Part shown: positions 1-64,000 of the stretch, piece after piece
Numbering within the stretch: the stretch's first letter is position 1
Layout: each line of letters begins with the position of its first letter
Source of the DNA: Tragulus kanchil
Lineage: Eukaryota > Chordata > Mammalia > Artiodactyla > Tragulidae
NCBI GenBank assembly: GCA_022376925.1
Contig: JAIOJX010000026.1
Location: 204,754,900 to 204,818,899, forward strand
Direction: 5' to 3'
Length of the DNA stretch: 64,000 nt
The notes under the pieces: model-generated
What the model was told of the DNA's origin: nothing
Seen by the model: only the letters and a program-made list of their open reading frames with translations
Databases searched by the model: none
Program-made: the position numbers and the translations under genes

Positions 1-483
1 CTTTTCTGCTGCCTTTAGTGGTACTGGTCTTCATCATAAGCCTAGGAGCACGTTGGAGAAGTGCCAGCTCTGAAATGTTTGGATCATCTACTTCAGAGTC
101 TCCATATTCATGCCATCATTTTTACAGACACCTATTAACTTTTTTCTCTGGGCTTTCCATGACTTGCCTGTTAATTTCTGTCATCTCTACTCTCTTGATT
201 CTAGATATGATTCTTCTTTTCTAACACCTACTTATGGAAAAAAGTGCAAGAACTTTATAGATGCAGTATTAGAAAGTACTCCTATTGAAGTTAAAACTGG
301 ACAAATGGGGAGAAAAAATCCTTTGTAAGGGGAAGAAAAATACCTAACATTTACTATGTGTCAGATAACATTCTGTTTAATCCATTTAAGTTTGTAAGGA
401 CACTTGGATAGAATTCCCTCTTTCTAACACATAAGTGAACAGGTGGAATTAGGTTTTGATTTGTTACATAAAAGGACTTCTCC

Positions 484-678
484 AATGACTCAAGCCATAA
501 AGAATCTGCCTACAGTCCTGGAGACACAGGTTTGATCCTTGGGTCAGGAAAATGGACTAGAGGAGGAAATGGTAGCCCACTCCAGTATTCTTGCCTGGAG
601 AATCTCATCAACAGAAGAGCCTGGCGGACTACAGTCCATGGAGTCACAAACAGTTGGACACAATTGAGCATGCACATG
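484..678 (+). mobile_element. BOV-A2/Bov-tA SINE
   Basis: tRNA-like head with AAAGAATCTGCCT, box B GGTTTGATCC, then CCACTCCAGTATTCTTGCC and TACAGTCCATGGAGTCACAA. Ruminant-specific class. Confidence 0.9.
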
Positions 679-1103
679 CATATGTTCAATATTTAAAAAT
701 AAAAGTCCGATCTGCCATTAAGAAAAAAATAGTGAAAATAGCTTGAAATAAAAATAGAACAGATATTTAAAAATGTGTTAAAATAATTACTCCATTAATC
801 ATCAACCAAATTCTGGGTAGTGCTATCTTTTCTTCTCTTTAAGTTCTCAAATCTAACGGTTTCACCCCACTCTCATTCAGTAACCTTGCCTCCCTATTTT
901 CTGGTCATATGACATACAGAATTTAAAGACTAAGTATTTGTTGACTGGTTTACAAGGTATACAGTGAAAATAGAAAGAACTGGATGTGTAACAACTTCCA
1001 AGTCATACCTACAAAGAAATACAGATGGGAAAAGATGAGAGACTGGCACACAGGCTCCCATGAGAGGAAATAGGTTCATGAAGGAGGGTGTACCAAGAAT
1101 GTC

Positions 1104-3515
1104 AGTGTTGGTGATGGGTCAAGGTAAATAGAAACTGAGAATTGCTAATTGATAACAACTAGACAACGAACATGATTTCACCTTTTCTGCTGGAATGTTG
1201 GGCATAGAATCCAAATTTCAGTGGATTGGGAATGAATGGGAATGGGTAGGACCGATAAGGAAACTATGAGCAATGGCTGATATTTTGATGTCCCCTCAGC
1301 TTTATTAATTATAGGTGTTCATTGCTCAGTCAAGTCCAATTCTTTGGGACCCCACAGGCTGTGGCCCACCAGGCTCTTCTGTCCATGGGATTCTCCAGGC
1401 AAGAATACTGGAGTGGGCTGACATTTGAATCCCCAGGGAAACTATAGTTAGCCTTCATCTTTTCTGCAAGCCTTTACCTCAGAAAGCCCTTAATTGTAAT
1501 TCTTTCTCTGCTCCTTTGAGATATATGTCTGTAAAAAGCCTCTTGCCAATTTTACAACCCAGGACTGTCTTTCTTAAGTATCTGAGGGCCAACCCTTTGA
1601 AATATTAGCATCAACACCCACTCTTCCATTTAGTACTTAGGGAAGTCAAAGTAGGCCCGGATGGGCAGCAATATTTAGCTCATAGGCCCAAGACAGTATA
1701 CCAGTACAAATGAAAAATGGACAGCAGTTTCACTAGAAGACTTGTTCAGCTTTGGTTTTGGATGGGAATGTTGAGGGAAGTCTTCTCAGTAAGACAAATT
1801 TGAATTTGGACTAGTTGAGAGACACAAGGAAATTTTCCCAACTCAATAGATTTTCCCCTCTTGAAATGTCACTCTTAGCATTTTATACTTTTTACAAAGC
1901 AATTCTCTCTGAATGCTCCCTAAAATTTCTCTTGCACCTTCAGCCACTACCAACTCAAAGGGGAAGCCCTCTGAGAAGGGTATGTTTTATTGTTCATGCT
2001 TCCATTCAGCCCATAGTTATTATTTAGCAGCTCATAGAAGGGAGACTGGGATCATAGGAGATGGTAGCAAGTAGCAACAGGGCAAAGGAGAGACTTTAAA
2101 GTGGATTTACCTGTCTCATAAATTTAACAAAGATGAGTCATAACAGAAACCTTATGTTCTTATCTTTAAAATGGTCTATATTGCCTAGCTTTGTATTGTC
2201 CTTAGAAACTGATAAAAGTTTGCCCTTTGTCATTAGACACAACTGAGCACTTACCTTTAAACTGTTGTGTGTGTGGACAGAATAAAATATAAATGTCAGT
2301 TACTATGTCTAGTGTTGGTGATGGGTCAAGGTAAATAGAAACTGAGAATTGCTAATTGATAACAACTAGACAACGAACATGATTTCACCTTTTCTGCTGG
2401 AATGTTGGGCATAGAATCCAAATTTCAGTGGATTGGGAATGAATGGGAATGGGTAGGACCGATAAGGAAACTATGAGCAATGGCTGATATTTTGATGTCC
2501 CCTCAGCTTTATTAATTATAGGTGTTCATTGCTCAGTCAAGTCCAATTCTTTGGGACCCCACAGGCTGTGGCCCACCAGGCTCTTCTGTCCATGGGATTC
2601 TCCAGGCAAGAATACTGGAGTGGGCTGACATTTGAATCCCCAGGGAAACTATAGTTAGCCTTCATCTTTTCTGCAAGCCTTTACCTCAGAAAGCCCTTAA
2701 TTGTAATTCTTTCTCTGCTCCTTTGAGATATATGTCTGTAAAAAGCCTCTTGCCAATTTTACAACCCAGGACTGTCTTTCTTAAGTATCTGAGGGCCAAC
2801 CCTTTGAAATATTAGCATCAACACCCACTCTTCCATTTAGTACTTAGGGAAGTCAAAGTAGGCCCGGATGGGCAGCAATATTTAGCTCATAGGCCCAAGA
2901 CAGTATACCAGTACAAATGAAAAATGGACAGCAGTTTCACTAGAAGACTTGTTCAGCTTTGGTTTTGGATGGGAATGTTGAGGGAAGTCTTCTCAGTAAG
3001 ACAAATTTGAATTTGGACTAGTTGAGAGACACAAGGAAATTTTCCCAACTCAATAGATTTTCCCCTCTTGAAATGTCACTCTTAGCATTTTATACTTTTT
3101 ACAAAGCAATTCTCTCTGAATGCTCCTAAAATTTCTCTGGCTCCTTCAGCCACTACCAACCCAAAGGGGAAGCCCTCTGAGAAGGGTATGTTTTATTGTT
3201 CATGCTTCCATTCAGCCCATAGTTATTATTTAGCAGCTCATAGAAGGGAGACTGGGATCATAGGAGATGGTAGCAAGTAGCAACAGGGCAAAGGAGAGAC
3301 TTTAAAGTGGATTTACCTGTCTCATAAATTTAACAAAGATGAGTCATAACAGAAACCTTATGTTCTTATCTTTAAAATGGTCTATATTGCCTAGCTTTGT
3401 ATTGTCCTTAGAAACTGATAAAAGTTTGCCCTTTGTCATTAGACACAACTGAGCACTTACCTTTAAACTGTTGTGTGTGTGGACAGAATAAAATATAAAT
3501 GTCAGTTACTATGTC
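1104..3515 (+). repeat. Tandem duplication 1 (unit 1104-2310, copy 2311-3515)
   Basis: Period 1,207. The copies differ by a few bases (TGCTCCCTAAAATTTCTCTTGC against TGCTCCTAAAATTTCTCTGGC), all in the last third of the unit. Both contain the same BOV-A2 fragment. Best read as an unmerged contig overlap. Confidence 0.95.
1313..1437 (-). mobile_element. BOV-A2 fragment (second copy 2520-2644)
   Basis: Reverse-strand body (GTCCATGGGATTCTCCAGGC, AAGAATACTGGAGTGGGCTG). The head is truncated. Duplicated by tandem duplication 1. Confidence 0.88.
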
Positions 3516-3849
3516 ATACTTGGGGATATAGTCTATACCTTTTAATTTCTGAGAAATGTTATTGGGTTTTCTGAACTTATTATAATACATTATGTTCTTT
3601 CCTGTCACTGTGTACAATAGTCAAGAAGCCATTTTGGTGAAAATGCTTAAATGTAGGACTTCAGCCAATCAATCTCATAAAGGCACACTCTGAAAGTGTC
3701 TCAAATAAAACAACCTAATAAAATTCTTTCTATTGATCAAATTTATAAAATATGAAACAAGCAATATATATGCCATAGTGGTTTGATTATTGCCTCTTTG
3801 ATCTCCAAAAATCCACTGATTTGTTTTAAATTATACTAATTTTTACACA

Positions 3850-4025
3850 AAACCTCAATAAGAATGCGTACTATCATTTTCATTTTATAGGTAAGCAACT
3901 AAGAGATACAAAAGTGTAAGTGACTTAACCAAAACTGAAGATGGGAAATCCCATCAAATGGTTTGATGGGATTCAAACCCAGGCAGCCTGGCTTTAAAAA
4001 CCTCACTCTGGAGTCTGTATTATAT
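3850..4025 (+). mobile_element. MIR fragment (second copy about 4886-5061)
   Basis: Matches the MIR core and 3' part: ATTTTATAGGTAAGCAACTAAGAG, then GTGACTTAACC and ATTCAAACCCAGGCAGCCTG. A perfect hairpin lies inside (3947-3973). Confidence 0.75.
3947..3973. repeat. Perfect inverted repeat, 12-bp arms, 3-base loop
   Basis: AATCCCATCAAA, loop TGG, TTTGATGGGATT. It sits within the MIR and is repeated at 4983-5009 by tandem duplication 2. No function is implied. Confidence 0.9.
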
Positions 4026-4067
4026 GTAGCTTTTACAGAAGAAAAGAAAGTACTATGTACCTGCTAG

Positions 4068-4277
4068 GTCACTTCAGTCATGTCTGATTCTTTGCAGTAC
4101 TATGGACTGTAATTCATGAAGCTCTTCTGTCCATGGGATTCTCCAGGTGAGAATACTGGAATGGCTTGCCATGCTTCTCCAGGGGATCTTCCCAACTCAA
4201 GGATCCAATCCTCATGTCCTGTGTCTCCTGCACTGGCAGGCACTTTCCTTACCACTAGTGCCAAATGGGAAGCTCGA
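4068..4277 (-). mobile_element. BOV-A2 SINE (second copy 5104-5313)
   Basis: Reverse-strand element with CTCTTCTGTCCATGGGATTC and the head at its right end. Duplicated by tandem duplication 2. Confidence 0.88.
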
Positions 4278-5330
4278 TAAAGGAAGGTACATATTTCCAA
4301 AAACAGTTAGACATTCGTAATTCAGACAGTGAATCTCTGAAGCATCACCCTATGTATTTCCATTTCCACTTCATATACAGAGACTCTATACTATGCATGT
4401 TTGTGTGCTCTAGACTTTTCTCATGAAATATAAAATTTAGTGGGTTAAATAAATGCTATCAATAGCCAAATGTGGATTTTTCCTAAACATTGATTTTCCT
4501 AAATCAACATTTTCTACTTTAGAAAACCAAACTTAATAGAAGGAGGCAAATTTGTAATGTAAATGAACAGTAGACAATTATTTCATGGGTGAAAATTAAC
4601 ACTCATGCATTTGCTTAATAATACATTATGTTCTTTCCTGTCACTGTGTACAATAGTCAAGAAGCCATTTTGGTGAAAATGCTTAAATGTAGGACTTCAG
4701 CCAATCAATCTCATAAAGGCACACTCTGAAAGTGTCTCAAATAAAACAACCTAATAAAATTCTTTCTATTGATCAAATTTATAAAATATGAAACAAGCAA
4801 TATATATGCCATAGTGGTTTGATTATTGCCTCTTTGATCTCCAAAAATCCACTGATTTGTTTTAAATTATACTAATTTTTACACAAAACCTCAATAAGAA
4901 TGCGTACTATCATTTTCATTTTATAGGTAAGCAACTAAGAGATACAAAAGTGTAAGTGACTTAACCAAAACTGAAGATGGGAAATCCCATCAAATGGTTT
5001 GATGGGATTCAAACCCAGGCAGCCTGGCTTTAAAAACCTCACTCTGGAGTCTGTATTATATGTAGCTTTTACAGAAGAAAAGAAAGTACTATGTACCTGC
5101 TAGGTCACTTCAGTCATGTCTGATTCTTTGCAGTACTATGGACTGTAATTCATGAAGCTCTTCTGTCCATGGGATTCTCCAGGTGAGAATACTGGAATGG
5201 CTTGCCATGCTTCTCCAGGGGATCTTCCCAACTCAAGGATCCAATCCTCATGTCCTGTGTCTCCTGCACTGGCAGGCACTTTCCTTACCACTAGTGCCAA
5301 ATGGGAAGCTCGATAAAGGAAGGTACATAT

Positions 5331-7486
5331 TTCCAAAAACAGTTAGACATTCGTAATTCAGACAGTGAATCTCTGAAGCATCACCCTATGTATTTCCATT
5401 TCCACTTCATATACAGAGACTCTATACTATGCATGTTTGTGTGCTCTAGACTTTTCTCATGAAATATAAAATTTAGTGGGTTAAATAAATGCTATCAATA
5501 GCCAAATGTGGATTTTTCCTAAACATTGATTTTCCTAAATCAACATTTTCTACTTTAGAAAACCAAACTTAATAGAAGGAGGCAAATTTGTAATGTAAAT
5601 GAACAGTAGACAATTATTTCATGGGTGAAAATTAACACTCATTCATTTGCTTAAAAAAATATCTTTAGGGGCTTACAAAGTGCAAGACATTGTACAAGGT
5701 CCTGAAATAAGGTGGAAAAACAGTACCAATAAGTAAAAAGCATACATCAATTTAATATTGTTGGTAAACATCAAATTACTTGATATATAAAATATAAAAT
5801 ATATCTAAAGTCTGAAAATATCTAAAGATTATTGTGAAGCTTCAATGATAAGCTTAGTTTTAAAATATAATAATTAAAAGAAATTTCCTGCATGTCAAGG
5901 GCAGTTGCCCTTAAAGCTCACTTTTGAGTTTTTAATTAACATTACTAGTGTGCTTCTGCTTTATTCAAGTGCAAATGTAATACTAAAGAGTCATTCCTCA
6001 AGATTGTTATTTAAATAGGTTGTAATGTGTCAGATACAGAGTGAAAACAAAATCAAGAGCATTATAGCTGAAGAAAGATAAACTGCATCTTCTAAGGTTG
6101 CAAACACGGGGAATCTGTTAAATTCAGGTAAGCATCAATTATGACATTCATAACAAATGAAGAAAGGCTGTTACAGCAGTGACTAAAGACTTGTTCTGTG
6201 ACATCATGTCTGAACCACACAGGTGTTCTGCCGTGAAGACTCCATATTCCTTTCATCCTCTTTTATCTTTTTTTTTTTCCCTAAATGCTGTCAGCTCTAT
6301 TTGAAAAGTTTTAATGCACAAGTGTGAAAGAGCTTAACTCTGTGTAAAGTATTTCCAAACTGGTTCTTTTATAAAACATATAACACACAATGTTTATGTA
6401 ACTCTATTACATTTCCTAAATCAAAACATTTTCCAAAACAGTTAGACATTCGTAATTCAGACAGTGAATCTCAAACCCCTTAATTTTTAAAGAGACTCTA
6501 TACTATGCATGTTTGTGTGCTCTAGACTTTTCTCATGAAATATAAAATTTAGTGGGTTAAATAAATGCTATCAATAGCCAAATGTGGATTTTTCCTAAAC
6601 ATTGATTTTCCTAAATCAACATTTTCTACTTTAGAAAACCAAACTTAATAGAAGGAGGCAAATTTGTAATGTAAATGAACAGTAGACAATTATTTCATGG
6701 GTGAAAATTAACACTCATTCATTTGCTTAAAAAAATATCTTTAGGGGCTTACAAAGTGCAAGACATTGTACAAGGTCCTGAAATAAGGTGGAAAAACAGT
6801 ACCAATAAGTAAAAAGCATACATCAATTTAATATTGTTGGTAAACATCAAATTACTTGATATATAAAATATAAAATATATCTAAAGTCTGAAAATATCTA
6901 AAGATTATTGTGAAGCTTCAATGATAAGCTTAGTTTTAAAATATAATAATTAAAAGAAATTTCCTGCATGTCAAGGGCAGTTGCCCTTAAAGCTCACTTT
7001 TGAGTTTTTAATTAACATTACTAGTGTGCTTCTGCTTTATTCAAGTGCAAATGTAATACTAAAGAGTCATTCCTCAAGATTGTTATTTAAATAGGTTGTA
7101 ATGTGTCAGATACAGAGTGAAAACAAAATCAAGAGCATTATAGCTGAAGAAAGATAAACTGCATCTTCTAAGGTTGCAAACACGGGGAATCTGTTAAATT
7201 CAGGTAAGCATCAATTATGACATTCATAACAAATGAAGAAAGGCTGTTACAGCAGTGACTAAAGACTTGTTCTGTGACATCATGTCTGAACCACACAGGT
7301 GTTCTGCCGTGAAGACTCCATATTCCTTTCATCCTCTTTTATCTTTTTTTTTTTCCCTAAATGCTGTCAGCTCTATTTGAAAAGTTTTAATGCACAAGTG
7401 TGAAAGAGCTTAACTCTGTGTAAAGTATTTCCAAACTGGTTCTTTTATAAAACATATAACACACAATGTTTATGTAACTCTATTAC
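5331..7486 (+). repeat. Tandem duplication 3 (unit 5331-6410, copy 6431-7486)
   Basis: Period about 1,076 after the first 80 bases. It overlaps the second copy of duplication 2, so part of the sequence occurs three times (about 4295-4617, 5331-5654, 6431-6730). The start of the last copy is scrambled: a stretch after GTGAATCTC is replaced by AAACCCCTTAATTTTTAA, and 20 unmatched bases sit at the junction. Confidence 0.93.
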
Positions 7487-8170
7487 TTCTTTTTTATTTC
7501 ATAAAACAAATTTGTTATGGACTAGTCTGTGAAAATCAGCCACCTAAACAAAGATTTAAGGCTTTGTTTAAGGCAAGTCACCCTATTATTACTTTTTTAC
7601 AAATTTTTACTCTATCTTAAACACTCAACATACATGTTTAATTAAAATGAATTAAAATTCATGTGACTAAGATGAGAACACGGAAGCTCTCCCTAGGGTT
7701 TATAATACCAATTTGGATGCTTGTTATATTAAAACAATCCTTGGTTATATTTGGGCCATTCTGCTGTATATCTCCAATGCCAAATATAGTGTCTAGTACA
7801 AAAAATGAACTCAAAATTGAAAAAAAATGTTAATTTGAATTATATTTTTTATAAGCTTTTCATCCAAATTGGAGAAAAAAAAGAAGTAGAGAAACCATCT
7901 TTTTGTCCACATGCTCATTTGAGTAATGTATTATGTTCTCCTAAAGTGAAACCTTCCAGAATCATATAATTACTGTACATGTTCTTTGTGAATACAGCAT
8001 CTATAAAAAGGAGAAAAAGCAGGCCAGAGTTCAGAAAAGGCGAAAATTCAATCTGTAATTTATTAGGAAATTTTCATTGTAGCTTTTTCAAAAGTCCTTC
8101 AGGGCCAGGGCTTAGAAAACCCAAAAGTTCAATCATTAATTCACTAGGAAATTTCCATTGTAGCTTTTTC
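5655..8170. other. AT-rich intergenic DNA, no gene seen
   Basis: Apart from tandem duplication 3 and the 81-bp repeat, nothing recognisable beyond a weak L2-like stretch (5660-5760) and T/A runs. Confidence 0.6.
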
Positions 8171-8180
8171 TAAGGTCCTT
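8030..8180. repeat. Diverged 81-bp tandem repeat
   Basis: TTCAATCTGTAATTTATTAGG at about 8047 pairs with TTCAATCATTAATTCACTAGG at about 8128. Both are followed by AAATTT(T/C)CATTGTAGCTTTTTC. Roughly 80 percent alike, so this is a genuine old duplication, unlike the 1.1-kb units. Confidence 0.8.
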
Positions 8181-8520
8181 TTATCTTATTATTTTTTTTT
8201 AAAGATTTATTTATTTATTTATTTTGGTGGGGGTGGGGTGGGGAGGGAGGAGAGCAGGGGGGCCACTTCTATTGGTCTTTCATTTGTCCATTTTCATCCA
8301 TCTTTGTTCTTTGGCCCGTGTGGGCCTCCCATCACGGTGGCCTCTCTTGTTGCAGAGCACCGGCTCTGGGCACATGTGCTCCAGAGCTCTGGCTTGGTAA
8401 TTGGACACATTGGTTCAGCCGCTCCGTGGCACGTGGGATCTTCCCAGGCCAGGGATCGAACCAGCGCCCCTTGCACTGCAAGGCAGTGTCCTTATCCACT
8501 GGACCACTAGGGAAGCCCCC
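8181..8520 (-). mobile_element. CHR-related tRNA-Glu SINE, 11-bp target duplication
   Basis: Minus-strand element with a tRNA-Glu-like head (GGCTTCCCTAGTGGTCCAGTGG, box B GGTTCGATCCC degraded), a unique body and an AAATAAATAAATAAA tail. It is flanked by CTAAGGTCCTT at 8170-8180 and 8520-8530, a clear target-site duplication. Confidence 0.88.
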
Positions 8521-8662
8521 TAAGGTCCTTCTAGATTAACAGAAGTTTTAAGAGTTCATAATCTTATATTAACTTGAAAACAAAACATATATTAAGGACA
8601 ATTTTTGTTCCCCCCAATTTAACTCAAGTTAGGCAGGATTTTTTTTTTTTTTTTTTTGACTC

Positions 8663-8668
8663 TTTATT
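8663..8668 (-). promoter_or_regulatory. Candidate TAAR9 polyadenylation signal (AATAAA)
   Basis: On the minus strand AATAAA lies about 310 bases past the TAAR9 stop codon. It is followed after a few bases by a run of 17 or more A (plus-strand T run at 8641-8657). It is a plausible 3' end for the receptor mRNA. The A run encoded in the genome could instead be the tail of an old retroposed element. Confidence 0.35.
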
Positions 8669-8975
8669 TTGGACAACTAAAACTCAAATTACTTGAAGAA
8701 ACAATGACACATTTCAGAAGCAAAGGTAAAGTCAGAAGAGTATAAAAGGAGATGAAATGAGAGGTATTCAGCAAATCATACCTATTTATCTTTAAATTCT
8801 AAAATAAATATGAACACATGACGATGACAAGTGCTTTAGAACAGCTAATCTTTGACCATTAATATCCTCCTATTTGGCAAATGATTATACTTGCCTCTCT
8901 AGATCCAGGGGTTTAAGTTTGCCCTGGACCTTACTCCTATGTTAGTTTTCAAGTTCCTGCAGGAATCTTGTCAAC

Positions 8976-10022
8976 CTATATATCCTCCTCAGAAAATAAA
9001 TTAATTGTTGATGAATCACTTCTTAAGACTTTGCCACTCACGATAAGCTTTATTGCCTTCTGAAACCATGGGTAAAAGAAAGCATAAATCAAGGGGTTCA
9101 TAGATGAGTTATAATAAACAAACCACACTAAAATTTCATAAACATAAGGAGGAGTTATAAAATTCATATAAGCATCAATCACAGCATCAATAACATATGG
9201 AAGCCAAGAGACCAGAAAAGCTGCCACGGCAATACCCAGTGTTTTAGCAGCTTTTCTCTCTCTCTTTGCTACTCTTTCCTTGTAACTCTCCAAAGAGGAT
9301 TGAGCTTGACTGGCTGTACTTTCTATCTTTCTGGCCTGGTATTTAGCCACCAAAAATATCTTACCATATATAAACACCATGACAACAGTGGGTAGAAAGA
9401 ATAAGAGAAAACAAAGTAGCACCCAGTTTTGATTCAATGGAGCCTGGCAGCCTCCGACACAGCTGAGAGCAACCACTAGGTCCTCGATCCCTTCCTCATT
9501 AGCCCCCGTGTAAAAGATAGAAAAACTATATGTGAGAGAAAAGAACCAGGAGAGAACAATGCATATTCCTGATACTGAGACAGTAAATTTGGTCGGGTAG
9601 GTCAGAGGGTCAGTAACAGCAATGTATCTATCAATAGAGATACAGCATAAATGAAATAAGGAAGCAAAACAGAATGAAGTATCAAAACAAGTATGAAATT
9701 TACAGTAACTCTCCCCAAAGTACCAGCAGCTCTCCACCGACCTCACTGTGCTGAAGGGCATCACCGTCACTCCCACCAAGAAGTCTGCACTGGCCAGGGA
9801 TGCGATCAGAAAGTTAGTGGGCGTGTGCAACTGTCTGAAGTGAAGAATAGCAATAATGACCAGTAAGTTTCCAAACACGGCCAGCACAGCCCCCAAACTG
9901 AGGACTGCATACAGAATCGCCCGAGGACCTGAAGAGTAAGGAGTCTTCACACAGGACCCATTCACATTCTCGAAGCAGAGTTCCACAGCTTGGGCTTGGG
10001 AGAAATTGTTCACCATTGCCAT
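8976..10022 (-). CDS. TAAR9: Trace amine-associated receptor 9, intact single-exon gene
   Basis: Class A GPCR of 348 residues in one uninterrupted exon. TAARs are olfactory amine receptors of the ciliary membrane that couple to stimulatory G proteins. Visible hallmarks: N-glycosylation sequons at N6 and N21; GN at 51-52 (TM1); D80 (TM2); C107 with a partner at C188 or C192 for the extracellular disulfide; D114 in TM3, the amine-binding aspartate; DRY at 131-133; VSWLPY at 271-276 (TM6); and the TAAR TM7 signature [16 protein letters not shown] at 305-320. The N-terminus (VNNFSQA, VELC) and C-tail ([15 protein letters not shown]) match mammalian TAAR9 as I remember it, and the length is normal. 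Two in-frame ATGs exist (M1 and M3); TAAR9 in other mammals appears to start at the second, so M3 is a plausible start. Neighbouring STX7 is the expected flank. Subfamily assignment rests on recall, not alignment. Confidence 0.95.
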
Positions 10023-11552
10023 CTTGTTGGAATGATTTTAAAGTTCTCCAATTTCCTATTTCAGTAATTTAAAACAAGAAAGAGATGACAATTTTTAAAG
10101 CTTCTGGAAGAGGAAACAATTTCTAGTTAAAATAAATGAAAAAATAAATGAAAGCTAGTAACCTTTCTCCCATTTGGGAAAGCATAAGAACTATAATCTC
10201 TTGGTCTTTTCAAAAATTATTCCCAAGTTTTCAATATATTTACAGTGGGAACTTGTTGCAGAAAGTCTTAAAATACAGTCAACATACTTAGCCCAATGAT
10301 ATGCCTTATAGAATGTAATTAGCTAATCATTAGAAAGTCCCCTATTTGTGTTACTTTACCTTTTGAAATCTCACCTGTAACTTCTTGAGTTGAGAGCTCA
10401 TTGGGCTACCAAAGTCTGGATTTTATCTACTAAGTCATCTCCTGAGTCGACCAAAAATATCTTACCATATATAAACACCATGACAACAGTGGGTAGAAAG
10501 AATAAGAGAAAACAAAGTAGCACCCAGTTTTGATTCAATGGAGCCTGGCAGCCTCCGACACAGCTGAGAGCAACCACTAGGTCCTCGATCCCTTCCTCAT
10601 TAGCCCCCGTGTAAAAGATAGAAAAACTATATGTGAGAGAAAAGAACCAGGAGAGAACAATGCATATTCCTGATACTGAGACAGTAAATTTGGTCGGGTA
10701 GGTCAGAGGGTCAGTAACAGCAATGTATCTATCAATAGAGATACAGCATAAATGAAATAAGGAAGCAAAACAGAATGAAGTATCAAAACAAGTATGAAAT
10801 TTACAGTAACTCTCCCCAAAGTACCAGCAGCTCTCCACCGACCTCACTGTGCTGAAGGGCATCACCGTCACTCCCACCAAGAAGTCTGCACTGGCCAGGG
10901 ATGCGATCAGAAAGTTAGTGGGCGTGTGCAACTGTCTGAAGTGAAGAATAGCAATAATGACCAGTAAGTTTCCAAACACGGCCAGCACAGCCCCCAAACT
11001 GAGGACTGCATACAGAATCGCCCGAGGACCTGAAGAGTAAGGAGTCTTCACACAGGACCCATTCACATTCTCGAAGCAGAGTTCCACAGCTTGGGCTTGG
11101 GAGAAATTGTTCACCATTGCCATCTTGTTGGAATGATTTTAAAGTTCTCCAATTTCCTATTTCAGTAATTTAAAACAAGAAAGAGATGACAATTTTTAAA
11201 GCTTCTGGAAGAGGAAACAATTTCTAGTTAAAATAAATGAAAAAATAAATGAAAGCTAGTAACCTTTCTCCCATTTGGGAAAGCATAAGAACTATAATCT
11301 CTTGGTCTTTTCAAAAATTATTCCCAAGTTTTCAATATATTTACAGTGGGAACTTGTTGCAGAAAGTCTTAAAATACAGTCAACATACTTAGCCCAATGA
11401 TATGCCTTATAGAATGTAATTAGCTAATCATTAGAAAGTCCCCTATTTGTGTTACTTTACCTTTTGAAATCTCACCTGTAACTTCTTGAGTTGAGAGCTC
11501 ATTAGGCTACCAAAGTCTGGATTTTATCTACTAAGTCATCTCCCCTGAGTCG
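9350..11552 (+). repeat. Tandem duplication 4 (unit 9350-10450, copy 10451-11552), splits TAAR9
   Basis: Period 1,101. The left edge falls inside the TAAR9 coding sequence with no sequence logic, creating the truncated receptor copy. The first copy has TCATCTCCTGAG at its end where the second has TCATCTCCCCTGAG. Confidence 0.95.
10398..11123 (-). pseudogene. Truncated second copy of TAAR9 (probable assembly artefact)
   Basis: Residues 1-225 are identical to the intact TAAR9, including the start region and TM1-TM5. After ...KIFLV the frame runs into non-homologous flank and adds 16 unrelated residues before a stop. TM6, TM7 and the C-tail are missing, so it could not work as a receptor. The copy belongs to the 1,101-bp head-to-tail duplication 9350-10450 / 10451-11552 and carries the same flanking DNA. 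Complete identity, plus the many equivalent duplications elsewhere in the window, points to an unmerged contig overlap rather than a real partial gene duplication. Confidence 0.85.
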
Positions 11553-13564
11553 TGCAGCAGTAATGATAAACTGTACTTCATTTTTTGAAAAGGAAAAAAG
11601 TAGATTACACCCCCTTCAAATTATAGCATCAGAAATCCCTGCAGTATAGAGTGTAAAGACTGAGGAAACTTTTATACATAATAGCTTTCTAAACTTACTT
11701 GGAAAGTGTATTTCCTCTGCTGCTTATATTTTCAGAATTTGTGGGGGTTTCTTTTCTGTTTTTCTTTTGTATTCCTCCATGGTTTGGATATCTTGAGATG
11801 GTTTGGAGAAGTATTCTTCTCAAACTGATACTAATATACAATCAGCATATGAGTATTTTTTGATAATAATATGTATCAGCATATAAGTATTTTTCTGGCT
11901 CATAACCAGTTTTTGAAGTCTAAAATCAGTAAGACTGATTAAAATAAGCAATGATTTACCTAGGCCCTCACCTTCCCATCCTTAAAAAACAGAGGTATGG
12001 GCAATACCTAGAATGGTCTGGGCGGAGGAGGTGGAGTTACATTAGCTACTTCTCTGGTGAGAATGGATTCATGCAAAGTTATCCAAAATTTAAGTAGAGA
12101 CCAAGTTTGTTTCTCCCAGTGTTTTTGTTTGTTTTTATACAGAGGAATATAGTCTTCGGATACATGAAAGAGCTCACCAAAGAATAGTAACTATTTTTCA
12201 CTTCATTTAGCCATGAAAAGTACAACCTTGAATCTGTATCTTTTTATTTTTAATTTTTTAATTTTGTAATTGAAAGATAATTGATTTACAAAATTCTGTT
12301 GCTTTCTGCCAAACATCAGCATGATTCAGACATAGGTATACATTTGTCCTCTCCTCCTTGAACCCTCCTCCCCTTTCCCTAAGACCCCGATTATTACTGA
12401 GCCCCTGTTGAAGTTCTCTCAGTCATACAGCAAATTATTCCCAAGTTTTCAATATATTTACAGTGGGAACTTGTTGCAGAAAGTCTTAAAATACAGTCAA
12501 CATACTTAGCCCAATGATATGCCTTATAGAATGTAATTAGCTAATCATTAGAAAGTCCCCTATTTGTGTTACTTTACCTTTTGAAATCTCACCTGTAACT
12601 TCTTGAGTTGAGAGCTCATTAGGCTACCAAAGTCTGGATTTTATCTACTAAGTCATCTCCCCTGAGTCGTGCAGCAGTAATGATAAACTGTACTTCATTT
12701 TTTGAAAAGGAAAAAAGTAGATTACACCCCCTTCAAATTATAGCATCAGAAATCCCTGCAGTATAGAGTGTAAAGACTGAGGAAACTTTTATACATAATA
12801 GCTTTCTAAACTTACTTGGAAAGTGTATTTCCTCTGCTGCTTATATTTTCAGAATTTGTGGGGGTTTCTTTTCTGTTTTTCTTTTGTATTCCTCCATGGT
12901 TTGGATATCTTGAGATGGTTTGGAGAAGTATTCTTCTCAAACTGATACTAATATACAATCAGCATATGAGTATTTTTTGATAATAATATGTATCAGCATA
13001 TAAGTATTTTTCTGGCTCATAACCAGTTTTTGAAGTCTAAAATCAGTAAGACTGATTAAAATAAGCAATGATTTACCTAGGCCCTCACCTTCCCATCCTT
13101 AAAAAACAGAGGTATGGGCAATACCTAGAATGGTCTGGGCGGAGGAGGTGGAGTTACATTAGCTACTTCTCTGGTGAGAATGGATTCATGCAAAGTTATC
13201 CAAAATTTAAGTAGAGACCAAGTTTGTTTCTCCCAGTGTGTTTTTGTTTGTTTTTATACAGAGGAATATAGTCTTCGGATACATGAAAGAGCTCACCAAA
13301 GAATAGTAACTATTTTTCACTTCATTTAGCCATGAAAAGTACAACCTTGAATCTGTATCTTTTTATTTTTAATTTTTTAATTTTGTAATTGAAAGATAAT
13401 TGATTTACAAAATTCTGTTGCTTTCTGCCAAACATCAGCATGATTCAGACATAGGTATACATTTGTCCTCTCCTCCTTGAACCCTCCTCCCCTTTCCCTC
13501 CTCAAACGACCCTTTCAGATTATTACTGAGCCCCTGTTGAAGTTCTCTCAGTCATACAGCAAAT
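11315..13564 (+). repeat. Tandem duplication 5 (unit 11315-12431, copy 12432-13564)
   Basis: Period about 1,117. It shares 11315-11552 with duplication 4, giving a triplication. The end of the first copy is corrupted: CCCTAAGACCCCGATTATT replaces the longer CCCTCCTCAAACGACC... of the second copy. The break falls inside an L1. Confidence 0.95.
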
Positions 13565-14078
13565 TTCCATTGGCAATCTGTTTTACATATGGTAATCTAA
13601 GTTTCCATATCTTTCTCTCCATACATCTCACCCTCTCCTTCCTCCCCACCCTCCACACTCACAAGTCTGCTCTCTATTTCTGTTTCTCCAATGCTTCGCT
13701 GCAAATAAATTCATCAGTACCATCTTTCTAGATTCTGTATAATGCATTAGTATGCCATATTTATCTTTCTTTTTCTGATTTACTTCACTCTACATAATAG
13801 GCTCTAGGGTCATCTACCTCCAGCCATTATGGAAGACAATATGGAGATTCTTTAAAAATCTAGGTATAAAGCCACCATATGACCCAGAGATCCTATGAGT
13901 AGGCATACTACCCTGAGGAAAACAAAACTAAAAAAAGACACATGTACCCCAATGTTCATTGCAGCACTATTTACAATAGCTAGAAGATGGAAACAGCCTA
14001 GATGTCCATCAACAGACGAATGGATTAAGAAGTTGTGGTACATATATACAATAGATATTATTCAGTCATAGAAATGAA
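13361..14078 (-). mobile_element. L1 insertion with 5' inversion (twin priming)
   Basis: 13361 to about 13820 is minus-strand L1 3' sequence, with its A-rich end at the left. About 13822-14078 is L1 sequence from just upstream, in the opposite orientation (ACACATGTACCCCAATGTTC, TGCAGCACTATTTACAATAG). A perfect 14-bp target duplication TTGAATCTGTATCT is at 13347-13360 and 14079-14092. This is the structure left by twin-primed reverse transcription. Partial copies at 12242-12431 and 14561-15177 come from tandem duplications 5 and 6. Confidence 0.85.
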
Positions 14079-15648
14079 TTGAATCTGTATCTTAATTGAA
14101 GTGGAGATAGACTACTTACTTTACTCCACCATACCATGGGCTTTTCAGGGGCACTCAGTGGTAAAGAATTTGCCTGCCAATGCAAGAAACACAGGAAATA
14201 TGGGTTCAATCTCTGGCCCTGGAGAAGAAAAGGGCAACCCACACTAGTATTTTTGCCTCGAGAATCCCACGGACAACGAGCCTGTCAGGCTACAGTCCAT
14301 GGAGTCACAAAGAGTCACACATGGCTCAGCGACTGAGCACACAGAGCACACATATCTCATACCATACATTTGGAAATTCTCAAAAGAGGCTGGATGAATA
14401 TACGTGTGTATCTTTTATCTATATATCTACACTCTATAGTTAATAAACTTTGCTAATCTGTGAATTATAAATGTGTATTGTGTGGTTTTGTCTGTGTTGT
14501 TTTCAGGCTTTACAAATCCATGAGTTTTAAATCAATTCTGTTGCTCATAGCATTCCAAAATTTGTCCTCTCCTCCTTGAACCCTCCTCCCCTTTCCCTCC
14601 TCAAACGACCCTTTCAGATTATTACTGAGCCCCTGTTGAAGTTCTCTCAGTCATACAGCAAATTTCCATTGGCAATCTGTTTTACATATGGTAATCTAAG
14701 TTTCCATATCTTTCTCTCCATACATCTCACCCTCTCCTTCCTCCCCACCCTCCACACTCACAAGTCTGCTCTCTATTTCTGTTTCTCCAATGCTTCGCTG
14801 CAAATAAATTCATCAGTACCATCTTTCTAGATTCTGTATAATGCATTAGTATGCCATATTTATCTTTCTTTTTCTGATTTACTTCACTCTACATAATAGG
14901 CTCTAGGGTCATCTACCTCCAGCCATTATGGAAGACAATATGGAGATTCTTTAAAAATCTAGGTATAAAGCCACCATATGACCCAGAGATCCTATGAGTA
15001 GGCATACTACCCTGAGGAAAACAAAACTAAAAAAAGACACATGTACCCCAATGTTCATTGCAGCACTATTTACAATAGCTAGAAGATGGAAACAGCCTAG
15101 ATGTCCATCAACAGACGAATGGATTAAGAAGTTGTGGTACATATATACAATAGATATTATTCAGTCATAGAAATGAATTGAATCTGTATCTTAATTGAAG
15201 TGGAGATAGACTACTTACTTTACTCCACCATACCATGGGCTTTTCAGGGGCACTCAGTGGTAAAGAATTTGCCTGCCAATGCAAGAAACACAGGAAATAT
15301 GGGTTCAATCTCTGGCCCTGGAGAAGAAAAGGGCAACCCACACTAGTATTTTTGCCTCGAGAATCCCACGGACAACGAGCCTGTCAGGCTACAGTCCATG
15401 GAGTCACAAAGAGTCACACATGGCTCAGCGACTGAGCACACAGAGCACACATATCTCATACCATACATTTGGAAATTCTCAAAAGAGGCTGGATGAATAT
15501 ACGTGTGTATCTTTTATCTATATATCTACACTCTATAGTTAATAAACTTTGCTAATCTGTGAATTATAAATGTGTATGTGTGGTATGTGTGTACATATGT
15601 CTGTGTTGTTTTCAGGCTTTACAAATCCATGAGTTTTAAATCAATTCA
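13462..15648 (+). repeat. Tandem duplication 6 (unit 13462-14560, copy 14561-15648)
   Basis: Period 1,099. It contains most of a 5'-inverted L1 and a BOV-A2. The TG-rich stretch near the end (about 14470-14500 against 15570-15600) is shortened in the first copy. It overlaps duplication 5. Confidence 0.95.
14137..14345 (+). mobile_element. BOV-A2 SINE (second copy 15236-15444)
   Basis: Head GGCACTCAGTGGTAAAGAAT, then ATTTTTGCCTCGAGAATCCC and TACAGTCCATGGAGTCAC. Confidence 0.88.
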
Positions 15649-16162
15649 GTTATACTTTCATCTCTCAAGTCATACTTACTTAAGCCCTCACTGGTTTAAT
15701 GGTATAAATCTAAGTCTCCTTAGAAAGTATCTCCCAGTTATTCTTGGGATTCCTGAGGTAGGTGCATCCATGTGCTCACAAGTCAGTTTATCCAATCAAA
15801 TGACCATGTGAAACCCCTGTATTCCTTCTTCTGCCAGATAATCGAGGTATCAGTTACTTAGCAAAGGTATAAATTATGATGCTTGAAAACTTAGTTCCTA
15901 AAATAATAAGTATAAGTATGAAGGGGATTGGGATGTCTTAACTTATTATTTCTTGACACATTTTCTTACTGACCTCCTTCAAGGGTAATGCCTCCATTCA
16001 ATGACCCTCTCATATTTTTCCCCGTACTCTGCTGCCCCTTAGCGGTCATTCCAAGCAATACTGTGCTGACCAAACAAAAGATAAGTAAAAGCTCAAAAGG
16101 CAAGTGTTTGTTCAAAGATGTCACCATTCAAGACCCTCACCAAAATATGCCTCACACCAAAC
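15649..16162. other. Unique intergenic stretch, nothing identified
   Basis: Single-copy sequence between duplications 6 and 7. No coding potential or familiar repeat seen. Confidence 0.6.
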
Positions 16163-16375
16163 ACCTTGAAAAGAGTCTCCTTGGTGGCTCAGATGGTAAA
16201 GAATCTTCCTGCAATGCAGGAGACTTGGGTTCAGTGACTGAGTTGGAAAGAGTCCCTGGAGAAAGGAGTGACTACCCACTCCAGTGTTCTTGCCTGGAGA
16301 ATTCTATGAACAGAGGAGCCTGGTGGGCTACAGTCCATGGGGCTTCAAAGAGTCAGACATGACTTAGCAAAAGAA
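16163..16375 (+). mobile_element. BOV-A2 SINE
   Basis: TTGGTGGCTCAGATGGTAAA, GCAATGCAGGAGACTTGGGT, CCACTCCAGTGTTCTTGCC, TACAGTCCATGGGGCTTC; nearly full length. Confidence 0.92.
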
Positions 16376-16689
16376 CAACAAATATTTTGAAAGCATGGCA
16401 GTTAGGGACTACCCATTTTCTCCCTTCCAAGCTACCCCTCCATACAAACAAGTTGAAGAAAGTTTTTTGAACTTGTCTTCATTAGGATCACATGAGGTAC
16501 TTAAGATTTCAAGCCCTGTACCCAGAAATTCTAAGAAGAAGTTGAAGTGTGCCTTTTTAAGTCAAGCATTCTAAACACTTCTAGCTTTCCACAGAACACA
16601 TTTTGCGAAGCACTGTCATAGGGAAGTGGTCATGTTAGAAAGGAAAAAGTACTCTCAACTCAGTCAGAAAAAGCAGGTCCATTCATTCC

Positions 16690-16810
16690 ACTCACACATG
16701 CTAAACACCTTCTAGAGCCAAGCATCCATGTTTGGTGCTAAGAATGCAGATGAAAGTCACAGCCCCTAAACTGTTCATAGTCTAGTTTGGGAGAGGCCAA
16801 GTAAACAGTA
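16690..16810 (-). mobile_element. Probable L2 3'-end fragment (second copy about 17860-17980)
   Basis: Degenerate reverse-strand L2 pattern: ...GCTAAACACCTTCTAGAGCC...GGTGCTAAGAATGCAG...CTGTTCATAGTCTAG. Old and diverged. Confidence 0.5.
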
Positions 16811-17282
16811 CAAAGCTCAGAGATAAGAACTCTGGAGCGAAGGAGGAGGAACATTCTGGGGAACAAGGAGATGAAGGGAGGGGCTCAGGAGAGCCAGGTT
16901 GATGGTTTTTATTGTAGAATGTTCTCAGATCAAAGAGACTCTGAAGTGAGTAAGGACAGATTGTAATCAAGTTTCTAATTTCTCTCACCCTGAAAACATC
17001 TTCAGACTCTCTGGGTTTCAATTTGTTATTTGTATGAGAAAAAGACAGATTACATACATGTGGTTACATACATGGTTGGCTGTTTCTGGCAGTTTTCACT
17101 TTTACCTTGTGACAATGCTTACAGTTTACACTGGTGATAATGACCACAAGATGTCATTCACTGACTCCAAATAGCTCCTGACCAGTGTTTTATGATCCTA
17201 TTTTTATGTATGTGATCCAGATGCCTTAGGAAAAACAGTTGTCTATTCTTTCTACTAAACCAAATAAGGTCCTAATTGTTTA

Positions 17283-17475
17283 ATCCTTAGATCATGTCCA
17301 ACACTTTGCAAACCCATGGACTGTAGCCCACCAGGCTCCTCTGTCCATGCAATTCTCCAGGCAAGAATATTGGTGTGGGTAGTCATTTCCTTCTCCAGGG
17401 GATCTTCCCAACCCAGGGATCAACTCCAGGTCTCCCACATCAGAAGCATATTCCTTAATGTCTGAGCCACCATTA
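17283..17475 (-). mobile_element. BOV-A2 SINE (second copy 18453-18645)
   Basis: ACCCATGGACTGTAGCCCAC, CAATTCTCCAGGCAAGAATA and the reverse-strand head at the right end. Confidence 0.9.
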
Positions 17476-19044
17476 AACATCAAACTTGCTGCTAAGTGAC
17501 TAGAGACCATTTAGGTGATACAGGCAAACTTTATTTCCCTTCATGAAGTGGACAGTCTCCTTTCAGAAAACTGAAAAATGGGACAGAAGACAGAAAAGTT
17601 TTGTATGTTAAAGAGTAAAAAAATAGAAAAAAAGGAAGTGAAAAATATAAGATATTTGGTTGACTGGAGCCACATAGTTGATCTTGTTTGGGGTAAGAAG
17701 GCCCAGAGTTGGTGGTTTAGCATTCACGAATTGGATATACTGCTTTTCCGGGTCAAGAGGAGCATTTACAGGTGGGCAAAGACTGTCATAGGGAAGTGGT
17801 CATGTTAGAAAGGAAAAAGTACTCTCAACTCAGTCAGAAAAAGCAGGTCCATTCATTCCACTCACACATGCTAAACACCTTCTAGAGCCAAGCATCCATG
17901 TTTGGTGCTAAGAATGCAGATGAAAGTCACAGCCCCTAAACTGTTCATAGTCTAGTTTGGGAGAGGCCAAGTAAACAGTACAAAGCTCAGAGATAAGAAC
18001 TCTGGAGCGAAGGAGGAGGAACATTCTGGGGAACAAGGAGATGAAGGGAGGGGCTCAGGAGAGCCAGGTTGATGGTTTTTATTGTAGAATGTTCTCAGAT
18101 CAAAGAGACTCTGAAGTGAGTAAGGACAGATTGTAATCAAGTTTCTAATTTCTCTCACCCTGAAAACATCTTCAGACTCTCTGGGTTTCAATTTGTTATT
18201 TGTATGAGAAAAAGACAGATTACATACATGTGGTTACATACATGGTTGGCTGTTTCTGGCAGTTTTCACTTTTACCTTGTGACAATGCTTACAGTTTACA
18301 CTGGTGATAATGACCACAAGATGTCATTCACTGACTCCAAATAGCTCCTGACCAGTGTTTTATGATCCTATTTTTATGTATGTGATCCAGATGCCTTAGG
18401 AAAAACAGTTGTCTATTCTTTCTACTAAACCAAATAAGGTCCTAATTGTTTAATCCTTAGATCATGTCCAACACTTTGCAAACCCATGGACTGTAGCCCA
18501 CCAGGCTCCTCTGTCCATGCAATTCTCCAGGCAAGAATATTGGTGTGGGTAGTCATTTCCTTCTCCAGGGGATCTTCCCAACCCAGGGATCAACTCCAGG
18601 TCTCCCACATCAGAAGCATATTCCTTAATGTCTGAGCCACCATTAAACATCAAACTTGCTGCTAAGTGACTAGAGACCATTTAGGTGATACAGGCAAACT
18701 TTATTTCCCTTCATGAAGTGGACAGTCTCCTTTCAGAAAACTGAAAAATGGGACAGAAGACAGAAAAGTTTTGTATGTTAAAGAGTAAAAAAATAGAAAA
18801 AAAGGAAGTGAAAAATATAAGATATTTGGTTGACTGGAGCCACATAGTTGATCTTGTTTGGGGTAAGAAGGCCCAGAGTTGGTGGTTTAGCATTCACGAA
18901 TTGGATATACTGCTTTTCCGGGGTCAAGAGGAGCATTTACAGGTGGGCAAAGTTATCTAAATCTTGGCTTGCTAGCATGGCCTCCTGGCCAGTAATGTCT
19001 CTACGTTGACTTAGAAATGTTATCTCAACACTGCCAAGAGACTG

Positions 19045-19258
19045 CTGCCACTGCTACTTAGTCGCAGCAATCATGTCTGACTCTGTGCGACCCTTTGAGT
19101 TGTAGCCTGCCAGTCTCCTCTGTCCATTGAATTCTCCAGGCAAGAATACTGGAGTTGGTGGCCATGCCCTCCTCCAGGTGAACTTCCCAACCCAGGGATC
19201 GAACCCGGGTCTCTTGCACTGCAGGTAGATTATTATCTGAGCCACCAGGGAAGCCCTC
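19045..19258 (-). mobile_element. BOV-A2 SINE
   Basis: Full-length reverse-strand element ending GAGCCACCAGGGAAGCC, with a well-kept box B (GGGATCGAACCCGGGTCTC). Confidence 0.92.
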
Positions 19259-19764
19259 ACTAAGAGACTAGATCTTAATTATTCCCACCATAAAAAGAAA
19301 TGGTGGTCACATGATGTGATGGAGGTCTTCTCTATCACTACGACAGCAATCATAATGCCATACATACCCAATCAACATGTTGAACACCTTCAACTTACAT
19401 GTTATGTGTCAAACATATTTCAGTTTTCAAAAACAGATTTAGTATATAAAATTTTGCCTAGGCTCTCCTTTTTTGGGGCACTTGGACTAAGACCCTTCTG
19501 TGAGTTGTCTATTCTGAGCTTTTGCTACTTATTTAAGGGTGACATCTTAGGTTTGGGTTTCTCTAAATACAGAAACTGAACTGGGGTACAAGAGAAGGTG
19601 AGAAGAAAGTGTAGAAAAGAAAGGAAATAAGGAAAGGAGGGAGAGCCAGGGAAAACTCAAAGAATGTGGTCTTGGCTAGAGATTTGCTTCAGTCCCTCCC
19701 ACAGGGAAGTTCTGGAGCACAGGTTAAACCAGAGTCAGCTCTATCACAAGTATAGGAGTTGAGG

Positions 19765-22075
19765 TCAGTCAGCCATGACTGAGTCACTGGCATCACGGCT
19801 TGTTGACTTCTGAGTAGAACAGCTCATCTTGAGCCAGCAACAGCAGTCGTGGTTTGCTCTTAGCCAGTACAGCCACAGTGGTTTGCTTCCAGTGGCAGTT
19901 AAAGGGAATTTGATTGGAGAATCAATAGCTTTCTCTGCATGAGATTTGCTTTTCTTATAAGTGGTGAGGCTGTGGACCATTTGTGTTAAAAGTTTGCACA
20001 TATTTTCTGTTCATGTGTCATCCTCTTTAATTTTGTTCATGATTTTAATAAGGAAATTATAAGTTTTTGTGTAAAGAAGATCAGCATATGCCAACCCAAA
20101 ATAGACTCCTTTGGCATAAAGTCTATTTTAAGCTAAAAACATTTGAGACTCAACAGATGCAAAGAAAGAAAGAAAGAAAAAAGAAAAAGAAAAGCTTTCT
20201 CAAATCTTCTCTTATCTGGCTAAAAGTAGCAACTTCTGGGAAATTGGGCTGCTGTAAAATTCCTCTTCAGAGCAGATCTATTCCCAGAAAGGAGAATTCA
20301 ATTATGTGCATGCATGCTGTACACACTAAGTTGCTTCGGTTGTGTTCAGTCTGTGTGGCCCTATAGATTGCATATCTACCCTAAATCCTTTCTCCAAAGA
20401 AGTTTTCATTTTAAGACCATTTATGCCTCTATAGACAATCATTAACCCCAACTTCTCTATCACCAATCTGCTCTCCTAAAACCCTTGTCTTTCCTAAAGA
20501 AACCTATTTGTTTTTCCAAGAAGCTTTTTCTGCTCCTTAGCATTCCCCTACTAAGTATATGAAGTCTTGTTTCTATACATTTAACAAACCAGTGACTTCC
20601 TTTGTTTTTTCTAGTATTCATGCAAACCAAACCTTTGTCCTGCTAATCTGTCTTCTGCTAATTTAATTCACAAGCCCCAGCTATTGGACCTCAGAGAGTA
20701 GAGAAAAAGCTTTTTCTCTACTGCTGGATGTGTCATATATTCAAATGATCCCATTCTGCTTTCCTTGGCTTTTTCATTCCAAGATAAAAACAGTCATTAA
20801 GGGACCTGAAAAATGACATAAACCGTAAACTTAGATCTGTTCAAAGAAATGAAGAGATTCAGACATGGACTACATGAAGGTATGAAAATAAAACTTTCTC
20901 TCATTTTAATTGCTTTAAAATATGGAGTAGTCAGTCAGCCATGACTCATGCTTGACTTCTGAGTAGAACAGCTCATCTTGAGCCAGCAACAGCAGTCGTG
21001 GTTTGCTCTTAGCCAGTACAGCCACAGTGGTTTGCTTCCAGTGGCAGTTAAAGGGAATTTGATTGGAGAATCAATAGCTTTCTCTGCATGAGATTTGCTT
21101 TTCTTATAAGTGGTGAGGCTGTGGACCATTTGTGTTAAAAGTTTGCACATATTTTCTGTTCATGTGTCATCCTCTTTAATTTTGTTCATGATTTTAATAA
21201 GGAAATTATAAGTTTTTGTGTAAAGAAGATCAGCATATGCCAACCCAAAATAGACTCCTTTGGCATAAAGTCTATTTTAAGCTAAAAACATTTGAGACTC
21301 AACAGATGCAAAGAAAGAAAGAAAGAAAAAAGAAAAAGAAAAGCTTTCTCAAATCTTCTCTTATCTGGCTAAAAGTAGCAACTTCTGGGAAATTGGGCTG
21401 CTGTAAAATTCCTCTTCAGAGCAGATCTATTCCCAGAAAGGAGAATTCAATTATGTGCATGCATGCTGTACACACTAAGTTGCTTCGGTTGTGTTCAGTC
21501 TGTGTGGCCCTATAGATTGCATATCTACCCTAAATCCTTTCTCCAAAGAAGTTTTCATTTTAAGACCATTTATGCCTCTATAGACAATCATTAACCCCAA
21601 CTTCTCTATCACCAATCTGCTCTCCTAAAACCCTTGTCTTTCCTAAAGAAACCTATTTGTTTTTCCAAGAAGCTTTTTCTGCTCCTTAGCATTCCCCTAC
21701 TAAGTATATGAAGTCTTGTTTCTATACATTTAACAAACCAGTGACTTCCTTTGTTTTTTCTAGTATTCATGCAAACCAAACCTTTGTCCTGCTAATCTGT
21801 CTTCTGCTAATTTAATTCACAAGCCCCAGCTATTGGACCTCAGAGAGTAGAGAAAAAGCTTTTTCTCTACTGCTGGATGTGTCATATATTCAAATGATCC
21901 CATTCTGCTTTCCTTGGCTTTTTCATTCCAAGATAAAAACAGTCATTAAGGGACCTGAAAAATGACATAAACCGTAAACTTAGATCTGTTCAAAGAAATG
22001 AAGAGATTCAGACATGGACTACATGAAGGTATGAAAATAAAACTTTCTCTCATTTTAATTGCTTTAAAATATGGA
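19765..22075 (+). repeat. Tandem duplication 8 (unit 19765-20930, copy 20931-22075)
   Basis: Period 1,166, shifting to 1,149 because about 17 bases are lost just after the start of the second copy (GACTCATGCTTGAC replaces a longer stretch). The rest is near-identical. Confidence 0.95.
20697..20722. repeat. Perfect 26-bp palindrome
   Basis: AGTAGAGAAAAAG followed directly by its complement CTTTTTCTCTACT, with no loop. It also occurs at 21846-21871 and 22931-22956 through tandem duplications 8 and 9. Confidence 0.92.
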
Positions 22076-23818
22076 TGACTCTATCAAAGTGGTAAAATGC
22101 ATCATATTTTTAAAGCATATGTAAAAGAGAAATGTATGACAACACAGCACAAGGAAAGAGAAGATCTTGGGAATACTTTACTGTAATGTCCTTAGAAATA
22201 TTACTTGAAGATAGGCTCAGATGAATTTTTTTCTTTCTTTTCTTTAATTATGAAAGTATGATAACACACTTAAAGGAGAGTTGGAAAATACAGAATAAAA
22301 TTACATACAGTTCCACTATGTAATTATTTTTTGGGTAGATAAATTAAGATTTTCAGTTGGAGTTTCAATACCAAACTTTCAAAAATTAGCAGAATGAATA
22401 GACAGAAAAGTAGAAAGATATAGAACCTGAAAAGTACTATGAACCAATTCAATATAAATAAGATTTATACAATTTTCATATAATAGTAACATAAATTCTA
22501 TTCATTTTCCCATAGAAAATAAACAGAAGACACTGAAGCATATCCAGGAACATAAAACAAGGTGCAAAAATGTCATGGTCTGGAGGTATTGAAATCATAC
22601 AGAGTCTGTTCTCTTATCACTGTGGAATTATGTTTGAAATCAATACCAAAAGATATTTTTAAATAATCCACATACTTTTAAGTGCAATGTGACATTTACC
22701 AAGGCTCAGATTAATTTTAAAAGAAAAGCTAAAGAAACCTATTTGTTTTTCCAAGAAGCTTTTCTGCTCCTTAGCATTCCCCTACTAAGTATATGAAGTC
22801 TTGTTTCTATACATTTAACAAACCAGTGACTTCCTTTGTTTTTTCTAGTATTCATGCAAACCAAACCTTTGTCCTGCTAATCTGTCTTCTGCTAATTTAA
22901 TTCACAAGCCCCAGCTATTGGACCTCAGAGAGTAGAGAAAAAGCTTTTTCTCTACTGCTGGATGTGTCATATATTCAAATGATCCCATTCTGCTTTCCTT
23001 GGCTTTTTCATTCCAAGATAAAAACAGTCATTAAGGGACCTGAAAAATGACATAAACCGTAAACTTAGATCTGTTCAAAGAAATGAAGAGATTCAGACAT
23101 GGACTACATGAAGGTATGAAAATAAAACTTTCTCTCATTTTAATTGCTTTAAAATATGGATGACTCTATCAAAGTGGTAAAATGCATCATATTTTTAAAG
23201 CATATGTAAAAGAGAAATGTATGACAACACAGCACAAGGAAAGAGAAGATCTTGGGAATACTTTACTGTAATGTCCTTAGAAATATTACTTGAAGATAGG
23301 CTCAGATGAATTTTTTTCTTTCTTTTCTTTAATTATGAAAGTATGATAACACACTTAAAGGAGAGTTGGAAAATACAGAATAAAATTACATACAGTTCCA
23401 CTATGTAATTATTTTTTGGGTAGATAAATTAAGATTTTCAGTTGGAGTTTCAATACCAAACTTTCAAAAATTAGCAGAATGAATAGACAGAAAAGTAGAA
23501 AGATATAGAACCTGAAAAGTACTATGAACCAATTCAATATAAATAAGATTTATACAATTTTCATATAATAGTAACATAAATTCTATTCATTTTCCCATAG
23601 AAAATAAACAGAAGACACTGAAGCATATCCAGGAACATAAAACAAGGTGCAAAAATGTCATGGTCTGGAGGTATTGAAATCATACAGAGTCTGTTCTCTT
23701 ATCACTGTGGAATTATGTTTGAAATCAATACCAAAAGATATTTTTAAATAATCCACATACTTTTAAGTGCAATGTGACATTTACCAAGGCTCAGATTAAT
23801 TTTAAAAGAAAAGCTAAA
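21644..23818 (+). repeat. Tandem duplication 9 (unit 21644-22730, copy 22731-23818)
   Basis: Period 1,086. It chains with duplication 8, so one segment appears three times (about 20507-20930, 21645-22075, 22731-23160). A single T is missing in AAGCTTTTCTG near the start of the last copy. Confidence 0.95.
22370..22725 (+). mobile_element. Old L1 ORF2 fragment (second copy about 23458-23812)
   Basis: Recognisable L1 endonuclease/RT-linker region: TTGAAATCATACAGAGTCTG, TATCACTGTGGAATTATG, AATAATCCACATACTTTTAA. All frames are broken. Confidence 0.65.
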
Positions 23819-23851
23819 TAAATGTAGAAATATACTTTATTCATGAATTGA

Positions 23852-26175
23852 AAGTCTCAGTTTTGTTAAGGTGTTAATTCTCTTCAACTGAGAAAACTTC
23901 CCTGGGGGCTCGGATGATCTGCCTGCAATGAAAGAGATCTAGGGTTTGGTCCCTGGATCAGGAAGATCTCCTGGAGTAGGGAAAGGTAACCAACTCCAGT
24001 AGTCTTACCTGGAGAATCCCACGAGCAGAGAAGCCTGGAGGGATACAGTACATGAGACTGCAAAGAATTGGACATGAACTGAGCAACTAACAGTTTACTT
24101 TCACCTTCCTCCAAAGTGAGTTCCAAGTTGAGTTTTACCTGGGGCAAAAGGAGGTATGCAGGCTGGGAGACCACACCTCAGATACTCTTAGAAACTTCTC
24201 CAAAGAGGCAGGCAGGGAAGGACTGCATGTATATGCTTTTGGTGAAAGGAGAGTTACATGCAATCCAGCACATATTTTTCCAGAAGGTTTCTGCTAGTCT
24301 TATAAATTCATCACCATGAAGGATTTTAATGCTTTCCTAGATATAAGGAGATACAAGAATTGGGCTCTTAAAATCAACTCCTGAGAATATCTAGCTATCT
24401 GAAGACCTGTCCTGCCAGTTTTTTCCCAGAGCACAGAGTGCCTCATTCCTGCTCTCCACCCTGAACTCCTTTCAAGGGGTGTTAAAGGTCAGCAGCTACA
24501 GCAGCACATGATTGAGTCCTTATAGAGGTAGATGGCAAGCACCCAGGGCGAGTGCCAATTTGTAGCTGATGATGCAAAAGCAACTTAATGGAGAAGAATA
24601 GTCTTTTCTACAACTGATTCTGAAATAATTAGATATCCATAAAAAACCCTAAAACCTTGATATGTAACTCATATAAAAATAAAAAATACTAATGTATTGT
24701 ACACCTAAATGTAAAAGGTAAAACTATAAAACTTTAAGGAAAAAACTTAGAAGAAAATCTGGATAATTCTGGATTTGGTAATGAAAAGATTCAACAACAA
24801 AAGCATGATTCATAAAAAAAGTTTGACAAGTTGTATTTTATAGAAATTTTAAAACTTTGCTCTGTGAAAAACAATTAAGGAAAATAAAAGAGACAAATTA
24901 AGATGGGAGGAATATTTGCAAATGACACATTTGGCAAAACCCCATAAAAAATTCTTAAAATTCTACAATAGAGAGACAATCTAACAACAAAAAATGGGCA
25001 AAAGATTTTTTGAAGTCTCAGTTTTGTTAAGGTGTTAATTCTCTTCAACTGAGAAAACTTCCCTGGGGCTCGGATGATCTGCCTGCAATGAAAGAGATCT
25101 AGGGTTTGGTCCCTGGATCAGGAAGATCTCCTGGAGTAGGGAAAGGTAACCAACTCCAGTAGTCTTACCTGGAGAATCCCACGAGCAGAGAAGCCTGGAG
25201 GGATACAGTACATGAGACTGCAAAGAATTGGACATGAACTGAGCAACTAACAGTTTACTTTCACCTTCCTCCAAAGTGAGTTCCAAGTTGAGTTTTACCT
25301 GGGGCAAAAGGAGGTATGCAGGCTGGGAGACCACACCTCAGATACTCTTAGAAACTTCTCCAAAGAGGCAGGCAGGGAAGGACTGCATGTATATGCTTTT
25401 GGTGAAAGGAGAGTTACATGCAATCCAGCACATATTTTTCCAGAAGGTTTCTGCTAGTCTTATAAATTCATCACCATGAAGGATTTTAATGCTTTCCTAG
25501 ATATAAGGAGATACAAGAATTGGGCTCTTAAAATCAGCTCCTGAAAATATATAACGATCTGAAGACCTGTCCTGCCAGTTTTTCCCAGAGCACAGAGTGC
25601 CTCATTCCTGCTCTCCACCCTGAACTCCTTTCAAGGGGTGTTAAAGGTCAGCAGCTACAGCAGCACATGATTGAGTCCTTATAGAGGTAGATGGCAAGCA
25701 CCCAGGGCGAGTGCCAATTTGTAGCTGATGATGCAAAAGCAACTTAATGGAGAAGAATAGTCTTTTCTACAACTGATTCTGAAATAATTAGATATCCATA
25801 AAAAACCCTAAAACCTTGATATGTAACTCATATAAAAATAAAAAATACTAATGTATTGTACACCTAAATGTAAAAGGTAAAACTATAAAACTTTAAGGAA
25901 AAAACTTAGAAGAAAATCTGGATAATTCTGGATTTGGTAATGAAAAGATTCAACAACAAAAGCATGATTCATAAAAAAAGTTTGACAAGTTGTATTTTAT
26001 AGAAATTTTAAAACTTTGCTCTGTGAAAAACAATTAAGGAAAATAAAAGAGACAAATTAAGATGGGAGGAATATTTGCAAATGACACATTTGGCAAAACC
26101 CCATAAAAAATTCTTAAAATTCTACAATAGAGAGACAATCTAACAACAAAAAAAAATGGGCAAAAGATTTGAAGA
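23852..26175 (+). repeat. Tandem duplication 10 (unit 23852-25012, copy 25013-26175)
   Basis: Period 1,161. A G is lost near the start of copy two (CTGGGGCTC against CTGGGGGCTC), and an A run differs at the end of copy one. A cluster of substitutions near 24395 / 25550 in mid-unit could be allelic. Confidence 0.95.
23890..24100 (+). mobile_element. BOV-A2 SINE (second copy 25056-25260)
   Basis: AACTTCCCTGGGGGCTCGGA head, AACTCCAGTAGTCTTACCTG, ATACAGTACATGAGACTGC. Confidence 0.88.
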
Positions 26176-26268
26176 GACTACAGCAAAGAAGACATATGGA
26201 TTTTAAATAAGCATATAAAAATGTTCACCATCATTATGACCACAATGATGCCACTACACATCTATTGG
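24655..26268 (+). mobile_element. Old L1 ORF2 3' region, apparently doubled
   Basis: AGCATGATTCATAAAAAAAG, TTTTAAAACTTTGCTCTGTG, GGAATATTTGCAAATGACAC, AATGGGCAAAAGATTTGAAG and CACTACACATCTATT follow L1 ORF2 order. Part of it (24655-25010) is repeated at 25816-26170. A BOV-A2 follows at once. Confidence 0.75.
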
Positions 26269-26276
26269 TTTGTTGG

Positions 26277-26465
26277 TTTAGTCACTAAGTCGTGTCTGAC
26301 TCTTGGAACCCCATGGACTGTAGCCCGGCAGGCTCCTCTGTCCATGGGATTTCCCAGGCAAGAATACTGGAGTGGGTTGCCATTTCCTTCTCCAGGGGAT
26401 CTTCCTGACCCAAAAATAAAACCCACATCTCCTGCATTTCAGGTGGGTTCTTTCAGGCACAATGA
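26277..26465 (-). mobile_element. BOV-A2 SINE
   Basis: GGAACCCCATGGACTGTAGC, TGTCCATGGGATTTCCCAGG, AAGAATACTGGAGTGGGTTG; reverse strand. Confidence 0.9.
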
Positions 26466-26504
26466 AACAAACTCCTGTTTATTAGACATTAATTTCAGCT
26501 GCCT

Positions 26505-26668
26505 TTTTTTTGTACTTATTTATTTACTTGGTTGCACTGGGTCTTACCCGTAACATGTGGAATCTTTTAGTTGCATGTGGGACCTAGTTCCCTGACCAGG
26601 GATCGAACCCAGGCCTCCTGCAACGGGAGCATGGAGTCTTAGCCACTGGATCATTAGGGAAGTCCCTC
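26505..26668 (-). mobile_element. CHR-type SINE fragment
   Basis: Minus-strand tRNA-Glu head (GGGATCGAACCCAGGCCTCC; rc GGGACTTCCCTAATG) with the CHR-like part reading TAACATGTGGAATCTTTTAG. Confidence 0.75.
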
Positions 26669-27286
26669 AGGTGCCTTTTAATCTAGCAGAGAGTTCTTAA
26701 AACAGTTGTGACTTTCTCACTGTACTATAATCAGAACCAAACTTTCAGAAAATCAGAACCAAACTTTCAGAAGAACACTTGTACCTCTCATTTATCAATA
26801 AGTTCCTTGTCTTGCTGTATTTTCCTTTTTTGTGTCTTCTACTTCTCTGACTGTGCCACAAGCTTACATGGTGGTCCTTTAAAAAGAAAAACATAGTTCA
26901 GGAGCTATCACACGAATGGGTAGTTATGTCCTTCTCTCCACTAAAATTACTATTCCAAACACTGGACACAGGAGTGAAGACAAATCTAACAATCTAGTCT
27001 ACATGGCAAAGGTTATTCAGGTGGTATTTATATTAATAAGGAAACAAGGATGCAGATAACAATTCCTACTCAAAAACTTATTTCTGGAGTGCCCTTCAAA
27101 ATCTTTCCAAGACCCAAATTCCCCAAATTGCTAGCTCTGAAAAAATCCAAGTCACAAGCCTTCAGACACAGGCAATTCCTGCAAGCATAAAGGGTTTGTT
27201 TTGGGAGAAGTAAGGTAATCACCTGTAAAATCAACAGAATTTTTGAGCCCTACTGGTTTCAAGGCACGTGGCTGAATTTCACTAGA
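26669..27286. other. Unique intergenic stretch
   Basis: Contains an imperfect short tandem (AATCAGAACCAAACTTTCAG twice at about 26729-26772) but no gene or known repeat. Confidence 0.6.
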
Positions 27287-27375
27287 GGCTTTCCAGATAG
27301 CTCAGCAGGTAAAGAATCCACTAAGAAGCAGGCTAATGCTCAGATTTGTTGTTGTTTAGTCCACTAAGTCATACT
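27287..27375 (+). mobile_element. BOV-A2 fragment
   Basis: Only the head (GGCTTTCCAGATAGCTCAGC, GGTAAAGAATCCACT) plus a short GTTTAGTCCACTAAGTCATA piece. Confidence 0.6.
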
Positions 27376-27843
27376 CAGATGGGATACCAGAAACATTAGG
27401 AACTCTTTCATTTATCCCCTGTACCTCTAAATTTTGCAGATCTCCCTAAAATATACCTATCTTTTTCCCACTTGAATACAAAGGATATAAGGTTTGAGAT
27501 CTTATCCTTAGTTTTCAAAAGAGTTGAAGAAATTCATTTATAACATATTTTAAAATACGGGAAATGAGAAGGAGGAGCCCAGGAGTTGGATTCACAGTTG
27601 AACTTTGGTCCTGATTCGTTCAGTAACTAGCAGAGGACCTGAAGAGACTACAAAACCTCCAGTTCCTCTAAAGGACTTCATGCTTGCCCCTCCCACAGCC
27701 CAGGATTCTAGCAAACAGGATAGGATAGCACACAGATGTAAATTCTCTGCAAGATAGGTCCGTGAATTATTGAAATACCTCTTCCTAAATTCCTGAGTCC
27801 AACCACTTCCCAATTCCCAAGTCCAATGCACAACTTTCAGTTC

Positions 27844-28128
27844 TTTTTTTTTTTCCCTTAGGGGGGCGGGTGGGCCACTTCTATTGGTCTTTCATTTATC
27901 TATTTTCATCCATCTTTGCTTTTTGGCCTGTGTGGGCCTCCCATCGCGGTGGCCTCTTTTGTCACAGAGCACCGGCTCTGGGCGCATGCGCTCCAGAGCT
28001 CAGGCTCGGTAATTGGACACATGGGTCCAGCCATTCCGCGACTCGTGGGTCTTTCCAGGCCAGGGATTGAACCGGCGCCCCTTGCACTGCAAGGCAGTGT
28101 CCTTACCCACTGGACCACCAGGGAAACC
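27844..28128 (-). mobile_element. CHR-related tRNA-Glu SINE
   Basis: Same family as 8181-8520, minus strand, with a shorter tail. The target duplication is 15 bp with one mismatch: CAACTTTCAGTTCTT at 27831-27845 and CAACTTTCACTTCTT at 28129-28143. Confidence 0.88.
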
Positions 28129-28143
28129 CAACTTTCACTTCTT

Positions 28144-28805
28144 AATTTACTTGAATTTCCTGTGACATATGCTATCATAGACAATTCCCTCCTTTGTGGA
28201 AACGTTTTCCTTCATTCTTTTCTGCACCTTTTCCTGGTTTACATCCTACCTCTCTGATTACTTCTTTACGGGGGTATTCTTTCTCTGCCCTCCCTTAAAC
28301 ACAGAATCTACAACACCCCTCCTTAAAGTTAGTGACCTCAGTTCTTCCCCATAGCTTCAACCAGAACTCCATCTAGAACATCAGCTCACATTCTCTAGTA
28401 CCTGTAGGACACGGCAACATCTCAGATTCACCAGAATCTTCAACACAACATGTCCCAAGCTAAACACATTGTCCATTTGCTCCCTCATTTCCCCACGTCA
28501 TGGCTTAAATTGTAATTGCTTTATTAGCAGTCTTAGATCTCAGCTACATCATGTTCTGCTTAACAGTTTTGAATCTTAAAAAGAGAGGCCATCTCTTTCA
28601 TTCTCCATATCTAATTGATTTCCAAGTCTTCTTAACTATTTCTCAAAGTGGCCATCACCTCCTCCAATGTATTTGCCTTAAGACAGTCCTTCAATATCTC
28701 TGATGTGAGGGATATTCTTAATTGGGAGATGCTACTATCATAGCAGCTTCCTAAGTGGTTGAACCGCTCTACCTCTCTCTCTCTCACACTTCCATGTGAG
28801 TGTCC
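28144..28805. other. Unique intergenic stretch, pyrimidine-rich
   Basis: Diverged sequence with CT-rich runs (28770-28790). It may contain an ancient retroposon I cannot name. No exon-like frame. Confidence 0.5.
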
Positions 28806-29012
28806 TCAATTGTGTCCCCTGGCCTGCAGCCCATTAAAATGATCCATGGGATGTCCATGTGATCTGTCCACGGGACAATGCAGGTAAGAATATTGGAGTG
28901 GGTTGCCATTTCCTACTCCAGAGCATCTTCCTGATGCAGGGATCAAACCCAGGTCTCCTGCATCTCCTGCTTTGGCAGGCAGATTCTTCACCACTATTCC
29001 CCATGGGACACC
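28806..29012 (-). mobile_element. BOV-A2 SINE
   Basis: CAGGTAAGAATATTGGAGTG, GGGATCAAACCCAGGTCTCC, reverse strand, somewhat diverged. Confidence 0.85.
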
Positions 29013-29384
29013 CCTCTCACTTTTGTTTCCCTTTATTTTCTCCCATTCTCCAAAGTTTGCTTCATTCCATGGAATTATGAGCACATCACACCTTTGCTTT
29101 CTTTACTCCTATTATGTATTCATGTAACATAATATGGAGGTTTTCATTATGTCAATTCCATTTGACTTTCTAGTCTCATGCCCCTAGTGCACTTGCCTAT
29201 GATTTTATGGAATTTTGTGTTTTTCCTCTTGACTGGACTGTCATTTCCCATCTTGTCTTCCCACTGAACTCTCACACATTTTTTCAGGATTCTATTGACT
29301 CTTCCTTTTTTGGAATGATTCCTGACCCGGAAGTAAGTCATCCTCATCTCTGAGCTCCCTCTGTGCTATGTACAAATCTTTTTT

Positions 29385-29705
29385 CTTCTTTTCTTTTTGT
29401 TTTTGGCTATTTTGGGTTTTCACTACTGCCACAGGCTCTTCTCTAGTTGCAGGGAGTGGGGGCTACTCTCTAGTGGAGATGAGCAAGCTTTTTGTTGCAG
29501 TGACTTCTCTTGTTGTGGACCTTGGGCTCTAGGACACATGGGCTTCAGTAGTTGTGACTCCAAGGCTCTAGAGCACAGGCTCCATAGTTGTGACTCGCAG
29601 GTTTAGTTGCTCTGTAGCATGTGGGATCGTCCCGGATCAGGGATCAAATCTGTGTCTCCTACATTGGCAGGCAAACTCTTTACTGCTGAGTTACCAGGGA
29701 AGCCC
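29385..29705 (-). mobile_element. CHR-type SINE, long copy
   Basis: Minus strand, ending GAGTTACCAGGGAAGCCC. The body carries the repeated AGTTGTGACTC / GCTCTAG motifs of the long CHR type. It differs from the seven-copy family above. Confidence 0.75.
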
Positions 29706-30094
29706 ATGTGTAGAAATCTTTATCACAGCCTCTCTTGCAATGTTCTGGGAAGGATCTCACTCCTTGAGGAAAATAGTGTATCCTAATTTTGACATCTGCA
29801 GTGCCTGTCAGAGTACCTGGCACAGGGCAGCATATCAGTATGTTCAACAAAGCTGATAATTTGATTATATTGAGCCAATATTCCTAAAGTCTACAATAGG
29901 CTCTAGCTGAATCATGCTGCCCTTTTAGATGGGTGTGCATGCCTTCTGTTTGACAAATCTGCCAGTCTTTCTCTATTGCCACCCTTTTTCTCTATTGCCC
30001 CTTCTTCACAGAGGAAGAATATAAACTGATAAAGCTTGTTGTCACATTTATACCAGTTTCTTCAGGAAAAATGAGAGATAGAAAATATTTCTTG

Positions 30095-30297
30095 GAGACT
30101 TTCCTGGTAGTCCAGTGGTGAAAAATTTGCCTTCCAAAAGAAAAAAAAAAATCTACCTTCCAACCAGAGGAGGTAGGTTTGACCCCTGGTTAGGGAACTG
30201 GGATCCCATATGCTGCAGAGCAATTAAGTCCAGAGGCCGCAACTAGAGAAAGCCTGAATGTTGCAACAGAGACTAAATGTTTTAATAAAATATTTAT
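30095..30297 (+). mobile_element. CHR-type SINE (second copy about 31186-31388)
   Basis: Plus strand, GACTTTCCTGGTAGTCCAGTGG head, GGTTTGACCCCTGG box B, then GGGATCCCATATGCTGC and GCCGCAACTAGAGAAAGCC. An A-rich interruption lies at 30139-30151. Confidence 0.8.
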
Positions 30298-30544
30298 TTT
30301 TTCCATTTCTGTTAAAAGGAGAAAAAATGAAAAAGAAATGGAGAGTCTCTTAAGTTTCTGTCCTTGGGTGACCTCACTCAAGTATATTAGTATGTGTAAT
30401 TACAGACATCCTAGAATTTTCCTGGGTGGTACCATTTCAAACTATTCCTACTTTAGTTTTTCTGTTGTTCCACCGTCCTCATCTGGACTTTTGATGTCCT
30501 GATGATCCTTCCAGAAAATCCTGTTGCCTTAATACAACCATGTG

Positions 30545-30720
30545 CTGTGTGCTCAGTCATGCCCAACTCTTTGCAGCTCCAAGGACTATAGCAGCCAGGT
30601 TCCTCTGTCCATGGAGTTTTCTAGGCAAGAATACTGGAATGGGTTGCCATTTACTCTTCCAGGGGATCTTCCCCACTCAAGGCAGGTGGATTCTTCACCA
30701 CTACACAACATGGAAAGCCC
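30545..30720 (-). mobile_element. BOV-A2 SINE (second copy 31635-31810)
   Basis: TGTGCTCAGTCATGCCCAAC, TCCTCTGTCCATGGAGTTTT, reverse strand, head partly deleted. Confidence 0.88.
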
Positions 30721-32299
30721 CAAAGGCTTCATTAATTAACTTGGTATTTCTTTCAAAGCAACTAATGCGTTTTTATCTAACGATTATTTTATATTTGAAT
30801 GTTTATCATAAGAACATTGTCTGCTCTCTTCAAATCCTGTGAGAAGTACTTCCTGCCTTCAAGGATGCTTAGAATGATGTGAACGGCTATGAAAACTTGT
30901 CTACTAAGGAAGTACAAGAAAATGACTCTTCGCTTATTCCTTCACTGTTTCTGCATTATATTGAGCCAATATTCCTAAAGTCTACAATAGGCTCTAGCTG
31001 AATCATGCTGCCCTTTTAGATGGGTGTGCATGCCTTCTGTTTGACAAATCTGCCAGTCTTTCTCTATTGCCACCCTTTTTCTCTATTGCCCCTTCTTCAC
31101 AGAGGAAGAATATAAACTGATAAAGCTTGTTGTCACATTTATACCAGTTTCTTCAGGAAAAATGAGAGATAGAAAATATTTCTTGGAGACTTTCCTGGTA
31201 GTCCAGTGGTGAAAAATTTGCCTTCCAAAAGAAAAAAAAAAATCTACCTTCCAACCAGAGGAGGTAGGTTTGACCCCTGGTTAGGGAACTGGGATCCCAT
31301 ATGCTGCAGAGCAATTAAGTCCAGAGGCCGCAACTAGAGAAAGCCTGAATGTTGCAACAGAGACTAAATGTTTTAATAAAATATTTTTTTTTTCCATTTC
31401 TGTTAAAAGGAGAAAAATGAAAAGAAATGGAGAGTCTCTTAAGTTTCTGTCCTTGGGTGACCTCACTCAAGTATATTAGTATGTGTAATTACAGACATCC
31501 TAGAATTTTCCTGGGTGGTACCATTTCAAACTATTCCTACTTTAGTTTTTCTGTTGTTCCACCGTCCTCATCTGGACTTTTGATGTCCTGATGATCCTTC
31601 CAGAAAATCCTGTTGCCTTAATACAACCATGTGCTGTGTGCTCAGTCATGCCCAACTCTTTGCAGCTCCAAGGACTATAGCAGCCAGGTTCCTCTGTCCA
31701 TGGAGTTTTCTAGGCAAGAATACTGGAATGGGTTGCCATTTACTCTTCCAGGGGATCTTCCCCACTCAAGGCAGGTGGATTCTTCACCACTACACAACAT
31801 GGAAAGCCCCAAAGGCTTCATTAATTAACTTGGTATTTCTTTCAAAGCAACTAATGCGTTTTTATCTAACGATTATTTTATATTTGAATGTTTATCATAA
31901 GAACATTGTCTGCTCTCTTCAAATCCTGTGAGAAGTACTTCCTGCCTTCAAGGATGCTTAGAATGATGTGAACGGGCTATGAAAACTTGTCTACTAAGGA
32001 AGTACAAGAAAATGACTCTTCGCTTATTCCTTCACTGTTTCTGCTAGAATTGCACATTTATGCGTTTGCATTTTTAATAGGCCTGCGAATATGGTCTACT
32101 GTAGAGTTAAGGGTTGGGAAACAAGATAGACTAAAGTTGATAAACCAACATGCAGTCTAGGGAGTCCAGAATCACCTTATAAAAAAAACAGCAGTTCTCC
32201 ACTCCCTCTTCTTTCTTTTTACACTCACGCTCAGGCGTTCACCATCTGCACTTCAGCCCTCAAAGAACACCTCCTATGCAATTTTGCAGGAACCCCTAT

Positions 32300-32940
32300 T
32301 TCTTAGCTTAGAACCAGAGGCAGCGGGGAAGGGCCACTGTCACTCAATCCCGTTGGCCAATGAGAGGGGCGCTATCCCCGCCTCCTTCCAGGGGAGGTAT
32401 TGTGGGCATGCGCAGTGGGCGTCCCAGCTCCGCCACCCATCAGCTGAGAATCTTAGCTGGGGGCCTAGGGGTCCTTGGGTGCCCGCAGCCAAAGGCGAAG
32501 GAAGCCGAGGAGGTCGGGGTAAGAGGAGCCTCGGGAGGGGGTGTCCCTGGCGGGGTGCCCCGAAAGCGCGTGTCGCGGTGGCTGTTGCGCCACCTTGTTT
32601 GCGCGCGTTGTCTGGTGGCCGCCGCCCTGCACTTTGCGGTAGGCTCCCGGGGGTCCGAGGGCCGGCGCTGTCCCTGCCCCGAAGCGCGCTGTTCTCCACG
32701 CCGGGCAGCCCGGCGCGAATGCGTTGCGCGATCAGGCTGGTCCCGCCGGCCCTACCAGCCGGGCCCGCTCGGCGCCGGCTGCGCCGCAGTCCCGCCGCCT
32801 TTCCCCGCCGCCCCGGCCGCGGTAGCTCAGGCGCACCGGCGACCTGCGCGCTCCGGGGCGGGGCTCGTGCCCCGGCCGCTCCGGCCAGCTCTGGAATCTA
32901 GCTTCTGCCTCGGGGTGGACACGGGTTGACCTCTTCCTCT
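32300..32940 (+). promoter_or_regulatory. STX7: STX7 CpG-island promoter with probable non-coding exon 1
   Basis: The sequence turns abruptly GC- and CpG-rich between AT-rich flanks. Visible elements are a CCAAT box at 32357-32361 (inside TTGGCCAAT), an NRF1-like GCATGCGCA at 32406-32414 and a GC box GGGGCGGGGC at 32855-32864. A strong donor, GGG|GTAAGA, has its GT at 32519-32520, so a non-coding exon 1 could end at 32518. Position and strand fit STX7, whose first coding exon begins about 11 kb downstream and carries its own 5'UTR. The transcription start cannot be fixed from sequence alone. Long frames across the island on both strands are composition effects. Confidence 0.75.
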
Positions 32941-33443
32941 TTTTAACGCGCGGCTTTAAACAACGCTATTTAAAGTTCTCCTCTCATACAGAAGAATTGA
33001 AAACATACATTTATGTGGTAAAGGAGCCGTCTTCATTTATTCGGAGGCTCACCGTAGTTGGTTTCTCTTTTGTGAGAAGTACTTCCTGCCTTCAAGGATG
33101 CTTAGAATGATGTGAACGGGCTATGAAAACTTGTCTACTAAGGAAGTACAAGAAAATGACTCTTCGCTTATTCCTTCACTGTTTCTGCTAGAATTGCACA
33201 TTTATGCGTTTGCATTTTTAATAGGCCTGCGAATATGGTCTACTGTAGAGTTAAGGGTTGGGAAACAAGATAGACTAAAGTTGATAAACCAACATGCAGT
33301 CTAGGGAGTCCAGAATCACCTTATAAAAAAAACAGCAGTTCTCCACTCCCTCTTCTTTCTTTTTACACTCACGCTCAGGCGTTCACCATCTGCACTTCAG
33401 CCCTCAAAGAACACCTCCTATGCAATTTTGCAGGAACCCCTAT

Positions 33444-34086
33444 TTCTTAGCTTAGAACCAGAGGCAGCGGGGAAGGGCCACTGTCACTCAATCCCGTTGG
33501 CCAATGAGAGGGGCGCTATCCCCGCCTCCTTCCAGGGGAGGTATTGTGGGCATGCGCAGTGGGCGTCCCAGCTCCGCCACCCATCAGCTGAGAATCTTAG
33601 CTGGGGGCCTAGGGGTCCTTGGGTGCCCGCAGCCAAAGGCGAAGGAAGCCGAGGAGGTCGGGGTAAGAGGAGCCTCGGGAGGGGGTGTCCCTGGCGGGGT
33701 GCCCCGAAAGCGCGTGTCGCGGTGGCTGTTGCGCCACCTTGTTTGCGCGCGTTGTCTGGTGGCCGCCGCCCTGCACTTTGCGGTAGGCTCCCGGGGGTCC
33801 GAGGGCCGGCGCTGTCCCTGCCCCGAAGCGCGCTGTTCTCCACGCCGGGCAGCCCGGCGCGAATGCGTTGCGCGATCAGGCTGGTCCCGCCGGCCCTACC
33901 AGCCGGGCCCGCTCGGCGCCGGCTGCGCCGCAGTCCCGCCGCCTTTCCCCGCCGCCCCGGCCGCGGTAGCTCAGGCGCACCGGCGACCTGCGCGCTCCGG
34001 GGCGGGGCTCGTGCCCCGGCCGCTCCGGCCAGCTCTGGAATCTAGCTTCTGCCTCGGGGTGGACACGGGTTGACCTCTTCCTCTTT
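33444..34086 (+). repeat. Second copy of the STX7 CpG island (probable artefact)
   Basis: Near-identical repeat of the island, 1,144 bp downstream, with the CCAAT box at 33501-33505 and the donor GT at 33663-33664. The one difference I noticed is a 2-bp CT indel near the end of the unit (TCTCCTCTC against TCTCCTCTCTC). It is part of the 31927-33070 / 33071-34216 duplication. CpG sites mutate fast, so identity over hundreds of CpG-rich bases argues against an old duplication. Confidence 0.8.
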
Positions 34087-34254
34087 TTAACGCGCGGCTT
34101 TAAACAACGCTATTTAAAGTTCTCCTCTCTCATACAGAAGAATTGAAAACATACATTTATGTGGTAAAGGAGCCGTCTTCATTTATTCGGAGGCTCACCG
34201 TAGTTGGTTTCTCTTTGGGAAGGAGACTTTGACATGCTGCCTTTCTGAAAGAAA

Positions 34255-34430
34255 GTGGTAGTCCGCTTAATTGTGTTCAGCTCTTCTGTGACCATGGACT
34301 GTAGGCCGTCAGACTCCTCTGTCTATGGAATTCTCCGGGCAAAAATATTGGAGTGGGTTGCCATTCCCTTCTCCAGGGGATCTTTCCAACCCAGGAATCA
34401 AACTGGGTCTCCTCTTCACCATCTGAGTAC
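34255..34430 (-). mobile_element. BOV-A2 SINE
   Basis: ACCATGGACTGTAGGCCGTC, GGCAAAAATATTGGAGTGGG, reverse strand, head shortened. It lies just inside STX7 intron 1. Confidence 0.88.
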
Positions 34431-36769
34431 CTGCCCTTTATTTGTTTGCGGAAAGCCTTTTACAGATACATAAAATATTCCAAGATGCCTTCCTACCCTG
34501 TCCCTCTTGTTTTTCAGGTTGTTAACTTTCTTTAAATTCAGACCAAAAAAAGCCCTTCCGATCAAATGCTGTATACTTTTTTTCTTTCTCAAGATTTTTA
34601 AATTTGCTTGGCTTTTACAGAAATACATTAATTTTTGTTTAATTCAGATCAATATATTCTGACCATAATTATGGATCATTTAAAGCTTGCACAGTGGCTG
34701 GAAGAAAAGGAAATGATTATGAAATGCTGCGCTGTTTAGTAGTATTGGAGATGAACAGTTTCATCTGGGGTTGTCCTGATCACTCCTCAGGTCAGGGACT
34801 GATAGCAATGTTAAACCGTGCCTTGTGATGTGGACAGGCCTCTGCTTTGCAGGCCACTTGGAGAAGTTTGTCCCAGACTTGTGACGAGCTAAGCGTTATG
34901 CTCTTGTTTCAGTTTCTCAGGAAGTTAATATGATACCATGTTAGCTCATTAACATCTACATTTTACTTCAGATATCTTGCTTCTGCTGCTTCTGATCTCA
35001 GAGTCAACCTGAATTTTGGTTATGATCCCAAACTTTAGCTAGGGACTGCTCTTTTTTAAAAAATAAATCGTGTAAAACACCTGTAGTAAGTCTGAGTAAA
35101 GTTTGCCGTAATTCCATTTAACGTGAAAGCTTAGTGCTTTAAAGGGTAAAAAATAATTCTTGGTATTGTGAACTGAACCCAGATAGTATGATAGTTTAAT
35201 GGATGCAGGAGCTGAGCTAACAAATGCAATTGTTGCAACTGACGTAGAGAATGCTCATGTCTGTAGTACACGTCTGTACTACATGTCTGTAGTACCACAT
35301 CTTCTGTGGCTCTGGCTTTTGTGGTATTGACCAGATGACTGCCTTGTCTCTATCATATTTATATTCCAGAGGTAGGGATGGATAATAAATGATGTACTGA
35401 CTAGATCATTGTAAATGGTGATTAGTACTACGATGCAGTATGTTAGATCAGCAGGGTGGCAGAGTGGTGACTTCTCACATCAAATCGCAGTGGCTCTGGA
35501 ATCCTTCTCCAGCATGTGATGAGGCTTTGCTGGGCAAGAAGAGCAAGTCACATGGAGATCATGGGAAGAGCCCTCCAGGGAGAGGAAATGGCACCGGAGC
35601 AATGGCCCAAGTCAGAGATAAGACTGGGACATCCTGGATCTGAGAGAAGGCCCTAAAGTTCACTGTCTTAGCAATTTACCCTCAGACTGGAGATGTGTTC
35701 TTAGGAAATAGGTACATTTATTCATTTATTTTACAAATATTTATTAAGCATGTATTATATATCCAGATTCTGAGAGTAGAGCAGTCTACACAGTATACCC
35801 CCCCCAAAAAAAGAAAAAAAAAAAAATGCCAAGAAACCTGCCCTTCTGGGAACTTATCATTTTGGTACACAGGGTGGAGAGAAGTGCTGCCAGTGCATAC
35901 CATTAAGAAAGTGAAACTGACTATGTCTGTTGCTTTATCCACGCAAGATTTATAAAGTATGAGCTTTATGTTTATGGGAAGCTTAAGGATTCTATGCTGT
36001 GTCCAGTAGTAACTAGTAGTAATGCTTGATGCTCAAGATTCTTTTTAAAAATTCCCTTTGTTTTATTTGTGCTCTTTAGAAACAGTCTTGAGAAGATTCT
36101 CTGTACATATATTACGCCTTGATCCTCTCTTCCCTTCTTTCCCTTTATAATGTTTATATATCCTCATAGAAAACATTATTGAGATATTTGGTGAACGCTG
36201 TTGAGTAGAACTTTCTGCTGAGATGGAAATCTTCCATATATGAGCTGTCCAAGCCAGTGGCCACATGTGTGATATTTGAACACTTGATAGTGCAGGTATA
36301 GATAATGATTTATAATTTTTCTGAGCAATAAAACTGGAAATTCTCAATGGACTTTCAAAAGCATACAGCATGAGTGCTTTGGTGCTTCTTAGCTCTGAGC
36401 TATGTGCTGGAAAATGATATGCATAGCAGGCATCAGAACAACTTGGCTGATGTAACCAGTGTGCAGAAATTATACACTCTAGTTTATAGTTCGCTGTCTT
36501 ATGTTTCTGTGTGTTTTACAGTATAGCCAGTCGTTTAGATCCTTTAGTTTTCATAGCTCATCATCAGGAGAGCCAACCTCTGTTGTCTTTTAGATATCAC
36601 TGTGAGCAGAATAAAAAGAAGAGGAGTAAGCTATTCAGCAGGGTTACCTTGATTCGTCAGGTAGTTACCCTAGGCCTATGTCCTCATCTTCCTTGGATTT
36701 AGCCAGACTTCATACAGGGTCTGCAGAAAGGTGATAGATTTGGTGTTTCTAAATCGAGTGGGCTCTACT
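34431..36769 (+). other. STX7 intron 1, mostly unique
   Basis: No exon recognised. It holds the L2 piece at 35700-35910. A palindrome-like TGTAGTACACGTCTGTACTACATG lies near 35261-35285, with tandem GTCTGTAGTAC units. Confidence 0.6.
35700..35910 (-). mobile_element. L2 3'-end fragment
   Basis: Reverse-strand L2 pattern: TTCATTTATTTTACAAATATTTATTAAGC, then GAGTAGAGCAGT and CTGCCCTTCTGGGAACTTATC, interrupted by a C/A run at 35800-35826. Confidence 0.65.
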
Positions 36770-36973
36770 GCTTAGTCACTCCAGTCGTGTCCTACTGTGT
36801 GTGACCCTATGGACTGCAGCCTTCCAGGCTCCTCTGTCCATGGAATTCTCCAGGCAAGAATACTGGAGTGGGTTGTCATGCCCCGCTTCAGGGGTATCTT
36901 CCCAACCGAGGGATGGAACCCAGGTCTCCAGTATTGCAGGCAGATTCCTCACCACTGAACCATCAGAGAAGCC

Positions 36974-37011
<38 letters not shown>

Positions 37012-37140
37012 CTGTATGTATATATGTATATGTATATATTTGAAACCCTATGGACTGTAGCTCCCCAGGCTTCTCTGTCTATGGAATTTTTCATGCAAAA
37101 ATACTGGAGTGGGTTGCCATTTCCTTCTCCATGAGTGGGC
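36770..37140 (-). mobile_element. Two BOV-A2 pieces flanking a (CA)n microsatellite
   Basis: A full reverse-strand BOV-A2 (36770-36976) ends in CCATCAGAGAAGCCC. It is followed by about 16 CA repeats (36975-37008), an ATGTATAT-rich run, and a second reverse-strand BOV-A2 body (37045-37140). Minor expansion between two SINE copies is the simplest reading. Confidence 0.88.
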
Positions 37141-37317
37141 TCACCTGTCCTTAATTTAGTTATACAGGGGAGCAACAATATGATTTTGTGTTTGAAAAAA
37201 AAGAGTATAGACTCTGAGATTTAGTTTCAAAGTTTAGCTCATTTCTTACATTAAGCTTGTTGCTTATTTTCACTATGTCTCAGTTTCTTTATGTGAAACA
37301 TCATAATTACTGTTGTA

Positions 37318-37400
37318 CCTGTCTCCGTAGGCTTGGTGGAAGAATCAACTGAGAAAATGTATGTGCAAGTTCTAAGCACAATGCTTAGGAAATGATAAGT
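37318..37400 (-). mobile_element. MIR-like fragment
   Basis: CGTAGGCTTGGTGGAAGAAT, AACTGAGAAAATGTATGTGC, TTCTAAGCACAATGCTTAGG follow the reverse MIR consensus loosely. Confidence 0.5.
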
Positions 37401-38344
37401 TAGTGATGGCTAATCATGTTGAGTTTTTCTTTCTCTTTCATCCATCATAGTTTCTTTTCATTCTTTGCTCAGCACTGAGCTAAGAGAATCACCACTGTGC
37501 CCTTTCTCTAAGGAAATACCACCTAGTCCACGAGTGGCAGCCCTTCGGATAAATGAACCTTATTTGCCTCACGAGCAGGAACTTACACACATTTAGACGC
37601 TGGAGTAAAGGGATAAGAAAAACTGGTAGTTTGTAGCTGATTGGTTAATTCTCTGAAGAGTGGAAAAGTAGACCATAAAAGAAAATAACGAGAAGGTGCA
37701 CCCCAGGCTTGTTGAGTCTTGAGGGTTAAGGTTAATGCTGCAATACTAAGTGGCAATCCACGAGACTCAGTGATTAAACTCCCTCTCGCCGGGAAAGAGC
37801 TGGCCTGAGCGAATCATGTGGTTGTGTGGTCCTGATGCAGGAGAGATGGTCACGGTCTGTTGATGTTGGTCCTGCAGATCCAAAAGTAGATCTTACCATT
37901 CTTCTGTGTAGAATAGGAAAGCTCTTGGTCCCTGGATGTGCATTATCTTATTTGACTCCTGGCAGCAGGCTCAAATGCTAAGCATCTTCCTCAAAGTAGA
38001 GACTTCCTTATTGTAAGTTCTACTGGCAGCTGAAAAGTCAGTTGGTGAGTTCCTGCAGCTTCAAAGACATGTAGACACTGCAGAGTTAAGAGTGTGATTT
38101 GGAGCTGTGGAAATGAGACTCATGTGTGTGGATGTGGATGGAGGAGCACCCCTGAGAGAGTGCATAAACAGGAAAGAGGAACACTTCTTGCTTCAGTGTG
38201 TTTGTGTAGGCTGGGAGCCAGTTTTTCTGGATTTAGTTGATAGAGGGGAAAAGGGGAAGGAAAGATATCATTGAGCTTAGGAGGACGTTGCCCCTATCTG
38301 CACAGTAGAATATTGTTGGGGAGTGAGCAGGAAGGAAGTATTGG

Positions 38345-38675
38345 TATGTGCTATGACATGGATGGACCTTGAAAACATGCTGAGAGAAAGAAACTGGTCA
38401 CGAAAGAACACATATTGTATGATTCCTTTCATACGGAATGTACAGAACAGGCAGACCTGTAAAGACAGAAAGTAGATTCATAGTGGCCTATGGTTGGAGA
38501 GCTTAGAAAGAAATGGGGAGTCACTGCTAATGGGTATGGGCTTTATTTGGAGGGTAGGGAAACATTCTAGCAGTGATGCTGTGGTTGTACAACTTCTTAC
38601 TGTGAATTTTTAAAAACGCCATTGGATAGTGCACTTTAAATGGTGCACATATGGTATGTGAGTTGTATCTAAGTA
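38345..38675 (+). mobile_element. Old L1 3'-end fragment (copies about 39500-39830 and 40728-40933)
   Basis: CATGGATGGACCTTGAAAAC, CACATATTGTATGATTCC, ACAGAAAGTAGATTCATAG, CACTTTAAATGGTGCACATA and GTATCTAAGTAAAGCT match the 3' end of old L1M-type elements. It is doubled and then partly tripled by duplications 13 and 14. Confidence 0.75.
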
Positions 38676-38679
38676 AAGC

Positions 38680-38825
38680 TCTTTGCTCAGTTGCGTCCAA
38701 CTCTTTGGGACCCCATGGACTGTAGCCCGGCAGGCTCCTCTTCCAGGGAATCTTCCTGACCTAGGGATCAAAACTGCATCTTCTGGATTGCAGGTCTTTA
38801 CCTGCTAAGTCATCAGGAAGCCCCA
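38680..38825 (-). mobile_element. BOV-A2 fragment (copies 39835-39980 and 40937-41082)
   Basis: GCGTCCAACTCTTTGGGACC, CCATGGACTGTAGCCCGGCA, with an internal deletion (CTCCTC joined to TTCCAGGGAATC). The deletion is shared by all three copies, showing they are one locus. Confidence 0.88.
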
Positions 38826-39619
38826 AGCTCTTACTGGGTAAAAGGTGCAAACTTTAAAACAGGTTGTTGAGTCTTGAGGGTTAAGGTTAATGCTGCAATA
38901 CTAAGTGGCAATCCACGAGACTCAGTGATTAAACTCCCTCTCGCCGGGAAAGAGCTGGCCTGAGCGAATCATGTGGTTGTGTGGTCCTGATGCAGGAGAG
39001 ATGGTCACGGTCTGTTGATGTTGGTCCTGCAGATCCAAAAGTAGATCTTACCATTCTTCTGTGTAGAATAGGAAAGCTCTTGGTCCCTGGATGTGCATTA
39101 TCTTATTTGACTCCTGGCAGCAGGCTCAAATGCTAAGCATCTTCCTCAAAGTAGAGACTTCCTTATTGTAAGTTCTACTGGCAGCTGAAAAGTCAGTTGG
39201 TGAGTTCCTGCAGCTTCAAAGACATGTAGACACTGCAGAGTTAAGAGTGTGATTTGGAGCTGTGGAAATGAGACTCATGTGTGTGGATGTGGATGGAGGA
39301 GCACCCCTGAGAGAGTGCATAAACAGGAAAGAGGAACACTTCTTGCTTCAGTGTGTTTGTGTAGGCTGGGAGCCAGTTTTTCTGGATTTAGTTGATAGAG
39401 GGAAAGGAGAAGGAAAGATATCATTGAGCTTAGGAGGACGTTGCCCCTATCTGCACAGTAGAATATTGTTGGGGAGTGAGCAGGAAGGAAGTATTGGTAT
39501 GTGCTATGACATGGATGGACCTTGAAAACATGCTGAGAGAAAGAAACTGGTCACGAAAGAACACATATTGTATGATTCCTTTCATACGGAATGTACAGAA
39601 CAGGCAGACCTGTAAAGAC

Positions 39620-41820
39620 AGAAAGTAGATTCATAGTGGCCTATGGTTGGAGAGCTTAGAAAGAAATGGGGAGTCACTGCTAATGGGTATGGGCTTTATT
39701 TGGAGGGTAGGGAAACATTCTAGCAGTGATGCTGTGGTTGTACAACTTCTTACTGTGAATTTTTAAAAACGCCATTGGATAGTGCACTTTAAATGGTGCA
39801 CATATGGTATGTGAGTTGTATCTAAGTAAAGCTCTTTGCTCAGTTGCGTCCAACTCTTTGGGACCCCATGGACTGTAGCCCGGCAGGCTCCTCTTCCAGG
39901 GAATCTTCCTGACCTAGGGATCAAAACTGCATCTTCTGGATTGCAGGTCTTTACCTGCTAAGTCATCAGGGAAGCCCCAAGCTCTTACTGGGTAAAAAAA
40001 GGTGCAAACTTTAAACATCCATTTGGTGGTTTCTAGGATGCTTGGGATATACTGTTGGTCTCACTGAATCCCAGGTCATGTTGTTTGGGGCCTTTGCTCT
40101 TCAAGAGGCTGCAAGCCCAAATCCAAGGCTACCTGGAAGGAATTTTATTCCCGTTGCCCTGCTGCAGCGGTTCTGCTCTTTGAGTAGAGGTTTAATTTAG
40201 CCTTTTATGAGATTGGCTTTGGGTCCCTCTTAATGACTTAGCTAAGTCCAAAGGACCCAGAATCAATGAACTGTGGATCAGGGAAGAAGGATGGAGAACA
40301 TCTGAAATCTCCCAGGGATTCCAGGGTGGCCTCAGTACACCAGAGTACGAGCAGGCCCCAGTACTGTTTTATCTGTCTCAGCAGTTCCACTGTCGTACTT
40401 CCTGCCAGCACCAACCATTAGATCACAGACACGTTATTTCCTTGTGGCCTCTTTTCCCCCTACCAGAAATCTCCAGCGGGTTCTTCTTGCAACATATTCA
40501 AAGCAAATCTAGCATCCAGAGCCCACCCTCCTCTGTGACATTAGTTTTATGGGGCAGCAGGGATGGGTAGCTTTGCAACCAGAACCCTGGACTTGAGTTT
40601 CACCTCTGCCTCAGTAGATAACAATGCCCCCACTTTAGTTCATCGCTGCTTCTTAATTATGTACCATGCATTTATCCCTGACAAAATTAACCTATACCAT
40701 GTTCAGTCAGATTTTGGTTTGTTTTCAGAAAGTAGATTCATAGGCCTATGGTTGGAGAGCTTAGAAAGAAATGGGGAGTCACTGCTAATGGGTATGGGCT
40801 TTATTTGGAGGGTAGGGAAACATTCTAGCAGTGATGCTGTGGTTGTACAACTTCTTACTGTGAATTTTTAAAAACGCCATTGGATAGTGCACTTTAAATG
40901 GTGCACATATGGTATGTGAGTTGTATCTAAGTAAAGCTCTTTGCTCAGTTGCGTCCAACTCTTTGGGACCCCATGGACTGTAGCCCGGCAGGCTCCTCTT
41001 CCAGGGAATCTTCCTGACCTAGGGATCAAAACTGCATCTTCTGGATTGCAGGTCTTTACCTGCTAAGTCATCAGGGAAGCCCCAAGCTCTTACTGGGTAA
41101 AAAGGTGCAAACTTTAAACATCCATTTGGTGGTTTCTAGGATGCTTGGGATATACTGTTGGTCTCACTGAATCCCAGGTCATGTTGTTTGGGGCCTTTGC
41201 TCTTCAAGAGGCTGCAAGCCCAAATCCAAGGCTACCTGGAAGGAATTTTATTCCCGTTGCCCTGCTGCAGCGGTTCTGCTCTTTGAGTAGAGGTTTAATT
41301 TAGCCTTTTATGAGATTGGCTTTGGGTCCCTCTTAATGACTTAGCTAAGTCCAAAGGACCCAGAATCAATGAACTGTGGATCAGGGAAGAAGGATGGAGA
41401 ACATCTGAAATCTCCCAGGGATTCCAGGGTGGCCTCAGTACACCAGAGTACGAGCAGGCCCCAGTACTGTTTTATCTGTCTCAGCAGTTCCACTGTCGTA
41501 CTTCCTGCCAGCACCAACCATTAGATCACAGACACGTTATTTCCTTGTGGCCTCTTTTCCCCCTACCAGAAATCTCCAGCGGGTTCTTCTTGCAACATAT
41601 TCAAAGCAAATCTAGCATCCAGAGCCCACCCTCCTCTGTGACATTAGTTTTATGGGGCAGCAGGGATGGGTAGCTTTGCAACCAGAACCCTGGACTTGAG
41701 TTTCACCTCTGCCTCAGTAGATAACAATGCCCCCACTTTAGTTCATCGCTGCTTCTTAATTATGTACCATGCATTTATCCCTGACAAAATTAACCTATAC
41801 CATGTTCAGTCAGATTTTGG
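39620..41820 (+). repeat. Tandem duplication 14 (unit 39620-40726, copy 40727-41820)
   Basis: Period 1,107. It chains with duplication 13 to give three copies of about 400 bp (38466-38865, 39620-40016, 40727-41122). A 2-bp loss lies at the start of copy two (CATAGGCCTATGG). The second copy ends where a CHR-related SINE begins. Confidence 0.95.
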
Positions 41821-42100
41821 TATTGTTGTTGTTGTTTTAGCTTTGGCCTCTTTTATTGGTCTTTTATTTACTTATTTTCATCCATCTTTGTTCTTTGATC
41901 TCTGTGGGCCTCCCATCGCAGTGGCGTCTCTCCTTGCAGAGCACTGGCTCTGGGCGCATGCACTCCAGAGCACTGCCTCACAGTTGGACACACCGGTCCA
42001 GCCACTCTGTGGCAGATGGGATCTTCCTGGGCCAGGGATCAAACCATTGCCCCTTGCACTGCAAGGCGGTGTCTTTACCCATTGAACCACCAGGGAAGCC
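41821..42100 (-). mobile_element. CHR-related tRNA-Glu SINE
   Basis: Minus strand, with a (TTG)n-modified tail. The target duplication CAGATTTTG is at 41811-41819 and 42101-42109. Its left edge coincides with the end of tandem duplication 14, as if a contig broke at the SINE. Confidence 0.85.
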
Positions 42101-42815
42101 CAGATTTTGTTTTTAATAAACAGATTTTCTTAAAACTCGATAGGTTGGGGTACCTTTCCAGTTACTTAATCTTCATAAGCCATAGCTTGCTCATTGGTAA
42201 CACGAAGTTTATTTGCCACTACCTACTTTAAAAGGTAGAACTTGGAAATTAAATTAGACAGTCTATGTGAAACACTTTTCATTTCATTGATATGCAATAA
42301 ATGTTAGGCCGTTCTGCTCTTTCTATGTCTGTATCATCTCCTGCTTACCCAGCCATGAGGCATCTGATTCACAGTTGACCAGAGATTTCCCCTTCCTTTG
42401 GTAGCTGACACACTGCCTTTGTACTGTCCCTGTGGTCTCTATCTGTTTGCTTCGGACTTCATGTCTTTGCCTTTGTTGCCTTCTGTGCAGTCGTATTCAG
42501 GTATCCAAGTCTTAACATCCACGTTTCATAAATTCTTTTCAGAGAAGGGTGATAGTGATCTTTCCTTTTTCCCATCCTTGTCACTTTTGCTTAGCACGTA
42601 CTTTTTGCTGACCCAGCCCACCCACCAGGCAGAGGAGGGATTATCAGGCAGAGGAGGGATTACCAGGCAGAAGTGGGATTCATTTTCAGAGTTCAGGTTC
42701 TAAAGCTACCTATTCGTGCTGCCCCATAAAACTAATGTCACAGAAGAGGCCGGGTTTGTATTGCTTTTATTGTTTTACATTAGTCACTTTATTCTTCCTC
42801 CTAAATGGCACTTGA

Positions 42816-42909
42816 TTTGAGCAGGTACTTTATCTTGACTGTTTGGTTTGTTTGCTTGCAACTTTGAGCAGGTACTTTATCTTGACTGTTTGGTTTGTTT
42901 GCTTGCAAC
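42816..42909. repeat. 47-bp perfect tandem duplication
   Basis: TTTGAGCAGGTACTTTATCT... begins at 42816 and again at 42863, each ending GTTTGCTTGCAAC. No differences seen. It is much shorter than the 1.1-kb units. Confidence 0.9.
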
Positions 42910-43819
42910 TCCCCAGAGCCTAGTTTAAGGGTGTGTAGCAGATGCAAAGCTTGCAGAGTGACTGCCCACGCCTTTAGAATATTCAATGCTCACTCAGTGA
43001 AAAGATGGTACAGGAGAAATTATTTGCTGTGCACAGCCCTGTCCACAGGGACATCCCTTTGTGTCCCTTTTTTCCTAACTGGTGTGTGGTGTGGTGTGGA
43101 TGGAAGAAGAACAGAACTTCATTTCATCTCCTTCCTGTGGCAACTGCCCTGCTTAGCTGGCTGTCCTAAGACCTTGGTGCCTGCAGCAGGAGAGTTGTTC
43201 TCTTTGCTCTGTCAGGTGAGTGTGTGTGTGATGGGCGTTTCAACAAGTGTTTCCTTTTTTCTTGTTGGCTCCGCTCTTTCAAATTGGACCTTCTTTCCCA
43301 TTAAAGTTAGAGACCCATTAGTGAGCTATTCCTATGTAAGTTAAATTAGATGTAATGGTATTTCTGGGGAAAGCCTGTAATCTGTGTGCCATATAATTCA
43401 TATTTGAATTTCTCTTCTCTGCCAGGAAGTATTTTAAATGTTGGAGAAAGGAAGATAAATAGTATGTGGACCCTGCTCACAGTTTAGTTAAGGAGAAAAT
43501 ATATAAACAGTTAAAATTATAAACAGAAAAGGCACTTACTAAGTCTTCCTTCAAGAGGTCCAAGATGTTTCCACAGGGAATGGACACATTGAACCTTACT
43601 TTGTTTAACATGCTCAATTCAGTTCTGTCCTATAAAGTCCATTTTGAAAAATATAAACATGTGAGTTTTACTTTTTGATGTGTTCCTTTGCTAGATTTTA
43701 ACCCTGTTAGGTTCGTCAAATTTGTCCTTATAACCTCCCAGATCGACAATATGGAAGTAACTTCTGTAGGAAGTAACTGTCAATGTGCAATTATGTGACT
43801 TTTCACTTATGTTATTTAG

Positions 43820-43970
43820 GTGACTGCTTAGAAAAGTGCACAACCCACCAACAGCTGATGAAATTAGCCAACAAGCAAATCAGCCATGTCTTACACTCCA
43901 GGAGCTGGTGGTGACCCTGCCCAGCTGGCCCAGCGTATCTCTTCCAACATCCAGAAGATCACACAATGTT
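43820..43970 (+). CDS. STX7: STX7 first coding exon (5'UTR plus codons 1-28)
   Basis: Syntaxin-7 is the Qa-SNARE of late-endosome and lysosome fusion. The ATG is at 43886 and codes for [16 protein letters not shown] and then [12 protein letters not shown], the syntaxin-7 N-terminus leading into the Habc domain. The exon ends at 43970 after the first base of codon 29 (phase 1), followed by the donor GTGAGT. The acceptor is TTATTTAG ending at 43819, so 43820-43885 is 5'UTR. The start is well supported: three stops in frame lie within that UTR, and G sits at -3. Residue 7 is Ala where I recall Val in human. The next coding exon was not found before 64000. Confidence 0.93.
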
Positions 43971-44896
43971 GTGAGTTGAGTTTTAAATTGACTTCTTCAT
44001 GGGAGCTTGGTGGAGACTCAAAAAGGACAAGTAGTTGAAATTCTTCTAGAACTGGTAGTATTCAATGCTCACTCAGTGAAAAGATGGTACAGGAGAAATT
44101 ATTTGCTGTGCACAGCCCTGTCCACAGGGACATCCCTTTGTGTCCCTTTTTTCCTAACTGGTGTGTGGTGTGGTGTGGATGGAAGAAGAACAGAACTTCA
44201 TTTCATCTCCTTCCTGTGGCAACTGCCCTGCTTAGCTGGCTGTCCTAAGACCTTGGTGCCTGCAGCAGGAGAGTTGTTCTCTTTGCTCTGTCAGGTGAGT
44301 GTGTGTGTGATGGGCGTTTCAACAAGTGTTTCCTTTTTTCTTGTTGGCTCCGCTCTTTCAAATTGGACCTTCTTTCCCATTAAAGTTAGAGACCCATTAG
44401 TGAGCTATTCCTATGTAAGTTAAATTAGATGTAATGGTATTTCTGGGGAAAGCCTGTAATCTGTGTGCCATATAATTCATATTTGAATTTCTCTTCTCTG
44501 CCAGGAAGTATTTTAAATGTTGGAGAAAGGAAGATAAATAGTATGTGGACCCTGCTCACAGTTTAGTTAAGGAGAAAATATATAAACAGTTAAAATTATA
44601 AACAGAAAAGGCACTTACTAAGTCTTCCTTCAAGAGGTCCAAGATGTTTCCACAGGGAATGGACACATTGAACCTTACTTTGTTTAACATGCTCAATTCA
44701 GTTCTGTCCTATAAAGTCCATTTTGAAAAATATAAACATGTGAGTTTTACTTTTTGATGTGTTCCTTTGCTAGATTTTAACCCTGTTAGGTTCCAAATTT
44801 GTCCTTATAACCTCCCAGATCGACAATATGGAAGTAACTTCTGTAGGAAGTAACTGTCAATGTGCAATTATGTGACTTTTCACTTATGTTATTTAG

Positions 44897-45047
44897 GTGA
44901 CTGCTTAGAAAAGTGCACAACCCACCAACAGCTGATGAAATTAGCCAACAAGCAAATCAGCCATGTCTTACACTCCAGGAGCTGGTGGTGACCCTGCCCA
45001 GCTGGCCCAGCGTATCTCTTCCAACATCCAGAAGATCACACAATGTT
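44897..45047 (+). repeat. Second copy of STX7 first coding exon (probable artefact)
   Basis: Identical exon with the same acceptor, ATG (44963) and donor (GT at 45048), inside the 42981-44059 / 44060-45126 duplication. If it were real and spliced, the transcript would join exon to exon out of phase: the exon, 151 bases long, is not a multiple of three and carries stops before its ATG. A functional STX7 could not use both copies. Confidence 0.85.
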
Positions 45048-45443
45048 GTGAGTTGAGTTTTAAATTGACTTCTTCATGGGAGCTTGGTGGAGACTCAAAA
45101 AAGGACAAGTAGTGTTCCTCTAGAAACTGATTTTAAAAGGCTAGATCTCTTTAGAATAAATGTAAGAAATAATTATGTTAGAAGAGATAGCACTTAACTG
45201 AGTTTTTCTGTAGCATGTCAGGCACTTAATAAACATTCATTAATGAAAGAAACATTTTAAAAGATAGATTCTAAGGTCTGCTTGAAAACTATCTGGTTCT
45301 AGATGAAATGATTTGATGAAATCTCATAGGTTTGAAACTGGGAAGCACTATCAAGTTTTAGGAACATTTGTTTATTAAGAATTAAATCTGACTGGATGTG
45401 GTGTAGGTTGATTTTGTCAGATGTAAATACACAGTACATTATT

Positions 45444-45801
45444 TTTTATTTTTATTTATTTTTTTTTAAAGATTTATTTATTTATTTATTTCGGGGGGTG
45501 GGGTGAGGCGGGGGTGGGGTGGGGAGGGAGGGGCCGGGTGGGCCACTTCTGTTGATCTTTTTCATTTATCCATTTTCATCCATCTTTGTTCTTTGGCCCG
45601 TGTGGGCCTCCCATCGCGGCAGCCTCTGTTGTCGCAGAGCACTGGCTCTAGGCGCATGCGCTCCAGAGCTCCGGCTTGGCAACCGGACACATCAGTCCAG
45701 CCGCTCCACGGCACGTGGGATCCTCCCAGGCCAGGGATCGAAACGGCGCCCCTTGCACTGCAAGGCGGTGTCCCCACCCACTGGGCCACCAGGGAAGCCC
45801 T
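45444..45801 (-). mobile_element. CHR-related tRNA-Glu SINE
   Basis: Minus strand, with a long T/ATTT tail followed by a G-rich tract. Target duplication ACACAGTACATTATT (45429-45443) and ACACGGTACATTATT (45802-45816). Roughly nine in ten bases match the 8181-8520 copy by eye. It lies in STX7 intronic DNA. Confidence 0.88.
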
Positions 45802-46072
45802 ACACGGTACATTATTAAGGAGCAGGGACAAACGAAAGCAGGGGCATTGTTATCTGCTGAGGCAGATGTAGAAGATAACCATCTGGATTCGCCACAAATT
45901 CTCCTTAGCTGTACTTGTCAAAGACAGAATGCTAGAGAACTAGTCCAATGTGGCATTTTATTGGGAATAATTGCTTCTCAGAGAATATATAGGATTTTGT
46001 TTTATAACAGAACTGAGCTTATAGATTTTGTTTGTTTCTGAAACACAGCAAATCTGCAGTTTATTCTTCAGC

Positions 46073-46319
46073 CTGCTTCATTAAGTAAGGCCACTCTCTC
46101 CCAGAATACTAACACACTGTGGAACTCTTTCATCTGAAAAATGTTTTCAGATGACCAGCTGTGTTTCTTAATCATTAACCTTCCAACGGTTATTACTCTG
46201 CCTGAAAGATTAAAGTGAGATATCAGTGTGTTTTGGAGTCAAGGAGAATAAAATTAGATTACAGAAGGGGAGTAAAATTAGATTACAGATGTTTCTAAAA
46301 AAAGTGTTTCTGTGCACAG

Positions 46320-46357
<38 letters not shown>

Positions 46358-47382
46358 CTACGTACTCAGTCGTGTCCAACCTATTGCAGCCCCATGGACT
46401 GTAACCACTAGGCTCCCTCTGTCCTTGGGCTTCTCCAGGCAGGAATACTGGAGTAGGTTACCATTTCCTCCTCTAGCACAGCAGTGTAAGGTAACCGGTA
46501 TTCTGCTTTGGGGTGACTCTTGTTCTCTTTGGTTATTCTTGGAGAAACAAGGAAAGGAATAGCCTGAAGGCCCCATGTGGTCTCCTGCAGGGTCTGTAGG
46601 ATTAGTGCGTGGATGATTATTCCAGTTTGTCCCCCAGTGTTGGCTCCACCTTGCTCTTCTGGCTTCAGGTCTGTTCTCAGAGATAGCCAAAAGGGCCTCT
46701 CCTGTTTGTGGCTGTCTCACTGCTGATTAGAAATAATGGTAGTCTGCCTCAGGCTACCTATAGGAAAATAAAGAGAGTTTATAATTTTAATTTGCCTATG
46801 TGGAAAATCAGGACCTTTATCCAAGAAGGGAGCCCAGAAGGTCTTTTTCCACAAGATAGGGCAGATATCCTATCCTGGAAAAGTTAAACTGTGTCAGAAA
46901 TTCTGGAGAGAAGGTAAGGAATGACTGAAGTGCACAGAGATGACAGAAGCAGTGTGCGCTTTGTGGTATGGAGGTTGCCTGGGTTAGAGATGATCTCTGC
47001 GTTGGAACTGGAAGGAAGGAAGAGGGGACTTGGGTCAGGTCTCACTCCCTCAGGAAGAGATCAGTCCACAAGACAAGACAGATGATGCGAGGTAAGCAGG
47101 ACCAGAGTTGCATGTTCATGGTGTGGTTGATTGCTGCTTCATTAAGTAAGGCCACTCTCTCCCAGAATACTAACACACTGTGGAACTCTTTCATCTGAAA
47201 AATGTTTTCAGATGACCAGCTGTGTTTCTTAATCATTAACCTTCCAACGGTTATTACTCTGCCTGAAAGATTAAAGTGAGATATCAGTGTGTTTTGGAGT
47301 CAAGGAGAATAAAATTAGATTACAGAAGGGGAGTAAAATTAGATTACAGATGTTTCTAAAAAAAGTGTTTCTGTGCACAGAA

Positions 47383-47416
<34 letters not shown>

Positions 47417-48194
47417 CTACGTACTCAGTCGTGTCCAACCTATTGCAGCCCCATGGACTGTAACCACTAGGCTCCCTCTGTCCTTGGGCTTCTCCAGGCA
47501 GGAATACTGGAGTAGGTTACCATTTCCTCCTCTAGCACAGCAGTGTAAGGTAACCGGTATTCTGCTTTGGGGTGACTCTTGTTCTCTTTGGTTATTCTTG
47601 GAGAAACAAGGAAAGGAATAGCCTGAAGGCCCCATGTGGTCTCCTGCAGGGTCTGTAGGATTAGTGCGTGGATGATTATTCCAGTTTGTCCCCCAGTGTT
47701 GGCTCCACCTTGCTCTTCTGGCTTCAGGTCTGTTCTCAGAGATAGCCAAAAGGGCCTCTCCTGTTTGTGGCTGTCTCACTGCTGATTAGAAATAATGGTA
47801 GTCTGCCTCAGGCTACCTATAGGAAAATAAAGAGAGTTTATAATTTTAATTTGCCTATGTGGAAAATCAGGACCTTTATCCAAAAAGGGGAGCCCAGAAG
47901 GTCTTTTTCCACAAGATAGGGCAGATATCCTATCCTGGAAAAGTTAAACTGTGTCAGAAATTCTGGAGAGAAGGTAAGGAATGACTGAAGTGCACAGAGA
48001 TGACAGAAGCAGTGTGCGCTTTGTGGTATGGAGGTTGCCTGGGTTAGAGATGATCTCTGCGTTGGAACTGGAAGGAAGGAAGAGGGGACTTGGGTCAGGT
48101 CTCACTCCCTCAGGAAGAGATCAGTCCACAAGACAAGACAGATGATGCGAGGTAAGCAGGACCAGAGTTGCATGTTCATGGTGTGGTTGATTGC
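46073..48194 (+). repeat. Tandem duplication 16 (unit 46073-47133, copy 47134-48194)
   Basis: Period 1,061. It contains a (GT)n microsatellite and a BOV-A2 fragment. Near-identical apart from AAGAAGGGAG against AAAAAGGGGAG. Confidence 0.95.
46360..46480 (-). mobile_element. BOV-A2 fragment with (GT)n upstream (copy 47421-47541)
   Basis: (GT)15 at 46322-46351 leads into TCAGTCGTGTCCAACCTATT, CCATGGACTGTAACCACTAG and GGAATACTGGAGTAGGTTAC, reverse strand. The same unit recurs 1,061 bp on. Confidence 0.88.
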
Positions 48195-50063
48195 TACTTC
48201 TGAGACTACACTCTGGTTTGGGGCAGTCTTGGAGTATGTGGTAGGGCGATGAGAAGACCTGAAGCTCTTGTTTTTAACAGCCTTGTGAAGAGCTGTTAAA
48301 GAGACCAGGACTTTCCAACCCTGAGAAGGTATAGTCACCACCTTCAGATATTTGAAGCACTGTCTTGTCTGAAACACAAGCAATGTGCTTTCCTTGATCC
48401 TAGAGGCCTCCACAGATGAACAGAGCAGCGATAGTCCAACTTCAGCTGAAGAAGGAACAGGGGCTTTTGAGTAATCCTAGTTGTTTAGAGAGAGAATTGT
48501 CCACCTCAGAAGCAGCGCAGTCCTTAGCAGCATGTGGTGGTAAGACATTTCTCAGGTCTGTTATTAAGAGTTTTAGACCTGAATAATGGTTCAGACTGAG
48601 TGACTTTACAATTTTGATATTAAGCTTTTATTCATTAGCAAGTAATTTATAGAGCAACAACTGCTTGCTCATCATTGTTGAAGTCCCTGGATATCCAGTG
48701 GTGAACAAGATCCTAAAGGTCCTATTCTCCTGTAGTTTCCAGTGTGAGGAGAAACTGATGGGGGTTTTTTTGTTTTTTAAAGAATTAATGAACAACCAAA
48801 TTTCCTGTGAAGGAAAAAAAAAATGAAATTGATGTAAGAGCAGTTGATTAGGGTGAAGCTGCCTTGCCTTAGAACAGAGTGCAGAAGAAGAGGGGCAGGT
48901 AGTGAGAAGATACTCAGGAAGAACATGTGAGACAGATACTGCCTCAGGCTACCTATAGGAAAATAAAGAGAGTTTATAATTTTAATTTGCCTATGTGGAA
49001 AATCAGGACCTTTATCCAAGAAGGGAGCCCAGAAGGTCTTTTTCCACAAGATAGGGCAGATATCCTATCCTGGAAAAGTTAAACTGTGTCAGAAATTCTG
49101 GAGAGAAGGTAAGGAATGACTGAAGTGCACAGAGATGACAGAAGCAGTGTGCGCTTTGTGGTATGGAGGTTGCCTGGGTTAGAGATGATCTCTGCGTTGG
49201 AACTGGAAGGAAGGAAGAGGGGACTTGGGTCAGGTCTCACTCCCTCAGGAAGAGATCAGTCCACAAGACAAGACAGATGATGCGAGGTAAGCAGGACCAG
49301 AGTTGCATGTTCATGGTGTGGTTGATTGCTACTTCTGAGACTACACTCTGGTTTGGGGCAGTCTTGGAGTATGTGGTAGGGCGATGAGAAGACCTGAAGC
49401 TCTTGTTTTTAACAGCCTTGTGAAGAGCTGTTAAAGAGACCAGGACTTTCCAACCCTGAGAAGGTATAGTCACCACCTTCAGATATTTGAAGCACTGTCT
49501 TGTCTGAAACACAAGCAATGTGCTTTCCTTGATCCTAGAGGCCTCCACAGATGAACAGAGCAGCGATAGTCCAACTTCAGCTGAAGAAGGAACAGGGGCT
49601 TTTGAGTAATCCTAGTTGTTTAGAGAGAGAATTGTCCACCTCAGAAGCAGCGCAGTCCTTAGCAGCATGTGGTGGTAAGACATTTCTCAGGTCTGTTATT
49701 AAGAGTTTTAGACCTGAATAATGGTTCAGACTGAGTGACTTTACAATTTTGATATTAAGCTTTTATTCATTAGCAAGTAATTTATAGAGCAACAACTGCT
49801 TGCTCATCATTGTTGAAGTCCCTGGATATCCAGTGGTGAACAAGATCCTAAAGGTCCTATTCTCCTGTAGTTTCCAGTGTGAGGAGAAACTGATGGGGGT
49901 TTTTTTGTTTTTTAAAGAATTAATGAACAACCAAATTTCCTGTGAAGGAAAAAAAAAATGAAATTGATGTAAGAGCAGTTGATTAGGGTGAAGCTGCCTT
50001 GCCTTAGAACAGAGTGCAGAAGAAGAGGGGCAGGTAGTGAGAAGATACTCAGGAAGAACATGT
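47803..50063 (+). repeat. Tandem duplication 17 (unit 47803-48938, copy 48939-50063)
   Basis: Period 1,136. It chains with duplication 16, giving three copies of the segment at about 46742-47130, 47803-48190 and 48939-49327. Confidence 0.95.
48650..48765 (-). mobile_element. Probable L2 fragment (copy about 49786-49900)
   Basis: CCAGTGGTGAACAAGATCCT, AGGTCCTATTCTCCTGTAGT resemble the reverse L2 3' end. Confidence 0.5.
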
Positions 50064-51009
50064 AGACGGAAGCCACAGCTAATATTTTTAAAAAGCAATC
50101 CAGAGCTTAGGGTGTTCAGAAAACAGGAAGAAAAGAAAAATCCACTGTGGCCAAAGCACAGCACTTGAAGCAGGAGTGGCAAGAGGTGAAATCAGAGAGG
50201 GGTGGGGCGGGTCGCCTAGACCCTTGGAGGCCATGGGAAGCCTTCTGGAGCTTAGATTTCATCCTAAGAGGCAGTGAAAAGACACAGTCGGTTCTGAACT
50301 TTGAAAAGGTTACCCCAGCTGCTGCTTAGAAAATAGACTTTGAGGAAATAAGGAAACACCCTGGCCATGGCTGAGTTCTAAGGAAAGAGATGTTGCCTTG
50401 CACCAGGGTGGTAGCCAGAGGTAGAAAGAATGTTGGATGTACTGTGGAGGCACAGCAAGCAGGACTTGCTGATGCATGGGAGAGTGAGGCTAGAGAGAGA
50501 GAAAGGCGACCCAGATGACTCCATGGCTTTTTCATTGAACAACCAAGTGGATGGTGGTATGCACTTAGATGGGAAGAATTAGAGTTTAGGAGATGTAGGG
50601 AGAGTATTATTTTGGCCAAGTAAATTTTGAGATGTCTTTTAAACATCCAAGTGGTGATGTCAAACATCTAGTTTATATACATGGATTTGGAGATCAGAGT
50701 ATCATCAGAATACAAATTTTATTTAAAAGGGTAAGTCTAAAATCATCCCATAGAAGGGATTAGGATTCAGAGAGGAGGGCTGGAGTATTTTAAAAACTGT
50801 AGGCATCAGAAAAGCAGGGAGAAAGCAGTGTAGTCAGGGAAGGAACGACCAGTCAGGCAAGAAGAAAATTAAGCCCTCTGGGTTTCTAGAAATTAAAAGA
50901 GTGCTTTAAGAATGAGTGAGGCATCACTGTGTCTAATGCTGCCAAGAGACTGAACAAGATGAAAGCAGAGAATTGAATCTAGCAAACTGGTGACTTTGAA
51001 AGAATAAAT
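50064..51009 (+). other. Unique STX7 intronic stretch, possibly an ancient repeat
   Basis: Phrases such as CACCAGGGTGGTAGCCAGAG, CAGATGACTCCATGGCTTTT, TTTTGAGATGTCTTTTAAAC and ATCCAAGTGGTGATGTC look like a common old mammalian interspersed repeat. I cannot name the family with confidence. Confidence 0.45.
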
Positions 51010-53210
51010 CCCTGGCTATATTCCAGGGATACAAAGCTGGTTCAACCTCCGCAAATCAGGCCATGTGATGCATACACCGCATTAACATTGTGAACAATAA
51101 AAATCATATGATCATTTCAATAAATGGAGAAAAAACATTTGACAGTATTTAACATCCATTTGTGACAAAAACTCTCAACAAAGATGGGTATGGAGGGAAT
51201 TTACTTCAATATATTAATGTCCATGTATGACAAGCCTGCTGCTAATGTCATATTCAATGATGAAAAACTAAAGTTTTTTCCTCTAAGGTCAGGAACAAGA
51301 CAGGAACTCCCCTTATTGCTACTTCCTTTTAAAAGTGTTGCAAGTCCTAGACAGAGCATTTAGGCAAGAGAAATAAATAAAAGACATCCCAACTGCAAAG
51401 GAAGAAGTAAAAAAAAAAAAAAAAAAAACCTGGTGGAATTAATATAAAAATACAGATAGAACTGATATAAACAAATTTAGTGATGTTACAGGTTACAAAA
51501 TCAGTATGTTGCGTTTTTGTACACTAATAACAAACTGTCAGAAAGAGAAATTAAGAAAATTCCATTTACAGTTGTGTCAGAAAGGAATAAATTTAACCAG
51601 AGACGTATGTTGAAAAATACCATTAAGGAAAGAAATTGAAGGAGACACAAATGAAAAGATATCCCATGCTCATGGATCGGAAGAATTAATATTATGTCCA
51701 TACTGCCCACAGTAATGTACAGATTCAGTGTAATCCCTATCAAAATTACAATGGTATTTTTCACAGTTTTAAAATGTGTGTGGAACCACAAAAGACCCTG
51801 ACTAGCCAAAGCAATCTTGAAAATAAATAAGAACAAAGCTGAAGTCATCATGCTGTCTGATTTCAAGCTCTCTTACAGAGCTATGGTAATTGAAACAGTA
51901 TGATATTGGCATTGAAAATAGACACATAGCTCAATGAAAAAGAGAAGAGCGGGCTTCTCTGCTGGTCCAGTGGATAAGGACACCGCCTTGCAGTGCAAGG
52001 GGCGCCGGTTCCATCCCTGGCCTGGGAAGATCCCACGTGCCGCGGAGCGGCTGGACCGATGTGTCCAATTACCGAGGAGCTCTGGAGCGCATGCGCCCAG
52101 AGCCGCCGCTCTGTGACGACAGAGGCCTCCGCGATGGGAGGCCCACAGGAGCCGAAGAACAAAGACATGAAAATAGAGAAATGAAAGACCAATGGCAGTG
52201 GCCCGCCCGCTCTCCTTCCTCCCCAGCCCGACTCCCGCCCAAAATAAATAAATAAATAAAGAGAAGAGCAAGCCAAGAATATACAGTAGAAAAGCCAAGA
52301 ATATACAATAGAAAAATGACAGTTATATCAATAAGTTTTGTTGGGAAAACTGGACAGACACATGGAAAACAATGAAACAGGACCACTTTATTACACTAAT
52401 ACACAAAAATTAACTCAGAATGGATTAAACTTGAGCATAAGACCTGAAACTATGCAATTCCTAGAAGAAAGCATAGGTGGTCATCTTCTTCACATAGATC
52501 TTAGCAATGATTTTTTGAATTTGACAACAAAAGTGAAAACAACAAAAACAAGTGGGACTACATTAAATTACACCACACAGCAAAAGGAAACCAAAAAAGA
52601 CAAGAAATAGCAGGTGTCGGCGACAATATGGAGGAAATAGCAACCCTCATACACTGTTGGTGGGAATGTAAATTGATGAAGCCACTATGGAAAACTGTAT
52701 TGGAGGTTCCACAAAAAATTAAAAGTAGAATTACCGTATGATCTAGCAGTTGTACACCTGGTTTTTTATCCAAAGGAAACAGAAATACTAGCTTGAAAGT
52801 TTATCTGCACCCCTATGTTCATTACAGCATTGTTGGCAATACCCAAGTTATGGAAGCAAGCTGTGTCCAGTGGATGAGTAGATAAAGAGGATGTGGTGGA
52901 TAGATAGGTAGATAGACACAGTGGAATATTATTCAGCCATGTTAAAAAAAAATGAAATGTTGCCATTTGTGACCACATGGATAGACCTCAAGGGCACTGT
53001 GTTAAGTGAAAGAGAAAAGACAAATACTGTATCATCCTTCTTGTATGTGGAATCTAAAAGAAAAAAATACCCAAACCAAAGAAAAAAAAAAACCCCTAAG
53101 TTTCTGCATATGGAGAACAGATTGGTGGCTGTCATGGGTCGAGGGTAGAAGTGAGTGAAGAGGGGAGTCAAAAGGCAAAAATATATTTTGTAATTAAAGG
53201 TAATGTACAA
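51010..53210 (+). mobile_element. 5'-truncated L1 (ORF2 RT part to 3' end), interrupted by a SINE
   Basis: Successive L1 ORF2 landmarks in order: TTCCAGGGATACAAAGCTGG, ATAAATGGAGAAAAAACATT, TGTCATATTCAATGATGAAA, GTCAGGAACAAGACAGGAAC, ATTACAATGGTATTTTTCAC, CTCATACACTGTTGGTGGGA, TGTTCATTACAGCATTGTTG, GAATATTATTCAGCCATG, TTGTATGTGGAATCTAAAAG. An A19 run at about 51410-51428 and the SINE at 51951-52259 break it. All reading frames are disrupted, so it is dead. Confidence 0.85.
51951..52259 (+). mobile_element. CHR-related tRNA-Glu SINE inserted in an L1
   Basis: Plus strand, from GGGCTTCTCTGCTGGTCCAG to (AAAT)n. Target duplication AGAGAAGAGC at 51941-51950 and 52260-52269. L1 ORF2 sequence continues on both sides, so the insertion is nested and younger than the L1. 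Confidence 0.9.
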
Positions 53211-53504
53211 ATTTTGATCATTCAAAAAAAGAAGAAAGAAAGGTGGTGTTCTATCCATGTTCCAAGTGTAGATGGAGAAAGACATGCAGAGAGATCGGCC
53301 TCTTCCATTAAAGAGACTTCCCAGCATCCTCTCATCTCCGCATATATTATTGACCAGGATTTAGACAGAGTCACAGTACTATACCCACTGCCAGGAAGGC
53401 TGAAAGCATCTTTTAGCTGGATTGCAGTGTGCTCACTTTAAACAGAGATTGCTCCATTTGAGAGAGAAGGGAGAAATCAATATTTTATGAAGCAACTATT
53501 AAAC

Positions 53505-55716
53505 TCTGCCATAGAAGCAGAAAGAGGGGCAAAGAAAATATGCATTTAGTTTTTCACTACAAAAGGGAGGTTCTGGTGAGGGTACACTAGTGAAAGAACT
53601 GTCCTTGAAGGTGAGAGGCAATGGGGAATGGACCACTCATGAATCGTTTGCCTTTTTGTACACTGTACAGATTTGTTGCACAGTGTGTTGTGAACTCGAA
53701 ATTTAATAGGTAAAAATGGAAAGTTTCTGAGTTGCTGAACGAAATAGGAGACACAGGCCTCAGATAGTGGGAGGGAAAGCTGTTAAAAGTTTATGGGAAG
53801 AAGAGAAAGTGAACTGCTTGAAATTTTGACAGTTGAGAGAATGGGTGTACCAGGGAAGCAGAAAAAGGTTGTATAGCAAGATGAGTACTTGTGTGGGGTT
53901 TGGGGTCATGAATTTAGTGAAATGAGTCATCACTGTGTATTTTTTAAATTCTGAGCTTAAATGTTTAATGATGGGAAGTTTAGATTTTGGTAGAGCAAAC
54001 TACTGCTAAAAATCTAACCTGCCAACCAGTGTGCATTACTGATGAGGGCTCTGCAGAAATCACGTGGAAGTGAAAGAGAGAAGTGTGAAATTTCATTTCA
54101 CTTTTTCCCCCATCTGGTAATGCTAATAATACTAGATGCGACTGAATAAGATGGTACTTTGCACCGTATATAGGTGTTTCTCCTCATACTACATTTGCAT
54201 CTTTTGAATTTGTGTCAATACAAATTGTCTAATTTTACAAAGTAAATCTAAAGTGAAGATGCTGTAAGTAAGGTAATATCCTTGTATTTAGAATATGTGC
54301 ATGTGTTCAACTAAAGCTGAAGTCTTTCTGAGTATTGCAGTGGGAAAATATTAGTTTCAATCAAGATCAGTGAAAACTTGTAAAATATTGAGTTGTATTG
54401 TTTACTTTATACCAAAAATAGCAATCAGAAGACTTTTGATTCTTGGAGGAACCCAAAAATAACATTTAGTAAGAGTAGAATTTTGTGAGTTTTCAAAAGA
54501 ATATTCCAGTGGTTCTGTTTTTCAAAAGTAGGATAGATGAAACAAAATGTTTTGAAACTTAAATGGTATTTTTCTCTATTAAGCTACTTTTTATTAAAAG
54601 AGAGCAAGGTTTTATTTTCTGCCATAGAAGCAGAAAGAGGCAAAGAAAATATGCATTTAGTTTTTCACTACAAAAGGGAGGTTCTGGTGAGGGTACACTA
54701 GTGAAAGAACTGTCCTTGAAGGTGAGAGGCAATGGGGAATGGACCACTCATGAATCGTTTGCCTTTTTGTACACTGTACAGATTTGTTGCACAGTGTGTT
54801 GTGAACTCGAAATTTAATAGGTAAAAATGGAAAGTTTCTGAGTTGCTGAACGAAATAGGAGACACAGGCCTCAGATAGTGGGAGGGAAAGCTGTTAAAAG
54901 TTTATGGGAAGAAGAGAAAGTGAACTGCTTGAAATTTTGACAGTTGAGAGAATGGGTGTACCAGGGAAGCAGAAAAAGGTTGTATAGCAAGATGAGTACT
55001 TGTGTGGGGTTTGGGGTCATGAATTTAGTGAAATGAGTCATCACTGTGTATTTTTTAAATTCTGAGCTTAAATGTTTAATGATGGGAAGTTTAGATTTTG
55101 GTAGAGCAAACTACTGCTAAAAATCTAACCTGCCAACCAGTGTGCATTACTGATGAGGGCTCTGCAGAAATCACGTGGAAGTGAAAGAGAGAAGTGTGAA
55201 ATTTCATTTCACTTTTTCCCCCATCTGGTAATGCTAATAATACTAGATGCGACTGAATAAGATGGTACTTTGCACCGTATATAGGTGTTTCTCCTCATAC
55301 TACATTTGCATCTTTTGAATTTGTGTCAATACAAATTGTCTAATTTTACAAAGTAAATCTAAAGTGAAGATGCTGTAAGTAAGGTAATATCCTTGTATTT
55401 AGAATATGTGCATGTGTTCAACTAAAGCTGAAGTCTTTCTGAGTATTGCAGTGGGAAAATATTAGTTTCAATCAAGATCAGTGAAAACTTGTAAAATATT
55501 GAGTTGTATTGTTTACTTTATACCAAAAATAGCAATCAGAAGACTTTTGATTCTTGGAGGAACCCAAAAATAACATTTAGTAAGAGTAGAATTTTGTGAG
55601 TTTTCAAAAGAATATTCCAGTGGTTCTGTTTTTCAAAAAGTAGGATAGATGAAACAAAATGTTTTGAAACTTAAATGGTATTTTTCTCTCTATTAAGCTA
55701 CTTTTTTATTAAAAAT
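53505..55716 (+). repeat. Tandem duplication 18 (unit 53505-54617, copy 54618-55716)
   Basis: Period 1,113. Differences cluster at both sides of the junction: GAGGGGCAAAG against GAGGCAAAG at the copy-two start; CTCTATTAAG against CTCTCTATTAAG at the copy-one end. Confidence 0.95.
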
Positions 55717-55725
55717 GATCTGTGA

Positions 55726-56060
55726 GGCTTCCCCTGGTGGTCCAGTGGGTAAGGAAACCGCCTTGCAGTGCAAGGGGCGCCGGTTCGATCCCTGGCCTGG
55801 GAAGATCCCACGTGCTGCGAAGTGGCTGGAGTGATGTGTCCAGTTACCGAGCCAGAGCTCTGGAGCGCATGTGCCCAGAGCCAGAGCTCTGCAGTGACAG
55901 ATGCAACCGCGATGGGAGGCCCACAGGAGCCAAAGAACAAAGACGGATGAAAATGGAGAAATGAAAGACCAATAGAAGTGGCCCGCCAACTCTCCTCCCT
56001 CCCGAACCCGACCTCCGCCCAAAATAAATAAATAAATAAATCTTAAAAAAAAAAAAAAAT
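55726..56060 (+). mobile_element. CHR-related tRNA-Glu SINE (second copy at 56878-57211)
   Basis: Plus strand. Intact Pol III boxes: A-box-like TGGTCCAGTGG and B-box GGTTCGATCCC. The body ends in (AAAT)n and A14. ATCTGT flanks both sides as a short possible target duplication. An identical copy at 56878-57211 comes from tandem duplication 19. Confidence 0.88.
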
Positions 56061-56234
56061 CTGTAGTGTTATTTCTTTGCTTTACTCATAACATATTTAA
56101 ACTAGATTAGAATAGTATAATTTATATTAAACATAAAATATTCAAATATTGGAAATATAAGGTATATTGGAAATAAAATTATATTAATATCACTTTCAAA
56201 GTATACATGAGTGAATGAGTGAGTGAGTGAAATC

Positions 56235-56432
56235 TACTCAGTTGTGTCCACCTGTTTGCGACCCCTTGGACTGTAGCCAGTCAGGCTCCTCTGTCCATGG
56301 GATTCTTCAGGCAAGAATACTGGAGTGAGTTGTCATGCCCTTCTCCATGGGATCTTCCCAACCCAGGGACTGAATTCAGGTCTCCCACATTGCAGGAGGA
56401 TTCTTTACCATCTGAACCGTCAGGGAAGCCCA
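56235..56432 (-). mobile_element. BOV-A2 SINE (second copy 57387-57584)
   Basis: TCAGTTGTGTCCACCTGTTT, CCTTGGACTGTAGCCAGTCA, head GAACCGTCAGGGAAGCCC, reverse strand; preceded by (GAGT)n. Confidence 0.9.
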
Positions 56433-58239
56433 AGTGTATGTAGTAAATAGGTATAATAAACCAGAGCTTCATTAGAGATTTCTCTGTGGAGCATTTAAAA
56501 TGATTAAGAAACCTGGTTTTATCCTAAGGGAGAAAGTGTTCTGTTGACTCACAGTTAGCAAGGTGTTTGTGCTTCACCCTGACAGTATTCTCCATCACTG
56601 GTCCTTGCCCGAAAATGGCATTAAGTCTTCTCAGTGCAGCATCAGTGAAAACTTGTAAAATATTGAGTTGTATTTTTTTTCTAGCAATCAGAAGACTTTT
56701 GATTCTTGGAGGAACCCAAAAATAACATTTAGTAAGAGTAGAATTTTGTGAGTTTTCAAAAGAATATTCCAGTGGTTCTGTTTTTCAAAAAGTAGGATAG
56801 ATGAAACAAAATGTTTTGAAACTTAAATGGTATTTTTCTCTCTATTAAGCTACTTTTTTATTAAAAATGATCTGTGAGGCTTCCCCTGGTGGTCCAGTGG
56901 GTAAGGAAACCGCCTTGCAGTGCAAGGGGCGCCGGTTCGATCCCTGGCCTGGGAAGATCCCACGTGCTGCGAAGTGGCTGGAGTGATGTGTCCAGTTACC
57001 GAGCCAGAGCTCTGGAGCGCATGTGCCCAGAGCCAGAGCTCTGCAGTGACAGATGCAACCGCGATGGGAGGCCCACAGGAGCCAAAGAACAAAGACGGAT
57101 GAAAATGGAGAAATGAAAGACCAATAGAAGTGGCCCGCCAACTCTCCTCCCTCCCGAACCCGACCTCCGCCCAAAATAAATAAATAAATAAATCTTAAAA
57201 AAAAAAAAAAATCTGTAGTGTTATTTCTTTGCTTTACTCATAACATATTTAAACTAGATTAGAATAGTATAATTTATATTAAACATAAAATATTCAAATA
57301 TTGGAAATATAAGGTATATTGGAAATAAAATTATATTAATATCACTTTCAAAGTATACATGAGTGAATGAGTGAGTGAGTGAAATCTACTCAGTTGTGTC
57401 CACCTGTTTGCGACCCCTTGGACTGTAGCCAGTCAGGCTCCTCTGTCCATGGGATTCTTCAGGCAAGAATACTGGAGTGAGTTGTCATGCCCTTCTCCAT
57501 GGGATCTTCCCAACCCAGGGACTGAATTCAGGTCTCCCACATTGCAGGAGGATTCTTTACCATCTGAACCGTCAGGGAAGCCCAAGTGTATGTAGTAAAT
57601 AGGTATAATAAACCAGAGCTTCATTAGAGATTTCTCTGTGGAGCATTTAAAATGATTAAGAAACCTGGTTTTATCCTAAGGGAGAAAGTGTTCTGTTGAC
57701 TCACAGTTAGCAAGGTGTTTGTGCTTCACCCTGACAGTATTCTCCATCACTGGTCCTTGCCCGAAAATGGCATTAAGTCTTTCTCAGTGCAGCATTTTAG
57801 GCAACCATTCCCAGTAGACTGAAGTCGACATACAAATAAAACTGATTATTGTTCAAAGTCTAGAAGATCATAGTTCATCAAAGACATGCTTAGATTTAGT
57901 TCTCAAACTTTAGATTTATTTCTCATTTAGATTTAGTTCTCAAGTTTTTTTTTTTTTTTTTTTTAAAGCAGTACCATTTTCCTTAGCAGCCTCAGGAAAG
58001 GAGATATACACTGGTTTGCCCTTTAACGTCTATATTTGGTTAGACATCCTACCTCTGATGTATAGGGCAAGGATAAACAAGTCTCTGTGTGTTGAAAAGG
58101 CTTGAGCCTATTATATGAAGTGAAACAGAGTAGGGGATTTTACACAGCCCCTTTATCCTGGCACAAACGCACTCAGTTCTGAGAAATGGATTCTGGACAC
58201 ACAAAATACTCAGAGAGACCTCACGTTTTTGAAATGTGT

Positions 58240-58435
58240 GTTTGTCACTCAGTCTTGTCCAACACTTTGCAACCCCGTGAATGTTACCCTGTCAGGCTCC
58301 TCTGTCCATGGAATTCTCCAGGCAAGCATATTGGAGTGGATTGCTGTTCCCTTCTCCAGGGGATTTTCCTAACCCAGGGATCAAACCCGCGTCTCCCACA
58401 TTGCAGGCAGATTCTTTACCATCTGAGACACCATG
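58240..58435 (-). mobile_element. BOV-A2 SINE (second copy 59387-59582)
   Basis: TCACTCAGTCTTGTCCAACA, TGTCCATGGAATTCTCCAGG, GGGATCAAACCCGCGTCTCC, reverse strand. Confidence 0.9.
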
Positions 58436-58521
58436 TTTTTGAAAGAAGCAGATTATATATTGGTATTCCATTGCATAATTAAAGATATATTTTTAACTTT
58501 TAAAAACAGAAGTATTATATA

Positions 58522-58557
<36 letters not shown>
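58522..58557. repeat. (CA)n microsatellite (second copy about 59669-59706)
   Basis: About 18 uninterrupted CA units. The duplicate 1,147 bp on is of very similar length, which a real old duplication would be unlikely to keep. Confidence 0.92.
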
Positions 58558-58560
<3 letters not shown>

Positions 58561-59668
58561 AAAGAGTTGTGTAGAAGTTACTAGTATAGCTTGAATGGGT
58601 TATAACACCACACATGTCAGGACACGTAGAACATTCCACACATGTAGCACGTTGCCAGCCTCCTGAAGACTTACTCATACTTAGAGCCCATCCATACTAT
58701 TCAGAGCTAACCAATGTCCTGATTTCCAGTGTCACTGATTAAGATTCCTAGTTCTTAATTTTATCTGATGGAATCACGTAGTATGTTTTATGTCGAACTT
58801 CTTTCTCCCATTAGGCTTTTGCAGTTCATCTGTGCTGTTGCAGGTACCTGTCAGTCATTTGCTTTCATTACTGTATTCAGACATAGCACATCTAGTTTTT
58901 CTTTCTACTGTTGCTGGACATTTGTAGTGTTTCTGTGTTTTGGCTTTGTTTGATTTTGTTTTTTGCTTTATGAACAATGCTGACCATTCTCGTACTTTCT
59001 TTTGTTTCATGGGTACATTTAGCAATTGAGTTGCTGTATTGTAGGATGGTGTGTGTTCACCGGTAGCAGAAACAAATAAACATTTACCCAGTGTAGTGGC
59101 CCCAGGTTATATTCTCAGCAGCCAGTACAATCAGAGTTTATGTCGCTCCAAATTCTTGCCTGCATTTCGCATCTACCAGGTATTTAAATTTTATCCATTT
59201 TAGCCACAGTTGTGCTCCATTGCAATTCCCAGATGAGAATCAGACTTTCAGAATATCACTGAGCTGAGAAAAATATAAAACCAGTGATGCACAGCCCCTT
59301 TATCCTGGCACAAACGCACTCAGTTCTGAGAAATGGATTCTGGACACACAAAATACTCAGAGAGACCTCACGTTTTTGAAATGTGTGTTTGTCACTCAGT
59401 CTTGTCCAACACTTTGCAACCCAGTGAATGTTACCCTGTCAGGCTCCTCTGTCCATGGAATTCTCCAGGCAAGCATATTGGAGTGGATTGCTGTTCCCTT
59501 CTCCAGGGGATTTTCCTAACCCAGGGATCAAACCCGCGTCTCCCACATTGCAGGCAGATTCTTTACCATCTGAGACACCATGTTTTTGAAAGAAGCAGAT
59601 TATATATTGGTATTCCATTGCATAATTAAAGATATATTTTTAACTTTTAAAAACAGAAGTATTATATA

Positions 59669-59709
<41 letters not shown>

Positions 59710-60422
59710 AAAGAGTTGTGTAGAAGTTACTAGTATAGCTTGAATGGGTTATAACACCACACATGTCAGGACACGTAGAACATTCCACACATGTAGCACG
59801 TTGCCAGCCTCCTGAAGACTTACTCATACTTAGAGCCCATCCATACTATTCAGAGCTAACCAATGTCCTGATTTCCAGTGTCACTGATTAAGATTCCTAG
59901 TTCTTAATTTTATCTGATGGAATCACGTAGTATGTTTTATGTCGAACTTCTTTCTCCCATTAGGCTTTTGCAGTTCATCTGTGCTGTTGCAGGTACCTGT
60001 CAGTCATTTGCTTTCATTACTGTATTCAGACATAGCACATCTAGTTTTTCTTTCTACTGTTGCTGGACATTTGTAGTGTTTCTGTGTTTTGGCTTTGTTT
60101 GATTTTGTTTTTTGCTTTATGAACAATGCTGACCATTCTCGTACTTTCTTTTGTTTCATGGGTACATTTAGCAATTGAGTTGCTGTATTGTAGGATGGTG
60201 TGTGTGTTCACCGGTAGCAGAAACAAATAAACATTTACCCAGTGTAGTGGCCCCAGGTTATATTCTCAGCAGCCAGTACAATCAGAGTTTATGTCGCTCC
60301 AAATTCTTGCCTGCATTTCGCATCTACCAGGTATTTAAATTTTATCCATTTTAGCCACAGTTGTGCTCCATTGCAATTCCCAGATGAGAATCAGACTTTC
60401 AGAATATCACTGAGCTGAGAAA

Positions 60423-62389
60423 AAAAATCAGTGAGACAACAGGAAGAGTTTCTGATTAGACAAACTGCGTGTGTGCATGCACATTCCTGAAATCAGATCC
60501 AGACAACAGTGCGGCCTGAGTAAGCCGTATAATCTTCCAAGGCATGATTTTTTTTATATATATATTTTTTTCTGTGACCTGGATTATGGTTTATTCTAAC
60601 TTTAACAGGCTGTAATTTTAACCAGGTTAAAGTTGGAAAAAGAAGTCCTAAGAGTTCTTCTAATATATGCAGGATTGCTGTCTTTGTTATTAAGAAACTG
60701 ATTGCCATATCTGGACCCATCATGCTTGCTTTTAAATTCCCATAATGGAAATAGCCATCCACAAGTTATAAGTAGAGTTCCACTAAGAGTTATGTATTAT
60801 TTCTAAGTGTTTATAGGTGGAAGAGTTGCAGTCACAGGGAATTCTGGAGTGAATCATGTCAGAATTAACTAAGTTATGAATTGAAGGAAACTGATAGATA
60901 GAAATAACCACAACTGACCATGAAACAGTCGCTGAGATAAAAGTTTCCCATACGTATATATTACAGTAAGTCTTAGCAGTGCTAATGAGAATTCTAGCAT
61001 TTTAGTATTGGTTTAAAGGAGAATCTAAAAGAGGACGATGGAGATGGTTAAAAGCTAGCCTTTAGAAAATGAGCAAAATAGATCCACTGGTACCTATAAA
61101 ACTTTACTGAATGTGTAAGTGTAGAAGTTTTCTGCTCTTTAGCAGAAATATGCATGATATGTCATATGTGCTTATAGAGGATTTGAGAAGTCAGAACTTT
61201 CTAGGGGGTCATAAAATGTGTGAACCTAAGCCCATGTTACAAGGTTAAGAGAAGGTGGCTGAAGAAAGATTTGTGTCGAATCTTCCTTGTTTTATTTATT
61301 TTTTTCTCATTTATCTCCTATAGATTGAAGCTGTAGATTCAACACAGATTTATTTAGATTTGAAGTAAATATTATTGGTTTCTGTGTGTTGTAATTAATT
61401 CCTCATTCTGTGTGCATCCTTTCCTATCAGTGCCTGGCTCTTGTCCCTGGTAGGGCCTTAGGACTTTGAGATGAAATATGAAAATCTCTAAAATAGTGTG
61501 AGCCTTTTTTTTTTTTTTTTGAGAATGAACACAGTTCTTTTGACTGTTCTCTGGTGAAGGGAACTCGAGTTTTGCACCTTAACACATGACTGCATAAAAG
61601 GGAAGCTGGTATCATCAACTTCTCCTTTTTGGTTGCCAGAGAAAATATTTCTTTAAAGAAGAGCTCCAGTCCTGAGGTGTTAATGAATTGATTGAAAAGG
61701 TGTATTTACCTAGGAATCAGGGGTGTTTCCTTCTTTTCCTTAGGGTGGTTTATAGAAGAAAAGGAGTTGAAAGCATATTCTCTGTCTCCCTTCCCTGAAA
61801 TGCGACTTGTTATGTCTACTTCTGTCACACATCGGGAAATATCTGGTTGAATTTTTTCCCCTTGAGAAGAAAAGGTTCAGTAGCTTTGAGTTCATTGTTA
61901 TGATTTTTTTCATGCCTAAGGTGTTGACCTGGAACGGAGCTAGGGTTAGAAATTCGTGTCTTATCCAAGGGACTGTGAACAGAGAGCAACCACCCTTTCT
62001 TCTCTCTGGTGATTTTCCCTACATGATTGAACATGAATGGTGTCTACAACTGAATGTGAGTGAGTACTTTCTGTTTGTTTTATGAACTAAAATTGTAGCT
62101 CCACGGAGCTCTGTTCCTCACTGCCCCTGTATGTAGACCACTCACATTCCTGTGTCCTCAACACAGACATTCTTATTTGCCCTTGGTGCCAACCCCAGTT
62201 CTGCATATGTGTTGCTCGCTGTTTGCATCCTAAATGTACAGCCTGTTGGTCCTACCTGCCAAATTTCTCCATTCCCCTCCATCTCTGCTGTCATCACCCA
62301 AGTCCCAGCTGCTGCTCTTTCTTCTTGGTCAGTCTATTCTCCACACTGTAGCGCAGGTGGAGGATGTCAAACCATGTCAACTCACAGCC
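60423..62389 (+). other. Unique STX7 intronic stretch, no gene seen
   Basis: No exon-like, SINE or LINE signal recognised. T runs at 60549-60570 and 61507-61520. Confidence 0.55.
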
Positions 62390-62965
62390 AGAAACTCACA
62401 GTCTGATAATAATCCCCACCACACCCGCCAGGTCTGATCCTGCCCCCACTCGCCAGCTCCTACCGCTCTCCCACCTATAGCTGCAGGATCTCGGCCACAG
62501 TGGCTGCCTTTCCACTGCATGGCCAGTTGAACTCCTTCTTACCTCACGGCTTTTGCACTTGCTTTTCCTTTGCTTCACACGTCTTCTGAAATCTTCACAC
62601 AGTTGGCCCTCCTTGGTGTTCAGGTCTCAGCCCAAAGGTCACGTCCTTGGAGATGTCTTCCCTGACGTATCATTTTGTTGCCTCCACTCATTCTTGTTCT
62701 CATTACACAGTTTTGCTTCTGTGATGTTTTTGATCAGTAAATTAAACTGCTGTAATTGTCCACTTACTTTCTGCATTGGCTACTAGAATGCCAGCTCCTG
62801 AAGAGAAAGGGCTTCATGTGCCTTGTTCACAACTCTTGTCTATACTCTAAGAACAAATGAATAGCCTCAAGGAGGTTACCCAATGTATCTAAACTATCTT
62901 TATCTGTTTTCAGAAAGTAGTAATAGGTATGCCTGGCATGTGGTAGTCATTAGAAATGCTTTCTT
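62390..62965 (+). mobile_element. L2 LINE 3' region
   Basis: TTTGCACTTGCTTTTCCTTTG, CAGGTCTCAGCCCAAAGGTC, GGAGATGTCTTCCCTGACG, CTACTAGAATGCCAGCTCCT, GCCTTGTTCACAACTCTTG and ATGCCTGGCATGTGGTAGTC track the L2 3' end in order, with an insertion before the last motif. Confidence 0.8.
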
Positions 62966-63367
62966 TCCTTTGGCCTTATGTCAGGAATCTCTTCTCATTC
63001 ATTTGGTAATGAGATAGTTGCTTGTGAATTCTTCTGTATTTCATCTTTATCATTTTTTTCTAGGTGCCAGCATTTTTTCCTTTACTTCCAGGGTCCATAA
63101 TCTCTTCAGTGGCAGAGGATCATATTTTTATGCAGAATTATATCCCTCGAGAGCTTTTCATAGAGAGACTATTAAGAATTCGCTGGATGACAAAGGATAG
63201 ACCAGAAAGGATAGAACAGAAAATTTCAAAAAAGAGAATGCTATGATTTCAAGATGTGACCTTGGAGGGAAGGAACACAGTTTGATAAGATGGGAAGCTC
63301 TTAGCAGTTGTAACTACAGTGTAAAATCAGCTGAATGATGAAGAAACAAGTTACATAAAAAATCTTA

Positions 63368-63458
63368 GTGCTCACTTCAGCAACACATATGTTAATACTA
63401 AAAATAGAATGATACAGAGAAGATCAGGACGGCCCCTGCATACGGATGACACACACAC
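63368..63458 (+). pseudogene. U6 spliceosomal snRNA pseudogene
   Basis: Starts GTGCTCACTTCAGCAACACATA and continues through GATACAGAGAAGATCAG and GGCCCCTGCAT to GGATGACACAC, closely tracking U6 snRNA. It departs at several invariant positions (ACTTCAG for GCTTCGG; TCAGGACGG for TTAGCATGG inside the catalytic core). The 3' end is replaced by a CA run. No T-run terminator follows in place, and the ACAGAGA box is kept. It is a dead retrocopy inside STX7 intronic DNA. Confidence 0.9.
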
Positions 63459-64000
63459 ACATAAAAGGAAAATAAGATATCCTAGAAATCTTAAAGGGAA
63501 GGCGTATTACCTTTCTGTGAGCTGTGTTCTAGGGAGAAGACCAAACAGTTGTGTGACTGTAAGAAATGGAAAAAGAATGGGGAATGAGAGGGTACAGAAA
63601 TAACTCTGGTAATATGCATCAATCCACACACAGCATTTGGAAGTACGAGGAACACTTCATCTAGAGGGGGCTAGATTGCTGCTTCAAATAGGAGAAGGGT
63701 GTCAGGTGGAAGAGAGTCTCCGTTCTTTCTGTAGGATATTAAGGAGAGTAATTAAGAGATGAGTAAACGGAAGTTGCTGCCATTGGGAGCGTTCCTTCCT
63801 GTTGGCTTTCAGAGGATGCTGTGAACTGGTACAAGCCACTCCTTCGTACAGGTGTCTGAGCTCAGGTCACACATACTTGACAGATACCTTAATTTATTTG
63901 TTAATAATTTTTTTCTTTCTTTTTTTCTTTTTTTTTTTCCCTTCCTCTCATATAAGTGCTGTCAAGGTCCTTTTGATGGACTGAACTGTGTCCCCTTGAA
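63459..64000 (+). other. Unique tail of window, no gene seen
   Basis: Single-copy intronic sequence ending in a T/C-rich run (63897-63945). No STX7 exon found before the edge. Confidence 0.55.

What the first reader, a model, noticed from the sequence alone, without database searches (positions are those of the whole stretch)
1104..60422. About twenty adjacent ~1.1-kb head-to-tail duplications: a systematic false-duplication signature
Twenty independent direct duplications have periods between 1,036 and 1,207 bp. They are adjacent with no spacer or only a few bases. They cut through a coding exon, a CpG island, SINEs, L1s and unique DNA alike. No biological mechanism I know makes one unit length at twenty unrelated sites with near-zero divergence. 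Two neighbouring contigs that share about 1.1 kb and were placed end to end without merging would give exactly this. About 22 kb of the 64 kb would be surplus.
Basis: partly seen in the sequence, partly recalled or inferred. Interest (0 to 1): 0.88.

Follow-up and report, generated by a model that had tools for sequence, protein, structure and literature searches.

The report
Assembly artefact: 1.1-kb overlaps duplicated
The twenty back-to-back 1.1-kilobase duplications are real in the file but almost certainly not in the animal: the assembly software apparently printed the shared overlap between neighbouring pieces twice, and it seems to have done so throughout this genome, so roughly a third of the sequence here is surplus.

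Summary
Self-alignment finds 20 adjacent head-to-tail duplications, periods 1036-1206 bp, spacers -9 to +25 bp; 22.3 of 64 kb is surplus. It is not local: I asked for 20 ten-kb stretches of the same 3.17-Gb assembly at round-number coordinates; 15 exist, on 14 large contigs, and 15 of 15 carry the same thing, with 29% of their bases surplus (bootstrap 24-35%). Offsets in window plus stretches are 1025-1231 bp (63 diagonals, 62 units) and no inverted copies were found.

Three tests point to unmerged overlaps, not biology. Copy differences pile up at unit ends. In 79 of 84 informative indels the copy lacking bases is the one next to its own unit's end (p=3e-18). In simulated random tandem duplications 1.3% of runs avoid nesting and 0 of 4000 also keep the observed junction spacing.

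The pieces are as short as 1.8 kb with no N between them, so they look like layout/consensus units inside contigs, not scaffolded contigs. A fixed overlap just above 1024 bp fits wtdbg2/wtpoa-cns "nodes" (recalled, not shown). Raw reads were not available.

The parts
1099..3515 (.). Junction 1: copy A 1099-2309, copy B 2305-3515, period 1206
   Evidence: self-blastn; differences listed
3582..5654 (.). Junction 2: A 3582-4618, B 4618-5654, period 1036
5325..7486 (.). Junction 3: A 5325-6410, B 6426-7486, period 1101; ten bases-missing events in copy B within 86 bp of its start
9349..11552 (.). Junction 4: A 9349-10449, B 10450-11552, period 1101; doubles 689 of 1059 bases of the TAAR9 frame
11315..13565 (.). 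Junction 5: A 11315-12436, B 12432-13565, period 1117
13461..15651 (.). Junction 6: A 13461-14542, B 14560-15651, period 1099, 17-bp spacer
16605..18952 (.). Junction 7: A 16605-17781, B 17776-18952, period 1171
19803..22075 (.). Junction 8: A 19803-20926, B 20952-22075, period 1149, 100% identical, 25-bp spacer
21643..23822 (.). Junction 9: A 21643-22737, B 22729-23822, period 1086
23848..26170 (.). Junction 10: A 23848-25008, B 25010-26170, period 1162
29864..32044 (.). Junction 11: A 29864-30954, B 30955-32044, period 1091
31927..34216 (.). Junction 12: A 31927-33070, B 33071-34216, period 1144; doubles the CpG island
37704..40015 (.). Junction 13: A 37704-38858, B 38860-40015, period 1156
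39619..41827 (.). Junction 14: A 39619-40723, B 40726-41827, period 1107
42980..45113 (.). Junction 15: A 42980-44035, B 44059-45113, period 1079, 23-bp spacer
46073..48200 (.). Junction 16: A 46073-47140, B 47134-48200, period 1061
47803..50067 (.). Junction 17: A 47803-48933, B 48939-50067, period 1136
53505..55714 (.). Junction 18: A 53505-54599, B 54618-55714, period 1113, 18-bp spacer
55477..57795 (.). Junction 19: A 55477-56642, B 56641-57795, period 1164
58143..60424 (.). Junction 20: A 58143-59273, B 59290-60424, period 1147, 16-bp spacer
8979..10037 (-). Intact TAAR9 reading frame (353 codons, stop to stop)
   Evidence: best solved relative is named Trace amine-associated receptor 9, chain 8itf_R, E 1.3e-207
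10401..11138 (-). False truncated second TAAR9 copy in copy B of junction 4 (246-codon frame whose last codons run over the junction)

Best explanation
The duplications are an assembly artefact. A long-read assembler laid each contig out as a chain of short consensus units, neighbouring units sharing a fixed anchor of about 1.1 kb. Each unit got its own consensus. At many joins the two consensuses of the shared anchor were not recognised as the same and were written one after the other instead of being merged. Shown here: the duplications, their narrow length range with a floor just above 1024 bp, their presence in every stretch of the genome that I read, and the error pattern at the unit ends. 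Inferred: that the fault arose at the consensus-joining step. Recalled and only consistent with the data: that the program is wtdbg2/wtpoa-cns, whose graph nodes are four 256-base bins (1024 bases) and whose neighbouring layout units share one node.
For: (1) Genome-wide sample: 15 of 15 ten-kb stretches on 14 large contigs carry it, with 43,534 of 148,069 unmasked bases (29%) surplus. In one search, of 42 rows outside the window 28 fall into pairs 1062-1163 bp apart at 12 distinct places on other contigs, and 14 are unpaired (my tally). (2) One length: 63 diagonals of 300 bp or more in window plus stretches (62 units; one is split by masked letters) have offsets 1025-1231, mean 1110, sd 38.5; the 16 direct hits of 100 bp or more and 97% or more outside offsets 900-1400 are all two-period echoes; no inverted hits. 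(3) Differences crowd at unit ends: over 59 complete units, 32.8 and 28.3 events per kb within 15 bp of the two ends (partly alignment-edge effects), 13.9 and 10.9 at 15-60 bp, 0.4-2.1 beyond 150 bp. (4) Direction: at 15-150 bp from the ends the copy that lacks bases is the one near its own unit's terminus in 79 indels and the other copy in 5 (p=3.4e-18). (5) Error type: 145 indels to 94 substitutions over 65,146 bp. (6) Some spacers of 15 bp or more resemble the sequence just beyond the shared stretch, as ragged unit ends would: 7 of 15 usable ones have control p<=0.01 on at least one side. (7) Simulated real tandem duplications: 1.3% of 4000 runs avoid nesting and 0 of 4000 also keep junction spacing of 1780 bp or more, a threshold set after seeing the data.
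Against: No raw reads, read depth, assembly record or second assembly could be examined. The mean offset is 1110 and not 1024, so the node reading needs fuzzy unit ends or deletion-rich reads. In the middle of units (150 bp off each end) there are 29 substitutions and 36 indels in 47,446 bp, a little more than two perfect consensuses of one locus should show, and there indels hardly outnumber substitutions. One unit outside the window (L006) is only 97.5% identical with 21 mismatches. Eight of 15 usable long spacers match neither neighbouring sequence at p<=0.01. Taking 29% off leaves 2.24 Gb (2.06-2.42), below the 2.6 Gb k-mer estimate for sika deer (passage seen) and the 2.58 Gb of a complete giraffe (passage seen), so either the stretches overstate the surplus or sequence is also missing.
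Confidence: 0.96

Rival explanations
1. Separately assembled contigs with about 1.1 kb of shared ends were placed end to end by a scaffolder, or gaps were filled, without merging.
For: It gives the same tandem layout; homotype false duplications near contig boundaries are described for vertebrate assemblies (PMC8081667, passages seen).
Against: The 19 complete pieces between junctions are 1786-5945 bp, far too short for contigs of a 32-contig 3.17-Gb assembly. There is no N in the window. Contig overlaps should vary widely in length, but 63 diagonals have an sd of 38.5 bp.
Confidence: 0.08
2. Real recent tandem duplications in this species, by a replication or repair mechanism with a fixed step of about 1.1 kb.
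For: The arrangement head to tail is what a tandem duplication gives; some junctions share 1-9 bp.
Against: 15 of 15 stretches affected; differences at unit ends and in the ragged-end direction, 79 to 5; no nesting and a minimum spacing that random events did not give in the simulation; a partial second TAAR9 and a doubled CpG island.
Confidence: 0.01
3. Heterotype false duplication: the two haplotypes of each stretch placed side by side.
For: A few units differ by clustered substitutions (junction 10, five within 20 bp; L006, 21 mismatches).
Against: Some units are 100% identical (junction 8; two units in L018). Haplotype copies have no reason to be one length. Differences are concentrated at unit ends.
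Confidence: 0.02

Closest known systems
Homotype false duplication (Vertebrate Genomes Project; PMC8081667 and PMC9516828, passages seen)
   Same: Two near-identical copies of one locus side by side, arising from under-collapsed sequence and consensus errors and not from haplotype difference.
   Different: Those passages describe them near contig boundaries, often about as long as the reads, and most often with an assembly gap between the copies. Here the length is fixed near 1.1 kb, there is no gap, and the density is about one per 3.5 kb in the stretches read (42 units in 148 kb).
Heterotype false duplication (same papers, same passages)
   Same: Adjacent copies in one haploid assembly.
   Different: Driven by haplotype divergence; here several copies are identical and the differences sit mainly at unit ends.
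wtdbg2/wtpoa-cns layout units sharing a graph node (recalled; the wtdbg2 paper is not held; [quoted passage not shown]
   Same: A fixed overlap of at least 1024 bases between neighbouring units would explain the length floor of 1025 and the tiling.
   Different: No record ties this assembly to that program; failure at this rate is, to my knowledge, not the program's normal behaviour.

Membership tests
Homotype false duplication | Copies come from one locus, differing by consensus error and not by haplotype | tested here: met
   End-biased, direction-biased differences, 145 indels to 94 substitutions; indirect, since no reads were seen
Homotype false duplication | Assembly gap between the copies (reported as most often present, PMC9516828, passages) | tested here: not met
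   No N in the window; spacers -9 to +25 bp. This is a usual trait and not a strict definition, so I say it works like one and do not file it as one
Homotype false duplication | Length about that of the sequence reads, at contig boundaries (PMC8081667, passages) | tested here: inconclusive
   Offsets 1025-1231 bp; read length and contig boundaries unknown
Homotype false duplication | Reduced read depth in the copies | not testable with these tools
   No reads available
Heterotype false duplication | Copies differ like haplotypes, with differences spread along the unit | tested here: not met
   0.4-2.1 events per kb beyond 150 bp against 11-14 per kb at 15-60 bp from the ends; some units identical
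Real tandem duplications | Events placed independently, so that some nest in or cross earlier ones | tested here: not met
   Simulation: 1.3% of 4000 runs without nesting, 0 of 4000 with the observed spacing too
wtdbg2 node overlap | Shared stretch of at least 1024 bases with little spread | tested here: met
   63 diagonals, 1025-1231; the figure 1024 is recalled
wtdbg2 node overlap | Assembly made with that program | not testable with these tools

The most novel reading that the evidence does not exclude
A chromosome-scale ruminant assembly of 3.17 Gb carries, by extrapolation from 15 stretches, on the order of 0.8-0.9 million unmerged consensus overlaps, about 0.9 Gb of false sequence. It would be a genome-wide, fixed-length failure of layout-consensus joining that ordinary contiguity statistics do not reveal and that gap-based screens for false duplication would miss.
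Probability: 0.75. Interest if true: 0.42.

Novelty: not a real feature. Interest (0 to 1): 0.27.

Why it matters
It is not biology, but it matters to anyone using this genome. In what I read, about a third of the bases are surplus and a receptor gene and a CpG island are doubled or cut. If this holds throughout, gene models gain false exons and truncated copies, short reads map ambiguously in the doubled stretches, and estimates of genome size, segmental duplication and copy number are wrong. The signature (an offset just over 1024 bp, no gap letters, missing bases next to each unit's own end) is easy to screen for in other long-read assemblies.

Tried and rejected
Real duplication by a mechanism with a fixed step: rejected on occurrence in 15 of 15 stretches, end-biased and direction-biased differences, and the simulation. 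Scaffolded contigs: disfavoured because the pieces are 1.8-5.9 kb. Haplotype copies: disfavoured. Fixed-window polishing error: rejected by inspection, because the advances between successive shared stretches (669-4851 bp in the window) are not multiples of one step; no statistical test was made.

A gene-level count of doubled homeobox domains in the own genome was attempted five times and never answered. Identification of the species and its assembly paper was attempted by karyotype (16 of 32 contigs above 70 Mb) and by papers (searches; passages of one paper) and not achieved. Of the papers opened I saw only passages returned by the find function, at most 12 per paper; none of those passages described this exact artefact. 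That is no claim that it is unpublished: ten searches of an open-licence library were made and the other papers were seen as listing lines only.

Rows dropped: 7 of 66 diagonals that were cut by the end of a stretch or by masked letters were left out of the 59 complete units; two of those 7 are halves of one unit. Three of the 39 non-window units (L004, L006, L008) come from loci that matched the window's sequence and were not picked by position. One of the 16 long spacers contained masked letters and its score is not used. One search printed only diagonals of 300 bp or more within offsets 900-1400, so shorter fragments there are not in the count of 63.
Full report
OBSERVATION. Self-alignment of the 64-kb window (blastn, word 28, plus strand, listing hits of 100 bp or more at 90% identity or more, any distance) prints 28 rows. 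Twenty are primary direct duplications whose two copies are adjacent, with periods 1036-1206 bp and identities 97.7-100%. The other 8 are short echoes at the sum of two successive periods. The window holds no N. B copies cover 22,343 bases, 35% of the window. Spacers range from -9 to +25 bp.

CHANCE AND CONTROLS. In the window plus 15 ten-kb stretches no inverted match of 100 bp or more at 95% or more was found. Direct matches of 100 bp or more at 97% or more fall into two classes: those with offsets of 900-1400, of which the 63 that are 300 bp or longer have offsets 1025-1231 (mean 1110, sd 38.5), and 16 rows outside that band, all echoes at 2140-2279 bp. The 63 diagonals stand for 62 units, because masked letters split one unit of L021 in two. 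The band 900-1400 does not create the result, since all hits outside it are listed too.

GENOME-WIDE SAMPLE. The window lies at G000:C15:204754900-204818899 in an assembly of 3,167,203,957 bases in 32 contigs. I asked for 20 ten-kb stretches at round-number coordinates; five lay beyond the ends of small contigs and 15 exist, on 14 large contigs. Each of the 15 carries at least one such duplication (locus by locus). Surplus is 43,534 of 148,069 unmasked bases, 29%; resampling the 15 stretches gives 24-35%. A DNA search with one unit of the window returned 45 rows; 3 are the window itself, and of the other 42, 28 fall into pairs 1062-1163 bp apart at 12 distinct places on other contigs while 14 are unpaired (my tally). 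If 29% holds throughout, about 0.93 Gb is surplus and about 2.24 Gb (2.06-2.42) remains. That is less than the 2.6 Gb k-mer estimate given for sika deer (PMC10372904, passage seen) or the 2.58 Gb of the complete giraffe (PMC12621783, passage seen). I count that mismatch against the precision of the estimate.

ERROR PATTERN. I aligned the two copies of 59 complete units (20 in the window, 36 in the 15 stretches, 3 in loci fetched by similarity; 7 of 66 diagonals cut by stretch ends or masked letters were left out). There are 94 substitutions and 145 indels over 65,146 bp; split by source, 24 and 56 in the window, 70 and 89 elsewhere. Event density is 32.8 and 28.3 per kb within 15 bp of the two ends (partly alignment-edge effects), 13.9 and 10.9 at 15-60 bp, 4.0 and 6.2 at 60-150 bp, and 0.4-2.1 further in. 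Leaving out the outermost 15 bp, 79 indels within 150 bp of an end have the missing bases in the copy that is at its own unit's terminus (B near the start, A near the end) and 5 have the opposite (binomial p=3.4e-18). A real tandem duplication gives no such rule; two separately computed consensuses with thin ragged ends do. In the middle, 150 bp off each end, there are 29 substitutions and 36 indels in 47,446 bp. With slightly different unit limits, one search gives for the window 21 substitutions and 55 indels over 22,338 bp, with 26 of 76 events in the first tenth of the unit and 26 of 76 in the last. Of 16 spacers of 15 bp or more, one held masked letters and is ignored; 7 of the other 15 match the sequence just before copy A or just after copy B better than control at p<=0.01, and 8 do not.

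TILING. The 19 complete pieces between junctions are 1786-5945 bp, the three smallest 1786, 1793 and 1800. Successive shared stretches overlap each other by at most 437 bp, and each begins at least 669 bp after the preceding junction, so none contains another's junction. Simulating 20 sequential tandem duplications at random in the collapsed length, 1.3% of 4000 runs have no event covering an earlier junction, and 0 of 4000 also keep all junctions 1780 bp or more apart; that threshold was chosen after seeing the data.

MECHANISM. The most likely mechanism is failure to merge neighbouring consensus units that share one anchor of fixed size. The floor at 1025 bp recalls the 1024-base node (four 256-base bins) of wtdbg2 and the node-length overlap of adjacent units that wtpoa-cns joins; both are from memory, as the wtdbg2 paper is not held. 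PMC12037172 (passages) confirms only the division of labour: wtdbg2 computes contigs as overlapping sequences of reads and wtpoa-cns computes the consensus. Shown: duplication, length law, presence in every stretch read, end errors. Inferred: joining step. Consistent but not shown: the program.

CONSEQUENCES IN THE WINDOW. The minus-strand frame 8979-10037 is TAAR9 (8itf_R, E 1.3e-207). Junction 4 repeats 689 of its 1059 bases, giving a false truncated copy at 10401-11138. The CpG island appears at 32251-33000 and again at 33501-34250. STX7 was not checked.

KNOWN KINDS. False duplications are well described: heterotype and homotype (PMC8081667, passages; PMC9516828, passages). The present case works like a homotype duplication, but it lacks the gap that usually separates the copies, has a fixed length, and is very dense. 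I therefore class it as not a real feature of the genome, with modest interest as a warning and as a screening signature.

Noticed in passing
G000, contig lengths: Sixteen of 32 contigs exceed 70 Mb (73-297 Mb), suggesting about 16 chromosomes, a low number for a ruminant (from general knowledge); three small contigs have round lengths (200,000, 242,000 and 225,000 bases), like pieces cut during Hi-C correction.
   Followed up: partly
L006 (G000:C1, about 52.856 Mb): One unit is only 97.5% identical with 21 mismatches, far more than the others; possibly one copy is a badly supported consensus or another haplotype.
   Followed up: no
42816-42910, 26729-26772, 52270-52315: Short perfect or near-perfect tandem repeats of 47, 22 and 22 bp, outside the 1.1-kb class; probably ordinary.
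   Followed up: no
window, pieces between junctions: The three smallest pieces are 1786, 1793 and 1800 bp, close to 7 x 256 = 1792; a hint of bin-based layout, not tested statistically.
   Followed up: no
L010, L016, L021, L033: Some fetched stretches contain masked (N) runs; in L010 and L021 some runs recur at the same 1.1-kb spacing as the duplications.
   Followed up: no
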